Source: Jiangella mangrovi (GTDB lineage Bacteria; Actinomycetota; Actinomycetes; Jiangellales; Jiangellaceae). Taken from it: 64,000 nt of DNA. Numbering within the stretch: position 1 is the stretch's first letter; each line of letters begins with the position of its first letter. The translations under genes were made by a program, and so were the position numbers. Under the pieces are notes generated by a model. The model was not told the origin of the DNA, searched no databases, and worked only from the letters and a program-made list of their open reading frames with translations. Positions 1-64,000 of this stretch are shown here, piece by piece. Where the stretch lies: NCBI RefSeq assembly GCF_014204975.1, contig NZ_JACHMM010000001.1, positions 5,828,037-5,892,036 on the forward strand, given 5' to 3'.

Positions 1-1004
1 AACGTGGCCTGGCCATCGGTCCGGGTGGGGTTGAGGTCGGGGATGCGGCGGACTACGAGCCGTCCGGGCACCTGCTCGGACTTGGGCTTCTTCGTGAACG
101 CGGTGAACTCGATCTCGGCGACCTCGGCTTGTGAGATCCAGGTCTGGGTGTGTTCGTCGAAGACGGCGTCGGTGTACTCGATCGGGGTCCACGCATCGTC
201 ACCGATCGCGGCGATGGCGGCCTTGACCTTGGGGTTGGCCCGGACAGTGACCGAGACGTCGGCACCGGCGCGCAGCGCGGCACCGATGGTGGCGTGGGTG
301 TAGAACGCGGAGTCCGCCCGCACCAAGGGTTTGGCCGCTGGCTGGGTGGACGTGAGGTTGCTGACGGTCTTCAACGCGTCGGCGACCAACCGGGCCGCGC
401 CCCGCGCCGAACCACACGACCCCTTCCGCAGCCGCTGGGCCACGACCACCGGCGCGGACTCCGCGGTGCTGAGAGTGGCGAGCAGCGCGTTGAGTCCGCG
501 CACGCCGGAGTAGCCGTAGCCCGAGCCCTGCTTGGCGTAGCCGTGGACCTCGATGATGGTGTCGTCGATGTCCACCAGCACCCGCCCAGGCACATCCGGT
601 CCGGCTGACTGAGCGATCAACGGGGCCCGGGTCGCCAGCCGGGTCAGGAACCTCGACGCGACCGCGTCGAGCTGGCGGACGTGGCCGAAGGTGAACGCCC
701 GCAGGAACGACCCCAACGTCGAGGGCGCGTAGGCGTTCTTGAACACCCGGCCCATCCCGCCATGACGCAGCAACGCCAGGTCATCGATGCTGTCCGCACC
801 CGCGACCATCCCGGCCACCAGCGAACAGACCTTCAACCCGGCGTTCGCGCCCTTGTCGGTCGGCACACTCAAGTGTTGCTGGGCCAGCTCGTGCAGGCCA
901 GCGGAGCGAGCCAACGCCAGCGTCGGGACCAGCCCGGACGACGACACCAGATTCCGATCATCGAACACCGCCGACGTCGCCGCGAGTCTATGGCAAAGTT
1001 GCAT
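1..1004 (-). CDS. IS1380-family transposase, C-terminus cut by window edge
   Basis: This reads as the N-terminal 334 residues of an IS1380-type DDE transposase; the rest lies left of the window. It starts at an ATG (MQLCHRL) and continues with FDDRNLVSSSGLVP and LALARSAGLHELAQ, the typical N-terminus of this family. The first catalytic Asp is probably in LVDIDDTIIEVHGYAKQG and the second in LVRADSAFYTHA, which is the family spacing. No frameshift or stop is seen in the visible part, so the copy may be intact. It faces away from the neighbouring integrase and shares its upstream region with a long hairpin. Family assignment is from recognisable motifs, not a search. Confidence 0.88.
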   Translation of the reverse strand, partial: MQLCHRLAATSAVFDDRNLVSSSGLVPTLALARSAGLHELAQQHLSVPTDKGANAGLKVCSLVAGMVAGADSIDDLALLRHGGMGRVFKNAYAPSTLGSFLRAFTFGHVRQLDAVASRFLTRLATRAPLIAQSAGPDVPGRVLVDIDDTIIEVHGYAKQGSGYGYSGVRGLNALLATLSTAESAPVVVAQRLRKGSCGSARGAARLVADALKTVSNLTSTQPAAKPLVRADSAFYTHATIGAALRAGADVSVTVRANPKVKAAIAAIGDDAWTPIEYTDAVFDEHTQTWISQAEVAEIEFTAFTKKPKSEQVPGRLVVRRIPDLNPTRTDGQAT

Positions 1005-1010
1005 CTACGA

Positions 1011-1078
1011 GATGCCCTTCTTGAACTGGCGATACGGACCTTAGACAAGTCGTATCTTCCCAGCTCAGAAGGGCATTC
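1011..1078. repeat. Long imperfect hairpin in the leader of the transposase
   Basis: The arms 1011-1036 (GATGCCCTTCTTGAACTGG then CGATACG) and 1051-1078 (CGTATC, then CAGCTCAGAAGGGCATTC) pair over about 24 bp with a few mismatches and a loop of about 14 nt. It sits 7 bp upstream of the transposase start. It could be the element's end region or a structure that blocks translation of transcripts entering from outside, as seen in other insertion sequences. That role is inference. Confidence 0.6.
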
Positions 1079-1209
1079 TCACGCCCCCACGCCCAACCAC
1101 CACACTCAACCATCGGTGGATCGAGGCTAAGGCGTCGTCTCCCCCATTCGTGGGCGTCATGTTCATCCTCCCTTCCGCGCCATGAGCACGGCGGATGGAG
1201 GACACCTCT

Positions 1210-2709
1210 GTGGGTTATGCAGAAAAGCGGAACGGCTACTACCTCGCTCGCTACAAGGTCAGCGGGAAGTCGATCACCGTCAAGAACAGCCGCGGCGAAA
1301 CGATCCGTTACGGCACCAAGCGGGCCGCGAAGGCTGCTGCCAACGCAGAGGAGGTCAAGGTCCGAGAACGGACCTGGCGCGACCCGGCCGCCGGCCTGCT
1401 TGCGTTCGGAACCTGGGCCAACCGCTGGTATGCCCGGCAGGACCTCGCCCGATCGACGATGCAGAACTACCGGCACCATCTCGAGGAGCACCTCCTGCCG
1501 GCCTTCGAGAACACGCCCCTCGCCGACATCTTCGGTGCCGACGTCGACGCCTGGGAGCGAGATGAGCGGGCAGCGGGCTACTCCGTGTCATCAGTTCGGA
1601 CGTGGCGCACGACCCTGTCCACGATCCTGTCCGACGCCGTCGATGAGGGGCTCATCGCCGCCAACCCCGCACTGAAGCAACGTGGAAGGGGCAGGCGGGC
1701 GGGACGATCGAGGCACCGGCGGCCCGAGAAGGCGATCACTGACGCGCTGGGCGCCCTCCTCATCGCCGAGCGAGCCGCCATTCTCACAGGCCGCGACGAC
1801 GAGTTCGTCATGGTCCTCACGACGTACTGGATGGGGCTGCGCTGGGGTGAGGTGGTCGGGTTGGAATCGACGTTCGTGCGGCCACGGGAGATACGCGTGG
1901 AGTGGCAGTTATGGGAGGACGACGCCGGAGTCTTCCATCAGCAACCGCCCAAGGACGACTCCTATCGGGACCTCGATCTGCCTCCGTGGCTCGCGCAGCT
2001 CATCGGCAGTCACCTCGCGCACACCAAGCCGGAGCCGTGTGCCTGCCACGGCCGGAGATACGTGTTCCGCGCGCAGCGCAGTGCCCATCCGCGAAGGTCG
2101 TCGTTCAGCGACTGGATCTTCGACCCGGCGGCAACCGGATGGTTCCCATCGCGGGGGCGCCGGCTTCCGAAGCGTCCGGTCTCGATCGCGGCGGATCCGT
2201 GGCCCGGCCGGGTCCTCCGCGGCCGGGGTAACGCCGAAAGGGCGACCGCCTGCTGGACGCCGATCGCCCCCATGCTCACCCCGCACGGCCTGAGGCACAG
2301 CCACAAGACGCTGATGATCGAGCTCCGGACGCCGGAGATCCTCTCCCACGAGCGGCTCGGTCACGAGCTCGGTGGGATCGGAGGGCGATACTCGCACGTC
2401 ACGAGCGCCATGCGTCAGGAACTGATCGAGACCCTCACCGAGCAGTGGTTCGCCGCACTCGACGAGCGCCTCGCGATGCACCCGCGCTCCCCCGTCCAGG
2501 CCCTTGACCAATTGCTGAGCGAGCGGAGTGGTAGCAGGCAGCCGCCCGCCCCAAGACCGGTGATGCTGCCTCCTGATGCATCCGACGGCACACCAAGCCT
2601 GCGGGCCAAGGCGCCCCGGCAGACCGGGCACGTTGACAGGCGCAGTGCGGGGGCAGTGGCCGACGTCACGAGATCGTTATCGAGGCTTCCCGGGCCACGC
2701 CGGAGATGA
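1210..2709 (+). CDS. Tyrosine recombinase / integrase of an integrated element
   Basis: Site-specific recombinase that would insert and excise a mobile element. Residues from about 65 to 155 form the SAM-like core-binding domain (FGTWANRWYARQDLARSTMQ). The catalytic domain carries R211 (GLRWGE), H359-x-x-R362 (PHGLRHSH), H385 (LGH) and nucleophile Y394 (GGRYSHVT), so the active site is complete. The insert with a CxC motif near residue 278 and the long basic tail after residue 440 are as in actinomycete plasmid/ICE integrases. A GGAGGA ribosome site lies 7 bp before GTG 1210; an ATG at 1195 is the alternative start. The gene stops 84 bp from the 3' end of tRNA-Val(CAC), the usual position of an integrase next to its attachment site. 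No excisionase or transfer genes are visible to the right, so the element extends leftwards. Confidence 0.9.
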   Translation: MGYAEKRNGYYLARYKVSGKSITVKNSRGETIRYGTKRAAKAAANAEEVKVRERTWRDPAAGLLAFGTWANRWYARQDLARSTMQNYRHHLEEHLLPAFENTPLADIFGADVDAWERDERAAGYSVSSVRTWRTTLSTILSDAVDEGLIAANPALKQRGRGRRAGRSRHRRPEKAITDALGALLIAERAAILTGRDDEFVMVLTTYWMGLRWGEVVGLESTFVRPREIRVEWQLWEDDAGVFHQQPPKDDSYRDLDLPPWLAQLIGSHLAHTKPEPCACHGRRYVFRAQRSAHPRRSSFSDWIFDPAATGWFPSRGRRLPKRPVSIAADPWPGRVLRGRGNAERATACWTPIAPMLTPHGLRHSHKTLMIELRTPEILSHERLGHELGGIGGRYSHVTSAMRQELIETLTEQWFAALDERLAMHPRSPVQALDQLLSERSGSRQPPAPRPVMLPPDASDGTPSLRAKAPRQTGHVDRRSAGAVADVTRSLSRLPGPRRR

Positions 2710-2792
2710 GAATCTCAAGATCGTCCCACAGGTGGCCCACAGAACAAGATCGAGGGCTTGGCTGTGATGATCGAGATGGGGGCTGACCTGGG

Positions 2793-2820
2793 TGGGCGAT
2801 ACTGGGATCGAACCAGTGAC
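2793..2820. other. Probable attachment site in the tRNA-Val 3' end
   Basis: The T-arm and acceptor half of tRNA-Val(CAC) lies at the integrase side. Integrases encoded beside a tRNA normally recombine into this half and restore the gene. The second att copy would lie left of the window, so the core cannot be delimited here. The same half of tRNA-Val(GAC) at 6.2 kb differs by only one base, which could give a secondary site. Confidence 0.45.
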
Positions 2821-2864
2821 CTCTTCGGTGTGAACGAAGCGCTCTCCCGCTGAGCTAATCGCCC
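2793..2864 (-). tRNA. tRNA-Val (anticodon CAC)
   Basis: A complete cloverleaf is seen on the minus strand: acceptor GGGCGAT/ATCGCCC, D-arm GCTC/GAGC, anticodon stem CTTCG/CGAAG with loop TTCACAC giving anticodon CAC, and T-arm ACTGG-TTCGATC-CCAGT. Discriminator base is A. The CCA is not encoded (ACCC follows). It decodes GUG. Confidence 0.97.
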
Positions 2865-2962
2865 GGGCGCGACCTGAACCATACCGCACCCCCGGCCCCA
2901 GCAGAAACCACCGCCAGAGTTTCGCGTTGCGCGATGTCCGGAATGGGCTGACACTACTGGCC

Positions 2963-3382
2963 ATGACCGCGTCGACCATCTCCTACCCCTTGGCTCTGCG
3001 CCTGCTCGACGAGGGCGACGCGGAGCGGTACATCCAGGCGGAGCTGCGCTACTCCGCGGCCGACCCGCTGGCGGTCACGGCGGTGTTCGACACCACAGCG
3101 CGCGAGCCGGTGCCGTGGGTGTTCGCCCGCGATCTGCTGAGTGCGGGGCTCGACCAACCCAGCGGCAAGGGCGACATCAACATCTGGCCGGCGCTCGACT
3201 CGCACGGCATGCCGACGGTCCGGATCCGGTTGCGCTCACCCGAGGGCGATGCCGTCCTGGAGGCGCCGTCGAGCGCCGTCGAGGACTTCCTGATCCAGAC
3301 GTGGACGCTGGTGCCCACGGGCATCGAGGGGCGGCTGCTCAGCATCGACGCCGTCCTCGACTCCCTACTGGACCGTACCTGA
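2963..3382 (+). CDS. SsgA/SsgB-family sporulation and cell division regulator
   Basis: A 139-residue protein of the actinobacterial SsgA-like family, small cytoplasmic proteins that guide septum placement (SsgB recruits FtsZ in Streptomyces) and spore-wall processes. The family signature is clear: ELRYSAADPLAVTAVF near the N-terminus, PWVFARDLL, GKGDINIWP around residue 74 and a C-terminal stretch LVPTGIEG. The ATG at 2963 gives the usual family start; the frame is open a little further upstream but without a better ribosome site. It is the first chromosomal gene beyond the tRNA-Val integration site. Which paralogue it is cannot be settled here, although the length and motif are most like SsgB. 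Confidence 0.88.
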   Translation: MTASTISYPLALRLLDEGDAERYIQAELRYSAADPLAVTAVFDTTAREPVPWVFARDLLSAGLDQPSGKGDINIWPALDSHGMPTVRIRLRSPEGDAVLEAPSSAVEDFLIQTWTLVPTGIEGRLLSIDAVLDSLLDRT

Positions 3383-3477
3383 CCCCACCACGTTCCACGT
3401 CGCTGTTGTGCCCTGCGCACCGGTCGATTACGGTCATCTCCACTTGAGACCCCGGAATCCGAGGTAAGGGCAGGCAC

Positions 3478-4035
3478 GTGACCTTCAGCCACGACACCGA
3501 ACACGCTCTCGAGGCTGTCGTCGACCTGGTGAACAGCGATCCCAACGCCGGCGGCGCCGAGGGCCTGCCCGACGTCGGCGCGCTGCGGGCGTTCATCGAT
3601 CTCTACAAGATCAGCGACCTGCCCACGGTCACCGAGGCCGACCTGCAGGCGGTCCGGGCGCTGCGCCCGCGGCTGCGCGAGGTCTTCGAGGCCAGCGACA
3701 CCGCGACGGCCGCCGACCTGGTGAACGACCTCCTCACCGGCTCGCGGGTCTGCCCGCGACTGACGAACCACGACGGCTACGACTGGCACATCCACTACTT
3801 CGCGCCCGGTTCCGCGCCGGCCGAGCACCTGCTCATCGACGCGGGCATGGCGCTGTCGTTCGTGGTGGTCGCGGGCGAGCAGGAGCGGCTGCAGGTCTGC
3901 TCCGCGCCGGACTGCTCGCGCGTGCTGGTCGACCTCTCGCGCAACCGCTCCAAGCGCTACTGCGACAGCCGCACCTGCGGCAACCGTCTGCACGTCGCTG
4001 CCTATCGTGAGCGGCAGCGCGCCGCCGCCGTCTGA
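3478..4035 (+). CDS. CGNR zinc-finger / ABATE-domain protein, possible regulator
   Basis: A 185-residue protein with an N-terminal helical ABATE-type domain (roughly 1-130) and a C-terminal CGNR zinc finger: C141, C146, C162 and C167, the last running into GNR at 168-170, with a basic helix LHVAAYRERQR after it. The family is treated as a stress-type transcriptional regulator on the basis of this finger; the target is unknown. The start is a GTG preceded by a purine-rich GAGGTAAGGG at a suitable distance. It converges on pabC with a 44-bp gap. Confidence 0.85.
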   Translation: MTFSHDTEHALEAVVDLVNSDPNAGGAEGLPDVGALRAFIDLYKISDLPTVTEADLQAVRALRPRLREVFEASDTATAADLVNDLLTGSRVCPRLTNHDGYDWHIHYFAPGSAPAEHLLIDAGMALSFVVVAGEQERLQVCSAPDCSRVLVDLSRNRSKRYCDSRTCGNRLHVAAYRERQRAAAV

Positions 4036-4079
4036 TCCATCCTGATCGACGACGGCGTCAGCTCACCGTCCGCGGGGGG

Positions 4080-4916
4080 TCAGGGCTCGGGGTCGGCCGC
4101 TGCGCGCTCGGCGAACGTCGCCGCCGCGCGCGCCGTCACCGGGCCAGGAGCCGCCAGCTCACGCCGTCTGCCGTCGTCCCACACGACCGCCGTGACCGCC
4201 TGCACGTCGCGGGTCGTGGAGGTGAGGAAGATCTCTTCGGCGGTCTCGAGGACGCTGAGGTCGACGTCGGCCTGGGCGGCGCCGCACCACTCGACGACGA
4301 GGCCGCGGGTGACCCCGGCGAGGCAGCCGGTCGCCGTCGTCGGGGTGATCAGCTTGCCGCCGACCACGACGAACACGTTGCTGCCGGTGCCCTCGCAGAG
4401 CCGCCCGCGCGTGTCGGCGCACAGCGCCTCGGTGGCGCCCAGCTCGGCCGCCCGGGCCAGCGCGACGACGTTCTCCGCATACGAGGTGGTCTTCAGGCCC
4501 GCCAGGGCGCCGCGCTCGTTGCGCGGCCAGGGCGCCACGGACACCGTCGTCGTCGGGGGCTGCGGGGCGGCCGGCGCGATCGCGATGATCAGCGTGGGCC
4601 CGGAGTCGCCGCGCCCGGAGCCCATGGGCGCGATGCCGCCGGTGTAGGTGATGCGCAGCCGGTGGATGCCGGGGCCGGTCCCCTGGCCCGCGACCTGCTC
4701 GCACGCCTTGGCGAGCTCGACGCCGTCGGGCACGGGCAGCCCCAGCCCGGCGGCCGAGCGGCCCAGCCTGGCGAGGTGCCGGCCCAGCGCGAAGGACACG
4801 CCGTCGACGACCTTGACGGTCTCGAAGACGCCGTCGCCCACCGTGAGGCCGTGGTCGAAGACGCTGACGGTCGCCTGGGACTCGTCGAGCAGCTCACCGT
4901 TCACCCATGTCAGCAC
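4080..4916 (-). CDS. pabC: Aminotransferase class IV, probable 4-amino-4-deoxychorismate lyase
   Basis: A PLP enzyme of fold type IV, probably cleaving aminodeoxychorismate to p-aminobenzoate and pyruvate for folate. It has VFDHGLTVGDGVFET at residues 19-33, the Schiff-base lysine in GLKTTSYAENV (K142) and the cofactor segment EGTGSNVFVV. The GTG start at 4916 overlaps the last seven bases of pabB (GTGCTGA), which couples the two and supports the folate role over D-amino-acid or branched-chain transaminase. The frame extends upstream into pabB, but homologous sequence begins at LTWVNGEL. Confidence 0.85.
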   Translation of the reverse strand: MLTWVNGELLDESQATVSVFDHGLTVGDGVFETVKVVDGVSFALGRHLARLGRSAAGLGLPVPDGVELAKACEQVAGQGTGPGIHRLRITYTGGIAPMGSGRGDSGPTLIIAIAPAAPQPPTTTVSVAPWPRNERGALAGLKTTSYAENVVALARAAELGATEALCADTRGRLCEGTGSNVFVVVGGKLITPTTATGCLAGVTRGLVVEWCGAAQADVDLSVLETAEEIFLTSTTRDVQAVTAVVWDDGRRRELAAPGPVTARAAATFAERAAADPEP

Positions 4917-5914
4917 GAGGCCAAGCCTACGAGGCGCTCCGCCTTTAGCTCCGTCTCGGCCCACTCGCGTTCCGGGTCCGAGCCCCAGGTGATGCCCGCG
5001 CCGGTCCCGAACCGCAGCACGCCGTCGCGCGCCCAGAACGTGCGGATGCCGACGGCCAGCTCGCCCTCGCCCGTGTCGGCGTCGACCCAGCCGACGGCGC
5101 CGCAGTACGGCCCGCGCGGGACCGGCTCGAGCTCCTCGATGGCGCGCAGGGCGGTCGACTTCGGCGCGCCGGAGACCGAGCCGGGCGGGAACGTCGCCTC
5201 GAACAGGTCCCTCCAGCCCGTGCCGGGCCGGAGCCGGCCGCTCACCGTCGACACCAGGTGGACGAGGCCGGGATGCTTCTCGACGCTCAGCAGTTCGTCG
5301 ACGGCGATGCTGCCGGTGACGCAGACCCGCGAGAGGTCGTTGCGGACGAGATCGACGATCATCACGTTCTCGGCGCCGTCCTTCGCCGTCAGGTCGGCCG
5401 CCGTCCGCCCCGTCCCCTTGATCGGCGACGACGTGACCCTGTCGCCGTCGCGGCGCAGGAACAGCTCGGGCGAGGCGGAGACGACCTGCAGGTCCGGGAG
5501 CGCGACGAGGCCCGCGAACGGCGCGTCGTGGCGCTCACCGAGGATGTTCGCCAGGGGCAGAAGATCATCGGCGTCGTCCGGGAGCGGGGCTTCGAGGACC
5601 CGGCAGACGTTGACCTGGTACACCGTCCCGGCGGCGATGCGTTCGCGCACGTCACGGACGGCGGCGATGTAGCCGTCGCGATCCAGCGACGACGTCCAGT
5701 CGGTTGCTCGGGGACCGTTCCACGGGTGTTCAGCCCGCGGTAACGGGGCTGCGGTCCACTGGTCGAAGCGGGCGCAGACGACCTCGCCCTCGAACGTGAC
5801 GACCACTGCCCACCGCCCCGACCCGTCGAGGACCCGCAGGTCGGACGAGGTCTCGGCCAGGCCCGCGGCCAGCATGCCCCCAAGATGCGCCAGGGGTCTC
5901 GGCGGCACGTCCAC
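4910..5914 (-). CDS. pabB: Aminodeoxychorismate synthase component I
   Basis: Chorismate-binding enzyme of about 334 residues that aminates chorismate at C4 in p-aminobenzoate synthesis. The C-terminal chorismate-binding core is complete: YQVNVCRVLEAP, SASPELFLRR, PIKGTGR at 164-170, ENVMIVDLVRNDLSRV, FPPGSVSGAPK and GAGITWGSDPE. Lysine in PIKGT is the residue that distinguishes PabB from anthranilate synthase (PIAGT). The N-terminal domain is short, as in many actinobacterial forms. The GTG at 5914 has a weak ribosome site, so the start could be slightly downstream. No glutaminase partner (PabA) is adjacent. Confidence 0.87.
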   Translation of the reverse strand: MDVPPRPLAHLGGMLAAGLAETSSDLRVLDGSGRWAVVVTFEGEVVCARFDQWTAAPLPRAEHPWNGPRATDWTSSLDRDGYIAAVRDVRERIAAGTVYQVNVCRVLEAPLPDDADDLLPLANILGERHDAPFAGLVALPDLQVVSASPELFLRRDGDRVTSSPIKGTGRTAADLTAKDGAENVMIVDLVRNDLSRVCVTGSIAVDELLSVEKHPGLVHLVSTVSGRLRPGTGWRDLFEATFPPGSVSGAPKSTALRAIEELEPVPRGPYCGAVGWVDADTGEGELAVGIRTFWARDGVLRFGTGAGITWGSDPEREWAETELKAERLVGLASC

Positions 5915-6005
5915 AACACGCGACGCTATCGCGTTTGGCGAGGGCGGCTCGGATGGGTTAATGTTTCACCCGCACCGCGGTTCCGGGAAACCGGCGCGAT
6001 GCAGT

Positions 6006-6078
6006 GCGGACGTAGCGCAGTTGGTAGCGCATCACCTTGCCAAGGTGAGGGTCGCGGGTTCGAGTCCCGTCGTCCGCT
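6006..6078 (+). tRNA. tRNA-Gly (anticodon GCC)
   Basis: Acceptor GCGGACG/CGTCCGC, D-arm GCGC/GCGC, anticodon stem TCACC/GGTGA with loop TTGCCAA, and T-arm GCGGG-TTCGAGT-CCCGT. Anticodon GCC. First gene of a three-tRNA cluster; no encoded CCA. Confidence 0.97.
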
Positions 6079-6104
6079 CGGAGCGGGGCTTTAGCCCTCA
6101 TCAC

Positions 6105-6175
6105 GGTGGAGTGGCCGAGAGGCGAGGCAACGGCCTGCAAAGCCGTCTACACGGGTTCAAATCCCGTCTCCACCT
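6105..6175 (+). tRNA. tRNA-Cys (anticodon GCA)
   Basis: Acceptor GGTGGAG/CTCCACC, anticodon stem ACGGC/GCCGT with loop CTGCAAA, and T-loop TTCAAAT. Anticodon GCA. It is 26 bp after tRNA-Gly and 14 bp before tRNA-Val, so the three are probably one transcript. Confidence 0.97.
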
Positions 6176-6189
6176 CGGTACGAAGACTC

Positions 6190-6261
6190 GGGCGATTAGC
6201 TCAGCGGGAGAGCGCTTCCCTGACACGGAAGAGGTCACTGGTTCAATCCCAGTATCGCCCA
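6190..6261 (+). tRNA. tRNA-Val (anticodon GAC)
   Basis: Acceptor GGGCGAT/ATCGCCC, anticodon stem CTTCC/GGAAG with loop CTGACAC, T-arm ACTGG-TTCAATC-CCAGT. Anticodon GAC. CCA is encoded at 6262-6264. Apart from the anticodon arm and one T-loop base it matches the tRNA-Val(CAC) at 2.8 kb. Confidence 0.97.
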
Positions 6262-6273
6262 CCAGTCATGATC

Positions 6274-6304
6274 GGCCCTGCCGCCTGCTTGCGGCAGGGC
6301 CTTT
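6274..6304 (+). terminator. Rho-independent terminator of the tRNA cluster
   Basis: A perfect 11-bp stem (GGCCCTGCCGC at 6274-6284 and its complement at 6291-6301) with a six-base loop and a short T run. It lies 10 bp after the encoded CCA of tRNA-Val(GAC). Confidence 0.88.
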
Positions 6305-6349
6305 CGCATTCCCGGGTCGTGCGACCACGGCGGGCTATGCTGCCGCACC

Positions 6350-6655
6350 ATGCCGAGGGTTCACCGGTTCCAGAGCGCAGTTCCGAACCGGAGGGGGACG
6401 TTTCCCGGCGTCTTCGCCCTCGCCAACGGTCTGGCGACACACGGCATGCTCACCGCCGACGACCACGCGTGGCTGAAGACGGCGAACCGCCGGTCGTACG
6501 AACTGCACAGCGACCCGTCGACCACCGACCCCGCCTGCTACAGCCCGGACGTCAACCCCGGTGCGCGAGACTGGGTCCTTCAGCCGGAGGCGCCTGAGTC
6601 ATCAAGTTCCATGATCATCAAGGATCGCTGGTGTCCTGACGCCGTCGATCCTTGA
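6350..6655 (+). CDS. Small conserved actinobacterial protein, apparently truncated at the C-terminus
   Basis: A 101-residue reading frame. The segment from GVFALANGLATHGML through DPSTTDPACYSPDVNPGAR matches a pattern I recognise from uncharacterised actinobacterial proteins of about 150 residues or more, in which a DPSTVDP-VNPGA-type motif is followed by a further helical section. Here the sequence leaves the pattern after RDWVLQPEAPE and the last residues (SSSSMIIKDRWCPDAVDP) are translated from the hairpin repeat at 6611-6662, which also supplies the stop. It looks like a gene whose tail was lost when the repeat arrived. Function unknown. Confidence 0.55.
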   Translation: MPRVHRFQSAVPNRRGTFPGVFALANGLATHGMLTADDHAWLKTANRRSYELHSDPSTTDPACYSPDVNPGARDWVLQPEAPESSSSMIIKDRWCPDAVDP

Positions 6656-6662
6656 TGATCAT
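6611..6662. repeat. GATCATC-type hairpin repeat, copy 1
   Basis: Perfect 17-bp arms (ATGATCATCAAGGATCG at 6611-6627, complement at 6646-6662) around an 18-base loop whose GGTGTC and GACGCC can extend the stem. Arms and loop match the copy at 41490-41541. It lies between convergent genes and can act as a two-way terminator. Confidence 0.85.
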
Positions 6663-6699
6663 CGAAGTGGTGCCGAGGCCGGACGGGCAACGCCGCCCG

Positions 6700-7290
6700 T
6701 CAGATCCGCTTGTCGACGACGATCCAGTTCGTCTCCCAGGTCTCGCCGCCGTCGTCGGAGAATGCCTGCTCGAAGCGCGCCTTGTCCGGTCCCTGCCGGA
6801 TGATGCGGAAGCGCACCTCGATCGGGCGACCGTCGAGCTGGTCGGAGCCGTAGAACTCGCCCACGCCGTCGCGGAAGCCGCCGTACACGGCCGGCGTGAG
6901 CAGACCGTCGCGCATGTTGACGAAGGTCAGGCTCCAGCGGTCGGCCTGGGGCTCGTAGAGCCGCAGGTTGAGCGCCTCGATGCGCCCGGTCGTCCCCCGG
7001 ACACCCTCGACGTCGAACTCGACGACGTTCGCGCGGCGGTCCATCAGCGGGCGGACGACGCTGGTGCCCTCGAAGGTGAGCCACTGGTCCGCGGACTCCG
7101 ACAGCGGTTCGGCGAGCACCCGCACGCTCGAGCGCCAGGTGCCGATCTCCCAGTCGAAGCTGCGTTGCCCGTCCGCGACGGCGGCCTCGGCCTGGGACGG
7201 GTCCGGTGACGGCGCCGCCTCTCCCGGCGCCGCGCCGGCGGTCAGCGCGAGGAGCGACAGGCACGCGACCAGGATCCGCTTCTGTGGCAT
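6700..7290 (-). CDS. Secreted protein of unknown function
   Basis: A 196-residue protein with a clear Sec signal peptide (MPQKRILVACLSLLALTAGAAPGEAAP, cleavage probably near residue 26). The mature part is rich in Trp and Tyr (FDWEIGTWRS, RWSLTFVNMRDG, GGFRDGVGEFYGSD, WETNWIVVDKR) and resembles the beta-rich DUF1579-like group of small-molecule-binding folds; that comparison is from pattern only. It is divergent from an HxlR regulator with a 22-bp gap between start codons, so that regulator probably controls it. The long upstream extension of this frame is antisense to the regulator and is not used. Confidence 0.75.
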   Translation of the reverse strand: MPQKRILVACLSLLALTAGAAPGEAAPSPDPSQAEAAVADGQRSFDWEIGTWRSSVRVLAEPLSESADQWLTFEGTSVVRPLMDRRANVVEFDVEGVRGTTGRIEALNLRLYEPQADRWSLTFVNMRDGLLTPAVYGGFRDGVGEFYGSDQLDGRPIEVRFRIIRQGPDKARFEQAFSDDGGETWETNWIVVDKRI

Positions 7291-7312
7291 GGTGACCTTC
7301 GTGTGAGGGTTC

Positions 7313-7750
7313 ATGACCCGAATATCGGAGCGGAGCAGGCCCGTGATCAAGAACGCACTTTCAGGTAACCCCTCGCCGTCGCGCCCCAACCCGATCCCCG
7401 GCTGCCCCATGGCCGCGGCCTTCGCCGCGATCGGCGGGAAGTGGAAGCTGACGCTGCTGTACTGGCTCGCCCACGGCGAGTGCCATTTCGCCGGTCTGCG
7501 GCGCCGGGGTGCGCCGATCACTCCGAAGGTGCTGGCCGAGCAGCTGCGCGAGCTCGAGGCCGACGGGCTCGTCGAGCGGGTCGAGACGGGGCCAGTCCCG
7601 GCTCCGGTCATCTATCGGCTGACCCCGTACGGACGGACGGTGCTCCCCGTCGTCGAGCACGTCCGGGCCTGGGGCGAGGCGCACCTCGAACACACCCACG
7701 CCGAGACCGTTCCCGGCGAGGCCATGAGCTGCGCCGCCGCGATCGCCTAA
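7313..7750 (+). CDS. HxlR-family winged-helix transcriptional regulator
   Basis: A 145-residue MarR-like regulator of the HxlR group. The domain begins at CPMAAAFAAIGGKWKLTLLYWL and continues with HFAGLRRRGAPITPKVLAEQLRELEADGLVER and the wing PAPVIYRLTPYGRTVLPVV. The conserved cysteine at the start of the domain (GCPM) is often the thiol or aldehyde sensor in this family. Start is the ATG at 7313, 22 bp from the divergent secreted-protein gene, which is the likely target. The first 30 residues are less conserved, so an internal start is possible. Its stop codon overlaps that of the convergent methyltransferase. Confidence 0.9.
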   Translation: MTRISERSRPVIKNALSGNPSPSRPNPIPGCPMAAAFAAIGGKWKLTLLYWLAHGECHFAGLRRRGAPITPKVLAEQLRELEADGLVERVETGPVPAPVIYRLTPYGRTVLPVVEHVRAWGEAHLEHTHAETVPGEAMSCAAAIA

Positions 7751-8397
7751 GAGCGTTCCAGCCCGGCGATCCGCCACGTCAGACCGCCGCCCGCGAACGT
7801 CTGCCGCAGCCCGCGTGACCGCAGCACCGCCAGCATCGCCTCGGGCGGGTGGACGAACGCGCGGTACTCGCGACCCCGCAGCCGCATCATCAGGTTCGTC
7901 AGCCCGACGAACACCCGCCCGCCGACATGCCGCGGCGGGTGGCTGAACACGACCAGCCGCCCGGCGTGGTCGGCGACGGCGGCGAGCAGGCGCTCGTAGT
8001 CGGGGTAGCAGCAGACCACCCGGTGCAGGACGACGACGTCAGCGGCGGCCACCCCCGCGGGGTCGGCCGCGATGTCGTGCAGCCGCCGCGTCATCCGGCC
8101 GGTCAGACCCGCCTCGGCCGCCAGCCGCATGGCCTCCGCTTCGTACGACGGCGACAGCTCCAGCCCCGTCGTCGACGCCGCGCCGCGCTTGAGCAGCTCG
8201 AGCTGGATCTCGCCCACCCCGCCGCCGACCTCGAGCACCGTCGCGCCCTCGATCCCCCGCGACTCCAGGAAGGCGACCATCCGCGCCGCCGTCTTGTCCA
8301 GGCCGCGTGACCGGTACCTCCGCGCCGCGTGCCGCGCGAAACCCGGCGAGAACATCCGGTCGCAACCCCGCGGGTCGCAACACCCCCCGCCACTCAC
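7747..8397 (-). CDS. Class I SAM-dependent methyltransferase
   Basis: A 216-residue methyltransferase with the SAM-binding motif VLEVGGGVGEIQLELL, acidic loop TTGLELS and motif ADVVVLHRVVCCYPDYERLL. The HRVVCCYPD segment resembles magnesium-protoporphyrin/rebeccamycin-type small-molecule methyltransferases, but the substrate is not predictable. An unusual N-terminus rich in cysteine (SGGGCCDPRGCDR) could bind a metal. The GTG start overlaps the upstream PNPOx-like gene by 4 bp (GTGA), so the two are co-translated. Confidence 0.85.
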   Translation of the reverse strand: MSGGGCCDPRGCDRMFSPGFARHAARRYRSRGLDKTAARMVAFLESRGIEGATVLEVGGGVGEIQLELLKRGAASTTGLELSPSYEAEAMRLAAEAGLTGRMTRRLHDIAADPAGVAAADVVVLHRVVCCYPDYERLLAAVADHAGRLVVFSHPPRHVGGRVFVGLTNLMMRLRGREYRAFVHPPEAMLAVLRSRGLRQTFAGGGLTWRIAGLERS

Positions 8398-8870
8398 AGG
8401 GTCACCACCCGCCGGCTGTCGGCGCCGGTCCCGTACTCCGGGTCCCGCCCCCGGATGTGCACCGAGTGCTCCGTCACGCGCGCCCGCCAGAGCCGCAAGC
8501 GCTCCGGCGGGTAGAGCCACTCGACGGGGAACGGCTCCGGCCGCTCCGGGAACCGCGACCGGCACGCGATCGGAGCCGCCGCCGCGAGCTCGTCGTCGGG
8601 GACCCGCTCGGCCACTGCGAGCAGATAGACGGCGCGGACGTCGCTCCCGACCGGCTGGGTGGAGTCGTAGATCGCCATGCTCACGTTCGGCTGGCGTCCG
8701 ATGTTCAGCGAGTGGTGCGCCTCGGGCACCGACATCCAGTAGAAGGTGTCGTAGCCGTCGGGCGCGTAGTAGACCGGCGACACCCGCGCCCGGCCGTCGG
8801 GGTCGACGGTGCCCAGGCTCATGTACCGCGTGGTGTCGATGACCTGGCGAGCGGTGTCCTCGAGCGTCAT
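8394..8870 (-). CDS. Pyridoxamine 5'-phosphate oxidase-like FMN-binding protein
   Basis: A 158-residue split-barrel protein of the PNPOx-like superfamily. Recognisable segments are YMSLGTVDPDGRARVSPVYYAPDG, the first strands of the flavin barrel, and FYWMSVPEAHHSLNIGRQPNVSMAIYDS. Members bind FMN, F420 or haem and most are uncharacterised oxidoreductases. The ATG at 8870 begins the fold; the frame is open further upstream but without a good start. It is followed by the overlapping methyltransferase, so the pair may act on one compound. Confidence 0.85.
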   Translation of the reverse strand: MTLEDTARQVIDTTRYMSLGTVDPDGRARVSPVYYAPDGYDTFYWMSVPEAHHSLNIGRQPNVSMAIYDSTQPVGSDVRAVYLLAVAERVPDDELAAAAPIACRSRFPERPEPFPVEWLYPPERLRLWRARVTEHSVHIRGRDPEYGTGADSRRVVTL

Positions 8871-8970
8871 GGCGTCCTCGCAACAGTGCGTGCATGCCCG
8901 CCCGGTCATCCTTCCCGACGGCGTCAGCCCGCGGCAACCGTCTCCGCCCACGGCACGGCGAGCGACGGCG

Positions 8971-10023
8971 TCAGCGGCGGTGCCGCCGGGCCTCCAGCTC
9001 GGCGACGACGGCGCGCCGGTCACCCGCGCGCCGGGCCTCGCCCCGCGCCGCCTCGCGCCGCAGTTTGCGCCACCGCGCGAGCCGGTCCTCGTCGAGCTCT
9101 CCGTCGGCGACGGCGAGCAGCACGGCGCAGCCGGGCTCGGCGACGTGGCCGCAGTCGCGGAACCGGCATCGTCGCGCCAACGTCTCGACGTCCGCGAACG
9201 CGCCCGCGACGGCGGCGTCGTCAGCCACCAGCCCGACCGCGCGCAGCCCCGGCGTGTCGATGAGCACCCCGCGCCCGGGCAGGACGACGAGCTCGCGATG
9301 CGTCGTCGTGTGCCGGCCGCGGCCGTCGCGGGCCCGCACGGACCCCGTCGGCATGACGTCGACCCCCGCGATCAGGTTGGTGAGCGTCGACTTGCCCGCA
9401 CCCGACGGTCCCACGAGCGCCAGCGTCCGGCCGTTGCGCACGAGGGCGCCCAGCTCGTCGACGCCGTTGCCGCGCACCGAGCTGACCAGCATGATCTCGA
9501 CTCCGGGCGCGACCTCGGCGACCTCGTCGCGCATGCCGAGCGGGTCGGGGACGAGGTCGGACTTCGTCAGGACGATCACCGGCTGCGCGCCGCTCCCCCA
9601 CGCCAGGACCAGCAGCCGCTCGATGCGCCCGAGGTCGGGGTCGGGATCGAGGTGCTCGACGATGACCACCACGTCGACGTTCGCCGCGACGACCTGCCCC
9701 TCCGAGGTCCGGTCGGCGCTGTCGCGCACGATCGCCGTCCGCCGCGGCAGCAGCGCCTCGAGCGTGACCCGGTCGTCCGGCCAGTCGCGGACGGCGGTCC
9801 AGTCGCCGACGGCGGGCAGCGCCATGCGGTCGTCGGCGACGGCGCGCAGCACCTCGCCGCCGAACGAGGCCCGGACGGCCCCCATGCCGCCGGCCAGGTC
9901 GGCCGAGCCGCGGTCGACGCGGCACACCCGGGCGAGCCGGTGGGCGCCCCGGTACGGGTGGAAGGCCCGGCCTATCTCCGGCGTCCAGCCGAGGTCGAGC
10001 AGGCGTTGCTGGGAAGCAGACAT
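8971..10023 (-). CDS. rsgA: Ribosome small subunit-dependent GTPase A
   Basis: Circularly permuted GTPase that checks late 30S subunit assembly. The G motifs appear in permuted order: G4 TKSD at 153-156, G1 GPSGAGKST at 205-213 and G3 DTPG at 256-259. An OB-fold precedes them and a zinc knuckle with C286, C291, H293 and C299 follows. Length of 350 residues is normal. The ATG is preceded by AAGAAGG. A possible 18-codon ORF with a strong ribosome site lies just upstream on the same strand. Confidence 0.95.
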   Translation of the reverse strand: MSASQQRLLDLGWTPEIGRAFHPYRGAHRLARVCRVDRGSADLAGGMGAVRASFGGEVLRAVADDRMALPAVGDWTAVRDWPDDRVTLEALLPRRTAIVRDSADRTSEGQVVAANVDVVVIVEHLDPDPDLGRIERLLVLAWGSGAQPVIVLTKSDLVPDPLGMRDEVAEVAPGVEIMLVSSVRGNGVDELGALVRNGRTLALVGPSGAGKSTLTNLIAGVDVMPTGSVRARDGRGRHTTTHRELVVLPGRGVLIDTPGLRAVGLVADDAAVAGAFADVETLARRCRFRDCGHVAEPGCAVLLAVADGELDEDRLARWRKLRREAARGEARRAGDRRAVVAELEARRHRR

Positions 10024-10061
10024 GTGAGACCTTCTTCTGTGCGGCCTCACGCGCGACGGTG

Positions 10062-10118
10062 TCAGCCGCGGCGTGCTGGCCTGAGGGTACGGGAGAGAAC
10101 GGATCCGAACACGGTCAT
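10062..10118 (-). CDS. Possible 18-residue leader ORF upstream of rsgA
   Basis: An ATG with GAGGAGG nine bases upstream opens an 18-codon frame (MTVFGSVLSRTLRPARRG) ending 38 bp before the rsgA start. The ribosome site is stronger than that of rsgA. It may be a translated leader that governs rsgA, or a chance frame; the basic C-terminus is its only notable property. Confidence 0.35.
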   Translation of the reverse strand: MTVFGSVLSRTLRPARRG

Positions 10119-10165
10119 GGCCGCTCACCTCCTCGGTTGTCCACCGGCCAACGCTGCTGCCGAGG

Positions 10166-10174
10166 TTATCCACA
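10166..10174 (+). promoter_or_regulatory. Single perfect DnaA-box sequence
   Basis: TTATCCACA lies between the divergent rsgA leader and the acyl-CoA dehydrogenase gene. It is a full match to the DnaA box consensus. It is isolated, so it is not an origin, but it could be a DnaA regulatory site. Confidence 0.4.
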
Positions 10175-10226
10175 GGTGGCCGATTCGGGCCAGCGAATAA
10201 CCGGCGGGCCGGTCTACGGTGGGGGC

Positions 10227-11837
10227 GTGGGAGCGACACACGAGGTCACCAACCAGCCACCGCCGCTGTCGGGCTACGACGTGTTCGGCGCCGACGCCGC
10301 GCTCGTCGAGGCGTTCTCGCGCTACGGGAACGCCTCCGACCGCGTCGAGCTGGAGTCGCTGGGCCGGTTGGCGGGCTCGGCCGAGGCGCAGCGGTGGGCG
10401 CGCGAGGCCGACACCCACCACCCGGCGCTGCGCACCCACGACCGCTACGGCCATCGCGTCGACGAGGTCGACTTCCACCCGTCGTGGCACCGGCTCATGG
10501 CGACCGCCGTCGATCATCGCCTGCACGCCGGACCCTGGGTCGACCTTCCGGGGCGCGCGCATGCGACCCGGGCCGCGAAGTTCCTGGTGTGGAGCCAGGT
10601 CGAGGCCGCCCACCTGTGTCCCGTCTCCATGACCTACGCCGCCGTTCCCGCCCTGCGCACCGACCCCGCCATCAGCGAGGTCTGGGAGGGGCGGCTCAGT
10701 GCGTTCTACGACCCCGTCCTGCGCCCGCCTGCCGAGAAGGAGGGCTGCCTCGCCGGCATGGCGATGACGGAGAAGCAGGGCGGCTCCGACGTGCGCGCCA
10801 ACACGACGCGAGCCGACCCCGTCGACGGCTGGTATCGGCTGACGGGGCACAAGTGGTTCTGCTCCGCGCCCATGAACGACGTGTTCCTGGTGCTCGCCCA
10901 GGCGCCGGGCGGGCTGACCTGCTTCGTCCTCCCCCGCATCCTCGACGACGGTGCCCGCAACGGCCTGCGACTGCAGCGGCTGAAGGACAAGCTGGGCAAC
11001 CGCGCCAACGCCTCTGCGGAGGTCGAGTTCGACGGCGCGTTGGCGCAGCGGCTGGGCGCCGAGGGCCGCGGCGTCGCGACGATCATCGAGATGGTCGCCG
11101 CCACCCGGCTCGACTGCGTGCTCGGGTCGGCCTCACTGCTGCGCCGGGCCGTCGCCGAGGCGACCTGGCACGCCGCGCACCGGTCCGCGTTCGGCGCCCG
11201 GCTGGCCGACTCCGAGCTCATGCGCGCGGTGCTGGCCGACCTCGCGCTGGAGTCCGAGGCGGCGACGGCGCTGGCCATGCGGCTCGCGGCGTCGGTCGAC
11301 CACGCGGACGATCCTCAGGAGCAGGCGCTGCGGCGCATCGGGCTGCCGCTGGCGAAGTACTGGGTCTGCAAACGCACCCCGGCCGCCGTCGCCGAGGCGC
11401 TCGAGTGCCTGGGCGGCAACGGCTACGTCGAGGAGAGCGGGATGCCGCGGCTGTACCGCGAGGCGCCGCTGAACTCGATCTGGGAGGGTGCCGGGAACAT
11501 CCAGGCGCTCGACCTGCTGCGCGTGCTGGAACGCTCGCCCGAGGTCGCCCTCGCGTGGCGCGCCGAGGTCGAGGCGGCCAAGGGCCAGGACCGCCGCCTC
11601 GACGACGCGCTGTCTGCCTTCGACATCGAGGCGGCCGAGCCGGGGCAGGCGCGGGTGCTGGCCGGGCGCATGGCGGTGCTGCTGCAGGCGAGCCTGCTGG
11701 TCCGGTACGCGCCGCCCGCCGTCGCCGACGCGTTCTGCACGAGCCGGCTGGACGCGAGGCACGGGGTCTATGGCGCGCTGCCGGCCGGGCTCGACACCGA
11801 GGCGATCGTCCGCCGCGCCACCCCGGAGGTGCCGTGA
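10227..11837 (+). CDS. AidB-like acyl-CoA dehydrogenase
   Basis: A 536-residue flavoprotein of the acyl-CoA dehydrogenase family, with the extra length and GCLAGMAMTEKQGGSDVRANTT motif of the AidB group, which is induced by alkylation stress in E. coli and binds DNA. FAD-binding features include the TEKQGGSDVR loop, WFCSAPMNDVFLVLAQ and the C-terminal LNSIWEGAGNIQALDLLR. The GTG at 10227 is the first suitable start. A small cysteine-rich ORF overlaps its 3' end by 4 bp. Whether this is a dehydrogenase for an isovaleryl-type substrate or an AidB repair protein cannot be told. Confidence 0.9.
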   Translation: MGATHEVTNQPPPLSGYDVFGADAALVEAFSRYGNASDRVELESLGRLAGSAEAQRWAREADTHHPALRTHDRYGHRVDEVDFHPSWHRLMATAVDHRLHAGPWVDLPGRAHATRAAKFLVWSQVEAAHLCPVSMTYAAVPALRTDPAISEVWEGRLSAFYDPVLRPPAEKEGCLAGMAMTEKQGGSDVRANTTRADPVDGWYRLTGHKWFCSAPMNDVFLVLAQAPGGLTCFVLPRILDDGARNGLRLQRLKDKLGNRANASAEVEFDGALAQRLGAEGRGVATIIEMVAATRLDCVLGSASLLRRAVAEATWHAAHRSAFGARLADSELMRAVLADLALESEAATALAMRLAASVDHADDPQEQALRRIGLPLAKYWVCKRTPAAVAEALECLGGNGYVEESGMPRLYREAPLNSIWEGAGNIQALDLLRVLERSPEVALAWRAEVEAAKGQDRRLDDALSAFDIEAAEPGQARVLAGRMAVLLQASLLVRYAPPAVADAFCTSRLDARHGVYGALPAGLDTEAIVRRATPEVP

Positions 11838-11968
11838 TCTGTCCAGCGTGCAGTGACCAGCGGCATCAGGAGTGCCCGGCCCTCTCGAAGGGCCGCTCCT
11901 GGTGCGATTGCCAGCATCAGGCGAGTGACCGCCCGGTCGAGCCCGCGACCGGTCACGCGTCGGAATGA
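11834..11968 (+). CDS. Small cysteine-rich protein (44 residues)
   Basis: The GTG overlaps the stop of the acyl-CoA dehydrogenase gene (GTGA). The product begins MICPACSDQRHQECPAL and has SWCDCQHQ in the middle, giving two CxxC/CxC-type metal-binding pairs. Similar short proteins with ICPAC and WCDCQH are common in actinobacteria, so I consider it a real gene; function is unknown, zinc binding is inferred. Confidence 0.65.
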   Translation: MICPACSDQRHQECPALSKGRSWCDCQHQASDRPVEPATGHASE

Positions 11969-12011
11969 TCGGTTGGCCGGGTTCGAGGTTCTGCCGGGGT
12001 GGTGGGTTGGT

Positions 12012-12147
12012 TCCCCGTCCCCCTGCTGCCCAGTCTCTTAGCCGCGTGACCGCGCCTCGAGTCCGACGATCGGGCGCTTCGCGCGGAGGGCGGACTTGAC
12101 CCGCGGTCCCGCGGCCAAGAACCTGGCAGCTATCAGGGGGACGGGGA
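12012..12147. repeat. 136-bp unit bounded by 14-bp inverted repeats
   Basis: TCCCCGTCCCCCTG at 12012-12025 is perfectly complementary to 12134-12147, and CTGCC lies near both inner edges. Smaller palindromes lie inside (AGTCCG...CGGACT). The layout is like a miniature inverted-repeat element but no target duplication is obvious. Confidence 0.45.
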
Positions 12148-12245
12148 GACCCTGGGCACACCTCGCCCTTCCGTGCCCGTTTCGTCCCGCTCTAGTGGCC
12201 TGTGGACAGCGATGATCATCAACGATCGCGTACATCACGACGATT

Positions 12246-12287
12246 ACCCGAGCCCCAACACGATTGCAGGCGTGTTGAGGCTCGGGT
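12246..12287. terminator. Hairpin with 16-bp arms
   Basis: ACCCGAGCCCCAACAC (12246-12261) pairs with 12272-12287 with one mismatch over a 10-base loop. No T run follows, as is common for actinobacterial terminators. Confidence 0.6.
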
Positions 12288-12325
12288 AAGCGTGGTGGGC
12301 GGCCCAAGAAACGCGGTCACGAGGC

Positions 12326-12373
12326 GTCGGGAGGGAGTTCTTCCCGCCATAGCGGGGACAAGTCCCTCCCGAC
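12326..12373. repeat. GGGAGGGA-type hairpin repeat, copy 1
   Basis: A 48-bp unit with 22-bp arms (three mismatches) and a CATA loop; the arms start GTCGGGAGGGA. The reverse complement of 51684-51731 matches it at 44 of 48 positions including the loop. Both copies lie between convergent genes, which suggests a shared two-way terminator sequence. Confidence 0.85.
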
Positions 12374-12434
12374 GACCGCAGCCAGGAAGCCACCACCCGC
12401 CCGTCGCCAGACTCCCAGCGCAACCACACGAACC

Positions 12435-12815
12435 CTAGAAACTGACGTTCACGGAGCAGTCGGGGATCTCGTCGATCTGGGCGATCGCCTCGTCGTCCAC
12501 GAACACGCCCAGCGAACCGGTGCACCCGGAGCTCGACAGCGTCCCGTCGAACTCCGCGCGCACGTCGCGCCCGTCAACGGCCGTCCCCGTGCACGACGCA
12601 TCGCCCGACAGAGACGTGCCGGAGCGGTTCAGGTCGGTCGAGCAGTCGGGGCCGCTCTCCAGCGTCACCCCCGCGTCGGACAGCTGCCGCGTGACGGCGT
12701 CCTCCAACGCCGTCGCGGCGAGGTCGTTCAGGCCTTGGTCGAGCTGTTCGGAGCAGGCGGACAGGGCCAGGACGCCACAGGAGATCAGGACAGCGGGAAG
12801 CAGGAATCGTCGCAC
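12435..12815 (-). CDS. DUF4333-type lipoprotein
   Basis: A 126-residue exported lipoprotein: signal peptide with lipobox ALSAC (Cys21), then a single small domain with the pattern of DUF4333 (VTRQLSDAGVTLESGPDCSTDLNRSGTSLSGDASCTGTAVDGR). Four later cysteines probably form two disulfides outside the membrane. DUF4333 proteins are common in actinobacteria and have no known function. It is alone on its strand; the start is 121 bp from the sulfur-operon leader peptide on the other strand. Confidence 0.8.
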   Translation of the reverse strand: MRRFLLPAVLISCGVLALSACSEQLDQGLNDLAATALEDAVTRQLSDAGVTLESGPDCSTDLNRSGTSLSGDASCTGTAVDGRDVRAEFDGTLSSSGCTGSLGVFVDDEAIAQIDEIPDCSVNVSF

Positions 12816-12936
12816 GGCGGCGACCCTACACAGCCCACATTAAAACCTACTTGATCGCTAGGAAATCTCAGGATGCAAGACACAAGTGCCCAAATCGCGG
12901 ACAGCCCATTCGCGCCGAACCCCGGGACATGGCACG

Positions 12937-13032
12937 ATGCTCGACATGTTGTCCGTCATTCCTCTGCTGCTGGTGAGTCGGCGTCACGTCGACTACGGCC
13001 GCATGGACAGCATGCTCTGTCTGGCGTTCTGA
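12937..13032 (+). CDS. Cysteine-containing leader peptide of the sulfite reductase operon
   Basis: A short frame of 31 codons (28 from the second ATG at 12946) that ends LLLVSRRHVDYGRMDSMLCLAF. The core LLVSRRHVDxxRxxSxLC is the pattern of the leader peptides found upstream of sulfur-assimilation genes in actinobacteria. By analogy with the cysteine-responsive short ORFs studied in mycobacteria, ribosome stalling at the Cys codon near the end would tune expression of the downstream operon. It ends 127 bp before the sulfite reductase start; a GC-rich hairpin (GGCGCG/CGCGCC, 13055-13070) follows within that gap and could be part of the switch. Confidence 0.8.
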   Translation: MLDMLSVIPLLLVSRRHVDYGRMDSMLCLAF

Positions 13033-13159
13033 CCGCCCCGGACTCATTCAGCCGGGCGCGCGGTCGCGCCGGCGGGCACTCCGGGCACTCCGGACACCCC
13101 ACACGCCGAAGAACCAGCGCGCACCGTGCGTCCCCGAAACCTCGAGGACTGCACTGCAC

Positions 13160-14821
13160 ATGTCTCCCACGCAGACACCGGCCCCCAAGCGCCCCAAGGG
13201 CCAGGGGCAGTGGGCCCTCGGCCACCTGGAGCCGCTGAATCCGAACGAGCGGGTCAAGAAGGACGACGACGGCCTCAACGTCCGCAAGCGCATCGAGACG
13301 ATCTACAGCAAGCGCGGGTTCGCCAGCATCGACCCGCAGGACCTCCGCGGCCGGTTCCGTTGGTGGGGCCTCTACACGCAGCGCCGTCCCGGGATCCCCG
13401 GCGGGAAGACCGCCGTCCTCGAGCCGCACGAGCTCGACGACGAGTACTTCATGCTCCGGGTCCGCATCGACGGCGGCGCGCTCAGCCTCGAGCAGCTGCG
13501 CACCGTCGCCGAGATCTCGACGACGTACGGGCGCGACACCGCCGACGTCACCGACCGGCAGAACATCCAGCTGCACTGGATCCGCGTCGAGGACATGCCG
13601 GTCATCTGGGAGAAGCTCGAGGCCGTCGGCCTGAGCACGACGGAGGCCTGCGGCGACGTCCCGCGTGTCATCCTCGGCTCCCCCGTCGCCGGCATCAGCG
13701 CCGCCGAGGTGCTCGACCCGACCTGGGCGATCGACGAGATCCAGCGCCGCTACATCGGCTCCAAGGAGTTCTCGAACCTCCCCCGCAAGTTCAAGTCTGC
13801 CATCAGCGGCCTGCCCGACATCGTCCACGAGGCCAACGACATCGCGTTCGTCGGCGTCAACCACCCGGAGCACGGCCCCGGCCTGGACCTGTGGGTCGGC
13901 GGCGGCCTGTCGACGAACCCGAAGTTGGCGGTCCGGCTGGGCGCGTGGGTGCCGCTCGACGAGGCGCCCGAGGTCTGGGCCGGCGTCGTCGGCATCTTCC
14001 GCGACTACGGCTACCGCCGCCTGCGCCACCGTGCGCGGCTGAAGTTCCTCGTCGACGACTGGGGCACGGAGAAGTTCCGGGAGGTTCTCGAGACCGAGTA
14101 CCTCGGCCGCAAGCTCATCGACGGCCCGCCGCCGCCCGGGCACGTCGAGCCGATCGACCACGTCGGCGTGCACGAGCAGAAGGACGGCCGGTTCTACGTC
14201 GGCGTCGCGCCGCTGGTCGGCCGCGTCTCCGGCTCCATCCTGTCCAAGCTGGCCGACGTCATCGAGGCGCACGGCTCGGGCCGGCTGCGCACCACGCCGC
14301 ACCAGAAGCTCGTCATCCTCGACGTCGACGGCGACCAGGTCGAGTCGCTGGTCACCGCGCTCGACGCCATCGGGCTGCAGGCCCGGCCGAGCGTGTTCCG
14401 TCGCAACACCATGGCCTGCACCGGCCTCGAGTACTGCAAGCTGGCCATCGTCGAGACCAAGCAGCTGGCCGTCGACACCGTCGGCGACCTCGAGCGGCGC
14501 CTCGCCGACCTGACCGCCGGCATCGACGTGCCGATCTCGCTGCACATCAACGGCTGCCCGAACTCGTGCGCGCGCATCCAGGTCGCCGACATCGGCCTCA
14601 AAGGGCAGATCGTCAAGGGCGAGGAGGGCTTCCAGGTCCACCTCGGCGGCGGCCTCGGCCTCGACGCCGGGTTCGGCCGGAAGCTGCGCGGCCACAAGGT
14701 GACGGCGGCCGAGCTGCCGGACTACGTCGAGCGCCTCGTCCGCCGCTTCGTGGACGAGCGCACCGACGGCGAGCGGTTCGCCCAGTGGGTGGCCCGCGCC
14801 GACGAAGAAGCACTCCAGTAG
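13160..14821 (+). CDS. sirA: Ferredoxin-dependent assimilatory sulfite reductase
   Basis: A 553-residue sirohaem/[4Fe-4S] enzyme that reduces sulfite to sulfide. Two ferredoxin-like half-domains and two sirohaem-binding repeats are present. The cluster ligands are C420, C426 (CTGLEYC) and C466, C470 (NGCPNSC). Y72 and C164 are 92 residues apart, as are Tyr69 and Cys161 of M. tuberculosis NirA/SirA, which form a covalent crosslink at the active site, so the same crosslink is likely. The start is the ATG at 13160. It leads an operon with the zinc ribbon, cysH and cysG, which supports sulfite rather than nitrite as substrate. Confidence 0.95.
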   Translation: MSPTQTPAPKRPKGQGQWALGHLEPLNPNERVKKDDDGLNVRKRIETIYSKRGFASIDPQDLRGRFRWWGLYTQRRPGIPGGKTAVLEPHELDDEYFMLRVRIDGGALSLEQLRTVAEISTTYGRDTADVTDRQNIQLHWIRVEDMPVIWEKLEAVGLSTTEACGDVPRVILGSPVAGISAAEVLDPTWAIDEIQRRYIGSKEFSNLPRKFKSAISGLPDIVHEANDIAFVGVNHPEHGPGLDLWVGGGLSTNPKLAVRLGAWVPLDEAPEVWAGVVGIFRDYGYRRLRHRARLKFLVDDWGTEKFREVLETEYLGRKLIDGPPPPGHVEPIDHVGVHEQKDGRFYVGVAPLVGRVSGSILSKLADVIEAHGSGRLRTTPHQKLVILDVDGDQVESLVTALDAIGLQARPSVFRRNTMACTGLEYCKLAIVETKQLAVDTVGDLERRLADLTAGIDVPISLHINGCPNSCARIQVADIGLKGQIVKGEEGFQVHLGGGLGLDAGFGRKLRGHKVTAAELPDYVERLVRRFVDERTDGERFAQWVARADEEALQ

Positions 14822-14839
14822 AGGGACGGCGAACCAGAC

Positions 14840-15013
14840 ATGGCTGAGACCCGGGCCGCGATCATGCACTGCCCGTTCTGTGCGGAGGAGGACCTCCACC
14901 CCGTGGAGGAGCCGCACGGCGCGTGGGAGTGCCGGTCCTGTCTGCGGGTCTTCTCGGTGAAACTGCTCGGCCTCTCGACCAGCGGACTCTCGACCAGAAG
15001 GAGTGCAGGATGA
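14840..15013 (+). CDS. Small zinc-ribbon protein between sirA and cysH
   Basis: A 57-residue protein with two CxxC knuckles, MHCPFCAEEDL and WECRSCLRVFSV, the pattern of a rubredoxin-like zinc ribbon. It lies 18 bp after sirA and overlaps cysH by 4 bp (ATGA). Small proteins of this kind occupy the same place in other actinobacterial sulfur operons, so it probably helps the reductases, for instance in electron transfer or cofactor handling. The role is inference. Confidence 0.8.
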   Translation: MAETRAAIMHCPFCAEEDLHPVEEPHGAWECRSCLRVFSVKLLGLSTSGLSTRRSAG

Positions 15014-15705
15014 CCCTCTGCCCGACGAACTCCCTCGAGGCTCTCGCGCTGGACGCCGCACGCAACCTGGAGGACGCGCCGGCCGGCGAGATCGTCCGCT
15101 GGGCGCACGAGACCTTCGGCGAGCGGTTCGCCATCACCGCCTCCATGGCCGACGGCGTCCTCTCGCACGTCGCGTCGACGGCGGTGCCCGGCATCAAGGT
15201 GCTCTTCCTCGACACGGGCTACCACTTCGCCGAGACCATCGGCACCCGCGACGCCGTCGCCGCCACCTACGACGTCGAGGTCGAGACGATCACGCACCCG
15301 CTGCGCGTCCCGGAGCACGAGGCCGAGTACGGCAAGCTCTACGAGATCGACTCCGACCTGTGCTGCGCCATCCGCAAGGTCTGGCCGCTGGACCGCGCGC
15401 TGAAGCCGTACGACGCCTGGGCCGGCGGCGTCCGCCGCTCCGAGTCGCCCAGCCGCGCCGCCACCCCCGTCGTCGCCTGGGACCCCAAGCGCGGCAAGGT
15501 GAAGGTCAACCCGCTGGCCACGTGGACCGACGAGCAGGTCGACGCCTACGTCGAGAAGCACAGCATCCTGGTCAACCCGCTGCGCGAGATCGGCTACCTC
15601 TCCATCGGCTGCGAGCCGTGCACCCGTCCCGTCGCGGCGGGCGAGGACGCGCGCGCCGGCCGCTGGGCCGGCTCGTCGAAGACCGAGTGCGGGATCCACC
15701 TCTGA
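15010..15705 (+). CDS. cysH: Adenylyl-sulfate (APS) reductase
   Basis: A 231-residue reductase that converts APS to sulfite. It carries the four [4Fe-4S] ligands that mark APS rather than PAPS reductases, C118-C119 (DLCCAIRK) and C201, C204 (GCEPC), and the catalytic cysteine C227 in the C-terminal ECGIHL. LDTGYHFAET and SPSRAATP form the nucleotide pocket. Start ATG at 15010 overlaps the zinc-ribbon stop. The product, sulfite, is the substrate of SirA upstream. Confidence 0.95.
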   Translation: MTLCPTNSLEALALDAARNLEDAPAGEIVRWAHETFGERFAITASMADGVLSHVASTAVPGIKVLFLDTGYHFAETIGTRDAVAATYDVEVETITHPLRVPEHEAEYGKLYEIDSDLCCAIRKVWPLDRALKPYDAWAGGVRRSESPSRAATPVVAWDPKRGKVKVNPLATWTDEQVDAYVEKHSILVNPLREIGYLSIGCEPCTRPVAAGEDARAGRWAGSSKTECGIHL

Positions 15706-16886
15706 TGTACCCGCTGCAGCTGGACGTCGCCGGGAAACGGGTCGTCGTGGTCGGCGGCGGACCCGTCGCCGCACGCCGCGCGCGACCCCTCGTCGACGCC
15801 GGCGCCGAGGTGCACCTGGTCGCGCCGTACCTGTGCGAGCCGCTGGCCGAGCTGGTCGCGGCCGGCCGGGTCACCTGGTCGCCGCGCGACTACGCCCCCG
15901 GCGACCTCGACGGCGCGTGGCTGGCGCACACCGCGACCGGCGACCCACGGGTCGACGACGCCGTCGCGGAAGCCGCCGACGCCCAGCGCACCTGGTGCGT
16001 CCGCGCCGACGACGCGGCCCGCTCGGCCGCGTGGACCCCGGCGGTGGCCCGGGTCGGCGATGTGCTGGTCGCGGTGACGGCGGGCGGCGACCCGCGGCGC
16101 GCGGTCCGGCTGCGGGGCGCCATCCAGACCGCCCTGGAGACCGGCGAGCTCCCGTTGCGCCGCATCCGGCAGGGGGAACGACGGGGACAGGTCGCCCTCG
16201 TGGGCGGCGGCCCAGGGCACCCCGGGCTCATCACGACCCGCGGCCGGCAACTGCTGGCCGAAGCCGACGTCGTCGTGGTCGACCGGCTGGCGCCGCGGGC
16301 GCTGCTGGCCGAGCTGGACGACGAGGTCGAGGTCATCGACGTCGGCAAGACGCCCGGCCACCACCCGGTCCCCCAGCACGAGATCAACCGGCTCCTCGTC
16401 GAGCACGCGCAGGCAGGCAAGCAGGTCGTCCGGCTCAAGGGCGGCGACCCGTTCGTCCTCGGCCGCGGCGGCGAGGAGGCGGCAGCCTGCCGGGCCGCCG
16501 GCGTCCCCGTCGAGGTCGTCCCCGGCGTCACCAGCGCCGTCGCCGTCCCCGCGTCCGCCGGCATCCCCGTCACGCACCGCGGGCTGGCCAAGCAGTTCAC
16601 CGTCGTCTCCGGGCACGAGGGCCTCGACTGGGCCAACCTCGCCGGCACCGAGGGCACCCTCGTCTTCCTCATGGGCGTCAGCCTGCTCGCCGACACCGCC
16701 GCCCAGCTCGTCGCGCACGGCATGGACCCGGACACCCCGGCCGCCGTCGTCGAGGACGGCTTCGGCCCCAGGCAGCGGGTCACGACGGCGCCGCTGTCCG
16801 GCATCGCCGCGGCGGCCGAGGCGGCCGGTGCACAGCCGCCCGCCGTCATCGTCGTCGGCGACGTCGCCGCCCTCGCGATCGGCTGA
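15705..16886 (+). CDS. cysG: Fused siroheme synthase (precorrin-2 dehydrogenase and uroporphyrinogen-III methyltransferase)
   Basis: A 393-residue protein with two parts. Residues 1 to about 165 form the NAD-dependent dehydrogenase/chelatase (VVVVGGGPVAARRARPLVDAG). Residues from about 166 are the SAM methyltransferase: VALVGGGPGHPGLITTRG, GGDPFVLGRGGEE and GVTSAVAVPASAGIPVTHRG. Together they make sirohaem, the cofactor of the sulfite reductase three genes upstream. The ATG overlaps the cysH stop by one base (TGATG). The N-terminal module is shorter than in E. coli CysG, as usual for actinobacteria. Confidence 0.93.
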   Translation: MYPLQLDVAGKRVVVVGGGPVAARRARPLVDAGAEVHLVAPYLCEPLAELVAAGRVTWSPRDYAPGDLDGAWLAHTATGDPRVDDAVAEAADAQRTWCVRADDAARSAAWTPAVARVGDVLVAVTAGGDPRRAVRLRGAIQTALETGELPLRRIRQGERRGQVALVGGGPGHPGLITTRGRQLLAEADVVVVDRLAPRALLAELDDEVEVIDVGKTPGHHPVPQHEINRLLVEHAQAGKQVVRLKGGDPFVLGRGGEEAAACRAAGVPVEVVPGVTSAVAVPASAGIPVTHRGLAKQFTVVSGHEGLDWANLAGTEGTLVFLMGVSLLADTAAQLVAHGMDPDTPAAVVEDGFGPRQRVTTAPLSGIAAAAEAAGAQPPAVIVVGDVAALAIG

Positions 16887-17273
16887 CACCACCCCGCACC
16901 CACCCCACCGCAGCCTGACGCTGTCGGCCGCGGGCGGGTTCGCGCGCCATTCTCCGCGCGCCATTTCGGATCCAATTCCGCGGTCCGATTCGGCCCTTCA
17001 CCCGGCCCCGGATTTCGCGACCTTGTGGCAACTGCGAACCCGTGACCGAAGCAGCCGTAACCCGTACTTAACAAACGCTCATGACATGCCCGGATCGGCA
17101 TGAAGAAGTAGCGCTCGCACCCCTTGACGTGAAGATTGGATCCTGTATCTTCAATCGACATACGTCCGGGGTTGCCCTGGTCGTCACAAGCCGGCCGGCT
17201 GCGGGCTGAGCGCACTCGTCCGCAGCCGGCCGATTCACACGGTCGACGTCGGCACGACTCACAGGAGCGGTTG
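16887..17273. other. Intergenic region between sulfur operon and catabolic island
   Basis: 387 bp without a convincing gene. It is noticeably richer in A and T than the surroundings from about 16960 to 17160. A direct repeat of GCGCGCCATT lies near 16950-16970. The right part carries the promoter and inverted repeat listed separately. Confidence 0.6.
17124..17156 (+). promoter_or_regulatory. Promoter and probable operator of the LLM/transporter operon
   Basis: TTGACG (17124-17129) and TATCTT (17146-17151) are 16 bp apart, a good sigma-70-type pair. A perfect 7-bp inverted repeat, TGAAGAT (17130-17136) and ATCTTCA (17147-17153), spans the spacer and -10, as expected for a repressor site. The sequence TATCTTCAATC recurs with one change before the aldolase gene on the other strand. 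Confidence 0.6.
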
Positions 17274-18299
17274 ATGGCCAAGATCTCTTTCGGTATCCGG
17301 GTGCCCAATTCGGGCCCGTTGTCCGGTGTCGAGAACATCGTCCGGACGGCGCAGAAGGCCGAGGAGCTGGGCTTCGACTCGATCTTCGTGCACGACCACG
17401 TGGTCTGGAGCACCGAGATGCACCGGCACCACATCTCGTCGGGCGCACACGAGGCACTCGCCGACGACCAGTCGGCTGACTTCTACGAAGCCCTCACCGT
17501 CATCGGCTACCTCGCGGCCGTCACCAGCCGGGTCCAGATCGGCGTGGCCTGCCTGGTCATGCCGACCCGCAACCCCATCTACGCGGCCAAGCAGCTGGCC
17601 ACCCTCGACCACCTCAGCAACGGGCGGCTCATCGCCGGCGTCGGCCTCGGCTCGAAGGCCAGCCAGTCGTCGAACGAGTTCGAGGTGTTCGAGGTCGACT
17701 TCAAGAAGCGGGCCAGCCTCACCGACGAGTACATCGACGCCATGCGGGCCATCTGGACGCAGCCGCTCGCGACGTACCACGGCACGCACATCAACTTCGA
17801 GGACGCCGAGATCTACCCGAAGCCGTTGCAGCAGCCGAACCCGCCCATCTGGGTCGGCGGCTGGACCGACTTCGCCGCGCGCCGCACCGGCCGCGTCGGC
17901 GACGGCTGGGTGCCCGGCTGGCTCTCGCCGAAGGAGATGGCCCGCGGCGCGGAGATCGTCCGTGGCACCGCCACCGAGCACGGCCGCGACCCCGAGGCGA
18001 TCACGATCGCCGTCGAGAAGCTCGCCGTCATCAAGCGCGACCGCGACGCCGCCCTGGAGCGCGCGATCCCCACGGTCCGCACCAGCAGCACGACCTACGA
18101 GCGCGATGTCGACGACATCTCGTTCGCGCTCGACCGGCACATCTTCGGCTCGGTCGACGACGTGAAGCGCCGGGTGGAGGAGTTCGTCGAGGCGGGCGTG
18201 ACCCACTTCGAGCTCAAGCTCATCTACCCGACCATCGACGATCTCGAGGACCAGATGACCCTCTGGGCCGACGAGATCCTGCCGCTCTACCGGGACTGA
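17274..18299 (+). CDS. LLM-class flavin (F420- or FMN-) dependent oxidoreductase
   Basis: A 341-residue TIM-barrel enzyme of the luciferase-like family. Typical segments are AEELGFDSIFVHDHVVW, RVQIGVACLVMPTRNPIYAAKQLATLDHLSNGR, VGLGSKASQSSNEF and PIWVGGWTDFAARRTGRVGDGW. Many actinobacterial members with this pattern use F420, but cofactor choice cannot be proved from sequence. Clear ribosome site ACAGGAGCGG. First gene of a cluster with a tripartite tricarboxylate transporter and an MFS carrier, so it probably acts on the imported acid or a product. Substrate unknown. Confidence 0.88.
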   Translation: MAKISFGIRVPNSGPLSGVENIVRTAQKAEELGFDSIFVHDHVVWSTEMHRHHISSGAHEALADDQSADFYEALTVIGYLAAVTSRVQIGVACLVMPTRNPIYAAKQLATLDHLSNGRLIAGVGLGSKASQSSNEFEVFEVDFKKRASLTDEYIDAMRAIWTQPLATYHGTHINFEDAEIYPKPLQQPNPPIWVGGWTDFAARRTGRVGDGWVPGWLSPKEMARGAEIVRGTATEHGRDPEAITIAVEKLAVIKRDRDAALERAIPTVRTSSTTYERDVDDISFALDRHIFGSVDDVKRRVEEFVEAGVTHFELKLIYPTIDDLEDQMTLWADEILPLYRD

Positions 18300-18382
18300 C
18301 ACCGTCCGGCGGAGAGACGCGGCAACCCCCAAGAGACCCCGGAGTTCGTTCGTACATCCCAGCTGAAGGATTGGACGAGTTC

Positions 18383-19417
18383 ATGTCCCGAACCACACCC
18401 CAGCCGCCACGCCGCCGTCGTGCGGCCGTCGCGGCCGCGCTCGCCGTCGCCGCCCCGCTGATCCTCGCCGCGTGCAGCGACGACACGGCGGCCAGCTCCG
18501 ACGACGAGGCGTGGGAACCCGACCGCGACATCGAGTGGATCGTGCCGTACACGCCCGGTGGCGGCTTCGACACCTACTCGCGCGGCATCGCCGAGGTCAT
18601 GCAGGCCGGCCACCTGCCCGACGGTGTCAACATCGTCGTCCGCAACTCTCCCCCGCTGCCCCAGGGCATCGCCTCGATGTTCAACGCCGATCCCGACGGC
18701 TACACGATCGGCATCCTGCCGATGCCCGCGGCGATCGCGCAGGAGATCCAGGAGCCCGACCTCGCGCAGTGGACGACCAGCGAGTTCACCGTCCTCGGGC
18801 AGGTCGACGAGAACGGCTACGTCGTCTACGTGCCGGACGACTCCGAGTTCGAGACCATCGAGGACCTCATCGCGGCCCAGGACATCCGGGCCATCACCGT
18901 CGAGGAGGGCTCGTCGTCCGCGCTGGCCGGCCTCGCCACCATCCAGGCGCTCGACCTCGACGCCGACGTCACCTACGGCGCCGAGGGCTCGGCCGAGGTC
19001 GTGACGGCGGCGCTGCGCGGTGACGCCGACTTCTTCGTCTACGGCAGCACCGACCTCGTCGGGTTCGTCGAGTCCGGCGACATCCGCCCGCTCATGTACC
19101 TGGGCACCGAGGACCAGCTGCCCGACAACGTCGACTGGCTGCAGGACGTGCCGACCGCCGAGGAGGCCGGCTTCCCGGACCTCGCCGGCGCCGTCACCGA
19201 GCTGCGTGTCATCGTCGCCCCGCCGGACCTTCCGGAGCCCGTCGCCGAGTACCTGCGCACCGCGCTCGCCGAGACCATGGCCGACGAGGAGTTCGTCACC
19301 TGGGCCGAGGAGGCCGGCCGGCCGATCGTTCCGCGGACCGCCGAGGAGACCGAGGCGAACATCGCGGATCAGATCGAGCAGATGGAAGAGCTCGTCCCGC
19401 AACTGGCCGACGGCTGA
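18383..19417 (+). CDS. tctC: Tripartite tricarboxylate transporter substrate-binding lipoprotein (TctC/Bug family)
   Basis: A 344-residue exported binding protein. The Arg-rich N-terminus, hydrophobic core and lipobox ILAAC (Cys31) make it a lipoprotein. The TctC/Bug fold is recognisable in IEWIVPYTPGGGFDTYSRGIAEVM, the first substrate loop. Such proteins bind citrate-like or aromatic carboxylates and pass them to TctA/TctB. Start chosen at ATG 18383; a TTG at 18371 is directly abutted by the GAAGGA and is less likely. The membrane subunit follows 44 bp downstream. Confidence 0.9.
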   Translation: MSRTTPQPPRRRRAAVAAALAVAAPLILAACSDDTAASSDDEAWEPDRDIEWIVPYTPGGGFDTYSRGIAEVMQAGHLPDGVNIVVRNSPPLPQGIASMFNADPDGYTIGILPMPAAIAQEIQEPDLAQWTTSEFTVLGQVDENGYVVYVPDDSEFETIEDLIAAQDIRAITVEEGSSSALAGLATIQALDLDADVTYGAEGSAEVVTAALRGDADFFVYGSTDLVGFVESGDIRPLMYLGTEDQLPDNVDWLQDVPTAEEAGFPDLAGAVTELRVIVAPPDLPEPVAEYLRTALAETMADEEFVTWAEEAGRPIVPRTAEETEANIADQIEQMEELVPQLADG

Positions 19418-19461
19418 CGGATCGGGCCGCGCTCCGGCGCGCCTGACAGGAGGTTTGGCTC

Positions 19462-21606
19462 GTGGATTTCGGTTCTGGCCTGGTCGAAGCCCTGCAGCAG
19501 ATGACGACGTGGTCGTTCCTGTTGTGGTTCTTCATCGGCGTTCTGAACGGAACGATCTTCGGACTGCTGCCGGGGCTGAGCGGGTCGGTGGGCATCGCCC
19601 TCATGATCCCGTTCACCTTCGACATGGAGCCCATGCAGGCGATGGGCCTGTTCGTGGCGGCCCTCGCGGGCCAGAACTTCGCCGGATCCATCACGGCGAT
19701 CCTCATCAACACGCCGGGGTCGTCGGTGAACGCGGCGACGACCTACGACGGCTACCCCTTGTCGAGACAGGGGCGCGGCGGCTTCGCCATCGGTGTGTCG
19801 GCGATGGCGTCGTTCCTCGGCTCGCTCATCGGCATCGCGATCATCATCGCGCTGTTTCCGCTGACCCGCAGCATCCTGCTCTCGTTCTCCTTCCCGGAGC
19901 TGACGATGCTCGGGGTGCTCGGGTTGGCGGTCATCGCGGTGGCGTCGCGCGGCTCGATGATCAAGGGCCTGATCGCGGGCATGGTCGGCCTGCTGATCTC
20001 GTTCGTCGGCTTCGCGCCCATCGGCGGTGACGTCCGGTACGTCTTCGGCCAGGCGGAGCTGTACGACGGCATCGGCGCGGTCATCGTGCTGATCGGCCTG
20101 TTCGCCGTCACCGAGGCGCTCAGCCTGATCGTGCACAACCAGAAGGTGGCGGCGGGTACCCGCACCGCACGCCTGGGCCGCTCGCAGGTCTGGGAGGGCG
20201 CCCGCTACGTCTTCACCAAGCCGTTCCTGCTGCTGCGCAGCTCGGTGCTCGGCACGGGCATCGGCCTCATCCCGGCGGTCGGCGGGACGCTGGCGGCCTT
20301 CCTAGCCTACTTCCAGGCCGCGAAGACCGTCCGGAACCCGAAGTTCGGCCAGGGCGACCCGCGCGGCGTCCTGGCTCCCGAGGCCGCCAACGACGCCAAG
20401 GACGCCGGCGCGGCGCTGCCCAGCCTCGCGTTCGGCATCCCGGGCAGCGCGGACTGGGCGATCGTCCTGGGCGCGATGGTCATGCACGGCATCACGCCCG
20501 GCCCGAACCTCATCCGCGACCAGCCCGACATCGTCTGGATGAGCATCCTGGTGATCATCGGCGCGAGCTTCGTGTCGTCGAGCTTCGGCATCGTGTTCGC
20601 GCCGTGGCTGACGAAGGTGACGAAGGTGCGGGCCAGCCTGCTGGCCCCGCTCATCATCGTGCTGGCGGTCACCGGGGCGTACGGCCTGGAGTCGCGGACG
20701 ACGGACGTCCTGCTGGCCATCGCGTTCGGTCTGCTCGGCTACGCGATGCGGGCCATCGGGATGCCGGTCATCCCGCTGATCCTCGGCCTGGTGCTCGGCC
20801 CGATGGTCGAGCGGTCGTACCTGCAGTCGGTCGAGACGTTCGGCGGGCTCAGCGCGTTCGTCACTCGGCCGATCTCGCTGGTGCTGGTGATCCTCACGGT
20901 CGCCGTCATCGTCTTCGAGATCGTGTCGAACCGGCGCGCGAAGGTGTCCGCCGAGGCCAAGGAGGAGGGGATCCGGTCGGCGACCCGGCCGTTCACCCTC
21001 GCGGTCATCGGCGGGCTGGGCGTCGTGGCGGCCGGCTCGCTGGTGCTGGCGACCGACTTCCGCGAGCAGTCGCGGACGTTCCCGCTGATCATCTCGACGA
21101 TCATGCTGGCGCTGGTGCTGCTCTACCTGGCCATCGCGGCCGTGCCGGTGCTGCGGCGCCGGTTCGGCGGGGTCATCGCCGACGGGCACGGCATGGAGCA
21201 GATGATGCAGGTGCCCGAGGGGCTGCTCGACCACCTCGACGAGCCCGGGGCGGCCGACGGCGACGGTGACGGCACGCAGCCGGCCCGGCAGGTGGCGACG
21301 AAGGTCGAGACGACGACGGCTCCGGCGGCGTCGGCGGCCGAGGTCGACGAGGAGGCCGAGAAGGCCGACATCGCCGCCCGGATGCGCAACTCGGTCATCC
21401 TGCTGATCGCGTTCGCCGCCGGGACCTGGCTGGTCGGCCTGGCGATCACGGTGCCGGTCGTGCTCTTCCTGCTCATGCGCTACGTCGGGCGCGAGAGCTG
21501 GCGGGTGTCGGCGATCACCACCGTCGTCACCTCGGTGGCGCTGTACTTCACGTTCGTGTCCATCCTGAGAATGCCACTCGAAGGCGGCCTGCTGCTGACC
21601 TTCTGA
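19462..21606 (+). CDS. TctA-TctB fusion, membrane subunit of a tripartite tricarboxylate transporter
   Basis: A 714-residue membrane protein. Residues 1 to about 490 are a TctA permease with many transmembrane segments and the hallmark loops GLLPGLSGSVGIALMIPFTF, NTPGSSVNAATTYDGYP and GTLAAFLAYFQAAK. Residues from about 510 onward have four further membrane segments around a polar loop (HGMEQMMQVPEGLLDHLDEPG) and match a TctB small subunit. TctA is normally about 500 residues and TctB a separate 150-residue protein, so this is a fusion. GTG start with AGGAGG spaced eight bases. It needs the TctC protein encoded upstream. Confidence 0.88.
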   Translation: MDFGSGLVEALQQMTTWSFLLWFFIGVLNGTIFGLLPGLSGSVGIALMIPFTFDMEPMQAMGLFVAALAGQNFAGSITAILINTPGSSVNAATTYDGYPLSRQGRGGFAIGVSAMASFLGSLIGIAIIIALFPLTRSILLSFSFPELTMLGVLGLAVIAVASRGSMIKGLIAGMVGLLISFVGFAPIGGDVRYVFGQAELYDGIGAVIVLIGLFAVTEALSLIVHNQKVAAGTRTARLGRSQVWEGARYVFTKPFLLLRSSVLGTGIGLIPAVGGTLAAFLAYFQAAKTVRNPKFGQGDPRGVLAPEAANDAKDAGAALPSLAFGIPGSADWAIVLGAMVMHGITPGPNLIRDQPDIVWMSILVIIGASFVSSSFGIVFAPWLTKVTKVRASLLAPLIIVLAVTGAYGLESRTTDVLLAIAFGLLGYAMRAIGMPVIPLILGLVLGPMVERSYLQSVETFGGLSAFVTRPISLVLVILTVAVIVFEIVSNRRAKVSAEAKEEGIRSATRPFTLAVIGGLGVVAAGSLVLATDFREQSRTFPLIISTIMLALVLLYLAIAAVPVLRRRFGGVIADGHGMEQMMQVPEGLLDHLDEPGAADGDGDGTQPARQVATKVETTTAPAASAAEVDEEAEKADIAARMRNSVILLIAFAAGTWLVGLAITVPVVLFLLMRYVGRESWRVSAITTVVTSVALYFTFVSILRMPLEGGLLLTF

Positions 21607-21701
21607 CCGCCGTCGCGCGGGCCGGTGCGTACCCGTCACCACCGGCCCGCGCGACGTGCTGCTGTGACCCGAGTCGGTTCGAGAAAGGGAGTGGCCCGCC
21701 C

Positions 21702-22949
21702 ATGGCGGATGGCGCGAAGGGCGCAGGCGGCGTCTCGCCGGGGATGGTGATCGCGGTCGCGAGCCTGTCCTCGGCGATCGTCACGTCCGGCATGCAGGGC
21801 ATCGCGCCCGCGCTGCCGGCGATCCAGGACCAGTTCGACCTGAGCTCGGCCGAAGTCGCACTCATCACCAGCGTCTACCTGCTGCCGAGCGTGCTGTCGG
21901 CGCTGGTCGGCGGCATGCTGGCCGACCGCATCGGGACCCGGCCGGTCATCGCCGGGTCGCTGCTGCTCTTCGGTCTCGGCGGCGGGTTGCTCCTGCTCGA
22001 GATGCCGTTCTGGGGGCTGCTGGCGGTCCGGTTCGTGCAGGGTGCGGCGTTCGGCGCGGTGCTGTCGCTGACGGTGGCGGTGATCGGCGACGTGGTGTCG
22101 TCCGGGCCCGCGGCCGCCCGGGGACAGAGCAGACGGATCATCATGATGGCGATCGCCGAGGCGGTCCTGCCGATCATCGCCGGGCTGCTGCTCGCCTGGC
22201 ACCTGGGCTGGTCGTCGCCGTTCGCGCTGCAGCTCCTGGCGCTGCCACTGGCGCTCATGGCCTGGCGGGTGCTGCCGCCCCTGGTCCGGGCTCCCGCGGG
22301 AGCCGAGGCCGACGCCGTCGGGACCCCCGATGCTCCGGCCGATCCGAAGCAGAGCGGGATGCGTGCGGTGCTGAGGGCGCCCGCCGTCGTCGGCGTGCAG
22401 ATCCTGGCCGCGATGCGGTTCGTGTTCAAGTTCCCCGTCATCACGTTCTTCCCGCTGCTCGCGACCGACGAGCTCGGACTGTCCCCTGCGACCGTCGGCG
22501 TCGTCATGGGCGTCTCGGCCGCGATCTCCGCCGGCACCGCGGCCCTGACCGAGAAGCTGGCCGGGCGCTGGACGTCGGCGCAGCTCATCGGCGGCAGCCT
22601 GGTGGTCGCGGCGCTGGCCGTGGGCGGCATGGCGGCCGGCGAGTGGGTCGCGCTGGCGATCGTCGCGATGTTCCTGTTCGGCGCACAGGACGGCGTCTAC
22701 GGCGTCGCGCACAACGTGCTGGTGACCGAGCTGGCACCGCCGGGGCTGCGGTCGACCTACGTCGGGCTGACCGGCATGGTCCGCAACGTCGGCAAGTTCG
22801 CCGCGCCCGCACTGTTCGGCGCCGCGACGCTGGTGCTGTCGATCACGCAGACGTTCCTGGTGCTGGGCGCCGTCGGCCTGGCGTCGGTCGGCGTGGCGCG
22901 ACGGGTGGCGGCGGTCCAGTCGCGACTGGGACCGCCGCCGTCGTCGTAA
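21702..22949 (+). CDS. MFS transporter
   Basis: A 415-residue major facilitator with about twelve membrane segments. The N-terminal half has QGIAPALPAIQDQFDLSSAEVALITSVYLLPS and the loop 2-3 motif GGMLADRIGTRPVI. The charged loop between helices 6 and 7 (APAGAEADAVGTPDAPADPKQSG) separates the halves. Start ATG with GAAAGGGAG. It follows the TctA-TctB gene by 95 bp and is probably co-transcribed, serving either export of a product or a second uptake route. It ends 20 bp from the convergent aldolase gene. Confidence 0.87.
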   Translation: MADGAKGAGGVSPGMVIAVASLSSAIVTSGMQGIAPALPAIQDQFDLSSAEVALITSVYLLPSVLSALVGGMLADRIGTRPVIAGSLLLFGLGGGLLLLEMPFWGLLAVRFVQGAAFGAVLSLTVAVIGDVVSSGPAAARGQSRRIIMMAIAEAVLPIIAGLLLAWHLGWSSPFALQLLALPLALMAWRVLPPLVRAPAGAEADAVGTPDAPADPKQSGMRAVLRAPAVVGVQILAAMRFVFKFPVITFFPLLATDELGLSPATVGVVMGVSAAISAGTAALTEKLAGRWTSAQLIGGSLVVAALAVGGMAAGEWVALAIVAMFLFGAQDGVYGVAHNVLVTELAPPGLRSTYVGLTGMVRNVGKFAAPALFGAATLVLSITQTFLVLGAVGLASVGVARRVAAVQSRLGPPPSS

Positions 22950-22968
22950 CTGGGTGGTTCTCCCGGTG

Positions 22969-23685
22969 CTAGAGGACGCCCGCGACGGTACCGCGGTGCA
23001 CGTAGTGCTCCCAGACCTTGTTGGGACGATGCCGGCTGCGGCTGTAGCTCTGGCCGATCTCGGCGCACTCGTCGGCGCTGAGCGGCCGGAGCTCGCCCCC
23101 GCCCGCCGTCAGCTGCGTCGCGACGAGCAGCGTGCGCGCGTTCTCCTCGAGGTCGAGGCAGTCCATGAACAGTTCCTGGATGGTCGGCGCCACGAGGACG
23201 GTGCCGTGGGCGCGCAGCAGGCAGGCGCTGTCGTCGCCGAGGGTCTTCGCGACGGCGTCGCCCTGCTCGCGCGTGGTGATGTGGGTGGCGTCGGGGTGGA
23301 CGGCGAGGCCTACGGGATGCTTGTAGGCGAAGTGGCGCATCGGCAGGAACGTCCGGTCGGTCATGCTCCACGTCGTCGACAGCGTCGGGTGGCCGTGGCA
23401 GACGAGCGCCGCGTCCGGGCGGTTGCGGTAGACGCCGGTGTGGATCGCCGTCTCGGCCGGCGGCGGGATCTCGCCCTCGACGAGGTTGCCGTTCAGGTCG
23501 ACGACCAGCATGTCGTCCGCGGTCAGAGCCGCGCGGCTGGCGTCGCGCGGCTGGATGAGGACGGTGTCGGTGCCGGGGATCCGCGCGCTCAGATGACCGC
23601 TGTAGTCGAGGATGTCGGCCATCACCAGCAGCCGGGTACACGTGACGAGGTCGCGCTTCAACTGTTCGATGTCGGGGTCGCTCAT
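22969..23685 (-). CDS. Class II aldolase/adducin-family protein
   Basis: A 238-residue zinc enzyme of the fuculose-phosphate aldolase/ribulose-phosphate epimerase family. Zinc ligands are expected in LVCHGHPTLS (two His) and LRAHGTVL; the N-terminal DYSGHLSARIPGTDTVLIQP is characteristic. Start ATG 23685 has GGAGG six bases upstream; the frame extends to 23850 without homology. Several non-sugar decarboxylases also belong here, which would fit a cluster importing carboxylic acids. It converges on the MFS gene, and its promoter shares a motif with that of the LLM gene, so it probably belongs to the same regulon. Confidence 0.85.
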   Translation of the reverse strand: MSDPDIEQLKRDLVTCTRLLVMADILDYSGHLSARIPGTDTVLIQPRDASRAALTADDMLVVDLNGNLVEGEIPPPAETAIHTGVYRNRPDAALVCHGHPTLSTTWSMTDRTFLPMRHFAYKHPVGLAVHPDATHITTREQGDAVAKTLGDDSACLLRAHGTVLVAPTIQELFMDCLDLEENARTLLVATQLTAGGGELRPLSADECAEIGQSYSRSRHRPNKVWEHYVHRGTVAGVL

Positions 23686-23705
23686 GTGGCCTCCAGGTCG
23701 GGATG

Positions 23706-23737
23706 GATTTAAGATAATCGATGCGGAGGCGCGACAA
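23706..23737 (-). promoter_or_regulatory. Promoter region of the aldolase gene with motif shared with the LLM promoter
   Basis: On the minus strand TATCTTAAATC (23706-23716) differs at one position from TATCTTCAATC before the LLM gene. A TTGTCG lies 15 bp upstream as a possible -35. The shared 11-mer suggests one regulator or sigma factor for both transcripts. Confidence 0.45.
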
Positions 23738-23850
23738 TAGAGCTCCGGCCATGCGAGATCGGGGGGCATCGCGGGCCGGCAGGAGTCCTGGCCCGGCGCA
23801 CTTGGGGGGTCGCCGGGCCAGGTCCCCGCCTCCCCTCCGCCCCGGGCCAC

Positions 23851-23922
23851 GTTGATCTTGGAGAATCCGCGGGATCAATCGGACATCTCACCCGGCGACT
23901 GCGCGGTTACTCCAAGATCAAC
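23851..23922. repeat. GATC-capped hairpin at the 3' end of the copper oxidase operon
   Basis: GTTGATCTTGGAG opens a 21-bp arm (23851-23871) that pairs with 23902-23922 with two mismatches over a 30-base loop. The stop codon of the minus-strand gene ending at 23918 lies in the right arm. The cap resembles the GATCATGGA family but the body differs. Confidence 0.75.
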
Positions 23923-24175
23923 TCTTGGTGGGGACGCGCGGGGCGGGGTCGGTGAAGAGGCGGTCGACCTCGGCGGCGCGGTGCGGGACGGCCCGCAGGC
24001 GGGCGAGCACCAGGCGCTCGACCAGCTCGTTCAGGGCGGACTCGACGACGGCGAGGTCCTGCGGTCCGAGGGTCCGGGCGCGACCGGCCAGCCGGGTCAG
24101 CTCGCGGCCGATGATCGCGTCGCCGCGCAGGCGCAGCCGCTCCACCGTCGGCGCCACGTCCGCGTCAGTGGCCAT
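23918..24175 (-). CDS. Small protein like the dimerisation domain of glutamyl-tRNA reductase
   Basis: An 85-residue helical protein. The stretch APTVERLRLRGDAIIGREL, GPQDLAVVESALNELVERLV and the following LRAVPHRAAEVDRLF has the same order and spacing as the C-terminal dimerisation domain of HemA, without the catalytic and NADPH domains. It overlaps the multicopper oxidase gene by 11 bp, so the two are translationally coupled. It might be an adaptor that binds GluTR or a stand-alone dimer with a new role. The resemblance is by eye and moderate. Confidence 0.65.
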   Translation of the reverse strand: MATDADVAPTVERLRLRGDAIIGRELTRLAGRARTLGPQDLAVVESALNELVERLVLARLRAVPHRAAEVDRLFTDPAPRVPTKS

Positions 24176-26084
24176 GGCCGCCTCCCTGCGCGCCCGGCAG
24201 TTCGCTGACGCCGTCGTACCGGAGCCGCAGCATCATGCCCTGGTCGGCGTGCGGCAGGTTGTGGCAGTGGTTCATCCAGACGCCCGGGTTGGCGGCCTCG
24301 AACGCCACCTCCCAGACCTCGCCGGGGCGGACGTCGAAGGTGTCGACCCAGAGCGGGCTGCCGGTCGTCGGCCGGCCGTCGCGCGCGAGCACGAGGACGC
24401 CGTGCCCGTGCAGGTGCCACGGGTGGGTCTCGAGGCCGCGGTTGACGACGGTGAACCGGACGAGGTCGCCGTCGGCCACCACCTGCTCGGGGATCGACGG
24501 ATGGCCGCGGCCGTTCACCGTCTGCGCGAACGCCGGCCGGCCGTCGACCATCGCCACGCCGCGGTCGAGCACCATGGTGAAGTGCCGGTCGTAGGCGGTG
24601 TCGAGGTCGAACGGCACGTCGCCGGGCTCGCCGTAGCCGAGCAGGTCGAGCTCGGGCCACTCCCCTGTCGCCACGTCGCCGTCGCCGCCGCCCACCCGCA
24701 GCCGCACCTCGCCGTCGACGGTGAGGGCGACCGGTCCCGCGGGCATGGTGAACACCAGGTCGTAGCGGCCGCCGGCGGGCAGGCGCAGAGCCCGCTCGGA
24801 CAGCTCGCCCGGTTCGTTGAGATCGCGCCCGTCGACCGCGGCCAGCCGGAACACCGTCCCGGCGAGAGCGAACCGGTGCGGCTCGGAGTCGGTGTTGAGC
24901 AGCCTCAGCCGGACGGTGGCGCCCTCGTCCGCCGCCTGCTCGAGCACGCCGTCGTCGTCGCCGATCGCCACGACGCCGTCGAACGTGTGCACCGGCAGCA
25001 CGAGGTCGACGGCGGCAGCCTCGGCCTCGCGCGGGGTGACGACGAGGGTGCCGTACAGGCCGCGGCGCACGCCGACGTGCGAGACCTGGTGCGTGTGGTA
25101 CCAGAACGTGCCCGCCTGGTCGGCGCGGAACCGGTAGCGGAACTCGTCCCCGGCCGCGACGACCGCCTGCGTGGTGCCGGGCGCGCCGTCCTCGCCGCAC
25201 GGGACGTCGTAGCCGTGCCAGTGCAGCGTGACGCCGTCGTCGATGTCCTCGTTGCGCAGCGTCACGTCGAGCAGGTCGCCCTGGACGGCGGTGAGCGGCG
25301 GCCCGGGCAGCGCCCCGTCGAACGTCCACGCGTCGATCTCCTGGCCCGACGCGAGCGCGACGGTCGCCGTGCGGGCCGTGACGGTGTAGGGGCGGACGGC
25401 GCCGCCCACAGCCGGCGTCGACGGCCCGCGGAGGCCGGTCACCGGCGTGCCACGGGTGGGCGGCTCGACGGCGGCGGCTCCCCCGCCCGCGTCGGCGGAC
25501 GGCGCGCGGACGAACAACAGGGCCAGGCCGTACACACCGGTGATCGAGACGGCGGCGGTGACCAGCTGGCGCCGCGTGACCTTCCCTCCCGGAGCTGCCT
25601 GCGCGGGCGTCGTCGCCCGCGGGGTGACGAGCTGCGCGGTCAGCAGCACGGCGCCGCCCACGCCGGCCACCGTGAGGAGGCCGGCGCTCCAGGTCAGCGG
25701 GTAGCCGCCCACGAACGTGACCACGAAGCCGGCCAGCGCGGCGTAGCCGACGGCGAGGAGCGAGACCACTCCCGCCGGCGGCAGCCCGCCCGCGTCCGCA
25801 CCGGGCCGGGCCACCAGCCGGGGCCCGGCAAGGACCGCGGCCGCCGCCGTCGCCACCACCAGGAGCGGCAGCCCGAGCAGCACCTTCTCCTGCACGAACC
25901 ACCAGCCACGATCGGCCAGCACCGCGACCAGCGCGAGCCGCCCGGCCACTGCCAGCGCCCCGGCCAGCGCCGCCACCAGCACGCGTGGTCGCGACGAGGC
26001 CGCCAGCACGCCCGCCGCCAGCCACAGCGCCGCCGTCAGGACCGCGACGACGTGGTCGAGGAGGACGAGCTGCCCGGTGCTCAC
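24165..26084 (-). CDS. Membrane-anchored multicopper oxidase
   Basis: A 639-residue protein in two parts. Residues 1 to about 200 hold five or six membrane segments. The rest is a multicopper oxidase outside the membrane with all four copper motifs: LHWHGYD, WYHTHQVSH, HPWHLHGHG and NHCHNLPHADQGM, so type 1, 2 and 3 sites are complete. A TRRQLV motif before the last membrane segment recalls a Tat signal. Family members oxidise Cu(I) or other metals, or phenols. A GHGH C-terminus may bind metal. It overlaps its upstream neighbour by 4 bp (GTGA) and its downstream neighbour by 11 bp. Confidence 0.9.
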   Translation of the reverse strand: MSTGQLVLLDHVVAVLTAALWLAAGVLAASSRPRVLVAALAGALAVAGRLALVAVLADRGWWFVQEKVLLGLPLLVVATAAAAVLAGPRLVARPGADAGGLPPAGVVSLLAVGYAALAGFVVTFVGGYPLTWSAGLLTVAGVGGAVLLTAQLVTPRATTPAQAAPGGKVTRRQLVTAAVSITGVYGLALLFVRAPSADAGGGAAAVEPPTRGTPVTGLRGPSTPAVGGAVRPYTVTARTATVALASGQEIDAWTFDGALPGPPLTAVQGDLLDVTLRNEDIDDGVTLHWHGYDVPCGEDGAPGTTQAVVAAGDEFRYRFRADQAGTFWYHTHQVSHVGVRRGLYGTLVVTPREAEAAAVDLVLPVHTFDGVVAIGDDDGVLEQAADEGATVRLRLLNTDSEPHRFALAGTVFRLAAVDGRDLNEPGELSERALRLPAGGRYDLVFTMPAGPVALTVDGEVRLRVGGGDGDVATGEWPELDLLGYGEPGDVPFDLDTAYDRHFTMVLDRGVAMVDGRPAFAQTVNGRGHPSIPEQVVADGDLVRFTVVNRGLETHPWHLHGHGVLVLARDGRPTTGSPLWVDTFDVRPGEVWEVAFEAANPGVWMNHCHNLPHADQGMMLRLRYDGVSELPGAQGGGHGH

Positions 26085-26506
26085 GCCGCGCTGACGGAGG
26101 GCCGCTCGGTCCGCGCCGCCTTACGAGCCTCCGCGAGGACGTTGCCGGCCAATCCGCCGATCGCCAGCCCGTTCAGCGCGTGCAGGCCGAACACCAGCCG
26201 CCCGGCCGTCGTCGACGTGTCGCCGGAGTCGTTCAGGGCGTCGGCCAGCACCCGGATCAGGCTCTGCAGCAGCACGAGGCCGGCGATCGCCGCCGTCATG
26301 CCGATCAGCCGGCCGCCCACCCGGGCGATCGCGGCCACGATCGTCGCTAGGACGGCGAGCAGCAGCAACACCATGCCCACGACGGCGTGCGGGCCGAACG
26401 CCTCGTCGCGGGGCCGCTCGTCGAACGCGCCGACCGCCGCCAAGTAGAACTGCACCACGACCGCGGCCAGCATGAGCACCGCGAAGCCGAGAAAGACCTT
26501 GCGCAT
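26081..26506 (-). CDS. Four-helix membrane protein (DUF6220-like)
   Basis: A 141-residue integral membrane protein with four predicted helices, the first being FLGFAVLMLAAVVVQFYLAAVG. It has HAVVGMVLLL and FGLHALNGLAIGGL, each with a histidine inside or next to a helix, as in small cytochrome-like or copper-handling membrane proteins. It opens a three-gene operon with the multicopper oxidase, with a 4-bp overlap. Its ribosome site GGAGGGAG is inside the arm of a stable hairpin, so translation may be conditional. Confidence 0.75.
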   Translation of the reverse strand: MRKVFLGFAVLMLAAVVVQFYLAAVGAFDERPRDEAFGPHAVVGMVLLLLAVLATIVAAIARVGGRLIGMTAAIAGLVLLQSLIRVLADALNDSGDTSTTAGRLVFGLHALNGLAIGGLAGNVLAEARKAARTERPSVSAA

Positions 26507-26510
26507 GTCG

Positions 26511-26550
26511 CGCTCCCTCCGGCCGGCACCGGCGCCGGCCTTCGGGAGCG
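26511..26550 (-). promoter_or_regulatory. Hairpin that covers the ribosome site of the copper oxidase operon
   Basis: In the minus-strand mRNA, CGCTCCC pairs with GGGAGCG and inner GGCCGG pairs with CCGGCC, a 13-bp GC-rich stem ending four bases before the start codon. The Shine-Dalgarno GGAGGGAG is within the 3' arm. This would block initiation unless opened by a ligand, protein, heat or upstream ribosome. Confidence 0.5.
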
Positions 26551-26600
26551 ATCATTCGCCCGTGCGGGGGTGCGAGTCGTCCGCTCGGGAACGGCCTCCG

Positions 26601-26618
26601 CTACGCAGATCTGCGTAG
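26601..26618. promoter_or_regulatory. Perfect 18-bp palindrome upstream of the copper oxidase operon
   Basis: CTACGCAGATCTGCGTAG is a complete palindrome about 95 bp upstream of the first start codon. The TACG-CGTA core resembles operators of NarL/LuxR-type response regulators or of TetR/GntR dimers. Regulator unknown. Confidence 0.55.
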
Positions 26619-26679
26619 GCCGGCCGGCGCCGCGTACTCCCCCGGGCGTACGCGGTCCAGGACGCGGTTCAGGACACCG

Positions 26680-27522
26680 TCAGGACGCCTCGAGCCGCGC
26701 CCGCTCGGCCTCGATGTCGAAGTCGGCGGGCGGCCACTCGAGCTTCATCGCCTCGAGGTGCTCGACGATCAGGTGCGTCACCGCGAGGTTCCGGTACCAC
26801 TTGCGGTCGGCCGGGACGACGAACCAGGGCGCGGCATCGGTGTTGCAGCGCTCGAGTGCGACCTCGTAGGCGGCCTGGAAGTCGGGCCAGAGCTTTCGGT
26901 CCTCGATGTCGCCGGGGTTGTATTTCCAGTACTTCGCGGGATTGTCCAACCGCTCCGCGAGCCGCGCCTTCTGCTCGTCCGCGGAAATGTGCAACATCAC
27001 TTTCAGGACGACGCAGCCGGCGTCGGTGAGTTCCCGCTCGAAGTCGTTGATCGCGTCATAGCGCGTTTCGATCACCGCGGGGCGAACGAGTTTGCGCACC
27101 CGCGCCGCCAGGACGTCCTCGTAATGGCTGCGGTCGAACACGCCCACGCTGCCGGGACCGGGCAGCGCCTGCCGGATGCGCCACAGGAACCCGCGCCGCC
27201 GCTCGTCGGCCGTCGGCGCCTTGAACGACCGGATGGCGACGCCCTGCGGGTCCATGAGGCCGACGGCCTTGCGCAGCGTGCCGCCCTTGCCCGAGGTGTC
27301 CATGCCCTGCAGCACCAGCAACAACCGCCGCTCGCCGCCGCTGCGGCCGTGGGCGAACAGTCGCTCCTGCAGGTCGGAGATGGCGGGCTCGAACTCGGCG
27401 AGCGCGGCCTCGCCGTCGGCCTTCTTGCCCTTGAAACCGGGCGTCGACCGGGGGTCGACGGCGGCGAGATCGACCGGACCGGAGGGAACCCGCAGCAGCG
27501 ACGACCACGACGGCTGACTCAT
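26680..27522 (-). CDS. ppk2: Polyphosphate kinase 2 family protein
   Basis: A 280-residue PPK2 enzyme that moves phosphate between polyphosphate and nucleotides. Walker A is GMDTSGKGG (73-81), Walker B is in VGVFDRSHYEDV, and the lid carries the Arg-rich DERRRGFLWRIRQALP. One-domain length points to the class that phosphorylates nucleoside mono- or diphosphates; which one is not resolved. Start ATG 27522 is followed by the normal N-terminus. It is divergent from the HelR gene with about 40 bp between. Confidence 0.92.
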   Translation of the reverse strand: MSQPSWSSLLRVPSGPVDLAAVDPRSTPGFKGKKADGEAALAEFEPAISDLQERLFAHGRSGGERRLLLVLQGMDTSGKGGTLRKAVGLMDPQGVAIRSFKAPTADERRRGFLWRIRQALPGPGSVGVFDRSHYEDVLAARVRKLVRPAVIETRYDAINDFERELTDAGCVVLKVMLHISADEQKARLAERLDNPAKYWKYNPGDIEDRKLWPDFQAAYEVALERCNTDAAPWFVVPADRKWYRNLAVTHLIVEHLEAMKLEWPPADFDIEAERARLEAS

Positions 27523-27560
27523 CGATTCAGCGTAACGGACGGGGTCGGGCCGGGGGCGAC

Positions 27561-27591
27561 TACAATTGACGATTCGGTCGGCAGGACCGAA
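27561..27591 (+). promoter_or_regulatory. Probable -10 element and inverted repeat at the HelR gene start
   Basis: TACAAT (27561-27566) is a near-perfect -10 and overlaps the first possible start codon of the gene. It is followed by TTCGGTC (27573-27579) and its complement GACCGAA (27585-27591), five bases apart. The repeat could be an operator or a 5'-leader hairpin. No rifamycin-associated element of the usual sequence is recognised. Confidence 0.45.
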
Positions 27592-29953
27592 ACGGCTTCG
27601 GAAAGGGAATCTCATCGACGCCGAGAACCGCAGGGCGGAAACGCCTCCACGCGTTCCGTCCGGTGATTCGCGCGACGGCGCGGAACACCTGAAGGCCGCG
27701 CCGGCCCAGACTCCGCCGGCCCGGGCCGCCCACGACGACGCCGTCGACGAGGAGCAGCCCTACATCACCCGGCTCTACGAGCGGCTCGACGAGCTGAAGT
27801 CACGGCTCACCGCCCGGCTGGCCACGCTCTACCGCGAGCACGGCGGCACCCACGCGTCGGTCTGGGACCGCGAGGCGTTCGTCGCCCGCGATGTCGAGCG
27901 GCTCGAGCGCCTCGGCTCCGTCGACCGCGGGCTCTGCTTCGGCCGGCTCGACTTCCACGACGCGCACACGAGCTACATCGGGCGCATGGGGCTGGCCGAC
28001 GACGACTACGAGCAGCTGCTGGTCGACTGGCGCGCCCCGGCCGCGGAGCCGTTCTACCGGGCCACCGCCGCCGACCCCGGCGACCTCGTCCGCCGCCGGC
28101 ACATCCAGACCCGCCTGCGCAAGGTGCTCGCCGTCGACGACGAGGTGTTCGACCTCGACGCCATGCCGGCCGGCGGCCAGGGCACGCTCCGCGGCGAGGC
28201 GGCGCTGCTCGCGGCGCTGACGGAGGCCCGCACCGGCCGCATGTCCGACATCGTGGCGACCATCCAGGCCGAGCAGGACCGCATCATCCGCTCGCCGCTG
28301 GGCGGCGTGCTGGTGGTCCAGGGGGGCCCGGGCACCGGCAAGACGGTCGCGGCGCTGCACCGCGCGGCGTACCTGCTGTACACCCACCGCGACCGCCTGG
28401 GCTCCAGCGGCGTGCTGGTGGTCGGCCCCAACCGGACGTTCCTGCACTACATCGACCAGGTGCTGCCGTCGCTGGGCGAGACCGGCGTCGTGCTGTCGAC
28501 GGTCGGTGAGCTGGTGCCGGGCGTCGAGGCCGCCGCCGACGACCCCGCCGACGTCGCGGTCGTCAAGGGCGACGCCCGCATGGCCGAGGTCGTCGCCGCC
28601 GCCGTCCGCGACCGGCAGCGGCTGCTGACCGGCGGCGCGGTGGAGCTGAAGGTCGACCGCGTCGAGCTGACGCTGGCCCCGCCGGCCGTCCGCGCCGCGC
28701 GCACCCGCGCCCGCCGCGCCCGCAAGCCGCACAACGTCGCCCGCCGCGTCTTCGTCCGCGAGCTGCTCAACCACCTGGCCGACGAGCAGGCCCGGGTGCT
28801 CGGCGAGTCGCTGGACGACGACGACCTCGCCGAGATCCGCGCCGACCTCGCCGGGGAGCCGAGCGTTGCCGCCGTCGTCGACGAGCTGTGGCCCGCGCTG
28901 ACGCCCGAGCGGCTGCTCGGCGAGCTGTTCGCGTCGCCGTCGCTGCTCGCGACGGCGGCCGGCGACCTGACGGCGGCCGAGCGCTCGCTGCTGGCCCGCG
29001 AGCCCGGCGCCGCCTGGTCCACCGCCGACGTGCCGCTGCTCGACGAGGCCGCCGAGCTGCTGGGCGAGATCGACGACCCCGACGAGGCCGCGCGGCTGGC
29101 CCGGCAGCGCGAGGAGGCCGAGATCCAGTACGCGCGCGACCTGCTCGACGAGCTGGCGCTCGAGATCCCCGTCGACCCCTCTCTGGTGGCCGAGCGGTAC
29201 CGCGGCGGCGAGGCGCGCCGATCCGTGGCCGAGCGGGCCGGGCTGGACCGGTCGTGGACGTTCGGGCACGTCATCGTCGACGAGGCGCAGGAGCTGTCGC
29301 CCATGGCGTGGCGCATGGTCATGCGGCGCGCGGCGGCCCGGTCCATGACGGTGGTCGGCGACATCGCGCAGACGGGGGCGGCCGCCGGTGCGCGCTCGTG
29401 GGCCGACGTACTCGAGCCGCACGTGCCGGGCCGCTGGCGCCAGGAGGCACTGACGGTCAACTACCGCACGCCGAGCGAGGTCATGGACCTGGCTGGGCGG
29501 GTGCTGGCGGCGATCGACCCGGCGCTGGAGGTGCCGACGTCGGTGCGCTCGACGGGCGAGGCGCCGCGGGTCGTGCCGGTGTGGTCGTCGCTGGACCTCG
29601 TGTCGCAGGTGGCGGCCGAGATCACGGCCGAGCTGCCGGCCCTGGGCGCGGGACGGCTGGCCGTGCTGGTGCCGGCGGGGCGCCTGGATGAGGTGTTCGG
29701 CGGGCTCGCCGACGCACTGCCGGTCGCCGTCTCGCGGGCGTCGACGACCGACGCCCTGGACGCCGCGGTGACGGTGCTGACGGTCGGCCAGGCGAAGGGC
29801 CTCGAGTTCGACACCGTCGTGGTCGTCGAGCCGGCCGAGCTGCTGGCCGAGTCGGTGCGCGGCGCGACCGACCTCTACGTCGCCGTCACCCGGCCGACGC
29901 AGCGGCTGGTCCTCGTCCACGCCGAGCCGCTGCCGCCCATGCTGACCTCCTGA
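27566..29953 (+). CDS. HelD/HelR-type RNA polymerase-associated ATPase
   Basis: A roughly 795-residue superfamily 1 helicase-like protein that releases stalled or rifamycin-bound RNA polymerase in related bacteria. After a variable N-terminus, the coiled-coil arm is seen in YITRLYERLDELKSRLTARL. Walker A is GGPGTGKTVAALHRA, motif II is HVIVDEAQELSPMAWRM, motif III GDIAQTGAAAGA, and C-terminal motifs TVNYRTPSE and TVGQAKGLEFD follow. The start is uncertain: the only ATG/GTG/TTG before codon 139 is the TTG at 27566, which overlaps a -10 sequence. An AAAGGG at 27602 would suit initiation near 27614 at a non-standard ATC codon. Confidence 0.88.
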   Translation: MTIRSAGPKRLRKGNLIDAENRRAETPPRVPSGDSRDGAEHLKAAPAQTPPARAAHDDAVDEEQPYITRLYERLDELKSRLTARLATLYREHGGTHASVWDREAFVARDVERLERLGSVDRGLCFGRLDFHDAHTSYIGRMGLADDDYEQLLVDWRAPAAEPFYRATAADPGDLVRRRHIQTRLRKVLAVDDEVFDLDAMPAGGQGTLRGEAALLAALTEARTGRMSDIVATIQAEQDRIIRSPLGGVLVVQGGPGTGKTVAALHRAAYLLYTHRDRLGSSGVLVVGPNRTFLHYIDQVLPSLGETGVVLSTVGELVPGVEAAADDPADVAVVKGDARMAEVVAAAVRDRQRLLTGGAVELKVDRVELTLAPPAVRAARTRARRARKPHNVARRVFVRELLNHLADEQARVLGESLDDDDLAEIRADLAGEPSVAAVVDELWPALTPERLLGELFASPSLLATAAGDLTAAERSLLAREPGAAWSTADVPLLDEAAELLGEIDDPDEAARLARQREEAEIQYARDLLDELALEIPVDPSLVAERYRGGEARRSVAERAGLDRSWTFGHVIVDEAQELSPMAWRMVMRRAAARSMTVVGDIAQTGAAAGARSWADVLEPHVPGRWRQEALTVNYRTPSEVMDLAGRVLAAIDPALEVPTSVRSTGEAPRVVPVWSSLDLVSQVAAEITAELPALGAGRLAVLVPAGRLDEVFGGLADALPVAVSRASTTDALDAAVTVLTVGQAKGLEFDTVVVVEPAELLAESVRGATDLYVAVTRPTQRLVLVHAEPLPPMLTS

Positions 29954-29968
29954 GTCCGACGGGCGCGT

Positions 29969-30018
29969 GATGGCGGGTGGTTCGGTGGTGCCATGGCGCC
30001 ACCGAACCACCCGCCATC
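29969..30018. terminator. Two-way terminator hairpin between HelR and DJ-1 genes
   Basis: Perfect 20-bp arms (GATGGCGGGTGGTTCGGTGG, 29969-29988, and 29999-30018) with a ten-base loop. It starts 16 bp after the HelR stop and ends 19 bp before the convergent DJ-1 stop. No other copy was seen. Confidence 0.8.
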
Positions 30019-30036
30019 CAGCCGACGGAGCCGCTG

Positions 30037-30597
30037 TCAGGCGGGGGCGACCTTGCGCAGCTGCTCCATGAACGCGCCGAACCACTGCGGATGGTCGGGC
30101 CAGGCCCGGCCGGTCACCAGGTTGCCGTCGACCACTCCGGCGCCGTCGACGAAGGTGCCGCCGGCGGTCTCGACGTCGACCGCGAGGGCCGGGTAGGCCG
30201 ACGACCGGCGACCGGACAGGGTCTGGGCGGCCGCCAGCAGCAGCGGGCCGTGGCACAGGGCGGCCGTCGGCGCGCCGCTGTCCATGAAGTGCTTGACGAT
30301 GCGCTGGGCGTCGGGGTCGTTGCGGATGTACTCGGGCGCGCGGCCACCGGGCACGACGACGGCGACGTAGGCAGACACGTCGACGTCGGCGAACGCGATG
30401 TCGGCGGGCCAGCTGTGGCCGGGCTTCTCGGTGTAGGTGTCGAACCCGTCGACGAAGTCGTGCACGACGAACTGCAGTTTCTTCACCGACGGCGCCGCGA
30501 CGTCGACCTCGTAGCCCTCCTCGAGCAGCCGCTGGTACGGGTAGAAGAATTCCAGATCCTCGGCCGCGTCACCGGTCAGGATGAGCACCTTGGGCAT
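30037..30597 (-). CDS. DJ-1/PfpI-family protein
   Basis: A 186-residue protein of the class I glutamine amidotransferase-like superfamily. The nucleophile elbow is AALCHGPLLLAAA with cysteine in the PfpI position and His next to it; the glutamate is in LTGDAAEDLEFFYPYQRL. Members are glyoxalases, chaperones or deglycases; here the exact activity is unknown. Start ATG with AGGAGG eight bases before. It precedes zapE on the minus strand's downstream side and may be separately transcribed. Confidence 0.88.
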   Translation of the reverse strand: MPKVLILTGDAAEDLEFFYPYQRLLEEGYEVDVAAPSVKKLQFVVHDFVDGFDTYTEKPGHSWPADIAFADVDVSAYVAVVVPGGRAPEYIRNDPDAQRIVKHFMDSGAPTAALCHGPLLLAAAQTLSGRRSSAYPALAVDVETAGGTFVDGAGVVDGNLVTGRAWPDHPQWFGAFMEQLRKVAPA

Positions 30598-30671
30598 GGG
30601 AAGGACCTCCTCGTCACGACGGACTCTCCACTCCGCAGTCTTCGCCGCAACGACGCGCCCGACCAGTGCTC

Positions 30672-31712
30672 TTATCGCGATTCGAGAGAGGCGGCGCCGT
30701 CCCTGCTCAAGGCCGTGAGCCGCGATACCGCCCGGACGTACTTCTTGCGGTAACCGCCGGCCAGCAGCTCCGGCGTGAACAGCCGGTCCAGCGGCACTCC
30801 CCCGGCGACGACGGGCACGTCGCGGTCGTACAGCCGGTCGGCCAGGACGACGAGGCGCAGGGCGGCCGACTGGTCGTCGACAGTGTGGACGTCGCGCAGG
30901 TGGACACGGCGGACCCCGTCGAGCAGCGGCCCGTAGCGCGACGGATGGACGGTGGCCAGGTGCGCGACCAGCGCGGCGAAATCGTCGAGGGTCACGCCGT
31001 CGCCCGCCGCGCTTTCCGTGACGACAGCATCCGGGATCGGCGACGGCGCCGACGGCAGCCCGCGGTGCCGGTAGTCGTCGCCGTCGACCCGCACGACGGT
31101 GAACCGGCCGGCCAGCCGCTGGATCTCGCGCAGGAAGTCCGCCGCCGCGAACCGGCCCTCGCCGAGCTGGCCGGGCAGCGTGTTGCTGGTCGCCGCCAGC
31201 CGCACGCCCTGCTCGGACAGCCGGCTGAGCAGCGTCGACACGAGCACGGTGTCGCCGGGGTCGTCGAGCTCGAACTCGTCGATGCACACCAGCCGGTGCC
31301 CGGACAGCGCCGTCACCGCGGCGCCGAACCCGAGCGCGCCGGCCAGGTTGGTCAGCTCGACGAACGTGCAGAACAGCTTGCGCTCCGGCGGCACCGGCGC
31401 GGCGTGCCAGAGCGACGCCAGCAGGTGCGTCTTGCCGACGCCGAACCCGCCGTCGAGATAGATCCCGCTGCCGGCGGCCGGCTCGGGCGCCCGCGAACGG
31501 AACCACCCGCGGCGCCGCATGCTGACCCCGTCGTCGATCCCCGCGGCGAACGAACGAGCGGCGGTGACGGCGGCAGCCTGGCTGGGGACGGCGGGATCGG
31601 CGCGGTAGCCGTCGAAGCTCACGTCGCGGAACCGCGGTGGCGGGACCATGTCGGCGACGAGCCGCGACGCCGGGACCTCCGGACGGCGGTCGGTGAGGCG
31701 GTCCGGCGGCAT
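30672..31712 (-). CDS. zapE: Cell division protein ZapE (AFG1-like ATPase)
   Basis: A 346-residue P-loop ATPase that associates with the division ring in E. coli. Walker A is GIYLDGGFGVGKTHLLASLWH, Walker B LVCIDEFELDDPGD, followed by sensor motif LAATSNTLPGQLGEGRF and the C-terminal RDVPVVAGGVPLDRLFTPELLAGGYRKKY. Start ATG 31712 lies 24 bp from the divergent RibD-like gene, so both share a very short promoter region. Confidence 0.92.
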   Translation of the reverse strand: MPPDRLTDRRPEVPASRLVADMVPPPRFRDVSFDGYRADPAVPSQAAAVTAARSFAAGIDDGVSMRRRGWFRSRAPEPAAGSGIYLDGGFGVGKTHLLASLWHAAPVPPERKLFCTFVELTNLAGALGFGAAVTALSGHRLVCIDEFELDDPGDTVLVSTLLSRLSEQGVRLAATSNTLPGQLGEGRFAAADFLREIQRLAGRFTVVRVDGDDYRHRGLPSAPSPIPDAVVTESAAGDGVTLDDFAALVAHLATVHPSRYGPLLDGVRRVHLRDVHTVDDQSAALRLVVLADRLYDRDVPVVAGGVPLDRLFTPELLAGGYRKKYVRAVSRLTALSRDGAASLESR

Positions 31713-31736
31713 GCCGACAATCGTAGGGTTCTCCTC

Positions 31737-32432
31737 GTGCAGCAGCTCTATCCGCCCACGACCGCCCCGGCGTCGGCCGACCTCGCGGCCGCCTACGCCT
31801 ACCCGCCGCTCGACGACGGCGCCACCTGGCTGCGCGCCAACATGGTGACCAGCATCGACGGTGCCGTGCAGGGTCCGGACGGCCGGTCGGCGACGGTGTC
31901 CAGCCCGCCCGACCGCGTGGTGCTGTCGCTGCTGCGCCGCCTGGCCGACGTCATCGTGGCCGGCGCCGGCACCGTCCGGGCGGAGCACTACGGCCCCGTC
32001 GACCGGCCCATCGCCGTCGTCAGCCGGTCCCTCGCCCTCGATCCGGCGGACCGGTTGTTCACCGCGGCGACGCACCGGACCATCGTGCTGACCTGCGCCG
32101 CGGCGCCCGCCGACCGGCTGGCCGCGCTGAGCGCCGTCGCCGACGTCGTCGTCGCCGGTGAGCACGACCTGGACGTCCCGGCCGCCGTGCGGGCGCTGGC
32201 CGAGCGCGGCCTGACCCGGATCCTCTGCGAGGGCGGACCGCACCTGCTGGCGGCGCTCGTCGCGGCCGGCGCGCTGGACGAGCTCTGCTACACGATGACG
32301 CCGTCGATGGTGGGCGGCGTGTCGGAGCGCATGCTGGCGACGCCGTCGAACCTGGTCAGCGACTGGTCGATCGGGCATGTCCTCGAGGACCAGGGCACGC
32401 TGCTGATGCGCTGGGTGGCGCGCCGGACCTGA
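31737..32432 (+). CDS. Pyrimidine-reductase family protein (RibD C-terminal/DHFR-like)
   Basis: A 231-residue NADPH-dependent reductase like the C-terminal domain of RibD. Recognisable parts are LRANMVTSIDGAVQGPDGRS, the ADVIVAGAGTVRAEHY segment and ILCEGGPHLLAALVAAGALDELCYT. The deaminase domain of RibD is absent, so it is a stand-alone reductase; whether it works on riboflavin precursors is not known. GTG start, CTC-rich leader. It runs into the DNA-ligase gene after 32 bp. Confidence 0.87.
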   Translation: MQQLYPPTTAPASADLAAAYAYPPLDDGATWLRANMVTSIDGAVQGPDGRSATVSSPPDRVVLSLLRRLADVIVAGAGTVRAEHYGPVDRPIAVVSRSLALDPADRLFTAATHRTIVLTCAAAPADRLAALSAVADVVVAGEHDLDVPAAVRALAERGLTRILCEGGPHLLAALVAAGALDELCYTMTPSMVGGVSERMLATPSNLVSDWSIGHVLEDQGTLLMRWVARRT

Positions 32433-32464
32433 CCGTTGTCAGCGGCGTGGTACAGACTGGTCGC

Positions 32465-33529
32465 ATGCGACTCCCGGTGCTCCCGCCCGTGCCGCCGATG
32501 CTGGCCAAGCCGGTCAAGGCGATCCCCGACGGCGACCTCAGCTTCGAGCCCAAGTGGGACGGCTTCCGGTCCATCATCTTCCGCGACGGCGACGACGTCG
32601 AGATCGGCAGCCGCAACGAGAAGCCCATGACCAGGTACTTCCCCGAGCTGGTCGAGGCCGTCAAGGCGAACTTCCCCGAGCGCGCGGTCGTCGACGGAGA
32701 GATCGTGCTGGTCGGCCAGGACGGCGACCGCCTCGACTTCGAGATGCTGCAGCAGCGCATCCACCCCGCCGCCAGCCGGGTGAAGATGCTGTCCGAGACC
32801 GTGCCGGCCACGTTCGTCGCGTTCGACCTGCTCGCCCTCGGCGACGACGACTACACGCAGCGCCCGTTCCGCGAGCGCCGCGCCGCGCTGCTCGACGCGT
32901 TCGCCGCCGCCCAGGCGCCCGTCCACGTCACCAACGCCACCACCGACAAGTCGCTGGCCGAGCAGTGGTTTCACCAGTTCGAGGGCGCCGGGCTCGACGG
33001 CGTCATCGCCAAGCCGCTCGACGGGTTCTACGAGCCCGACAAGCGCGTCATGTTCAAGATCAAGCACGAGCGCACGGCCGACTGCGTCGTCGCCGGCTAC
33101 CGCGTGCACAAGAGCGGTCCCGACCGCATCGGCTCGCTGCTTCTCGGCCTCTACGGCGACGACGGCACCCTGGCCAGTGTCGGCGTCATCGGCGCGTTCC
33201 CCATGAAGCGGCGCGAAGAGCTGTTCGAAGAGCTGCAGCCGCTGGTCACGTCGTTCGACGACCACCCCTGGGCGTGGGCCAAGCAGGAAGAGGGCACCCG
33301 CACGCCGCGCAACGCCGAGTACAGCCGCTGGAGCAACGGCAAGGACCTCTCGTTCGTCCCGCTGCGCCCCGAGCGCGTCGTCGAGGTCCGCTACGACCAC
33401 ATGGAGGGCGTCCGGTTCCGGCACACCGCCCAGTTCGTCCGCTGGCGCCCCGACCGCGAGCCGTCGTCGTGCACCTACGCGCAGCTGGACGAGCCGGTCA
33501 AGTTCGACCTCGCCGATGTCCTTCGCTGA
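32465..33529 (+). CDS. ligC: ATP-dependent DNA ligase (LigC type)
   Basis: A 354-residue ligase with only the adenylation and OB-fold domains. The nucleophilic lysine is K30 in EPKWDGFRS; further motifs are AVVDGEIVLVG, FVAFDLLALG, GLDGVIAKPLDG and the final FKIKHERTADCVVAG. This arrangement and size match mycobacterial LigC, used in base-excision or end-joining repair. The neighbouring LigD-polymerase-type gene supports that. No Ku gene lies nearby. Confidence 0.92.
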   Translation: MRLPVLPPVPPMLAKPVKAIPDGDLSFEPKWDGFRSIIFRDGDDVEIGSRNEKPMTRYFPELVEAVKANFPERAVVDGEIVLVGQDGDRLDFEMLQQRIHPAASRVKMLSETVPATFVAFDLLALGDDDYTQRPFRERRAALLDAFAAAQAPVHVTNATTDKSLAEQWFHQFEGAGLDGVIAKPLDGFYEPDKRVMFKIKHERTADCVVAGYRVHKSGPDRIGSLLLGLYGDDGTLASVGVIGAFPMKRREELFEELQPLVTSFDDHPWAWAKQEEGTRTPRNAEYSRWSNGKDLSFVPLRPERVVEVRYDHMEGVRFRHTAQFVRWRPDREPSSCTYAQLDEPVKFDLADVLR

Positions 33530-33618
33530 TCTGCCACCCCTGAGCGACAATGGAGACGAGGCCGGTATGGTGTGCCACCCAGCCGCATCCGGCCAGGCGC
33601 CGACCCGGGGAGGTCGAC

Positions 33619-34227
33619 ATGTCGTACAACATCGTGGTGCTCGTGGAAGAACCCGTTGCCGACTGGGATGCGCGCCAGATCGTGGCGCTGCATGCCGACT
33701 CACCCGAACCCGTCCGCTACCACGTGCTGATCCCGGTCGAGGACGCCGCCAGCCGGGTCGAGTCGACCATCGGCTCGCTCGCGGCCAGTGAGGTCATGGG
33801 CACCGCCGCCATGTACGTTGACGAGGCCGACCTCGAGCGGGTGCACGAGGAGATCCGGGCGGCCAGCAAGCGTTCACTCGCCCAGTCGCTCGAGGCGTTC
33901 GCCCACGCGGGCGCCCAGGCCGGCGGCGAGGTCACCGCGACGGATCCGCTCGACCGCCTCTGCGCGCTCTCGACCGAGTGCGGCGCGGCCGAGATCATCA
34001 TCCTCACCCGCCCGCACGTCATCGCCGAGCTCTTCCACGTCGACTGGACGGCGCGCGCACGGCGCCGGCTGAAGGTGCCAGTCCTGCACCTGCTGGCCAA
34101 GGGCGAGCCCGACTGGGAGTCCGAGGTCGAGGCCGAGCACGCCGCCGAGGCGGCGGAACGGGCCCGGCGGGCGACCGGCCAGGAACCCAACGGCGGGCCG
34201 GCCGGGACCACGTCGGGGACGGCATGA
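33619..34227 (+). CDS. Conserved actinobacterial protein, possibly universal-stress-like fold
   Basis: A 202-residue cytoplasmic protein. It begins MSYNIVVLVEEPVADWDARQIVALHA and has AEIIILTRPHVIAELFHVDWTARARRRLKVPVLHLLAKGE, an alternating strand-helix pattern like a UspA-type nucleotide-binding fold but without a clear GxxGxxG loop. The C-terminus is an Ala/Glu-rich tail. It overlaps the polymerase gene by 4 bp (ATGA) and lies in the repair operon, so it may have a DNA-damage role. Function not recognised. Confidence 0.7.
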   Translation: MSYNIVVLVEEPVADWDARQIVALHADSPEPVRYHVLIPVEDAASRVESTIGSLAASEVMGTAAMYVDEADLERVHEEIRAASKRSLAQSLEAFAHAGAQAGGEVTATDPLDRLCALSTECGAAEIIILTRPHVIAELFHVDWTARARRRLKVPVLHLLAKGEPDWESEVEAEHAAEAAERARRATGQEPNGGPAGTTSGTA

Positions 34228-35270
34228 GGGAAGCGATCGAGCTGGAGGCCGGCGGCCGCATGGTCCGGGTCTCCAGCCCCAGCAAGGTCTACTTCCCCGA
34301 GCGCGGTCTCACCAAGCTCGACGTCGTGCAGTACTTCCTCGCCGTCGGCGACGGCATCCTCGGTGCGCTGCGCGAGCGGCCCACCACGCTCGAGCGCTGG
34401 CCGGGCGGCGTTTTCGAGGGCGCCAAGCTGTCGACCCGTCAGGACAACCGCGGCGACGCGTTCTACCAGAAGCGCATCCCCAAGGGCGCCCCCGACTACG
34501 TCGAGACCGCGACGGTCGCGTTCCCCAGCGGCCGCACCGCCGACGAGGTCTGCCCGACGGAGGTCGCGGTGGTCGCGTGGGCGGCCAACCTCGGCACCCT
34601 GACGTTCCACCCGTGGCCGGTCCGCCGGCCCGACGCCGAGCACCCCGACCAGCTGCGCATCGACCTCGACCCGCAGCCCGGCACCGACTACTCCGACGCC
34701 GTCGTCGTCGCCCACGAGGCTCGCGCGCTGCTGCAGGAGCTCGGCATGGACGGCTTCCCGAAGACGTCCGGCGGCCGCGGCATGCACCTGTACGTGCCGG
34801 TCCGGCCCGAGTGGGACTTCGTCCAGGCCCGCCGCGCCGTCATCGCCTTCGGCCGCGCGCTGGCGAGACGGATGCCCGACCAGGTGACCGTCGACTGGTG
34901 GAAGGAGGAGCGGGGCGAGCGCATCTTCATCGACTTCAACCAGATGGCCCGCGACCGCACCATCGCGTCGGCCTACTCCGTCCGGCCCCGCCCGCGGGCG
35001 ACGGTGTCCGCTCCGCTCGCGTGGGACGAGGTCAACGACGCCCGGCCCGAGGACTTCGACATCACGACCATGCCGGCCCGGTTCGCCGCGGTGGGCGACC
35101 TGCACGCCGGGGTCGCCGAGGTGGCGTACTCGCTCGAGCCGCTGCTCGAGCTGGCCGCCCGCGACGAGAAGGACCACGGCCTCGGCGACCTGCCGTATCC
35201 GCCGGAGTACCCGAAGATGCCCGGCGAGCCGCTGCGGGTGCAGCCCTCCCGCCGCGCGACCTTCGACTAG
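34224..35270 (+). CDS. LigD-polymerase-type primase/polymerase (PolDom)
   Basis: A 348-residue archaeo-eukaryotic-primase-like enzyme, the free-standing form of the LigD polymerase domain (Prim-PolC type in mycobacteria). Metal-binding carboxylates are expected in LRIDLDPQPGTDY; the nucleotide site includes TSGGRGMHLYVPV and RIFIDFNQMARDRTIASAYSVRPRPRATVSAPL. With LigC two genes upstream it can fill and seal short gaps. It starts at ATG 34224 overlapping the previous stop. Followed by two hairpin repeats. Confidence 0.9.
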   Translation: MREAIELEAGGRMVRVSSPSKVYFPERGLTKLDVVQYFLAVGDGILGALRERPTTLERWPGGVFEGAKLSTRQDNRGDAFYQKRIPKGAPDYVETATVAFPSGRTADEVCPTEVAVVAWAANLGTLTFHPWPVRRPDAEHPDQLRIDLDPQPGTDYSDAVVVAHEARALLQELGMDGFPKTSGGRGMHLYVPVRPEWDFVQARRAVIAFGRALARRMPDQVTVDWWKEERGERIFIDFNQMARDRTIASAYSVRPRPRATVSAPLAWDEVNDARPEDFDITTMPARFAAVGDLHAGVAEVAYSLEPLLELAARDEKDHGLGDLPYPPEYPKMPGEPLRVQPSRRATFD

Positions 35271-35312
35271 GGCGTGGCTGACGGATCAATGGGTCCGCGG
35301 CCCCGGATCCGG

Positions 35313-35373
35313 GTTGATCATGGAAAAAGGCGGGTTTCCAGGGCCGTGGCAGCCGCACTTCTCCATGATCAAC
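35313..35373. repeat. GATCATGGA-type hairpin repeat, copy 1
   Basis: Arms begin GTTGATCATGGA and pair over about 21 bp with three mismatches. The whole unit, and about 25 bp on its left containing CCCCGGATCC, aligns with the reverse complement of the 45.9-kb copy, including the CCAG-GCC loop. It lies at the 3' end of the polymerase gene. Confidence 0.85.
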
Positions 35374-35410
35374 AACAGATGGCCACGTCATGCGCGTGCG
35401 GAGCACCCCA

Positions 35411-35499
35411 CGCGAGTGAGGACGTCCGCCGATGACAGTCGCCGTTCCGATGATCATGTTCCCTCACGGCGCCACAGCGACCGCGAGGGAACATGATCA
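35411..35499. repeat. GATCATGT-type hairpin repeat with conserved flank, copy 1
   Basis: Hairpin arms TGATCATGTTCCCTCACGG (35451-35469) and 35481-35499 differ at one position; the loop includes GCGCCACAGCG. The 40 bp to the left (CGCGAGTGAGGACG, CCGCCGATGAC) are also shared with the inverted copy at 45.66 kb, so the repeat unit is nearly 90 bp. Confidence 0.85.
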
Positions 35500-35577
35500 C
35501 GAACAGGTGGGAAGTGCGTGTCGATCCGTCAGACACGCTCCAGGGAACACGGCCATCGTGCAGGGGGTTTTCCAGGT

Positions 35578-35994
35578 ATGAGCTACCAGATCGAGAAGAC
35601 CGACGCCGAGTGGCGCGCGGAGCTGACGCCCGAGGAGTACCACGTCCTGCGCGAGGCCGGCACGGAGCGCGCCTTCACCAGTCCGCTCGAGCACGCCGAC
35701 GACCAGCCGTTCGTGTACTCGTGTCGCGCGTGCGGCGCGGAGCTGTTCGAGTCCGCGACGAAGTTCGACGCCCAGTGCGGGTGGCCGTCGTTCTACGCGC
35801 CACTGGCCGAGGACCGCGTCGAGTACATCGAGGACCGCAGCTTCGGCACCGTCCGCACCGAGGTCCGCTGCGCCCGCTGCGGCTCGCACCTGGGCCACGT
35901 CTTCCAGGGCGAGGGCTTCGCCACCCCCACCGACCTGCGCTACTGCATCAACGGCATCTCGCTGCAGCGCCGGGCCGCCGACCCGGCGAGCTGA
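35578..35994 (+). CDS. msrB: Peptide-methionine (R)-S-oxide reductase
   Basis: A 138-residue MsrB that repairs methionine-R-sulfoxide. Structural zinc is held by C49/C52 (CRAC) and C98/C101 (CARC); the catalytic cysteine is C123 in RYCINGISL. GWPSFY and GSHLGHVF are family signatures. The ATG at 35578 begins the usual N-terminus MSYQIEKTDAEW and has CAGGGGG upstream. The frame is open upstream into the repeat region, which is not part of the gene. Confidence 0.95.
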   Translation: MSYQIEKTDAEWRAELTPEEYHVLREAGTERAFTSPLEHADDQPFVYSCRACGAELFESATKFDAQCGWPSFYAPLAEDRVEYIEDRSFGTVRTEVRCARCGSHLGHVFQGEGFATPTDLRYCINGISLQRRAADPAS

Positions 35995-36011
35995 TCCGGC
36001 ACACTGGGCCG

Positions 36012-36482
36012 GTGACCACCGACCTCACGCTGCACGTCGCGTCCTTCGACGAGCTCGACGCGGCGACGCTGTACCGGCTGCTCAAGCTGCGCACCGACGT
36101 CTTCGTCGTCGAGCAGAAGGACCCGTACCCCGAGCTGGACGGCCGCGACCTCGAACCGTCGGCCGTCCACCTCTGGCTGGCCCGCGGCGACGAGCCGGTC
36201 GGCTACCTGCGCATCCTCGACGACCCCGACGGGACAGCCCGGATCGGACGGGTGGTCGTCGCCGCCGACGCGCGCGGCGCCGGGCTGTCCGGGCGGCTCA
36301 TGACGGCGGCCCTCGAGCGCATCGGCGGGCGTCGATGCGTGCTCGCCGCGCAGTCCCACCTGGCGAACTTCTACGCCCGCTTCGGCTTCGAGGTCACCGG
36401 ACCCGAGTTCCTCGACGGCAGCATCCCGCACCTGCCCATGACCCGCCCGGGCACCGTTCGACCCGGGTTGCGAGGTTTGTGA
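36012..36482 (+). CDS. ElaA-type GNAT acetyltransferase
   Basis: A 156-residue GNAT enzyme. LYRLLKLRTDVFVVEQKDPYPELDGRD and the acetyl-CoA loop IGRVVVAADARGAGLSGRLM, then LAAQSHLANFYARFGFEV, match the ElaA group. Substrate unknown. GTG start 17 bp after msrB, so the two are probably one transcript. Confidence 0.88.
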   Translation: MTTDLTLHVASFDELDAATLYRLLKLRTDVFVVEQKDPYPELDGRDLEPSAVHLWLARGDEPVGYLRILDDPDGTARIGRVVVAADARGAGLSGRLMTAALERIGGRRCVLAAQSHLANFYARFGFEVTGPEFLDGSIPHLPMTRPGTVRPGLRGL

Positions 36483-36507
36483 CCGGGGCCCTTGTTACCG
36501 TGTCGCT

Positions 36508-36945
36508 ATGCAGCACGCCTTCCGAGCCGGCGGCCGCGGCCGGCCGGTGACCATGCTCGGCCCGGCGCCGGGTGCGCCGCTGGAGCTGACGGTGCGGGTG
36601 CCCGACGGCGTCGACCGGGATCACCGCGGGCCCATCGGCACGTTCACCGTCGCCAATCCCGGCGACCGGACGGTCGAGGGCCGAAGCGGGCCGGCCGCCT
36701 GGGCCTGGGTCGCCCGCGACGGCGTCGTGGTCAGCGAGCCGGGCGCCATGCCCGCTGTCGCCGTGCCGGTCGAGCTCGCGCCCGGCCAGTCGTTCACGTC
36801 GGACCTGTACTCGCTGCTCCCCGACGGCGGCGCCGAAGCGCTGCCGCCGGGCCGGTACGAGGTCTATGTGCGCTGGGACCTGCGCGACCACGACGGCACC
36901 GAGATCGCGTTGTACGCCGGGCCTACCGGCTTCGAGCTGCGCTGA
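36508..36945 (+). CDS. Unanchored duplicate of the exported domain of the sigma-linked protein downstream
   Basis: A 145-residue protein with no signal peptide or membrane helix. It aligns from its second residue with the protein encoded at 37527-38261: QHAFRAGGRGRPVTMLGPAP against QQAFEAGACGQPVRTLGRAP, then APLELTV, and at the end LYAGPTGFELR against LYSGPIAFDLE. Its start codon falls exactly where the partner's membrane anchor and linker end. It may be a broken duplicate, or a cytoplasmic form. The ATG follows GTTACCGTGTCGCT, with no good ribosome site. Confidence 0.6.
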   Translation: MQHAFRAGGRGRPVTMLGPAPGAPLELTVRVPDGVDRDHRGPIGTFTVANPGDRTVEGRSGPAAWAWVARDGVVVSEPGAMPAVAVPVELAPGQSFTSDLYSLLPDGGAEALPPGRYEVYVRWDLRDHDGTEIALYAGPTGFELR

Positions 36946-37026
36946 CCCGTCGCCGCGTTCCGAGCCGCACCCCAACCGGATCGCCGTCTCGCTCGTCCTA
37001 GGTGGTGAGAGAGGGCGGAGGATCAG

Positions 37027-37530
37027 GTGGCGAGCTGGGAGCACGTCTTCACCGACCTGGCGCAGAGCCGCGGCCGGGCGCTGCTCCGGTGCGCGTACCT
37101 GCTGACCGGCGACGCCGCGGAGGCGGCGGACCTGGTGCAGGAGGCGCTGCTGCGCACGTTCGGCCGGACGACGCGCGGGCTGACGCTGGAGTCGGCCGAG
37201 GCGTACGTGCGGCGGACGATCCTCACCGTCCACATCGACGGCCGGCGCCGTTCGGGCCGCTGGACGCGGGTCCGGCACCTGGTCGCCTCGCGCGATGAGG
37301 CTCCCGGCCCCGAGGTCTCGGTGGTCGACGGCGCCGACCTGCGCTCCGCCCTGGCGACGCTGTCGCCGCGGCAGCGGGCCTGCGTGGTGCTGCACTACTA
37401 CGAGGACCTCTCGGTGACGCAGGTCGCCGAGGTGCTCGGCTGCGCCCCCGGCGCGGTCAAGCGCTACCTCAGCGACGCACGCGCCCGCCTCGAACCCCTG
37501 CTCAGCGACTCGCGGGAGGGACTGCGATGA
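37027..37530 (+). CDS. ECF sigma factor (SigE-like family)
   Basis: A 167-residue sigma-70 factor of the extracytoplasmic-function type. Region 2 is GRALLRCAYLLTGDAAEAADLVQEALLRTF and the region 4 helix-turn-helix is LATLSPRQRACVVLHYYEDLSVTQVAEVLGCAPGAVKRYLSDARARL. It resembles the actinobacterial SigE-family group that is paired with a membrane protein encoded next to it. The GTG start has a GAGAGGGCGGAGG leader. It overlaps the partner gene by 4 bp (ATGA). Confidence 0.9.
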   Translation: MASWEHVFTDLAQSRGRALLRCAYLLTGDAAEAADLVQEALLRTFGRTTRGLTLESAEAYVRRTILTVHIDGRRRSGRWTRVRHLVASRDEAPGPEVSVVDGADLRSALATLSPRQRACVVLHYYEDLSVTQVAEVLGCAPGAVKRYLSDARARLEPLLSDSREGLR

Positions 37531-38261
37531 CTCTGCGTACCCAGCTGTCCGACCTGGCCGCCGACGCGCCGGAGCCCGGTGCGCTCGACCTCGATCTGCT
37601 CCGTGGCCGCATCATCCGCCGCCGACGGGGCCGGCTCGCCGCCGCGGGTGGTGCGGTGGTGGCGACGGTGGCAGCCGTCGGCACCGCGGCGGCGACACTG
37701 CTGCCCGGCGGCGACGTTCCCGCCGGCCCGCCCGTCGCCACGCCCGCTCCCGTGCAGCAGGCGTTCGAGGCCGGCGCCTGCGGCCAGCCGGTGCGCACCC
37801 TCGGCCGCGCCCCAGACGCTCCCCTCGAGCTGACGGTCGACCTGCACGAACCGACGAAGCGAGGCCTCTACGACACCATCGGTACCGCGACCATCACCAA
37901 CGTCAGCGACGAGGTCGTCATCGGGACCCCGGACATCGCGAGTCCATCGATCACGCGGGACGGAGTCACCGTCCAGGAACAGAACGACCTGCGCGCGCTT
38001 ATCGGTGTCGACCCGATCGAGCTCCAACCAGGTGAGAGCCTCACCGACGATCTGAGCCCGTTCCTGACGCAGTGCGACCCTGCCCCCATTGACCCGGGGT
38101 ACCTGCCTGGTGCCCCCTACCCCGAGCCGGTCAACGACCGGCTGCCGCCGGGCAGCTACGAGCTGTACGTCACCTGGACCATGCGCGAGTCCGTGCCGGG
38201 CAACAGCGCGGGCAACCCCATCACGCTCTACAGCGGGCCGATCGCCTTCGACCTCGAGTGA
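37527..38261 (+). CDS. Membrane-anchored partner of the ECF sigma factor (possible anti-sigma factor)
   Basis: A 244-residue protein with a short N-terminal cytoplasmic part (LRTQLSDLAADAPEPGALDLDLLRGRIIRRRRGR), one membrane helix (AAAGGAVVATVAAVGTAAATLLP) and an exported beta-rich domain. This topology and the 4-bp overlap with the sigma gene suggest an anti-sigma factor or sensor, though no zinc-binding anti-sigma motif (HxxxCxxC) is present. The exported domain has two cysteines that could form a disulfide. The domain is duplicated at 36508-36945. Confidence 0.7.
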   Translation: MTLRTQLSDLAADAPEPGALDLDLLRGRIIRRRRGRLAAAGGAVVATVAAVGTAAATLLPGGDVPAGPPVATPAPVQQAFEAGACGQPVRTLGRAPDAPLELTVDLHEPTKRGLYDTIGTATITNVSDEVVIGTPDIASPSITRDGVTVQEQNDLRALIGVDPIELQPGESLTDDLSPFLTQCDPAPIDPGYLPGAPYPEPVNDRLPPGSYELYVTWTMRESVPGNSAGNPITLYSGPIAFDLE

Positions 38262-38265
38262 CCCG

Positions 38266-38970
38266 TCAGGGCAGAGCGGCGACCAGCTCGGGCAGGGCAA
38301 GGCGGCGGCCGGTGTAGAACGGGATCTCCTCGCGGACGTGCCGCCGCGCCGTCGAGCTGCGCAGGTGCCGCATGAGGTCGACGATGCGGTGCAGCTCGTC
38401 GGCCTCGAAGGCGAGGATCCACTCGTAGTCGCCGAGCGAGAACGAGGCGACGGTGTTGGCGCGGACGTCGGGGTACTCGCGGGCCAGCTGGCCGTGCTCG
38501 GCCAGCATCTGGCGGCGCTCGGCGTCGGGCAGCAGGTACCACTCGTAGGACCGCACGAACGGGTACACCGACACGTACGCGCGCGGCTCCTCGTCGGCGA
38601 GGAAGGCCGGGATGTGGCTCTTGTTGAACTCCGCCGGACGGTGCAGCGCCGCCTGCGACCAGACGGGGTCGAGCTGCCGGCCGAGCGCCGTGCCCCGGAA
38701 CCGCTGGTACGCCGTCTGCAGGTCCTCGATGGCCGGCGCGTGCCACCAGATGAGGAGGTCGGCGTCGGCGCGCAGGCCGGAGACGTCGTAGGTGCCGCGG
38801 ACGACGACGTCCTTGGCGGCGAGCTCGGCGAACAGCCCGGCCACCTCGTCGGCGAGGTCGGCCCGCGACGTGGCGCCCAGCGGCGAGCGCAACCGGAACA
38901 CCGACCACATGGTGTAGCGGATGACCTGGTTCAGCTCGCGGGCCTTCGGCTTGGACGCGTCGTCGCTCAT
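38266..38970 (-). CDS. hemQ: Coproheme decarboxylase HemQ
   Basis: A 234-residue protein of the chlorite-dismutase fold that completes haem by decarboxylating coprohaem with peroxide. Tyr136 in [14 protein letters not shown] is the catalytic tyrosine position and His159 in [15 protein letters not shown] the haem ligand. The pair shows that the organism uses the coproporphyrin-dependent haem route. The ATG overlaps the hemY stop by 4 bp. Confidence 0.94.
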
Positions 38971-40406
38971 GACTCGATCCTGACACGCCCCTCCGACAGC
39001 GCCGCGACCACCCTCCGGGCGGCCTCCCGGGCTGACCCGATGCAGGCCGCCACGCCCACACCGTCGTACACGGCACCACAGACCGCGAGGCCGGGGACGG
39101 CGTCGACGGCGGCGCGCACACGCGCGACCCGGTCGAGGTGCCCGACGGCGTACTGCGGCAGGGCGCCGCCCCACCGGGTCACCCGCGAGTCGGCGACGGC
39201 GCCCGCGTAGCCCGTGGCCGCCCGGACGTCGGCCAGCGCGGCCGCCACCAGCTCGTCGTCGTCGCGCTGCAGGTCCTGGGCCTCGCCGTGCCGGCCCAGC
39301 GACGCGCGCAGCAGCACCAGCCCGTCGGTCCCGGCGCGCTCCCCCAGCCACGGCCACTTCACCGACGAGAACGTCACCGCCTTGATCGTGCGCCCGTCGA
39401 CCGGCGGCACCAGGAACCCGGAGGACGACGGCGGCACCGGGAAGCCGTCGGCAGGCAGCGCGACGGTCACGATCGCCATCGACGCCGCCTCGACGGCGCC
39501 GAGCTCCGCGGCCGCCGCCGGAGCCGCCGTCGCCAGCAGCCGGGCCGCCGCCGCCGCCGGCGTCGCCACGACCACCGCATCGGCCTCGAGCACGACCGGC
39601 GCCGGGACCGGGCCGGTGACCAGCCGCCAGCCGCCCGCCGTCCGTTCCAGGGACCGCACCGTCACGCCGGTCCGCACGTCCGCCCCGGACGCCGCCGCCA
39701 CCGCGCCCGGCAGCCGCCCGACGCCGCCGGCCAGCCCGGCGAACACCGGACCCGCGGGCGCCGACGGGCCCGCAGCGGACGCCGTCGCCGCCACCGCCTC
39801 GCCCAGCGTCCGCGCCTCGCGCACCGCCGCGCCCAGCGCGGGCACGGTCGCGTCCAGGGACAGCTCGTCCGCCCGTCCCGCGTACACGCCGCCGAGCAGC
39901 GGCTCGACCAGCCGGTCGGCCACCGCGTCGCCGTAGCGCGACCGGACCAGCCGCCCGATCGCGACGTCCTCGTCGACGGCCAGCCCCGGCGGGGACGCGT
40001 CCCGCGCGATCGCCGCCGCCACCTCACCCGCCGTCAGCACGCCGCCCAGGCCCGCGGGATCGGCGGGCACGCCCATGACCGTCCCGGCCGGCATCGGCAC
40101 GACATCGCCGCGGCTCCACAGGCCGGCCCCGACGGACGCCGGATGTACGACGTCGTCGCCCAGCCCGGTAGCGCGCGCCAGGTCGACCGCCTCGGGCCGC
40201 CGCGCCAGCAGCGACTCCGCGCCCTCGTCGACCGGCAGGCCGGCGACCTCGGAGACGCGCAGGTGTCCCCCGACGACCGGCTGCTTCTCGAGCACGACGA
40301 TCTGCGCCGACGGCCCGAGCTCCTGCCGCAGGAACCAGGCCGCCGCCAGTCCGCTGATCCCGCCACCGACGACCGCCACCCGAACTCCACTCACGCAGAC
40401 CAGCAT
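38967..40406 (-). CDS. hemY: Coproporphyrinogen III oxidase (protoporphyrinogen oxidase type)
   Basis: A 479-residue FAD enzyme that oxidises coproporphyrinogen III to coproporphyrin III in the HemQ pathway. The dinucleotide motif is [19 protein letters not shown]; further marks are [39 protein letters not shown] and the C-terminal [21 protein letters not shown]. Start taken as ATG 40406; GTG 40394 is also possible. Operon with hemQ; hemE is 1.5 kb away on the same strand, and no ferrochelatase is visible in the window. Confidence 0.92.
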
Positions 40407-40516
40407 CGCACGACGCGAGATCAACCCGTGACCAGGTCGTGACCAGCGCATTCGCAACCCCGCCGGTCGCGTGACCGTCGAAGCAGACAACGAACCGGTC
40501 GACCTCGGGAGGCGTC

Positions 40517-41473
40517 ATGGTGCGGCGACGGACGGTGCTCGGAACGACGACGGTGGCCCTGCTGGCGGCGCTCGCGCTGGCCGGCTGCGGTGGCAGCGGG
40601 AGCGACGACTCGGGCAGTTCGGCCGGTGGCGACGGCTCGCTCGAGGCGCCCGCCGCCGAGGCGCCGGCCGAAGGCGGCGGCTCCGGCGACGGCGAGGCGG
40701 CCCAGGACGACGCCGGCGACGGCGACGCCGGCCCGCGCTCCGAGGGCGGCGTCCTGGCCGAGGTCGTCTCCGCGGCGGCGAGTGACCGCTCGATCATCTA
40801 CACCGTCGACCTCACCATCAGCACCGACGACGTCGTGGCCGCCGCGAACCAGGCCGCGGCTGCCGCCGTCACCGCCGGTGGGTACGTCGCCGACGAGCAG
40901 GTCTACGGCGACGACAATGCCGTTCTCACGCTCAAGGTGCCGTCGGCGGACCACCAGGACACCGTCGCCGAGCTCGAGACGCTCGGCGAGGTCACCAGCC
41001 GCAGCCGCGGCACCGAGGACGTCACCCAAGAGGTCGTCGACGTCGCGTCGCGCATCGAGTCGCAGCGGGCCAGCATTGCCCGCATCCGCGCCCTGCTGGC
41101 CGAGGCCACGCAGCTCGCCGACGTCGTCAGCATCGAGTCCGAGCTGGCCGGCCGCGAGGCCGACCTCGACGCGCTGCTCAGCCGGCAGGAGCAGCTGGCC
41201 GGGCTGACGGCGATGGCCACCATCACGCTGCAGCTGTTCGAGAACGGCGAGGAGCCGGTCCAGCCGGATGACGACGACGGCGGTTTCCTGGCGGGGCTGT
41301 CCGGCGGCTGGGACGCGTTCGTCACCGTCGGCGGCGGGTTCCTGACCGCCCTGGGCGCGGTGCTGCCGTTCGCCGCCGTCGCCGCGCTGGTCGGCATCCC
41401 CGCCTGGCAGATCACCAAGCGGCGACGGGGTCAGCGTGCGGCGCCGCCGCTGCCCGACTCCCCCGCCGCCTAG
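40517..41473 (+). CDS. DUF4349 lipoprotein
   Basis: A 318-residue protein with lipobox LALAGC (Cys24), a long Gly/Asp-rich disordered linker (about 25-75), a DUF4349 domain with a predicted coiled-coil (DVASRIESQRASIARIRALLAEATQLADVVSIESELAGREADLDALLSR contains the helix pair) and a C-terminal membrane helix followed by a basic tail. It is therefore anchored at both ends. Function unknown. Divergent from hemY. Confidence 0.85.
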   Translation: MVRRRTVLGTTTVALLAALALAGCGGSGSDDSGSSAGGDGSLEAPAAEAPAEGGGSGDGEAAQDDAGDGDAGPRSEGGVLAEVVSAAASDRSIIYTVDLTISTDDVVAAANQAAAAAVTAGGYVADEQVYGDDNAVLTLKVPSADHQDTVAELETLGEVTSRSRGTEDVTQEVVDVASRIESQRASIARIRALLAEATQLADVVSIESELAGREADLDALLSRQEQLAGLTAMATITLQLFENGEEPVQPDDDDGGFLAGLSGGWDAFVTVGGGFLTALGAVLPFAAVAALVGIPAWQITKRRRGQRAAPPLPDSPAA

Positions 41474-41489
41474 GTGTCGTTCCTTCCCC

Positions 41490-41541
41490 GTGATCATCCA
41501 GGATCGGTGGGGTCATGACACCACCGATCCTGGATGACCAC
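41490..41541. repeat. GATCATC-type hairpin repeat, copy 2
   Basis: Arms GTGATCATCCAGGATCGGTGG (first 20 bases given by 41490-41509) and 41521-41541 pair over 21 bp with one mismatch; loop GGTCATGACA. It matches the 6.6-kb copy in arms and loop. It begins 16 bp after the DUF4349 stop, in a convergent gap. Confidence 0.85.
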
Positions 41542-41953
41542 GCCGGCCGGTCGCGGACCGCTGATCCGTCAGACACACCTGAGAACGTGTGGGAAAGTGA
41601 GGCGGCATGCCGGAATGACGGGGCGAGGTGGTTGATGCCAGGTCCTGGCGCCCCTGACCAGTCGTGTCGTGTGGCTCGAGGGTGAGAGGTGTGGGATCGC
41701 TGCGCCGACGATGTGAGATCGCTGTCGTGGACGCGACAGTGCTGCCGCGGCGTTGGCGCAGTATGGCCACAGCGATCGCTGCACGATGACCCAGAACGGC
41801 CCGTCACGCCACGCCAGCGTGTCGCTGGCTCGGCTCGGCCACGGTGTGGTGACACTGCACCCGGTGGGTGGCCGAACTGTCGCCTGGCAACAGCACCCAC
41901 GTCTGGCAGCAGCGCCACACCGTCGACGCCTCGCCCGCACCGCCGGACACGCC
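41542..41953. other. Unexplained non-coding stretch between DUF4349 and hemE
   Basis: 412 bp without a convincing gene on either strand. It contains GATCCGTCAGACAC (41563-41576, also at 35523-35536), three occurrences of GATCGCTG, a small hairpin CTGTCG...CGACAG (41722-41739) and a 12-bp palindrome CAGCGATCGCTG (41770-41781). It could be an old insertion-element remnant or a structured RNA. Confidence 0.55.
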
Positions 41954-43015
41954 TCAGGCGGCCGCGCCGGCCGCCTGAACCGTCTCGGTGACCCGGGCCA
42001 GCACGTCGGGGTTCGTGGTGGGGAGCACGCCGTGGCCGAGGTTGAAGACGTGCGCCGGCGCCCGCCGGCCCTCGGCCACGATGCGGTGCACCTCGCGCTC
42101 GACGACCGGCCAGTCGGCCCCGAGCAGCGCGGGGTCGAGGTTGCCCTGCAGCGGCTTGCCCGGGACCCGCAGCGCGGCCTCGTCGAGGGGCAGGCGCCAG
42201 TCGACGCCCACGACGTCGGCGCCGGCCGAGGCCATGAGCGGCAGGAACTCCGAGGTGCCCACCCCGAAGTGGATGCGCGGCACGTCGATGACGCTGTCGA
42301 GGACCTCGGCGCTGTGCGGGTGGACGTACTTGGCGTAGTCGGCCGCCGACAGCGCGCCGGCCCACGAGTCGAACAGCTGCACCGCGCTGGCGCCGGCGCG
42401 CACCTGGACGTCGAGGAACATCGCGGAGATGCCGGCGACCCGGCTCAGCAGCTCGTGCCAGAGCTCGGGGTCGCTGTGCATGAGCGCCTTGGTGACCTCG
42501 TGGTTCTTCGACGGGCCGCCCTCGACGAGGTACGAGGCCAGCGTGAACGGCGCGCCGGCGAAGCCGATGAGCGGCGTGGCGCCCAGCTCGCCGACCAGCG
42601 TGCGGACGGCCTCGTCGACGAACGCAACGTCGCCGGGCTCCAGCGGGCGCAACTGCTCGAGGTCGGCGCGGGTGCGGATGGGGCTGCCGAGCACCGGGCC
42701 CACGCCGGGCTTGACGTCGACGTCCACCCCCACGGCGCGCAGCGGCACCACGATGTCGGAGTAGAAGATGGCGGCGTCGACCCCGTAGCGCCTCACCGGC
42801 TGTAACGTGATCTCGGTCACCATGTCGGGACGGGTGCACGACTCCAGCATGGGCACGCCCTCGCGCAGCCGCCGGTACTCCGGCAGCGAGCGCCCGGCCT
42901 GGCGCATGAACCACACAGGTGGACGGCTCGTGCGCTCGCCGCGGCAGGCGCGCACGAAGAGGCTTTCGGACGGCCCGGCGGGCGCGGAGGCGTTGTCGTC
43001 GTAGGTCACGGTCAC
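41954..43015 (-). CDS. hemE: Uroporphyrinogen decarboxylase
   Basis: A 353-residue enzyme that decarboxylates uroporphyrinogen III to coproporphyrinogen III, the substrate of the HemY encoded nearby. Active-site loop PPVWFMRQAGRSLPEYR, the FYSDIVVPLRAVG Asp, and GFAGAPFTLASYLVEGG are conserved. The GTG at 43015 is the likely start; the frame is open further upstream into the divergent DUF3000 promoter region. Gene order hemE, DUF3000, rnd is typical for actinobacteria. Confidence 0.95.
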   Translation of the reverse strand: MTVTYDDNASAPAGPSESLFVRACRGERTSRPPVWFMRQAGRSLPEYRRLREGVPMLESCTRPDMVTEITLQPVRRYGVDAAIFYSDIVVPLRAVGVDVDVKPGVGPVLGSPIRTRADLEQLRPLEPGDVAFVDEAVRTLVGELGATPLIGFAGAPFTLASYLVEGGPSKNHEVTKALMHSDPELWHELLSRVAGISAMFLDVQVRAGASAVQLFDSWAGALSAADYAKYVHPHSAEVLDSVIDVPRIHFGVGTSEFLPLMASAGADVVGVDWRLPLDEAALRVPGKPLQGNLDPALLGADWPVVEREVHRIVAEGRRAPAHVFNLGHGVLPTTNPDVLARVTETVQAAGAAA

Positions 43016-43083
43016 ATCACTGATGGTCGCATGGCGGGCGTGCCTGCCTGACGCGACCGTCAAACGGGCCTAGTCTGCCAATT

Positions 43084-43686
43084 GTGGCAAGGGACACCGA
43101 GGGTCTCCAGCCGGGGGTACCGGCTGTGTTCGAGCGTGCGGTGCGCTCCCTGACGTCTGCCCAGTTCCGGCCCGAGGTCAGCCTCGAGCAGACGCCCGCG
43201 CCGAAGCGGCTGGCCCCGCACACCCATGCACTCAGCGCCGACGTCTTCGTCGACGACGGCGACGAGGACGCCACCGCCACCGGCCGTCTCGTGCTGCTCT
43301 ACGACCCCGACGGGCAAGAGGCCTGGCACGGCGAGTTCCGCCTGGTCACCTATCTACGAGCCAGCCTCGAACCCGAGATGGGCGCCGACCCTCTGCTGCT
43401 CGCCGTCGGCTGGACCTGGATCATCGACTCCCTGGCCGGCCGGTCCGCGCCGTACACCGCCGCCAGCGGCACCGTCACGCGCGTCGCGTCCGAGGGGTTC
43501 GGCGGCATGGCCGGCGAACTCGCCAGTGCCGAGATCGAGATCCGCGCGTCCTGGACGCCCCTCGAGTCCGATCTCACCCCGCACGCCCTGGCCTGGGGCG
43601 ACGCGCTCGCGACGGCGGCCGGCTTGATGCCGCTGCCGGTCGGCGTGGTCGCCATGCCACAGACACGTCGTAGGCGGAGCCGTTGA
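43084..43686 (+). CDS. DUF3000 protein
   Basis: A 200-residue actinobacterial protein of the DUF3000 family, recognised by VFERAVRSLTSAQFRPEVSLEQTPAPKRLAPH and EMGADPLLLAVGWTWIIDSLAG. GTG start. The gene overlaps rnd by 4 bp (TTGA) and the pair is conserved beside hemE, so a link to RNA processing or haem is possible. No known function. Confidence 0.88.
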   Translation: MARDTEGLQPGVPAVFERAVRSLTSAQFRPEVSLEQTPAPKRLAPHTHALSADVFVDDGDEDATATGRLVLLYDPDGQEAWHGEFRLVTYLRASLEPEMGADPLLLAVGWTWIIDSLAGRSAPYTAASGTVTRVASEGFGGMAGELASAEIEIRASWTPLESDLTPHALAWGDALATAAGLMPLPVGVVAMPQTRRRRSR

Positions 43687-44939
43687 CGGACGACGACGTC
43701 TCGACTCCGCTGCTGGAGCCCCGCGACGGCCTTCCGGAGGTCATCACCGACGGTGAGACCCTGAAGGCCGTCATCGCGGCGTTCGCGTCCGCCGACGGGC
43801 CGGTCGCCGTCGACGCCGAGCGCGCGTCCGGCTACCGCTACGGCCACCGCGCCTACCTCATCCAGCTGCGCCGCACCGGCGCGGGCACGGCGCTCATCGA
43901 CCCCATCGCGGTGCCCGACCTCTCCGCGCTCGGCGACGTGCTGGCCGAGTCCGAGTGGGTGCTGCACGCCGCGTCGCAGGACCTCGCCTGCCTCGCCGAG
44001 GTCGGCATGAAGCCGGAGCGGCTGTTCGACACCGAGCTGGCCGGGCGGCTGCTCGGACTCCCCCGCGTCGGCCTCGGCCCGCTGGTCGACAGCGTGCTCG
44101 GCTACGCGCTCGAGAAGGGGCACTCGGCCGCCGACTGGTCCACGCGGCCGCTGCCCGAGGACTGGCTGCGCTACGCCGCCCTCGACGTCGAACTGCTCAT
44201 CGAGCTGCGGGACGCCTTGGAGGCGTCGCTCATCGAGACGGGCAAGCTCGACTGGGCGCACGAGGAGTTCGCCGCCATCGCCGCGGCGCCGCAGCAGGAG
44301 CCGCGTGCCGACCCGTGGCGGCGCACGTCGGGCCTGCACCGCATCCGCGACCGCCGCCGGCTCGCCGTCGTGCGGCAGCTCTGGTACGCCCGCGACGACC
44401 TCGCCCGGCAGCGCGACCTCTCCCCCGGCCGGGTGCTGCCCGACTCCGCCATCATCGAGGCCGCGCTCACCATGCCGACCACGGCCGACGCCATGGCGGC
44501 GATGCCGGTCTACCGCGGCCGGTCGCAACGGCGCGAGCTGTCCCGCTGGTTCGGTGCGGTCGCCGACGCCCGGGCCATGACGGACAAGGAGCTGCCGCCG
44601 CAGACCGCCCCGTACGACGGCCCGCCGCCGCCGCGCGCCTGGGCGACCCGGCAGCCCGACGCCGCCGCCCGGCTGGCGGCCGCGCGCGCCCGCGTCGTCG
44701 AGATCGCCGAGGCCCACGACCTGCCGGTCGAGAACCTGCTGACGCCCGACACCCTGCGCCGGGCCGCCTGGCAGCCGCCGTCGCCGCTGAGCACCGAGGC
44801 GATCGCCGACGTGTTCCGCTCGCGCGGGGCGCGGGAGTGGCAGATCGCGCTGACGGCCGAGGCCGTCGCCGACGCGTTCGCGAACCCCGCGCCGCCCGCG
44901 GCTGCCGCCGTCGACACTCCACCGCCCGCCGCGGGCTGA
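43683..44939 (+). CDS. rnd: Ribonuclease D
   Basis: A 418-residue 3'-5' exonuclease of the DEDD family. Exonuclease motif I is VAVDAERASGYRYG, motif II LHAASQDLACLAEVG, and motif III RYAALDVELLIEL with the Tyr/Asp pair. An HRDC domain follows (ARQRDLSPGRVLPDSAIIEAALTMP). TTG start overlapping the DUF3000 stop. It trims stable RNA 3' ends. Confidence 0.93.
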   Translation: MTDDDVSTPLLEPRDGLPEVITDGETLKAVIAAFASADGPVAVDAERASGYRYGHRAYLIQLRRTGAGTALIDPIAVPDLSALGDVLAESEWVLHAASQDLACLAEVGMKPERLFDTELAGRLLGLPRVGLGPLVDSVLGYALEKGHSAADWSTRPLPEDWLRYAALDVELLIELRDALEASLIETGKLDWAHEEFAAIAAAPQQEPRADPWRRTSGLHRIRDRRRLAVVRQLWYARDDLARQRDLSPGRVLPDSAIIEAALTMPTTADAMAAMPVYRGRSQRRELSRWFGAVADARAMTDKELPPQTAPYDGPPPPRAWATRQPDAAARLAAARARVVEIAEAHDLPVENLLTPDTLRRAAWQPPSPLSTEAIADVFRSRGAREWQIALTAEAVADAFANPAPPAAAAVDTPPPAAG

Positions 44940-44949
44940 CGGCGTCAGC
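44935..44949. terminator. Short palindrome shared by two convergent stops
   Basis: GCTGACGGCGTCAGC contains the rnd stop codon and the stop of the convergent reductase gene. The gap is only 5 bp, so this six-base-pair stem is the only terminator-like structure here. Confidence 0.35.
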
Positions 44950-45550
44950 TCGCGTACTGCGGGGGCCCGGCCGGCCGGTACACCTGGGCCGTGATGCCGT
45001 TCGGGAAGGCGCGGAAGTCGGCCAGCTCGAGCGCACGGTCCGGGCCGTCGTCGGGGAACAGCCGCACGCCCTGGCCGACGACGACGGGGTAGGTGAGCAG
45101 CACGATTTCGTCGACCAGCTGCTGGTCGAGCAGCCAACGGAGCAGGGTGCCGCTGCCGTGGACCTGCAGCTCCCCGCCCGGCCGGGCCTTCAGGTCGGCG
45201 ACGGCGGCCGCGGTGTCGCCGTCGAGCACGGTCGTGCCGGCCCATTGCGGGTCGGTGAGCGTGGTCGACGCGACGAACTTGGGGCGCGTGTTCAGGGCCG
45301 TCCAGATGGGGCTGTCGCCCGGGTCGGCCCAGGTGCCCCACGAGCCGGCGAAGATCTCGTAGGTCTGCCGGCCGAACAGGAACGCGTCGGCGCGCTCGTA
45401 GACCTGGCCGAGGTACGCCTCGCTCTCGCCGGTGAACAGCGGCAGCGCCCAGCCGCCGCGCTCGAACCCGCCCCTGCGGTCCTCGTCAGCCCCGCCGAGC
45501 CCCTGCATGACGCCGTCGACGGAGACATTGGTGACTGTGGTGAGCTTCAT
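44945..45550 (-). CDS. Dihydrofolate-reductase family protein (YyaP/RibD-like)
   Basis: A 201-residue reductase-like protein: LTTVTNVSVDGVMQGLGGADEDRRGGFERGGW, ADAFLFGRQTYEIFAGSW, LQVHGSGTLLRWLLDQQLVDEIVLLTYPVVVGQGVRLFPD. Members are stress-related or antibiotic-resistance reductases of unknown substrate. ATG with AGGAAGG upstream. No operon partner. Confidence 0.88.
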   Translation of the reverse strand: MKLTTVTNVSVDGVMQGLGGADEDRRGGFERGGWALPLFTGESEAYLGQVYERADAFLFGRQTYEIFAGSWGTWADPGDSPIWTALNTRPKFVASTTLTDPQWAGTTVLDGDTAAAVADLKARPGGELQVHGSGTLLRWLLDQQLVDEIVLLTYPVVVGQGVRLFPDDGPDRALELADFRAFPNGITAQVYRPAGPPQYAS

Positions 45551-45658
45551 GATCGCGGTTCCTTCCTCGGGGGTGCGCCTCGTGGGCGCCTCTCACCCCT
45601 GCTACGAACCCCGCTACCCGATTTCGACACCGCGCCCCGAGATTCTTCCCCTCCGCTC

Positions 45659-45757
45659 ATGATCATGTCCCCTCGCGGGCGCTGTGGCGCCGCGAAGGCA
45701 CATGATCATCCGAACAACGACGGTCATCGGCGGAACCGCGGCCCGCGTCCTCACTCG
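45659..45757. repeat. GATCATGT-type hairpin repeat with conserved flank, copy 2 (inverted)
   Basis: Arms at 45659-45678 and 45690-45709 begin ATGATCATGT and pair over 20 bp with two mismatches. On the minus strand the flank at 45710-45757 contains CGCGAGTGAGGACG and CCGCCGATGAC as in the 35.4-kb copy, with about 11 extra bases. Confidence 0.83.
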
Positions 45758-45898
45758 CGTTTCGCTCACCTCACCCGCTCCAGGGCCGCATCGCAGACCC
45801 TGGAGCGGCGATGTTCGGCTCTCAGGCCGAAGGCCACCGACACGATGCGGCCGCAGGGGCGTCCGTCAGACACGCTCCAGGCCGCGTCAGTCTTTGTC

Positions 45899-45954
45899 GA
45901 TCATGGAAAAGGGCGGGTTCCGCGGCGCTGGAGACCCGCTTTTCTCCATGATCA
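45899..45954. repeat. GATCATGGA-type hairpin repeat, copy 2 (inverted)
   Basis: Arms GATCATGGAAAAGGGCGGG and its partner at 45932-45954 pair with a one-base bulge. Its reverse complement aligns end to end with 35313-35373 and on into CCCCGGATCC and GCTGACGG. It lies at the 3' end of the FAD-oxidoreductase gene. Confidence 0.83.
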
Positions 45955-45997
45955 AGAAGGATCCGGGGTCGCGGGACCACCCGGGTCGCGCGAACCG

Positions 45998-47431
45998 TCA
46001 GCTGAGGCCGTCGACGTAGCCGGAGCGGGCGAACCGCTCGCGCGCCACCGTCCAGGCGTACCGGTCGAAGCGGCCGTCGTCGCGGATGGCGCCGACGGCG
46101 CCGTAGGCCATGAGCAGCGCCTGGTCGATGTTCTCGAGGACGAACAGGCCCTGCCGGCCCAGCGTGACGACGCGGCGGATCATGCGGGCCCAGTTGTCGA
46201 CGTCGCTGAGGTCGTGCTCGTAGCCCACCCGGTAGATGGGGTACACCTGGCCGATGCGGCGCGACTCGACGTGCACCCGGTTGACCTTGGGCAGCCCGGT
46301 GAGGCCCAGGGTCTCGTCGACGAGGTCGGCGAGCGACTCGTCGTCGAGGCCCCACACGTCGTCGGTCATGGAGCACGGGATCTCGGCGCACAGCACGGAC
46401 CGGTCGGCGGGGTCCGACGGGTTGGCGCGGTAGTTGGCCGGCTCGGAGATGCGGATGACCGGCGTGCGCGGGTCGGGGATGTCGTGGGAGTCGTGCGGAC
46501 TCCACCGTCCACCCTGGTGCACGACGTAGACCAGCAGCATGGCGCGGTAGCGCAGCCGCGCCGACGACTCGATGGACGTCAGCGACGGCGCCGGGCGGGC
46601 GATGCGCGCGAGCACCGGCAGCGGCAGCGTCGAGAACACCAGCCCGCCGGTGATGAGGTCGCCGTCCTGCGTGCTGACCTCGACCTCGTCCTCGGTGACG
46701 CGAACGCGGTCGACCTCGGCCTCGCAGCGGATCTCGACCCCGGCCGTGACGGCGGCGTCGGCGAGCGCCTCGACGAGCTGCCCGAACCCGGTGCGCGGGT
46801 AGTAGTAGCCGCCACCCGTGGCCGACGCGCCACCGGCGCCGGGCTTGCCGCCCTTGCGGCCGCGGCGCAGTGCCCGGGCGGCGACCCGCCAGGTGCCGAG
46901 CCGGTCGGTCTGCCGGCGGGCCTGGTCGGCGCTGATGCGATCGCCCGGCAGACCCCACTGCTTCTCGGCGAGCGGGCCGTAGACCGACTCGTACAGCGCC
47001 GGCCCGACGCGCGTGCGCACCAGGCCGCCGTAGGTCTCGGACTCCTCGCGCCGGAACTTCGACACCGCGGAGTCGCGGGCGACCTTCGCGAGGAACGACG
47101 GCGGCAGCTTGCGGGCGGCCTCCTCGGCGCGCAGCGGCAGGCCGAGCCACTGGTCGCCGACGCGGATGCGGCTGGACCGCCGTCGCTGCTGGAGGTCGTC
47201 GCCGAGCAGGGCGCGGAGGTCGTGCAGGATGGCCGGCGGCGTGTTGGGGTCGAGCCGGTGCGAGCCCTGGTCGACGCGCACCCCGCCCACCTCGAACGAC
47301 GCGGCCAGGCCGCCCACGTGGTCGGCGCGCTCGAGCAGCGTCACCTTCATGCCCCGCTGGGCAGCGCGCCAGGCGGCGGCGAGGCCCGCGGGCCCCGCGC
47401 CGATCACGATGAGATCGTACGAGCCGGTCAT
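45998..47431 (-). CDS. FAD-dependent amine-oxidase/desaturase-like oxidoreductase
   Basis: A 477-residue flavoprotein with the dinucleotide motif YDLIVIGAGPAGLAAAWRAAQRG and GG motif DHVGGLAASFEVGGVRVDQGSHRL. It resembles protoporphyrinogen-oxidase-like and polyprenyl/carotenoid-modifying enzymes (RTGFGQLVEALADAAVTAGVEIRCEAEV), but HemY is encoded elsewhere, so another substrate is likely. Alone on its strand. ATG start 99 bp from the divergent AlkD-like gene. Confidence 0.85.
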   Translation of the reverse strand: MTGSYDLIVIGAGPAGLAAAWRAAQRGMKVTLLERADHVGGLAASFEVGGVRVDQGSHRLDPNTPPAILHDLRALLGDDLQQRRRSSRIRVGDQWLGLPLRAEEAARKLPPSFLAKVARDSAVSKFRREESETYGGLVRTRVGPALYESVYGPLAEKQWGLPGDRISADQARRQTDRLGTWRVAARALRRGRKGGKPGAGGASATGGGYYYPRTGFGQLVEALADAAVTAGVEIRCEAEVDRVRVTEDEVEVSTQDGDLITGGLVFSTLPLPVLARIARPAPSLTSIESSARLRYRAMLLVYVVHQGGRWSPHDSHDIPDPRTPVIRISEPANYRANPSDPADRSVLCAEIPCSMTDDVWGLDDESLADLVDETLGLTGLPKVNRVHVESRRIGQVYPIYRVGYEHDLSDVDNWARMIRRVVTLGRQGLFVLENIDQALLMAYGAVGAIRDDGRFDRYAWTVARERFARSGYVDGLS

Positions 47432-47529
47432 GTGAGGACTCAGCCTAACGACACCTGTCCACGCGACACGCCGTCACGCACGCGGAGGAGCGTCACGGTC
47501 GCGATCTGTGACGGCCTACCGTTGCGGGC

Positions 47530-48252
47530 ATGACCGCCGCCGTCACCGCTCTCGTCGACGCCGTGCGGACGGCGTTGCGCGCGGCCGCCGACCCCACGGC
47601 CGCGGAGCCGATGCGCGCGTACATGAAGTCGGAGATGCCGTTCCTCGGCGTCCCCAAGCCGGCCCGCACGGCCGCACTGAAGCCCGTCTTCGCGACTCAT
47701 CGGATCGACGACGGCGTGAGCTGGCGGTCCGCGGTGCTCGCCCTGTGGGACGGCGCCGAGTTCCGCGAGGAGCGCTACGCCGCCGTCACGATGGCGCAGC
47801 TGAAGCCGTACGCCGTCCACGCCACACAGCCGGAGGCCCTCGACCTCTACGACCACCTGATCGTCACCGGCGCCTGGTGGGACTTCGTCGACGAGGTCGC
47901 CATCCGCTCGGTCGGCCCGCTGCTGCGCGCCCATCCGGCGGTCGTCACCCCGCCGGTCCGCGCGTGGGCCTACGACGCCGACCGCTGGCGCCGTCGTACC
48001 GCGGTCATCTGTCAGGTCGGCTCGAAGGCCGCGATCGACGTGGACCTGCTGGCCGAGGCGATCGAGGCCAACACCCACGACCCGGACTTCTTCCTGCGCA
48101 AGGGCATCGGGTGGGCGCTGCGCCAGCACGCGCGCGTCGACCCCGACTGGGTCCGCGCCTTCGTGGCCGCGCACGAGGCCGACCTGTCGCCGTTGTCACG
48201 CCGCGAGGCACTGCGTACCATCGACCCACCGAGTATTGTTACTCGTGGGTAG
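47530..48252 (+). CDS. AlkD-like DNA alkylation repair protein
   Basis: A 240-residue all-helical HEAT-like repeat protein that resembles the AlkD DNA glycosylases. MRAYMKSEMPFLGVPKPARTAAL is the characteristic N-terminus, followed by ALDLYDHLIVTGAWWDFVDEVAIRSVG with the Trp and Asp of the active site and RRRTAVICQVGSKA, FLRKGIGWALRQHARVDPDWVRAFV. It would excise N3- or N7-alkylated bases. The 3' end holds the palindrome that precedes the fad operon. Confidence 0.9.
   Translation: MTAAVTALVDAVRTALRAAADPTAAEPMRAYMKSEMPFLGVPKPARTAALKPVFATHRIDDGVSWRSAVLALWDGAEFREERYAAVTMAQLKPYAVHATQPEALDLYDHLIVTGAWWDFVDEVAIRSVGPLLRAHPAVVTPPVRAWAYDADRWRRRTAVICQVGSKAAIDVDLLAEAIEANTHDPDFFLRKGIGWALRQHARVDPDWVRAFVAAHEADLSPLSRREALRTIDPPSIVTRG
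48224..48250. promoter_or_regulatory. Palindrome upstream of the beta-oxidation operon, probable fatty-acid repressor operator
   Basis: ACCCACCGAGTA and TACTCGTGGGT flank TTGT; they are complementary except for one extra C. It ends 24 bp before the fadA start, in the last codons of the AlkD-like gene. A TetR- or GntR-type fatty-acid regulator is the likely binder. Confidence 0.6.
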
Positions 48253-48274
48253 CTTTCGATCCGAGGAGGGCCAC

Positions 48275-49501
48275 GTGCCACGCTCCACCAGGCCTGTTCG
48301 CGACGTGCTGTTCGTCGACGGCGTCCGCACGCCGTTCGGCAAGGCCGGACCCAAGGGCATGTACCACGAGACCCGCGCCGACGATCTCGTCATCAACTGC
48401 ATCCGCGAGCTGCTGCGCCGCAACCCGGGCCTGCCGCCCGAGCGCGTCGACGACGTCGCCATCGCCGCGACCACGCAGCTCGGCGACCAGGGCCTGACCA
48501 TCGGACGGACGGCGGCGCTGCTGGCCGGGCTGCCGAAGTCGGTGCCGGGCTACGCCATCGACCGCATGTGCGCCGGCGCCATGACCGCCGTCACCACCAC
48601 GGCCGGCGGTATCGCGTTCGGCGCCTACGACGTCGTCATCGCCGGCGGCGTCGAGCACATGGGCCGCCACCCCATGGGCGAGGGCGTCGACCCCAACCCG
48701 CGCATCCTCGCCGAGAAGCTGGTCGACCCGTCCGCGCTGGTCATGGGCAGCACCGCCGAGAACCTGCACGACCGCTTCCCGCACCTGTCCAAGGAGCGCG
48801 CCGACGCGTTCGCCGCCGCCAGCCAGGCCAAGTACGCGGCGGCGCTGGCGGACGGGAAGGTCCAGCCCGACCTCGTCCCCGTCGCCACCCGCTCGGTCGA
48901 GCACGGCTGGGGCCTCGCCACGGCCGACGAGCCGCCGCGCCCCGGCACGTCCGTCGACGACCTCGCCGGGCTCAAGACGCCGTTCCGCCCGCACGGCCGG
49001 GTCACCGCCGGCAACGCCGCGGGCCTGAACGACGGCGCCACCGCGGCCCTGCTGGTCAGCGACGAGGCGGCCGCCGAGTTCGGGCTGACGCCGAAGATGC
49101 GGCTGGTGTCGTACTCCTTCGCCGGCGTCGAGCCCGAGGTCATGGGCGTCGGCCCGGTCCCGGCGACGGAGAAGGCTCTCGCCAAGGCCGGCCTGAACAT
49201 CGACGACATCGGGCTGTTCGAGATCAACGAGGCGTTCGCCGTCCAGGTGCTGGCCTTCCTCGACCACTTCGGCATCGCCGACGACGACCCCCGCGTCAAC
49301 CAGTACGGCGGCGCCATCGCCGTCGGCCACCCGCTCGCCTCGTCCGGCGTCCGGCTGATGAACCAGCTGGCCCGCCAGTTCGAGGAGCACCCCGAGGTCC
49401 GCTACGGCGTCACCACCATGTGCATCGGCATCGGCATGGGCGGCACCGTCGTCTGGGAGAACCCCCACCACACCGACTACGCGCAGGAGGCCGCGGCCTG
49501 A
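48275..49501 (+). CDS. fadA: Acetyl-CoA acyltransferase (3-ketoacyl-CoA thiolase)
   Basis: A 408-residue thiolase that performs the last step of beta-oxidation. The acyl-accepting cysteine is C99 in AIDRMCAGAMTAV; the other catalytic residues are in EINEAFAVQ, GGAIAVGHPLASSG and MCIGIGMGG. GTG start with GAGGAGGG. It overlaps fadB by one base (TGATG), the standard two-gene unit of the trifunctional complex. Confidence 0.94.
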   Translation: MPRSTRPVRDVLFVDGVRTPFGKAGPKGMYHETRADDLVINCIRELLRRNPGLPPERVDDVAIAATTQLGDQGLTIGRTAALLAGLPKSVPGYAIDRMCAGAMTAVTTTAGGIAFGAYDVVIAGGVEHMGRHPMGEGVDPNPRILAEKLVDPSALVMGSTAENLHDRFPHLSKERADAFAAASQAKYAAALADGKVQPDLVPVATRSVEHGWGLATADEPPRPGTSVDDLAGLKTPFRPHGRVTAGNAAGLNDGATAALLVSDEAAAEFGLTPKMRLVSYSFAGVEPEVMGVGPVPATEKALAKAGLNIDDIGLFEINEAFAVQVLAFLDHFGIADDDPRVNQYGGAIAVGHPLASSGVRLMNQLARQFEEHPEVRYGVTTMCIGIGMGGTVVWENPHHTDYAQEAAA

Positions 49502-51618
49502 TGACCACCGACACCACCGGCCTGGCCACCGTCTTCCCCGACGAGGTCGTCACCACGTCGCACGTGCGGTTCGTCTCGCTGCCACTCGATGCGGGCAAGG
49601 CCGCGCTCATCACGCTCGACAACGGCCACGACCACACGAAGCCGAACACGCTCGGCCCCGCCACGCTGCTGGGGCTCGAGCAGGCCATCGACGCCGCGTA
49701 CGCCGAACCGGGCATCGTCGCCGTCGCCGTCACCGGCAAGCCGTTCATCCTGGCCGCCGGCGCCGACCTCAAGGGCATGGCGCTGGTCACCGAGCGGTCG
49801 CAGGCCGTGGCGCTGGGGCAGCTCGGGCACCGCGTGTTCGGCAAGCTCGCCAACGGTCCGGTACCGACGTTCGCGCTGATCAACGGCATGGCGCTGGGCG
49901 GCGGGCTCGAGATCGCGCTGCACTGCACCTACCGGACGGTGTCGAAGGCGGCCCAGGGCATCGCGCTGCCCGAGGTCTTCCTCGGCCTGATCCCCGGCTG
50001 GGGCGGCGCCTGGCTGCTGCCGAACCTCATCGGCGCCGACCGCGCGGTCACCGTCATCGTCGAGAACGCCCTCAACCAGAACCGCATGCTGCGCGGCCCG
50101 CAGGTGGCGTCGCTGGGCATCGCCGACGTCGCGTTCGATGGCGCCGACTTCCTCGAGCGGTCGCTGCACTGGGCGGCGCAGGTGCTCCGTGGCGACGTGG
50201 TCGTCTCGCGGCCCGAGGTGGACCGGTCCGAGTCGGCCTGGGACGCCGCCGTCGCGCGCGGCAGGGCGGCCGCCGACGGCCGGCTGCACGGCGCGACCCC
50301 GGCCCCGTACCGGGCGCTCGAGCTGATCACCGCCGCGCGCACCGTCACGCGCGAGGAGGGCTTCGCGGCCGAGGACGAGGCGCTCGGCGACCTCGTCATG
50401 GGCGACGACCTCCGCTCCGGCGTCTACGCGTTCGACCTCACCCAGCGGCGCGCCAAGCGGCCGGCCGGCGCACCGGACAAGTCCCTGGCCCGGCCGGTGA
50501 CGAAGGTCGGCATCGTCGGCGCCGGGCTCATGGCCAGTCAGCTCGCGCTGCTGTTCGTGCGGCGGCTCGAGGTCCCGGTGGTGCTCACCGACCTCGACGC
50601 CGAGCGTGTGGCCAAGGGCGTCGGCTGGGTGCATGCGGAGATCGACAAGCTCGCGGCCAAGGGCCGGCTCTCCCCCGACGCCCGCAACAAGCTGACGGCG
50701 CTGGTCACGGGCTCGACCGACAAGGCCGTCTTCGCCGACGCCGACTTCGTCATCGAGGCCGTGTTCGAGGAGATGAAGGTCAAGCAGCAGGTCTTCGCCG
50801 AGCTCGAGGCCGTCGTCTCCCCCGAGTGCGTGCTGGCCACCAACACGTCGTCGCTGTCGGTGTCCGAGATGGCCTCGAAGCTGCAGCACCCCTCGCGGGT
50901 GGTGGGCTTCCACTTCTTCAACCCGGTCGCGGTGCTGCCGCTGGTCGAGGTGGTCCGGGCGGCCGCGACGTCCGACGCGACCCTCGCGACGGCGCTGGCG
51001 GTCGGCAAGACGCTGAAGAAGTCGTGCGTGCTGGTCAAGGACGCGCCGGCGTTCGTCGTCAACCGCGTCCTCACCCGGTTCATCGGCGAGATCACCCGCG
51101 CGGCCGACGAAGGCACCCCGCTCGAGGTCGCCGACAACGCGCTGGCGCCGCTCGGTCTGCCCATGACGCCGTTCGTGCTGCTGCAGCTCGTGGGCCCCGC
51201 CGTCGCCCTCCACGTCGCCGAGACCCTGCACGACACCTACCCCGACCGCTTCCCGGTGTCGGAGAACCTGCGCCGCCTGGTCGCGGCCGGCAAGCCCGGC
51301 ATCTGGTCCTGGAACGAGCAGGGCAAGCCCTACCTCGACGACCAGACGGCGGCGCTGTTCGAGCAGGGCGGCGTGGCACTGACGGCCGACGAGGTGCGCG
51401 AACGGGCCCTCGGCGCCGTCGCGCACGAGATCCGCATCATGCTCGACGAGGGCGTCGTGGCGGAGGCGCAGGACATCGACCTGTGCATGCTCCTCGGCGC
51501 CGGCTGGCCGTTCCATCTCGGCGGCATCACGCCGTATCTCGACCGCAGCGGCGTGTCCGAGCGGGCCACCGGCGGACGGTTCCTCCCGCCGGGCGTCGCC
51601 AGCGTCGTCCACGGCTGA
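49501..51618 (+). CDS. fadB: Fatty-acid oxidation complex alpha subunit (enoyl-CoA hydratase and 3-hydroxyacyl-CoA dehydrogenase)
   Basis: A 705-residue fusion. Residues 1 to about 300 are the enoyl-CoA hydratase with the oxyanion holes FILAAGADLKGMAL and INGMALGGGLEIALHC. From about 335 comes the NAD domain VTKVGIVGAGLMASQLALLF, the dehydrogenase HFFNPVAVLPLVEVV and two C-terminal domains with FVVNRVLTRFIGEI. With FadA it converts enoyl-CoA to ketoacyl-CoA and acetyl-CoA. Followed by a GGGAGGGA-type hairpin. Confidence 0.94.
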   Translation: MTTDTTGLATVFPDEVVTTSHVRFVSLPLDAGKAALITLDNGHDHTKPNTLGPATLLGLEQAIDAAYAEPGIVAVAVTGKPFILAAGADLKGMALVTERSQAVALGQLGHRVFGKLANGPVPTFALINGMALGGGLEIALHCTYRTVSKAAQGIALPEVFLGLIPGWGGAWLLPNLIGADRAVTVIVENALNQNRMLRGPQVASLGIADVAFDGADFLERSLHWAAQVLRGDVVVSRPEVDRSESAWDAAVARGRAAADGRLHGATPAPYRALELITAARTVTREEGFAAEDEALGDLVMGDDLRSGVYAFDLTQRRAKRPAGAPDKSLARPVTKVGIVGAGLMASQLALLFVRRLEVPVVLTDLDAERVAKGVGWVHAEIDKLAAKGRLSPDARNKLTALVTGSTDKAVFADADFVIEAVFEEMKVKQQVFAELEAVVSPECVLATNTSSLSVSEMASKLQHPSRVVGFHFFNPVAVLPLVEVVRAAATSDATLATALAVGKTLKKSCVLVKDAPAFVVNRVLTRFIGEITRAADEGTPLEVADNALAPLGLPMTPFVLLQLVGPAVALHVAETLHDTYPDRFPVSENLRRLVAAGKPGIWSWNEQGKPYLDDQTAALFEQGGVALTADEVRERALGAVAHEIRIMLDEGVVAEAQDIDLCMLLGAGWPFHLGGITPYLDRSGVSERATGGRFLPPGVASVVHG

Positions 51619-51683
51619 CCGCCGCTCACCGACGGCGGGAGTCGGGCGACGGGTGCGCGGCCAGCGGGCTGGCTGCTGCGGTC

Positions 51684-51731
51684 GTCGGGAGGGACTTTTC
51701 CTCGCTATGGCGGGGAGAACTCCCTCCTGAC
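51684..51731. repeat. GGGAGGGA-type hairpin repeat, copy 2 (inverted)
   Basis: Arms at 51684-51705 and 51710-51731 start GTCGGGAGGGA and pair over 22 bp; loop TATG. The reverse complement matches the 12.3-kb copy at 44 of 48 bases. It lies between the convergent fadB and AI-2E-type permease genes. Confidence 0.85.
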
Positions 51732-51750
51732 CCGCGCGGCGGAGCTACAG

Positions 51751-52950
51751 CTAGCTCGACTCCGGCTTCGGCGCCTCCGAGGACCGGCCGATCGGCGCGC
51801 CGGCCTTCTCCGCCTCCGACGGATCGGCGGCGAGGGGGCCGATGTCGTGCTCCGGATCGGGTGGGTCGTCGTCCTCGTTCTGCTCCCTGGCCCGGGTGAC
51901 CCGTCGCCAGGCCAGCACCGCCGCCACGATGGCGCCGGTGACCGGGACCGCGAGGAACAGGCCGACCAGCCCGAAGGCCGCAGCTGCCGCCGTCGTCAGG
52001 ATGAGGGTGACGACGGGGTGGAAGTTCAGCGCCCGCGACATCAGCAGCGGCGACAGCACGTTGCCCTCGATCTGCTGCACGATCACCACGATGATCAGCG
52101 CCCACAGCGCCGTCGAGAACCCGCCCGAGAACAGCGCCACCAGCACGGCCACCGCACCGGCCAGCGTCGCGCCGACCAGCGGGATGTAGGCCATGATGAA
52201 TGTCAGCGCGCCGATCGGCACGGCCAGCGGCACGTCGAGGATCAGCAGGCCCACGCCGATCAGCACGCCGTCGACCAGGCCGGTCAGCGTCGAGGCGTAG
52301 AACCAGTTGCCGGCGGTGCGCATGGACGCCCGGAAGGCGGCGTCGGCGGGGTCGCGGTGCGTCGGGGCCAGCGCGCCCACGAACTGCTTCCACAGCTTGT
52401 CGCCGCTGGTCAGCGCGAAGATGGCGAAGAACGTCGCGATGAGGATGACGGTGACGAAGTTGCCGACCAGCGACAGCCCGCCCACCGCGGCGCTGGTGAC
52501 GCCGCCGAGCAGGTCACCGAGCCGCGACTGCAACTCGCTCAGCAGGTCCTGGACGTTCTGCGTGTCCATGCCGAACGGCCCGCTCTCGAGCCAGTCGCTG
52601 ACCTCGTTGACCGAGCCGGTGATGGCGTCGACCATGTTCGGCCACGAGTCGACCACCTCGGTGACCACGAACACGAGCAGCCCGGCGAAGAAGGCCAGGA
52701 ACAGCAGCACGCAGATCAGCGCGGCGAGCACGGCCGGCACCTTGCGGCGGCGCAGCCCGCGAGCCAGCGGCCACAGCAGCGCGACCTCGGCGAAGCCCAG
52801 CACGACCGCCGTCGCGATGAACTGCACCTGAAGGACCAGCCACATGGCCGCGGCGACGGCGAGGCCGATGATCAGCAGGCGGCCGGCGATGATCGACTCG
52901 GGCCGCAACCAGTCAGGGTCCGGACGGCGTCCGGGAGGCGTCGTGGTCAC
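51751..52950 (-). CDS. AI-2E-family transporter (PerM/TqsA-like permease)
   Basis: A 399-residue membrane protein with eight predicted segments: two N-terminal ([21 protein letters not shown]), a soluble amphipathic section about residues 115-180, and a conserved C-terminal core with [34 protein letters not shown] and [29 protein letters not shown]. Exports small molecules or ions; true substrate unknown. GTG start overlaps the dxs stop by 4 bp. The long acidic C-terminal tail is poorly conserved. Confidence 0.88.
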
Positions 52951-54869
52951 CGATCGACCGTGGTGGTCCGGTCGTGCGTCACGCTGTCGAGCGCCGCGAC
53001 CAGCCCGGACACCTCGCGCGCCAGGTCCTGCGCCGTGAGCCCGGCCTCGGCCAGGATCGCGTCGCGCTTGGCGTGGTCGAGGAAGCGTTGCGGCAGCCCG
53101 TGGTCGCGCACCGGGACGGTGACCCCGGCGTCGCGCAGCTTCTGGGCCAGCACCGAGCCGACGCCGCCGACCCGGCCGTTGTCCTCGATGGTCACGACCA
53201 GCCGGTGCTGCCGGGCGAGGTCGACGAGGACGTCGTCGAGCGGCTTCACCCAGCGCGGGTCGACGACGGTGACGCCGACGCCCTGCGCGTCGAGGCGCTT
53301 CGCGGCGTCGACCCCGACCTTGCCCATGGCCCCGACGGCGACCAGCAGCACGTCCTTGGCCTCGGCCCGGGCCAGCACGTCGACCGTGCCCAGGCGCTCG
53401 AGCGCCGGGACGTCGGAGCCGACGGCGCCCTTGGGGAAGCGCACGACGGTGGGGGCGTCGTCGACGTCGAGGGCCTCGGTGAACTGCTCGGCCAACTGCT
53501 CGCCGTCGCGTGGCGCCGCCAGCCGCAGCCCCGGCACGACCTGCAGGATCGAGAGGTCCCACATGCCGTTGTGCGACGGGCCGTCGTTGCCGGTGACGCC
53601 GGCGCGGTCGAGGACGAACGTGACGCCGGCCTTGTGCAGCGCGCAGTCCATGAGCACCTGGTCGAACGCCCTGTTGAGGAACGTGGCATAGACCGCGACG
53701 ACCGGGTGCAGGCCCATGGCCGCCATGCCGGCCGCCGACGTGGCGGCGTGCTGCTCGGCGATGCCGACGTCGAAGCAGCGGTCGGGGAACGCCCGCGCGA
53801 ACGGCTCGAGCCCCGTCGGCCCCAGCATGGCCGCGGTGACGGCGACGACGTCGGGTCGCGCGCGCCCGGCTCGGACGATGGTCTCGCTGAACACGTCGGT
53901 CCACTCGCGCACGGGCGTGCCCGCGGGGGCGCCGGTGGCGGGGTCGAACGGGCGCGGGCTGTGCATCTGGTCGGCCTCGTCGCGGACGGCGGGGTCGTAG
54001 CCGAACCCCTTCTGCGTGAGACAGTGCACCAGCACCGGGCCGCGGAACCGCTTGGCCTGCGTGAGCGCCTGCTCGACCTGCGCGCGGTCGTGGCCGTCGA
54101 TGGGCCCGATGTACTTGAGGCCGAGGTCCTCGAACATGCCCTGCGGCGCGAACATGTCCTTGAGGCCCTTCTTGACCCCGTGCAGCGCGTCGTAGACCGG
54201 CTGCCCGACCAACGCCGTGCGGCCCAGGGTGCGCTTCACGACCTCGAGCGTCTGCTCGTAGCGCGGGTCGGTGCGCAGGCCGCTGAGGTGCGTGGCCAGC
54301 CCGCCCACCGTCGGCGAGTAGGAGCGGCCGTTGTCGTTGACGACGATGACCAGCGGGCGGCGGTCGGGGCCCGTCTGCGGCCCGCCGGCGATGTTGTTGA
54401 TGGCCTCCCAGGCCATGCCGCCGGTGAGGGCGCCGTCGCCGATGAACGCGACGACGGTGCGGTCGCGCTCGCCGCGGACCGCGAACGCCTTGGCCATGCC
54501 GTCGGCGTAGGACAGCGCCGTCGACGCGTGCGAGTTCTCGACCCAGTCGTGCTCGCTCTCGGCCCGGCTCGGATAGCCCGACAGGCCGCCGGCCTGCTTG
54601 AGCTTGGAGAAGTCGTGCCGGCCGGTCAGCATCTTGTGCACGTAGGCCTGGTGGCCGGTGTCGAAGACGATGGGGTCGCGCGGGGAGTCGAACACCCGGT
54701 GCGCGGCGATGGTCAGCTCGACGACGCCGAGGTTGGGCCCGAGGTGCCCGCCGTTCGAGGCGCACGTCGCCACCAGCCGGTCGCGGATCTCCGCGGCCAG
54801 CGACTCGAGCTCGTCATCGGACAACGCCCGCAGGTCGCGGGGGTCCTTGATGCGGTCGAGAAGTCCCAC
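52947..54869 (-). CDS. dxs: 1-deoxy-D-xylulose-5-phosphate synthase
   Basis: A 640-residue thiamine-diphosphate enzyme that starts the non-mevalonate isoprenoid route. Marks are [33 protein letters not shown], the ThDP-binding [18 protein letters not shown] and [13 protein letters not shown], catalytic Glu in [21 protein letters not shown] start with TGGAGGC; it begins [16 protein letters not shown] as in other actinobacteria. The upstream gene on this strand is far away, so it has its own promoter. Confidence 0.95.
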
Positions 54870-54986
54870 GCGTGCCGCCTCCAAGTAGCGTCGGTGCCGG
54901 TTGCCGAGTCTAGTGGGCGAATCGCTGTCGATCACGTTCAGGTGTCGTTGTTGAGCGCGTGGCTCGCCGAGCACTACCCTTCCGCT

Positions 54987-55493
54987 GTGCCTCACGAGGA
55001 ACGGGCGTGGCACCGGGTGTGGGGACCGGTCAGCCATCTGGGACGCCGCACCACCGGAGCGATAGTCGCCGCCGCCGGCGCGCTGCTGTGCGCGCTGAGC
55101 GCCTACGTGGCGTGGTACGGCGACCGCGCGCCCTATGAGCTCCCCATCCGCCACCTTGCTTCGACGGGGGCGCCCGGCGCCGCGTCGGGGTACTGGGCGT
55201 CGGTGGCGGCGCCGCTGGCCGTGGTGGCTGCTGCGTGCGCGCTGGGGGCGCTGGTGCGGTTCCGGTTCCTGATGGGGCTGGCCTGGATGATCGGCGTCGC
55301 GACGCTGGTGCTGTGGGGGCTGATGCGGGCCATCGGCAACGCGACGGACAGCACCGGCTCCGGTGTGGGCGTCGGGTCCGGCGTGTGGGTGTGCGCCGTG
55401 GGGCTGCTGCTGATCCTGGTCGGCATCGTCGTCATGGGGCCGCGGAAGGAAGAGGTCGACGCCCCGCTGTCGATGTTCGGGGACGACAGCTGA
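54987..55493 (+). CDS. Small membrane protein with four helices, tandem paralogue 1
   Basis: A 168-residue membrane protein with helices near residues 23-45, 70-88, 95-113 and 133-152. [49 protein letters not shown] and [20 protein letters not shown] are shared in pattern with the next gene. GTG start. Function not recognised. It is divergent from dxs. Confidence 0.7.
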
Positions 55494-55547
55494 CGGCGTG
55501 CGTGCGATCCTGAGTGGGTAAGCCTTCCTGCGGAGGAGGCGATCCAC

Positions 55548-56024
55548 ATGCCCGCACGTCAGCGCATCGGCGGCGCCGTCGTCGCCCTGGTCGGCGCCCT
55601 GGGTGTCACCGCCAGCGCCTACCTCACCTGGTACCGCGGCCGCGACGCCACCCAGATCCCGCTCGAGCGGCTCTTCCAGACCTCCATCGGCACCGGCGAG
55701 CCGTCGTCCTACTGGAACTCCATGGCGCTCGCGTTGTCGCTGGTGACGGTGCTGGGCGTGGTCGGGGCGCTGCTGCTGTCGCGGTTCGTCCTCGGGCTGG
55801 GCTGGCTGATCGGGGTGGCCACGCTGGTGCTCTGGATCGTCATGTCCGCCAACGACTCGCGGCTGTCGGTGTCCGTGGGCGACCTCGGCGCCGGCGTCTG
55901 GGTGTGCGCGGCCGGGCTGCTGGTCATGCTGGCCGGCATCATCGGCATGGGCCGCGGCGACCGCACCCGCTCCCCCGTCCACGACGACGGCACCCGCATC
56001 GAGCCCGTCCCGCCCCCACCCTGA
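55548..56024 (+). CDS. Small membrane protein with four helices, tandem paralogue 2
   Basis: A 158-residue membrane protein with the same layout as the upstream gene: [52 protein letters not shown] and [20 protein letters not shown]. The shared [11 protein letters not shown] and [10 protein letters not shown] segments show tandem duplication. GGAGGAGGCGATCCAC leader. Function unknown. Confidence 0.72.
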
Positions 56025-56029
56025 CCCTC

Positions 56030-56129
56030 TTCCTGGTTTGGTGTCACGTTCTGGTCTGCCGTAACGCTGCGAGCGTGATTTCAACGCTCCTGCGTGACGC
56101 CAGACCAGGACGTGACACCAGACCAGGAG
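56030..56129. repeat. 100-bp hairpin with internally duplicated arms
   Basis: The arms 56030-56067 and 56092-56129 pair over about 38 bp with a handful of mismatches; an inner stem GAGCGT/ACGCTC (56071-56076 and 56084-56089) continues it. Each arm is itself two direct copies of an 18-bp unit like CCTGGTCTGGTGTCACGT. It lies between convergent genes and encodes the last residues of the minus-strand one. Confidence 0.8.
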
Positions 56130-57093
56130 GGGAAGGGCTCCGGGCGCACCGGGCAACGGTGGATCGCCGCCGCGAAACGCGCGGCCAGCTCCCTGCGGTG
56201 GTATCGGGCCAGCTCCCAGCCGTAGCGGACCACCTCGAGTCCGGCCGCGCGCAGCTGCCACTCGCGCTCCTGCTGCGCGGCGACCACTCGCCCGGCATCG
56301 AGGCGGCCGTCGTACTTCAGCGACCCGTCGGCTTCGAACACCAGCCAGCGATCCGCCAGCAGGTGGTCGACGCGGTAGCTGCGGCCGCCGGCCTCGACCC
56401 AGGCGTTCGACTCCGGCACCGGCAGCCCCTTCTCGAGGAACGTCAGCCGGCCGAGGGTCTCCAGCGGGCTCTCCGCAAGCCCGTCGGCGTGGTCGATCAC
56501 CCAGTCGGCGCCGCGGCTGCCGGGCCAGCCCGCCTGCAGGTCCAACGTTGCTCGAAGGTCAGCGCGGGTGGTGCCCGAGGCCAACACGGCATCGGCGACG
56601 ACGAGCGCGTCGGCCCGCGGCGCCGTCCGCGCGATGTCGACGACGGTGCGCGCCACGGCGGTCACCCGGCAGCCGTCGTGGAAACGACACTGGTCGGGCG
56701 GCAGCGCCGCCACCCGAACGGCGCCGTGGCGGCTGTTCACGGCCGATCCGCCACGTTCCCGCTGGTACACCAGAGGCCGACGAGGCGGAGGGCTGATGGT
56801 GGGCAGGCCGTAGGCGGCCACTGCGGACCAGCCGGCCGCGAACGCCAATGGCCCGCAGGCGAGGGTGAATGCGCGGGACTGCAGGCCGAACGCGGTCCAC
56901 TCATCCGCCGCCGCGTACCCGGCCGCGCTTGCATAGGCGCCCCGCGCGAGGCGCACCAACGCGCCTGCGCGGGCGAGCCGGGCCAGCGGGCGCGGGTGAT
57001 ACCGCGAGCGGCAGCTTCGGCGACGCTGAAGACGCCGTGGCCCTTGCGGAGCAGGAGGGCGACGTCGGCGGGGAGGGCTGGCAGGAGGCTCAC
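56081..57093 (-). pseudogene. DUF559/AbiEi-like endonuclease-domain protein, frameshifted
   Basis: The natural start is the GTG at 57093 (MSLLPALPADVALLLRKGHGVFSVAEAAARGITRAR). That frame then goes wrong, while the adjoining frame continues with LARLARAGALVRLARGAYASA and reaches the stop at 56081. One missing C near 56985-56990 explains it. The C-terminal part has the PD-(D/E)xK nuclease pattern of DUF559, [21 protein letters not shown]. The last residues [12 protein letters not shown] come from the duplicated hairpin. Homologues are linked to AbiE-type toxin-antitoxin antitoxins. Sequencing error would be the alternative to a true pseudogene. Confidence 0.75.
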
Positions 57094-57202
57094 GCCGTCG
57101 AGCCGATCAGACCGGCACTCGCGCCGCCAGGCCGATTCGCCGAAATGTGGACGACGCGGCGCCGCCGGCCGGCCTGTGGACGACAGGCCGGCCGGCGGTA
57201 CC

Positions 57203-60001
<2,799 letters not shown>

Positions 60002-60094
60002 GTCTGATCCCCAACCTCTCGCATCCGTGGCGTTCCCGCACATCGTCGCGCACCGCTGACGGTGGGGCGCGCTGAGGCTCGCCTAACTGAAGTC

Positions 60095-60108
60095 TCTTGA
60101 CTTCAAGA
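60095..60108. promoter_or_regulatory. Palindrome in the aconitase promoter region
   Basis: TCTTGA and TCAAGA are separated by two bases in the gap between divergent acnA and a lipoprotein gene; TATC extends one side. It overlaps a TTGACT that could be a -35. An aconitase repressor operator is likely by position. Confidence 0.5.
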
Positions 60109-60174
60109 TATCATGGCCGGATTTTCTTTGGGCCCGCTGTCACATTCGGCCTTCGAAAACCACCCATAGGAAGT

Positions 60175-61314
60175 GTGAAGAGATGGATGCTGCTGGGTTT
60201 GGTGGTCGTGGTGCTGGCCGGCTGCGCGGGTGAGGACGTGCGGCCGGTGGCCGATGTCGTTCGTGAGGCGCCGACGGGGACGCCCGTGGTTCCGGAGCCG
60301 CCGCCGCGGGAGGTCGCGGGGGCGGTCTCACCGGGGCGGGCGGTGCTGGTGGGTGCCGACGGCGTCAGCGGGCTGTCGCCGCTGGCGGCCGAGGCGTCAC
60401 TGGTCACGCCGTCGGTGGTCGTGACGGTGTCAGCTGCGGGTGAATGGGGGCTCGGTCCGCCCGACGGCGACCGGCTCGCGCTGGCCTGGCTGGTCCGGCT
60501 CGCCGCTCCCCCGCCGCTCGCGCCGGCGGTGGACGGGTCGCTGCCGGGCGACGACGACCTCGCGCCCCGCGACGCGTCGACCACGCTCTGGCTCGACACC
60601 GGGTCCGAACGGTTGCCGGTGACGGCGCCCGACGGCTCCGATCCGACGGTGGCGCGGTGCGACGAGCTGCCCTGCCGTGGGCCCGATCCGGGGACGTTCC
60701 TGCTGGTGGCGGAGGTCGAGGCCTCGGCACGGCCGGTACTGGTCGCGACCGTCGACGGGGTCGACCAGCGGCTCGACCTGCACACCGGCGAGGTGACGTC
60801 GACGGTGTCGCAGGTCGGCCCCGAGCGGGCGGGTGCCGTGCCGGTGGCCGCGCCGGCCTGGCCGCAGCGGTCGCTGCCAGTGCGCTCGGAGGCGCAGCTC
60901 GAGGCCGAGTTCGGCACAGGCGCCGGCGACCTCACCCGCGGCGGTCTCGAGGTCGGCTACGGCGGCCGGGTCGCCGAGGCGTTCCTGTCACCGTTCGACC
61001 GCGTCGAGGGCTGGGCGCCGCCGGGCCACGCCTGGCTGGTGCTGCGGGTCGAGGACACCTTCCGCCAGCCGGCGCTGACCTCCTGGCGGGCCGAGCTCGA
61101 CGCTGCGGCGAGCTGGACCCTCACCCACGACGCCGGGGTGGCAACGCCCGCGTATCCGCCCTCACCCGCGGAGGTCGTCACCTTCCTCATCCCCGACGAT
61201 GTCCGCTCGGTGACGCTCGCCTACAGGCCCGTGGGCACGGTCGGCCTGCCACCGGACGCCCACCACGAGTTCCGGGCGCCCGAGCCGCTCACGGCCGAGA
61301 TCACACTCCCATGA
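60175..61314 (+). CDS. Lipoprotein of unknown function
   Basis: A 379-residue exported protein with lipobox VVLAGC (Cys17) after a short signal (MKRWMLLGLVVVVLAG). A Pro-rich linker follows. The mature part is beta-rich with a Cys pair (ARCDELPCRGPDPG) and has SFTDR-like patterns but no family I recognise. GTG start at 60175 has AGGAAG close by; ATG 60187 would leave too short a signal. It is divergent from acnA with 173 bp between, and is followed by hairpins. Confidence 0.72.
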   Translation: MKRWMLLGLVVVVLAGCAGEDVRPVADVVREAPTGTPVVPEPPPREVAGAVSPGRAVLVGADGVSGLSPLAAEASLVTPSVVVTVSAAGEWGLGPPDGDRLALAWLVRLAAPPPLAPAVDGSLPGDDDLAPRDASTTLWLDTGSERLPVTAPDGSDPTVARCDELPCRGPDPGTFLLVAEVEASARPVLVATVDGVDQRLDLHTGEVTSTVSQVGPERAGAVPVAAPAWPQRSLPVRSEAQLEAEFGTGAGDLTRGGLEVGYGGRVAEAFLSPFDRVEGWAPPGHAWLVLRVEDTFRQPALTSWRAELDAAASWTLTHDAGVATPAYPPSPAEVVTFLIPDDVRSVTLAYRPVGTVGLPPDAHHEFRAPEPLTAEITLP

Positions 61315-61434
61315 CCACCTCGATGCTCAGGCCGCCTCGGGCAGGGCGGGGTCGCCCACCGTGTCCGGGCGGCCGCGGGCTCGGGCGTGCGTGGCGGTCC
61401 CGGGCTCCAGCCGACCCGGCCCAGGTCCGATGCG

Positions 61435-61481
61435 GGCGTGTAGACACCGGCGCCAACTGTTGCGCTCAGCGTCTACACCCC
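61435..61481. terminator. Hairpin after the lipoprotein gene
   Basis: GTGTAGAC (61438-61445) pairs with GTCTACAC (61471-61478), with GGG/CCC extending it. The loop holds its own palindrome CAACTGTTG. It is about 120 bp after the lipoprotein stop. Confidence 0.5.
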
Positions 61482-61583
61482 ACGGGACGGCGCACTGGCA
61501 CGGGACGGGACGGCGCACCCGAGATCACACCCACCGACCACCCCCGCCGCGGCCACCCCTCCGGCGGCGGGGGTCTCCGCTCC

Positions 61584-61632
61584 ATGATCATGTCCGTTCG
61601 CGGCGCGCAGCCGACCGCGAGGGAACACGATC
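61584..61632. repeat. GATCATGT-type hairpin repeat, copy 3
   Basis: Arms at 61584-61604 and 61611-61632 share GATCATGT...TTCGCGG and the right-hand CCGCGAGGGAACA with the copies at 35.45 and 45.66 kb. Its left arm includes the stop codon and its body the last dozen codons of the acyltransferase gene. Confidence 0.78.
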
Positions 61633-62805
61633 ACGCGTGCCGTACCGACGCACCAGCGTCACCACGGCCAGCAGCACGAGGGTCAGCGCCAGCAGCCAGG
61701 CCGGCCGGGTCAGCCACCAGGTCGTGCTGCCCGGCGCGGGCGGCTGACAGTCCACCGCGATCAGCACACCGAACCCCGCCACGAGGACCAGGAGGTGCCA
61801 CAGGTACACCGTCATCGCGACCGCACCGAAGCGGCGCACCACCACCCAGACCGCGGGCCGATCCAGCCAGCCGAGCAGCCGAGGCCGGGCCAGCAGCAGG
61901 GCCGCACCCTGGGCCAGGCTCAGCACGACCACGCACACGGTCGGCGGCGACATGTTCGAGAGCTGCCCGGGCAGCCCCACCATGCTGACCGGATACGGTC
62001 CCGGGCCAGTCAGCAGCACCAGCGCGGCCACGGTGGTCGCCAGCGTCAGCCACAACCGGCGCCGCGACAGGGCGGCGAACCGGCCGTCGGCGTACCAGAC
62101 GCCGAGCTGGTGCGCGAACAGCCAGACGAGCGCCAGGTTGGCGAACGGCACGGCGTTCAGGACCGCCGCGGCCGGCCCGTGGGCACCAACCGCGGGGTCG
62201 AGGAGTCCGCTGGTCAACCGCACGACGTCCACGGCGATGGCGCCGGCCGCGAGCAGCGCCGGCGTCGCCCGGGGCGCCACCGCATGCCAGCGCGCCAGGA
62301 AGGGAGCGACCACGATGATCCCCGTGTAGACGGCCAGGAACCAGAGCGGCTGCACCAGCAGGCCGGCCACCGCGAGGGCATCGCCTGCCGGAAACCCGGC
62401 CGCCGGCGCCACCACCGCCACGACCGGCGCCACGGCCAGGAACACGACACCCAGGAACACCGCCGCCGGCCGCCACAGCCGCACGAGCCGCGACCGCACG
62501 AAGTCCCGCGGCCCGCAACCGGCTGCGACCGTCCGCCGCCAGACCGTCAGGTTCGCGAACCCGCCGGCCATGAAGAACAGCGGCATCACCTGCAGCACCC
62601 AGGTCGCGGGCCGGAGCGCGGCGAGAGACGTCAGGGCGTTCTCCCCCACGATCCGCCCGTCGGACGAGACGGAGACGGAGGCCATCAGCCAGTGCCCCAT
62701 CACGACGACCGCCAGGCTGCCCGCCCGGACGGCATCGACCAACCGGTCACGCCCGGCCACGACCGAGCCCCCGACTCCGTCCCACGGAGCGGCGACGGCG
62801 GTCAT
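61588..62805 (-). CDS. Acyltransferase-3 family membrane protein
   Basis: A 405-residue integral membrane acyltransferase with about ten helices. It starts in the usual way with a first helix LVDAVRAGSLAVVVMGHWLMA carrying the family histidine, and has a later His in AVMTVYLWHLL-type context (AVAMTVYLWHLLVLVAG). The family acylates sugars, lipids or glycans on the outer face. The ATG overlaps the upstream PLA2-like gene by 4 bp. The C-terminal RVPSRSAARRERT is encoded by the hairpin repeat and is unlikely to be original. Confidence 0.85.
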   Translation of the reverse strand: MTAVAAPWDGVGGSVVAGRDRLVDAVRAGSLAVVVMGHWLMASVSVSSDGRIVGENALTSLAALRPATWVLQVMPLFFMAGGFANLTVWRRTVAAGCGPRDFVRSRLVRLWRPAAVFLGVVFLAVAPVVAVVAPAAGFPAGDALAVAGLLVQPLWFLAVYTGIIVVAPFLARWHAVAPRATPALLAAGAIAVDVVRLTSGLLDPAVGAHGPAAAVLNAVPFANLALVWLFAHQLGVWYADGRFAALSRRRLWLTLATTVAALVLLTGPGPYPVSMVGLPGQLSNMSPPTVCVVVLSLAQGAALLLARPRLLGWLDRPAVWVVVRRFGAVAMTVYLWHLLVLVAGFGVLIAVDCQPPAPGSTTWWLTRPAWLLALTLVLLAVVTLVRRYGTRDRVPSRSAARRERT

Positions 62806-63425
62806 CGAAACCGCCGGACGACCGACGGGGCGGCGAGGGCGGCGGCGATGAGGACGCCGGACACCAGGTACGGCCAGACCGCCTCGTCGCCCGGGCTGCC
62901 GTAGCCCTGGCGCCACGAATTGAAGCCGACCGCGCCCGCCGTCACGTGAGCCAGCCCCGCGCACCCCGCGCCACCGGACACCGCCGCGCATCGCTCCCGC
63001 AGGTCGGCGCCGAACCGGTCGTCGACGGCGTGCCGGGCCCAGGGACCCAGCGTGCCGCCCTTCGCCGTCGCGTAGCGGAGCAGGTCGTACCCGAGGTCGT
63101 GCGACCGGCAGGCCGGCCCGAAGTCGTAGGTCGTGCTACCCAGCCAGGAGCAGCCGCCCGACGGGTCGACCAGCCGCGCCGACCCGTCGGCGTCGGTCAC
63201 GGCGACCGGGCGGTAGCCCGAGACGGCGGCGAAGTCGGCGGGGATCGCCGCGGCCAGCACCGCGGCCGGCGCCGGCCCTGCGGCCGAATCCGACCCCGTG
63301 AGCACCCGCACGGCATGGGCGGCGGCCGGATCCTCCACGGTCGCCGGTGACGCGACCTGGCCGGCGCCGGTCACCGCGAACGACGCGGCCACGGCGGCCG
63401 CCAGCAGCACGATGCGATTCCACAT
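62802..63425 (-). CDS. Exported phospholipase A2-type protein
   Basis: A 207-residue protein with an N-terminal signal (IVLLAAAVAASFAVTGAG) and a C-terminal membrane helix before a basic tail, so it is tethered outside the cell. The catalytic helix is FGPACRSHDLGYDLLRYA, with His109 and Asp110 (the HD pair of secretory PLA2) and Cys106. Further cysteines (C92, C145, C155) could make disulfides. It overlaps the acyltransferase gene by 4 bp, so the pair may remodel lipids: one removes an acyl chain, the other adds one. That pairing is inference. Confidence 0.85.
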   Translation of the reverse strand: MWNRIVLLAAAVAASFAVTGAGQVASPATVEDPAAAHAVRVLTGSDSAAGPAPAAVLAAAIPADFAAVSGYRPVAVTDADGSARLVDPSGGCSWLGSTTYDFGPACRSHDLGYDLLRYATAKGGTLGPWARHAVDDRFGADLRERCAAVSGGAGCAGLAHVTAGAVGFNSWRQGYGSPGDEAVWPYLVSGVLIAAALAAPSVVRRFR

Positions 63426-63562
63426 GCCGCCGAACGCTAGGAACGCGGCCTCGGCGGATCGTCCCGCTACGGAGCCAGGTTCGGCCTACCCCGCTGGTAT
63501 CCCCTGAGGGACACCCCCGTAGTACGACGCGCCGGCGCGGCCGCCGCCCTAGGGTGAACCGC

Positions 63563-64000
63563 GTGAACGGGGACCGGCGTACCGCCTGGACGTGGCTGCC
63601 GTGGCTCGGCGCCGCGGCGGCGTTCGTCGCGACCCTGCAGACCGCCGACGACGTGCTCGACGTCCCGCTGACCACGACCCCGCTCGTCGCCGCCGCGGCC
63701 GCCGTCCCGCTCGGGCTGATCACGACGCTGCCGGCGCTCGGCTGGCTGCTGTCGGCCGGCACGGCGCTCGCGGTGTCGCGCGCGTTCGAGGTCACCGACG
63801 GCGACCCCTGGCCGTGGCCCATGGTGCACGGCGTCGTCCTGCTGGCGCTGCTGTTCGCGACGGCGTTCCAGCCGCTCCCCAGAGCCGGGCGGGCCGTCAC
63901 GAGCATCGCCCTGCCGGTGGTCGCCACCGTCGCCACGGCGTTCCTCTTCGCGTTCTCGGTCCCCGACGACCTGCGGGCCGGCTGGACGGTCGGCGTGGCG
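63563..64000 (+). CDS. Membrane protein, probably the sensor domain of a histidine kinase, cut by window edge
   Basis: Only the first 146 codons are visible. They encode four membrane helices: near residues 14-26, 43-70, 87-104 and 112-131 (TSIALPVVATVATAFLFAF). The layout, with short loops and a Trp-rich start (RTAWTWLPWLG), is like the N-terminus of actinobacterial DesK/NarL-type histidine kinases. The kinase part would lie beyond the window. GTG 63563 has AGGG eight bases before; GTG 63554 is in frame too. Confidence 0.5.
   Translation, partial: MNGDRRTAWTWLPWLGAAAAFVATLQTADDVLDVPLTTTPLVAAAAAVPLGLITTLPALGWLLSAGTALAVSRAFEVTDGDPWPWPMVHGVVLLALLFATAFQPLPRAGRAVTSIALPVVATVATAFLFAFSVPDDLRAGWTVGVA

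What the first reader, a model, noticed from the sequence alone, without database searches (positions are those of the whole stretch)
6611..61632. Dispersed families of long intergenic hairpins at gene 3' ends
Nine hairpins belong to four homologous families: GATCATC type at 6611 and 41490, GATCATGGA type at 35313 and 45899, GATCATGT type at 35451, 45659 and 61584, and GGGAGGGA type at 12326 and 51684. Similarity covers both arms and the loops, and in two pairs also the flanks, so common descent is clear and chance convergence of terminators is unlikely. All sit at gene 3' ends, six between convergent genes, none between divergent ones. Copies occur in both orientations. Function as two-way terminators and spread by an unseen enzyme are inferences. 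High density (about one per 7 kb) suggests hundreds of copies in the genome.
Basis: partly seen in the sequence, partly recalled or inferred. Interest (0 to 1): 0.8.

Follow-up and report, generated by a model that had tools for sequence, protein, structure and literature searches.

The report
Mobile hairpin repeats at gene ends
In soil bacteria of the genus Jiangella, families of small mobile DNA pieces that fold into long hairpins have repeatedly landed just behind genes, and for one class of them the reason seems to be that their landing sequence is almost missing inside genes but survives at gene ends.

Summary
The nine hairpins are real, fall into the four families named, and were returned at 128 places in the 7.16-Mb genome. 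The genus is Jiangella. They belong to a larger system of at least ten hairpin families, many joined into ordered composites. In an even 400-kb sample, repeats occupy 14 of 36 convergent, 7 of 97 same-direction and 1 of 65 divergent gaps. They are insertions: at 12 of 17 loci read, a congener has a gap of 40 bp or less where this genome has 83-778 bp. Window 35267-35543 holds an exact 273-bp insert with IS5-type ends at a CTAG. A sister genome holds five identical 1,017-bp IS5-family elements with nearly the same ends and CTAG on both sides. CTAG is 110-fold depleted inside genes yet forms 19 of 352 stop codons, which explains landing at stops for that class. The class covers only 19 of 66 A/B/C copies and none of 89 copies of seven other families; their enzyme is unknown. 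Terminator function is untested; U-tracts are missing. A new variant of the REP/MITE kind.

The parts
6607..6666 (.). Family A hairpin (GATCATC type) between a tRNA gene's 3' end (6261) and the 3' end of gene 6700-7410 (-)
12014..12154 (+). M1 module (about 150-bp imperfect hairpin, one end of the composite M element)
12200..12308 (+). M2 module of composite M, holding the 12236-12297 hairpin
12325..12374 (+). Family D hairpin (GGGAGGGA type), a module of composite M
23851..23922 (.). Family O hairpin (TTGATCTTGGAG arms, recognised by eye); its right end carries the stop codon of called gene 23918-24175 (-)
   Evidence: similar hairpins at one orthologous locus in L096 and L098
29969..30018 (.).
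35267..35543 (.). IS5-type MITE: CTAG (with the TAG stop of the upstream gene), end 35271-35287, B and C hairpins, end 35523-35539, then CCAG; exact 273-bp insert absent from G003
35313..35374 (-). Family B hairpin (GATCATGGA type) inside that MITE
35450..35501 (-). Family C hairpin (GATCATGT type) inside that MITE
41474..41953 (.). 480-bp stretch between convergent genes; in 11 of 11 congeners the two gene ends match in one uninterrupted piece, and they overlap in the five read
41489..41542 (.). Family A hairpin in that stretch; a single IS5-type end follows at 41563-41579
45658..45709 (+). Family C hairpin
45859..45880 (-). Single IS5-type end followed by CCAG, between the C and B hairpins (same layout as L042)
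45895..45955 (+). Family B hairpin behind gene 45998-47431 (-)
51684..51731 (-). Family D hairpin with M-like flank at 51631-51683; G001 has 21 bp in this gap
56030..56128 (-). Family H module (overlaps the called 3' end of gene 56081-56665)
61437..61478 (+). Family I hairpin
61584..61635 (-). Family C hairpin; called gene 61588-62805 (-) reads through it and stops in its outer TGATCA

Best explanation
They are parts of non-autonomous, MITE-like mobile elements of Jiangella: inserts without called genes, from single hairpins of about 50 bp to composites of 514-703 bp, spread in trans. Shown: homology, copy number, species-specific insertion, fixed module order, and for one class the ends, the target (CTAG) and a matching IS5-family element in a sister genome. 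Inferred: that this IS5-type transposase, or a close relative, moves that class, and that other enzymes move the rest. Location at 3' ends has two likely causes. First, for the IS5-type class, the target CTAG is almost absent from coding sequence but survives at TAG stop codons, so insertions fall there. Second (inferred), copies that would split promoters or operons are lost by selection. Once in place the hairpin makes very stable RNA 3' structures in both directions and probably serves as an I-shaped bidirectional terminator or as a 3' end that resists degradation (inferred, about 50 percent).
For: Copy number: 128 places returned. Position: conv 14/36, tandem 7/97, div 1/65 (p 8e-7 conv vs div; 4e-5 conv vs tandem); 37 of 43 tandem-gap blocks nearer the stop, medians 37 vs 148 nt. 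Insertion: a congener with a gap of 40 bp or less at 12 of 17 loci read; window 41474 uninterrupted in 11 of 11 congeners. Exact insert at 35267-35543 against G003 with inverted ends, CTAG on the left and CCAG on the right. Five identical 1,017-bp IS copies with CTAG at both sides, 5 of 5, IS5 family by Pfam and NCBIfam. Ten short elements with these ends: CTAG left 7 of 10, right 8 of 10. CTAG: 8 internal in 359 kb of called CDS against 883 expected from base composition, 19 of 352 stops. IS5 of E. coli duplicates YTAR, CTAG in 15 of 24 (PMC5493358, passages). Module order M1+ M2+ D+ K- M1- kept in 25 of 27 gaps. No called gene in 10 of 10 M composites and 5 of 5 short elements. Co-variation clear in A and F.
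Against: IS5-type ends lie within 250 bp of only 19 of 66 A/B/C copies and 0 of 89 D, E, F, H, I, K and M1 copies (G/N, J and M2 not tested), so most families lack a known mover, and no target duplication was resolved for M or the solo hairpins. The own genome shows no IS-sized pair of these ends at up to one mismatch. MITE and IS ends differ at the third base. Six of 20 regions fetched to study the ends (L307-L312, four of them from the own genome) gave no clean pair and are not in the 7-of-10 and 8-of-10 counts. Co-variation is weak in B and C and absent in D. No U-tract. At 5 of 17 loci no near-empty congener was seen, and the family C hairpin at L044 is shared by five of seven regions read (the other two lacked the left flank), so some insertions are old.
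Confidence: 0.8

Rival explanations
1. Ancestral bidirectional terminators inherited vertically; similarity between copies comes from gene conversion.
For: 3'-end position and very stable hairpins; co-variation in A and F; the L044 hairpin and the M modules at the window 11838 locus are shared with congeners.
Against: At 12 of 17 loci read some congener has a gap of 40 bp or less, and others carry a different hairpin in the same gap.
Confidence: 0.07
2. REP elements moved by RAYT (Y1) transposases.
For: Same position bias and stop-codon donation are published for REPs (PMC3733652, sections 6 and 15).
Against: No Y1_Tnp (PF01797) match in 12 of 12 Jiangella genomes while the control rang in 5 of 14 named genomes; helices of 20-26 pairs and no unpaired GTAG/CGTC tag.
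Confidence: 0.03
3. Location is due only to purifying selection; there is no target preference.
For: Divergent gaps are nearly free of copies (1 of 65); the same argument is made for pneumococcal repeats (PMC3049150, passages). M, D and solo hairpins have no known target.
Against: For elements with IS5-type ends, CTAG flanks most copies and 5 of 15 have it on a stop codon, close to what the CTAG map predicts (19 of 56 CTAG sites outside element-bearing gaps are stops).
Confidence: 0.45
4. The arms stay complementary through quasi-palindrome (template-switch) repair and not through selection for a terminator.
For: Arms change together in A and F; no U-tract; D shows no excess co-variation.
Against: No direct test was made here.
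Confidence: 0.35

Closest known systems
REP elements, GTAG and CGTC superfamilies (Di Nocera et al. 2013, PMC3733652; abstract and sections 6 and 15 read)
   Same: Multi-copy palindromes next to ORF 3' ends, mostly between convergent or same-direction genes; GTAG termini often supply the TAG stop codon.
   Different: REPs are 20-40 bp (CGTC stems 8-9 bp) with an unpaired tag, and the GTAG type is linked to RAYT; here helices have 20-26 pairs, ends are paired, and no Y1 transposase was found in 12 Jiangella genomes.
Pneumococcal BOX, RUP and SPRITE (PMC3049150, passages read)
   Same: Short interspersed, modular (BOX) repeats enriched between convergent genes; SPRITE proposed as co-opted terminators; elements insert into one another (PMC10969869, passages).
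   Different: SPRITE has a long U-rich tract and no resolved empty site; here no U-tract, high GC, more families, and near-empty sites in congeners.
MITEs with CTAG target, such as MITEPsy1 (PMC3189936, passages read)
   Same: TIR of about 17-18 bp, 4-bp CTAG duplication, related IS.
   Different: The Jiangella versions carry one or two strong internal hairpins and often lie at TAG stop codons, in genomes with extreme CTAG depletion in genes.
U-less (I-shaped) terminators of GC-rich actinobacteria (PMC8269248, passages read)
   Same: Strong stem-loop without U-tract at gene ends; bidirectional 3' ends are reported in Streptomyces clavuligerus.
   Different: Those are mapped RNA ends; here the hairpins are repeat families with no RNA evidence.

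Membership tests
MITE (IS5-type) | Terminal inverted repeats matching an autonomous element | tested here: met
   For the TIR class only: ends GG(G/C)GTGTCTGA(C/T)GGAT against IS ends GGAGTGTCTGACGGATC. 19 of 66 A/B/C copies have such an end within 250 bp; 0 of 89 copies of seven other families.
MITE (IS5-type) | Target site duplication | tested here: met
   CTAG at both sides of 5 of 5 IS copies; left 7 of 10, right 8 of 10 short elements; the G003 site without the insert reads CTAGGGAAC, and here the two sides read CTAG and CCAG. Not resolved for M or solo hairpins.
MITE (IS5-type) | Autonomous partner present | tested here: inconclusive
   Present in G014; no IS-sized pair of ends in the own genome at up to one mismatch.
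MITE (IS5-type) | No coding capacity | tested here: met
   My gene caller finds none in 10 of 10 M composites and 5 of 5 short elements, and calls one in the 1,017-bp IS. Longest open frames of 52-192 codons have negative coding scores, but so has the longest one of the IS.
REP (GTAG/CGTC) | RAYT / Y1 transposase in the genome (GTAG type) | tested here: not met
   PF01797: 0 of 12 Jiangella genomes.
REP (GTAG/CGTC) | Short stem with unpaired terminal tag | tested here: not met
   Alignments A1-A4 and folds show paired ends and helices of 20-26 pairs. Family D begins with CGTC, but there it pairs with GACG (12325-12374).
SPRITE-like element / canonical intrinsic terminator | U-rich tract after the hairpin | tested here: not met
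   T fraction 0.06-0.13 in the 10 nt after either arm (genome 0.136); no run of four T in 254 flanks of A, B, C, D, F and M1.
I-shaped terminator | RNA 3' ends at the hairpin | not testable with these tools
   No transcriptome available.
Any Rfam family | Match above gathering score | tested here: not met
   Window: four tRNAs and Ms_IGR-7, none at the hairpins; L024, L042, L052: only a TPP riboswitch in L024, outside the elements.

The most novel reading that the evidence does not exclude
A genome-wide turnover of terminators by mobile DNA: extreme CTAG depletion in genes turns the ordinary IS5 target into a landing pad at TAG stop codons, successive waves of hairpin elements land there in each Jiangella species, and some are kept as two-way transcription terminators for convergent genes that had none, so that the same gene pair ends in unrelated hairpins in different species.
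Probability: 0.3. Interest if true: 0.72.

Novelty: new variant of a known kind. Interest (0 to 1): 0.5.

Why it matters
It offers a simple, checkable reason why mobile palindromes gather at gene 3' ends: the target tetranucleotide is almost missing inside genes but survives at stop codons. It also gives orthologous gene pairs that carry no hairpin, or different hairpins, in sister species, a natural experiment for whether mobile hairpins become terminators. The REP and SPRITE texts seen here raise that question and leave it as a proposal.

Tried and rejected
TGATCA as target: A, B and C arms all end in TGATCA, which reads as two convergent stop codons (TGA/TCA), and the G008 empty site for L052 reads GGCTGATCACGCC. 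I dropped it as a general target: 71 of 118 TGATCA sites lie inside called genes, family O has similar arms without the palindrome, and only 6 of 66 copies use it as a stop codon.

REP/RAYT origin was dropped. Search for composite M elsewhere: no match in 72,556 plasmid or 50,697 phage records. D arms gave no excess co-variation. Paper searches on Jiangella with repeats or insertion sequences listed nothing on this system among the rows shown (listings only, of very many papers); searches on CTAG with stop codons and insertion listed no title or abstract that states this link, so I know of none in this library, which lacks most subscription journals.

Limits: genes were called by my own codon-usage script, not by a standard annotator; of 369 genes in the 400-kb sample 17 show no stop codon (cut at stretch ends), leaving 352 stops. 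BLAST counts are lower bounds (at most 40 candidates scored per search; 2 per genome). The 22 occupied gaps of the 400-kb sample scale to about 390 in the genome, a rough figure. The gap of 40 bp or less is measured between extrapolated BLAST ends. Five of the 17 loci were read in one congener only (L024, L059, L048, window 51619, window 61315). Of the 14 loci for which flanks were prepared, five were searched (the fifth right flank was cut short). Of nine loci searched, three (L013, L039, L056) were not followed up; of seven window loci, one (45551-45997) was not, because its two flanks lie apart in relatives. In one search one of 20 fetched regions (L088) lacked the left flank; two of 20 (L224, L225). 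Copies below a score threshold were dropped before the counts (A 38 to 23 and to 22, M1 42 to 31, I 7 to 5, K 12 to 11; B, C, D, E, F and H kept whole). The co-variation alignments hold 21 of 23 A, 23 of 28 B, 14 of 15 C and 21 of 28 D copies, and for F three own and three congener copies. Family O was recognised by eye and not counted; J was left out of the occupancy count. The shuffles keep single-base composition only.
Full report
WHAT WAS CHECKED. The window is G000:C1:5828037-5892036 of a single-contig 7.16-Mb genome. Seven of the nine hairpins are among the 25 inverted repeats shown, and the other two were read. RNA folds beat all shuffles for nine of ten hairpins, 61584-61635 being weak. 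Own-genome BLAST returned 29, 40, 19 and 40 distinct places for the GATCATC (A), GATCATGGA (B), GATCATGT (C) and GGGAGGGA (D) types, 128 in all, as lower bounds.

A LARGER SYSTEM. An evenly spaced sample of 20 x 20 kb plus the window showed at least ten families in intergenic DNA: A-D, E, F, G/N, H, I, J, K and the modules M1 and M2. In 1.26 Mb (the sample, the window and 40 stretches chosen because they hold hits) many are joined. M1+ M2+ D+ K- M1- forms a composite with two inverted 150-bp hairpins at its ends; ten composites with both strong M1 ends span 514-703 bp, and module order and strand fit this scheme in 25 of 27 gaps with two or more of these modules. So the D hairpins at 12325 and 51684 are parts or remnants of M. 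A+B-M1' and B..C are further combinations.

POSITION. In the 400-kb sample without the window, gaps of 30 bp or more are occupied in 14 of 36 convergent, 7 of 97 same-direction and 1 of 65 divergent cases (Fisher p 8e-7 for convergent against divergent, 4e-5 against same-direction). In same-direction gaps over all 1.26 Mb, 37 of 43 blocks lie nearer the upstream stop (medians 37 and 148 nt; p 1.6e-6). Hairpin counts made without families agree: strong hairpins (score 14 or more) in 14 of 43 convergent, 17 of 118 same-direction and 1 of 75 divergent gaps here (window included), none after shuffling; convergent 5 of 13 in G008, 5 of 16 in G002 and 0 of 8 in the outgroup G011. G002 goes against the pattern with 4 of 32 divergent gaps.

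INSERTIONS, NOT RELICS. Gene-end flanks of the own genome were searched in congeners and 17 loci were read. At 12 of 17 at least one congener has a gap of 40 bp or less where the own gap is 83-778 bp: for instance 778 bp here against 3 bp in G001 and G006 (L037 locus), and the 480-bp gap at 41474-41953, where the gene ends overlap in the five relatives read and match in one uninterrupted piece in 11 of 11. Other congeners carry a different hairpin in the same gap (L037 locus: a family A-like hairpin in G005, an IS5-type MITE in a 165-bp gap in G008, another hairpin in G003). At five loci (L063, L059, L044, window 11838, window 61315) no gap of 40 bp or less was seen; the family C hairpin at L044 is present in five of seven congener regions read (the other two lacked the left flank), and window 11838 shows M modules in G006 and D/K-like modules in G008, so some insertions are old.

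ENDS, TARGET AND A LIKELY ENZYME FOR ONE CLASS. Against G003 the gap at 35271 differs by 273 bp: CGACTAG then GGAACACC in G003, and here CTAG, an end GGCGTGGCTGACGGATC, hairpins B and C, the inverse end GATCCGTCAGACACGCT and CCAG before GGAACAC. Ten short elements with ends GGGGTGTCTGA(C/T)GGAT or close to it in G003, G008 and G014 (nine of about 159 bp, one with a 48-bp core) carry CTAG on the left in 7 and on the right in 8. Six further regions fetched for the same purpose (L307-L312) gave no clean pair and are not counted. G014 holds five identical 1,017-bp copies with ends GGAGTGTCTGACGGATC and CTAG on both sides in 5 of 5; their two reading frames match DUF4096 and DDE_Tnp_1 in Pfam and the IS5 model of NCBIfam. 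DNA relatives, mostly at 60-80 percent identity and partial, occur in 344 plasmid records, 220 of them Streptomyces. IS5 of E. coli duplicates YTAR, CTAG in 15 of 24 recorded sites (PMC5493358, passages), and a CTAG MITE is known in Pseudomonas syringae (PMC3189936, passages).

WHY STOP CODONS. In the 400-kb sample CTAG occurs 8 times inside 359 kb of called genes (883 expected from base composition), forms 19 of 352 stop codons, and occurs 29 times in gaps without elements. G008 (3 in genes, 11 at stops, 17 in gaps) and G002 (11, 8, 21) are similar; the outgroup G011 shows it more mildly (36, 19, 38; 521 expected in genes), so the depletion is not peculiar to Jiangella. About a third of available sites (19 of 56) are therefore stop codons, and 5 of 15 IS and MITE copies have their CTAG on a stop codon (L293, L300, L301, L303, L249). 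For this class target choice alone can account for the 3'-end position. It is a partial answer: IS5-type ends lie within 250 bp of 5 of 23 A, 7 of 28 B and 7 of 15 C copies and of none of 89 D, E, F, H, I, K and M1 copies, against 5 of 606 gaps without A, B or C. The own genome has 32 such ends at up to one mismatch, and those that face each other are at most 394 bp apart, so no intact partner with these ends was seen here.

FUNCTION. The hairpins are very stable (-23 to -50 kcal/mol), but no run of four T follows either arm in 254 flanks, so they are not canonical intrinsic terminators; Streptomyces clavuligerus has mapped 3' ends at U-less hairpins (PMC8269248, passages). Paired changes are well above shuffles for A (29 cells against 14.0, 0 of 500) and F, including the same gene junction in three congeners (12 against 4.3, 0 of 500), weak for B (13 against 8.5, 19 of 500) and C (5 against 2.2, 18 of 500) and absent for D (7 against 8.0). 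Related copies inflate such counts, and template-switch repair would give the same sign. I therefore hold terminator use at about 50 percent.

RANGE. A 401-bp A+B+M1' query matched 12 of 12 Jiangella genomes, 3 of 10 other genomes of the family (weakly, at the A hairpin) and 0 of 274 others of the class (two candidates scored per genome). The M composite matched 8 of 9 Jiangella genomes and 0 of 4 others; neither plasmid nor phage records match it.

PLACE AMONG KNOWN THINGS. It works like REPs and pneumococcal SPRITE/RUP/BOX repeats, which share the position bias (PMC3733652 sections 6 and 15; PMC3049150 passages). It is not a GTAG/CGTC REP: no Y1 transposase in 12 of 12 genomes and no unpaired tag. 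The TIR class is an IS5-type MITE; the other families are MITE-like only. What I did not see in print (listings only) is the link between CTAG depletion, TAG stop codons and 3'-end landing.

Noticed in passing
window 1008-1125 (+): Rfam match to the actinobacterial sRNA Ms_IGR-7 (53.6 bits).
   Followed up: no
L024:15158-15250 (-): TPP riboswitch in the own genome.
   Followed up: no
L293:1517-2533, L294, L297, L298, L299: Five identical 1,017-bp IS5-family copies in one Jiangella genome, a sign of very recent transposition.
   Followed up: yes
L047:3170-3275, L052:9981-10086, L056:19005-19109 and others: A and B hairpins are fused through a shared TGATCATGG; how such fusions arise is unexplained.
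   Followed up: partly
L288 (G004:C246): At the locus of window 11838 a relative has a tandem array of a short unit with repeated ATGACC (by eye).
   Followed up: no
L280, L281, L282 against window 35271: Three congeners have what looks by eye like a small reverse-strand gene in this gap, where the own genome has a MITE.
   Followed up: no
L017:8967-9584: Family G/N: three similar hairpin units in tandem within one gap.
   Followed up: no
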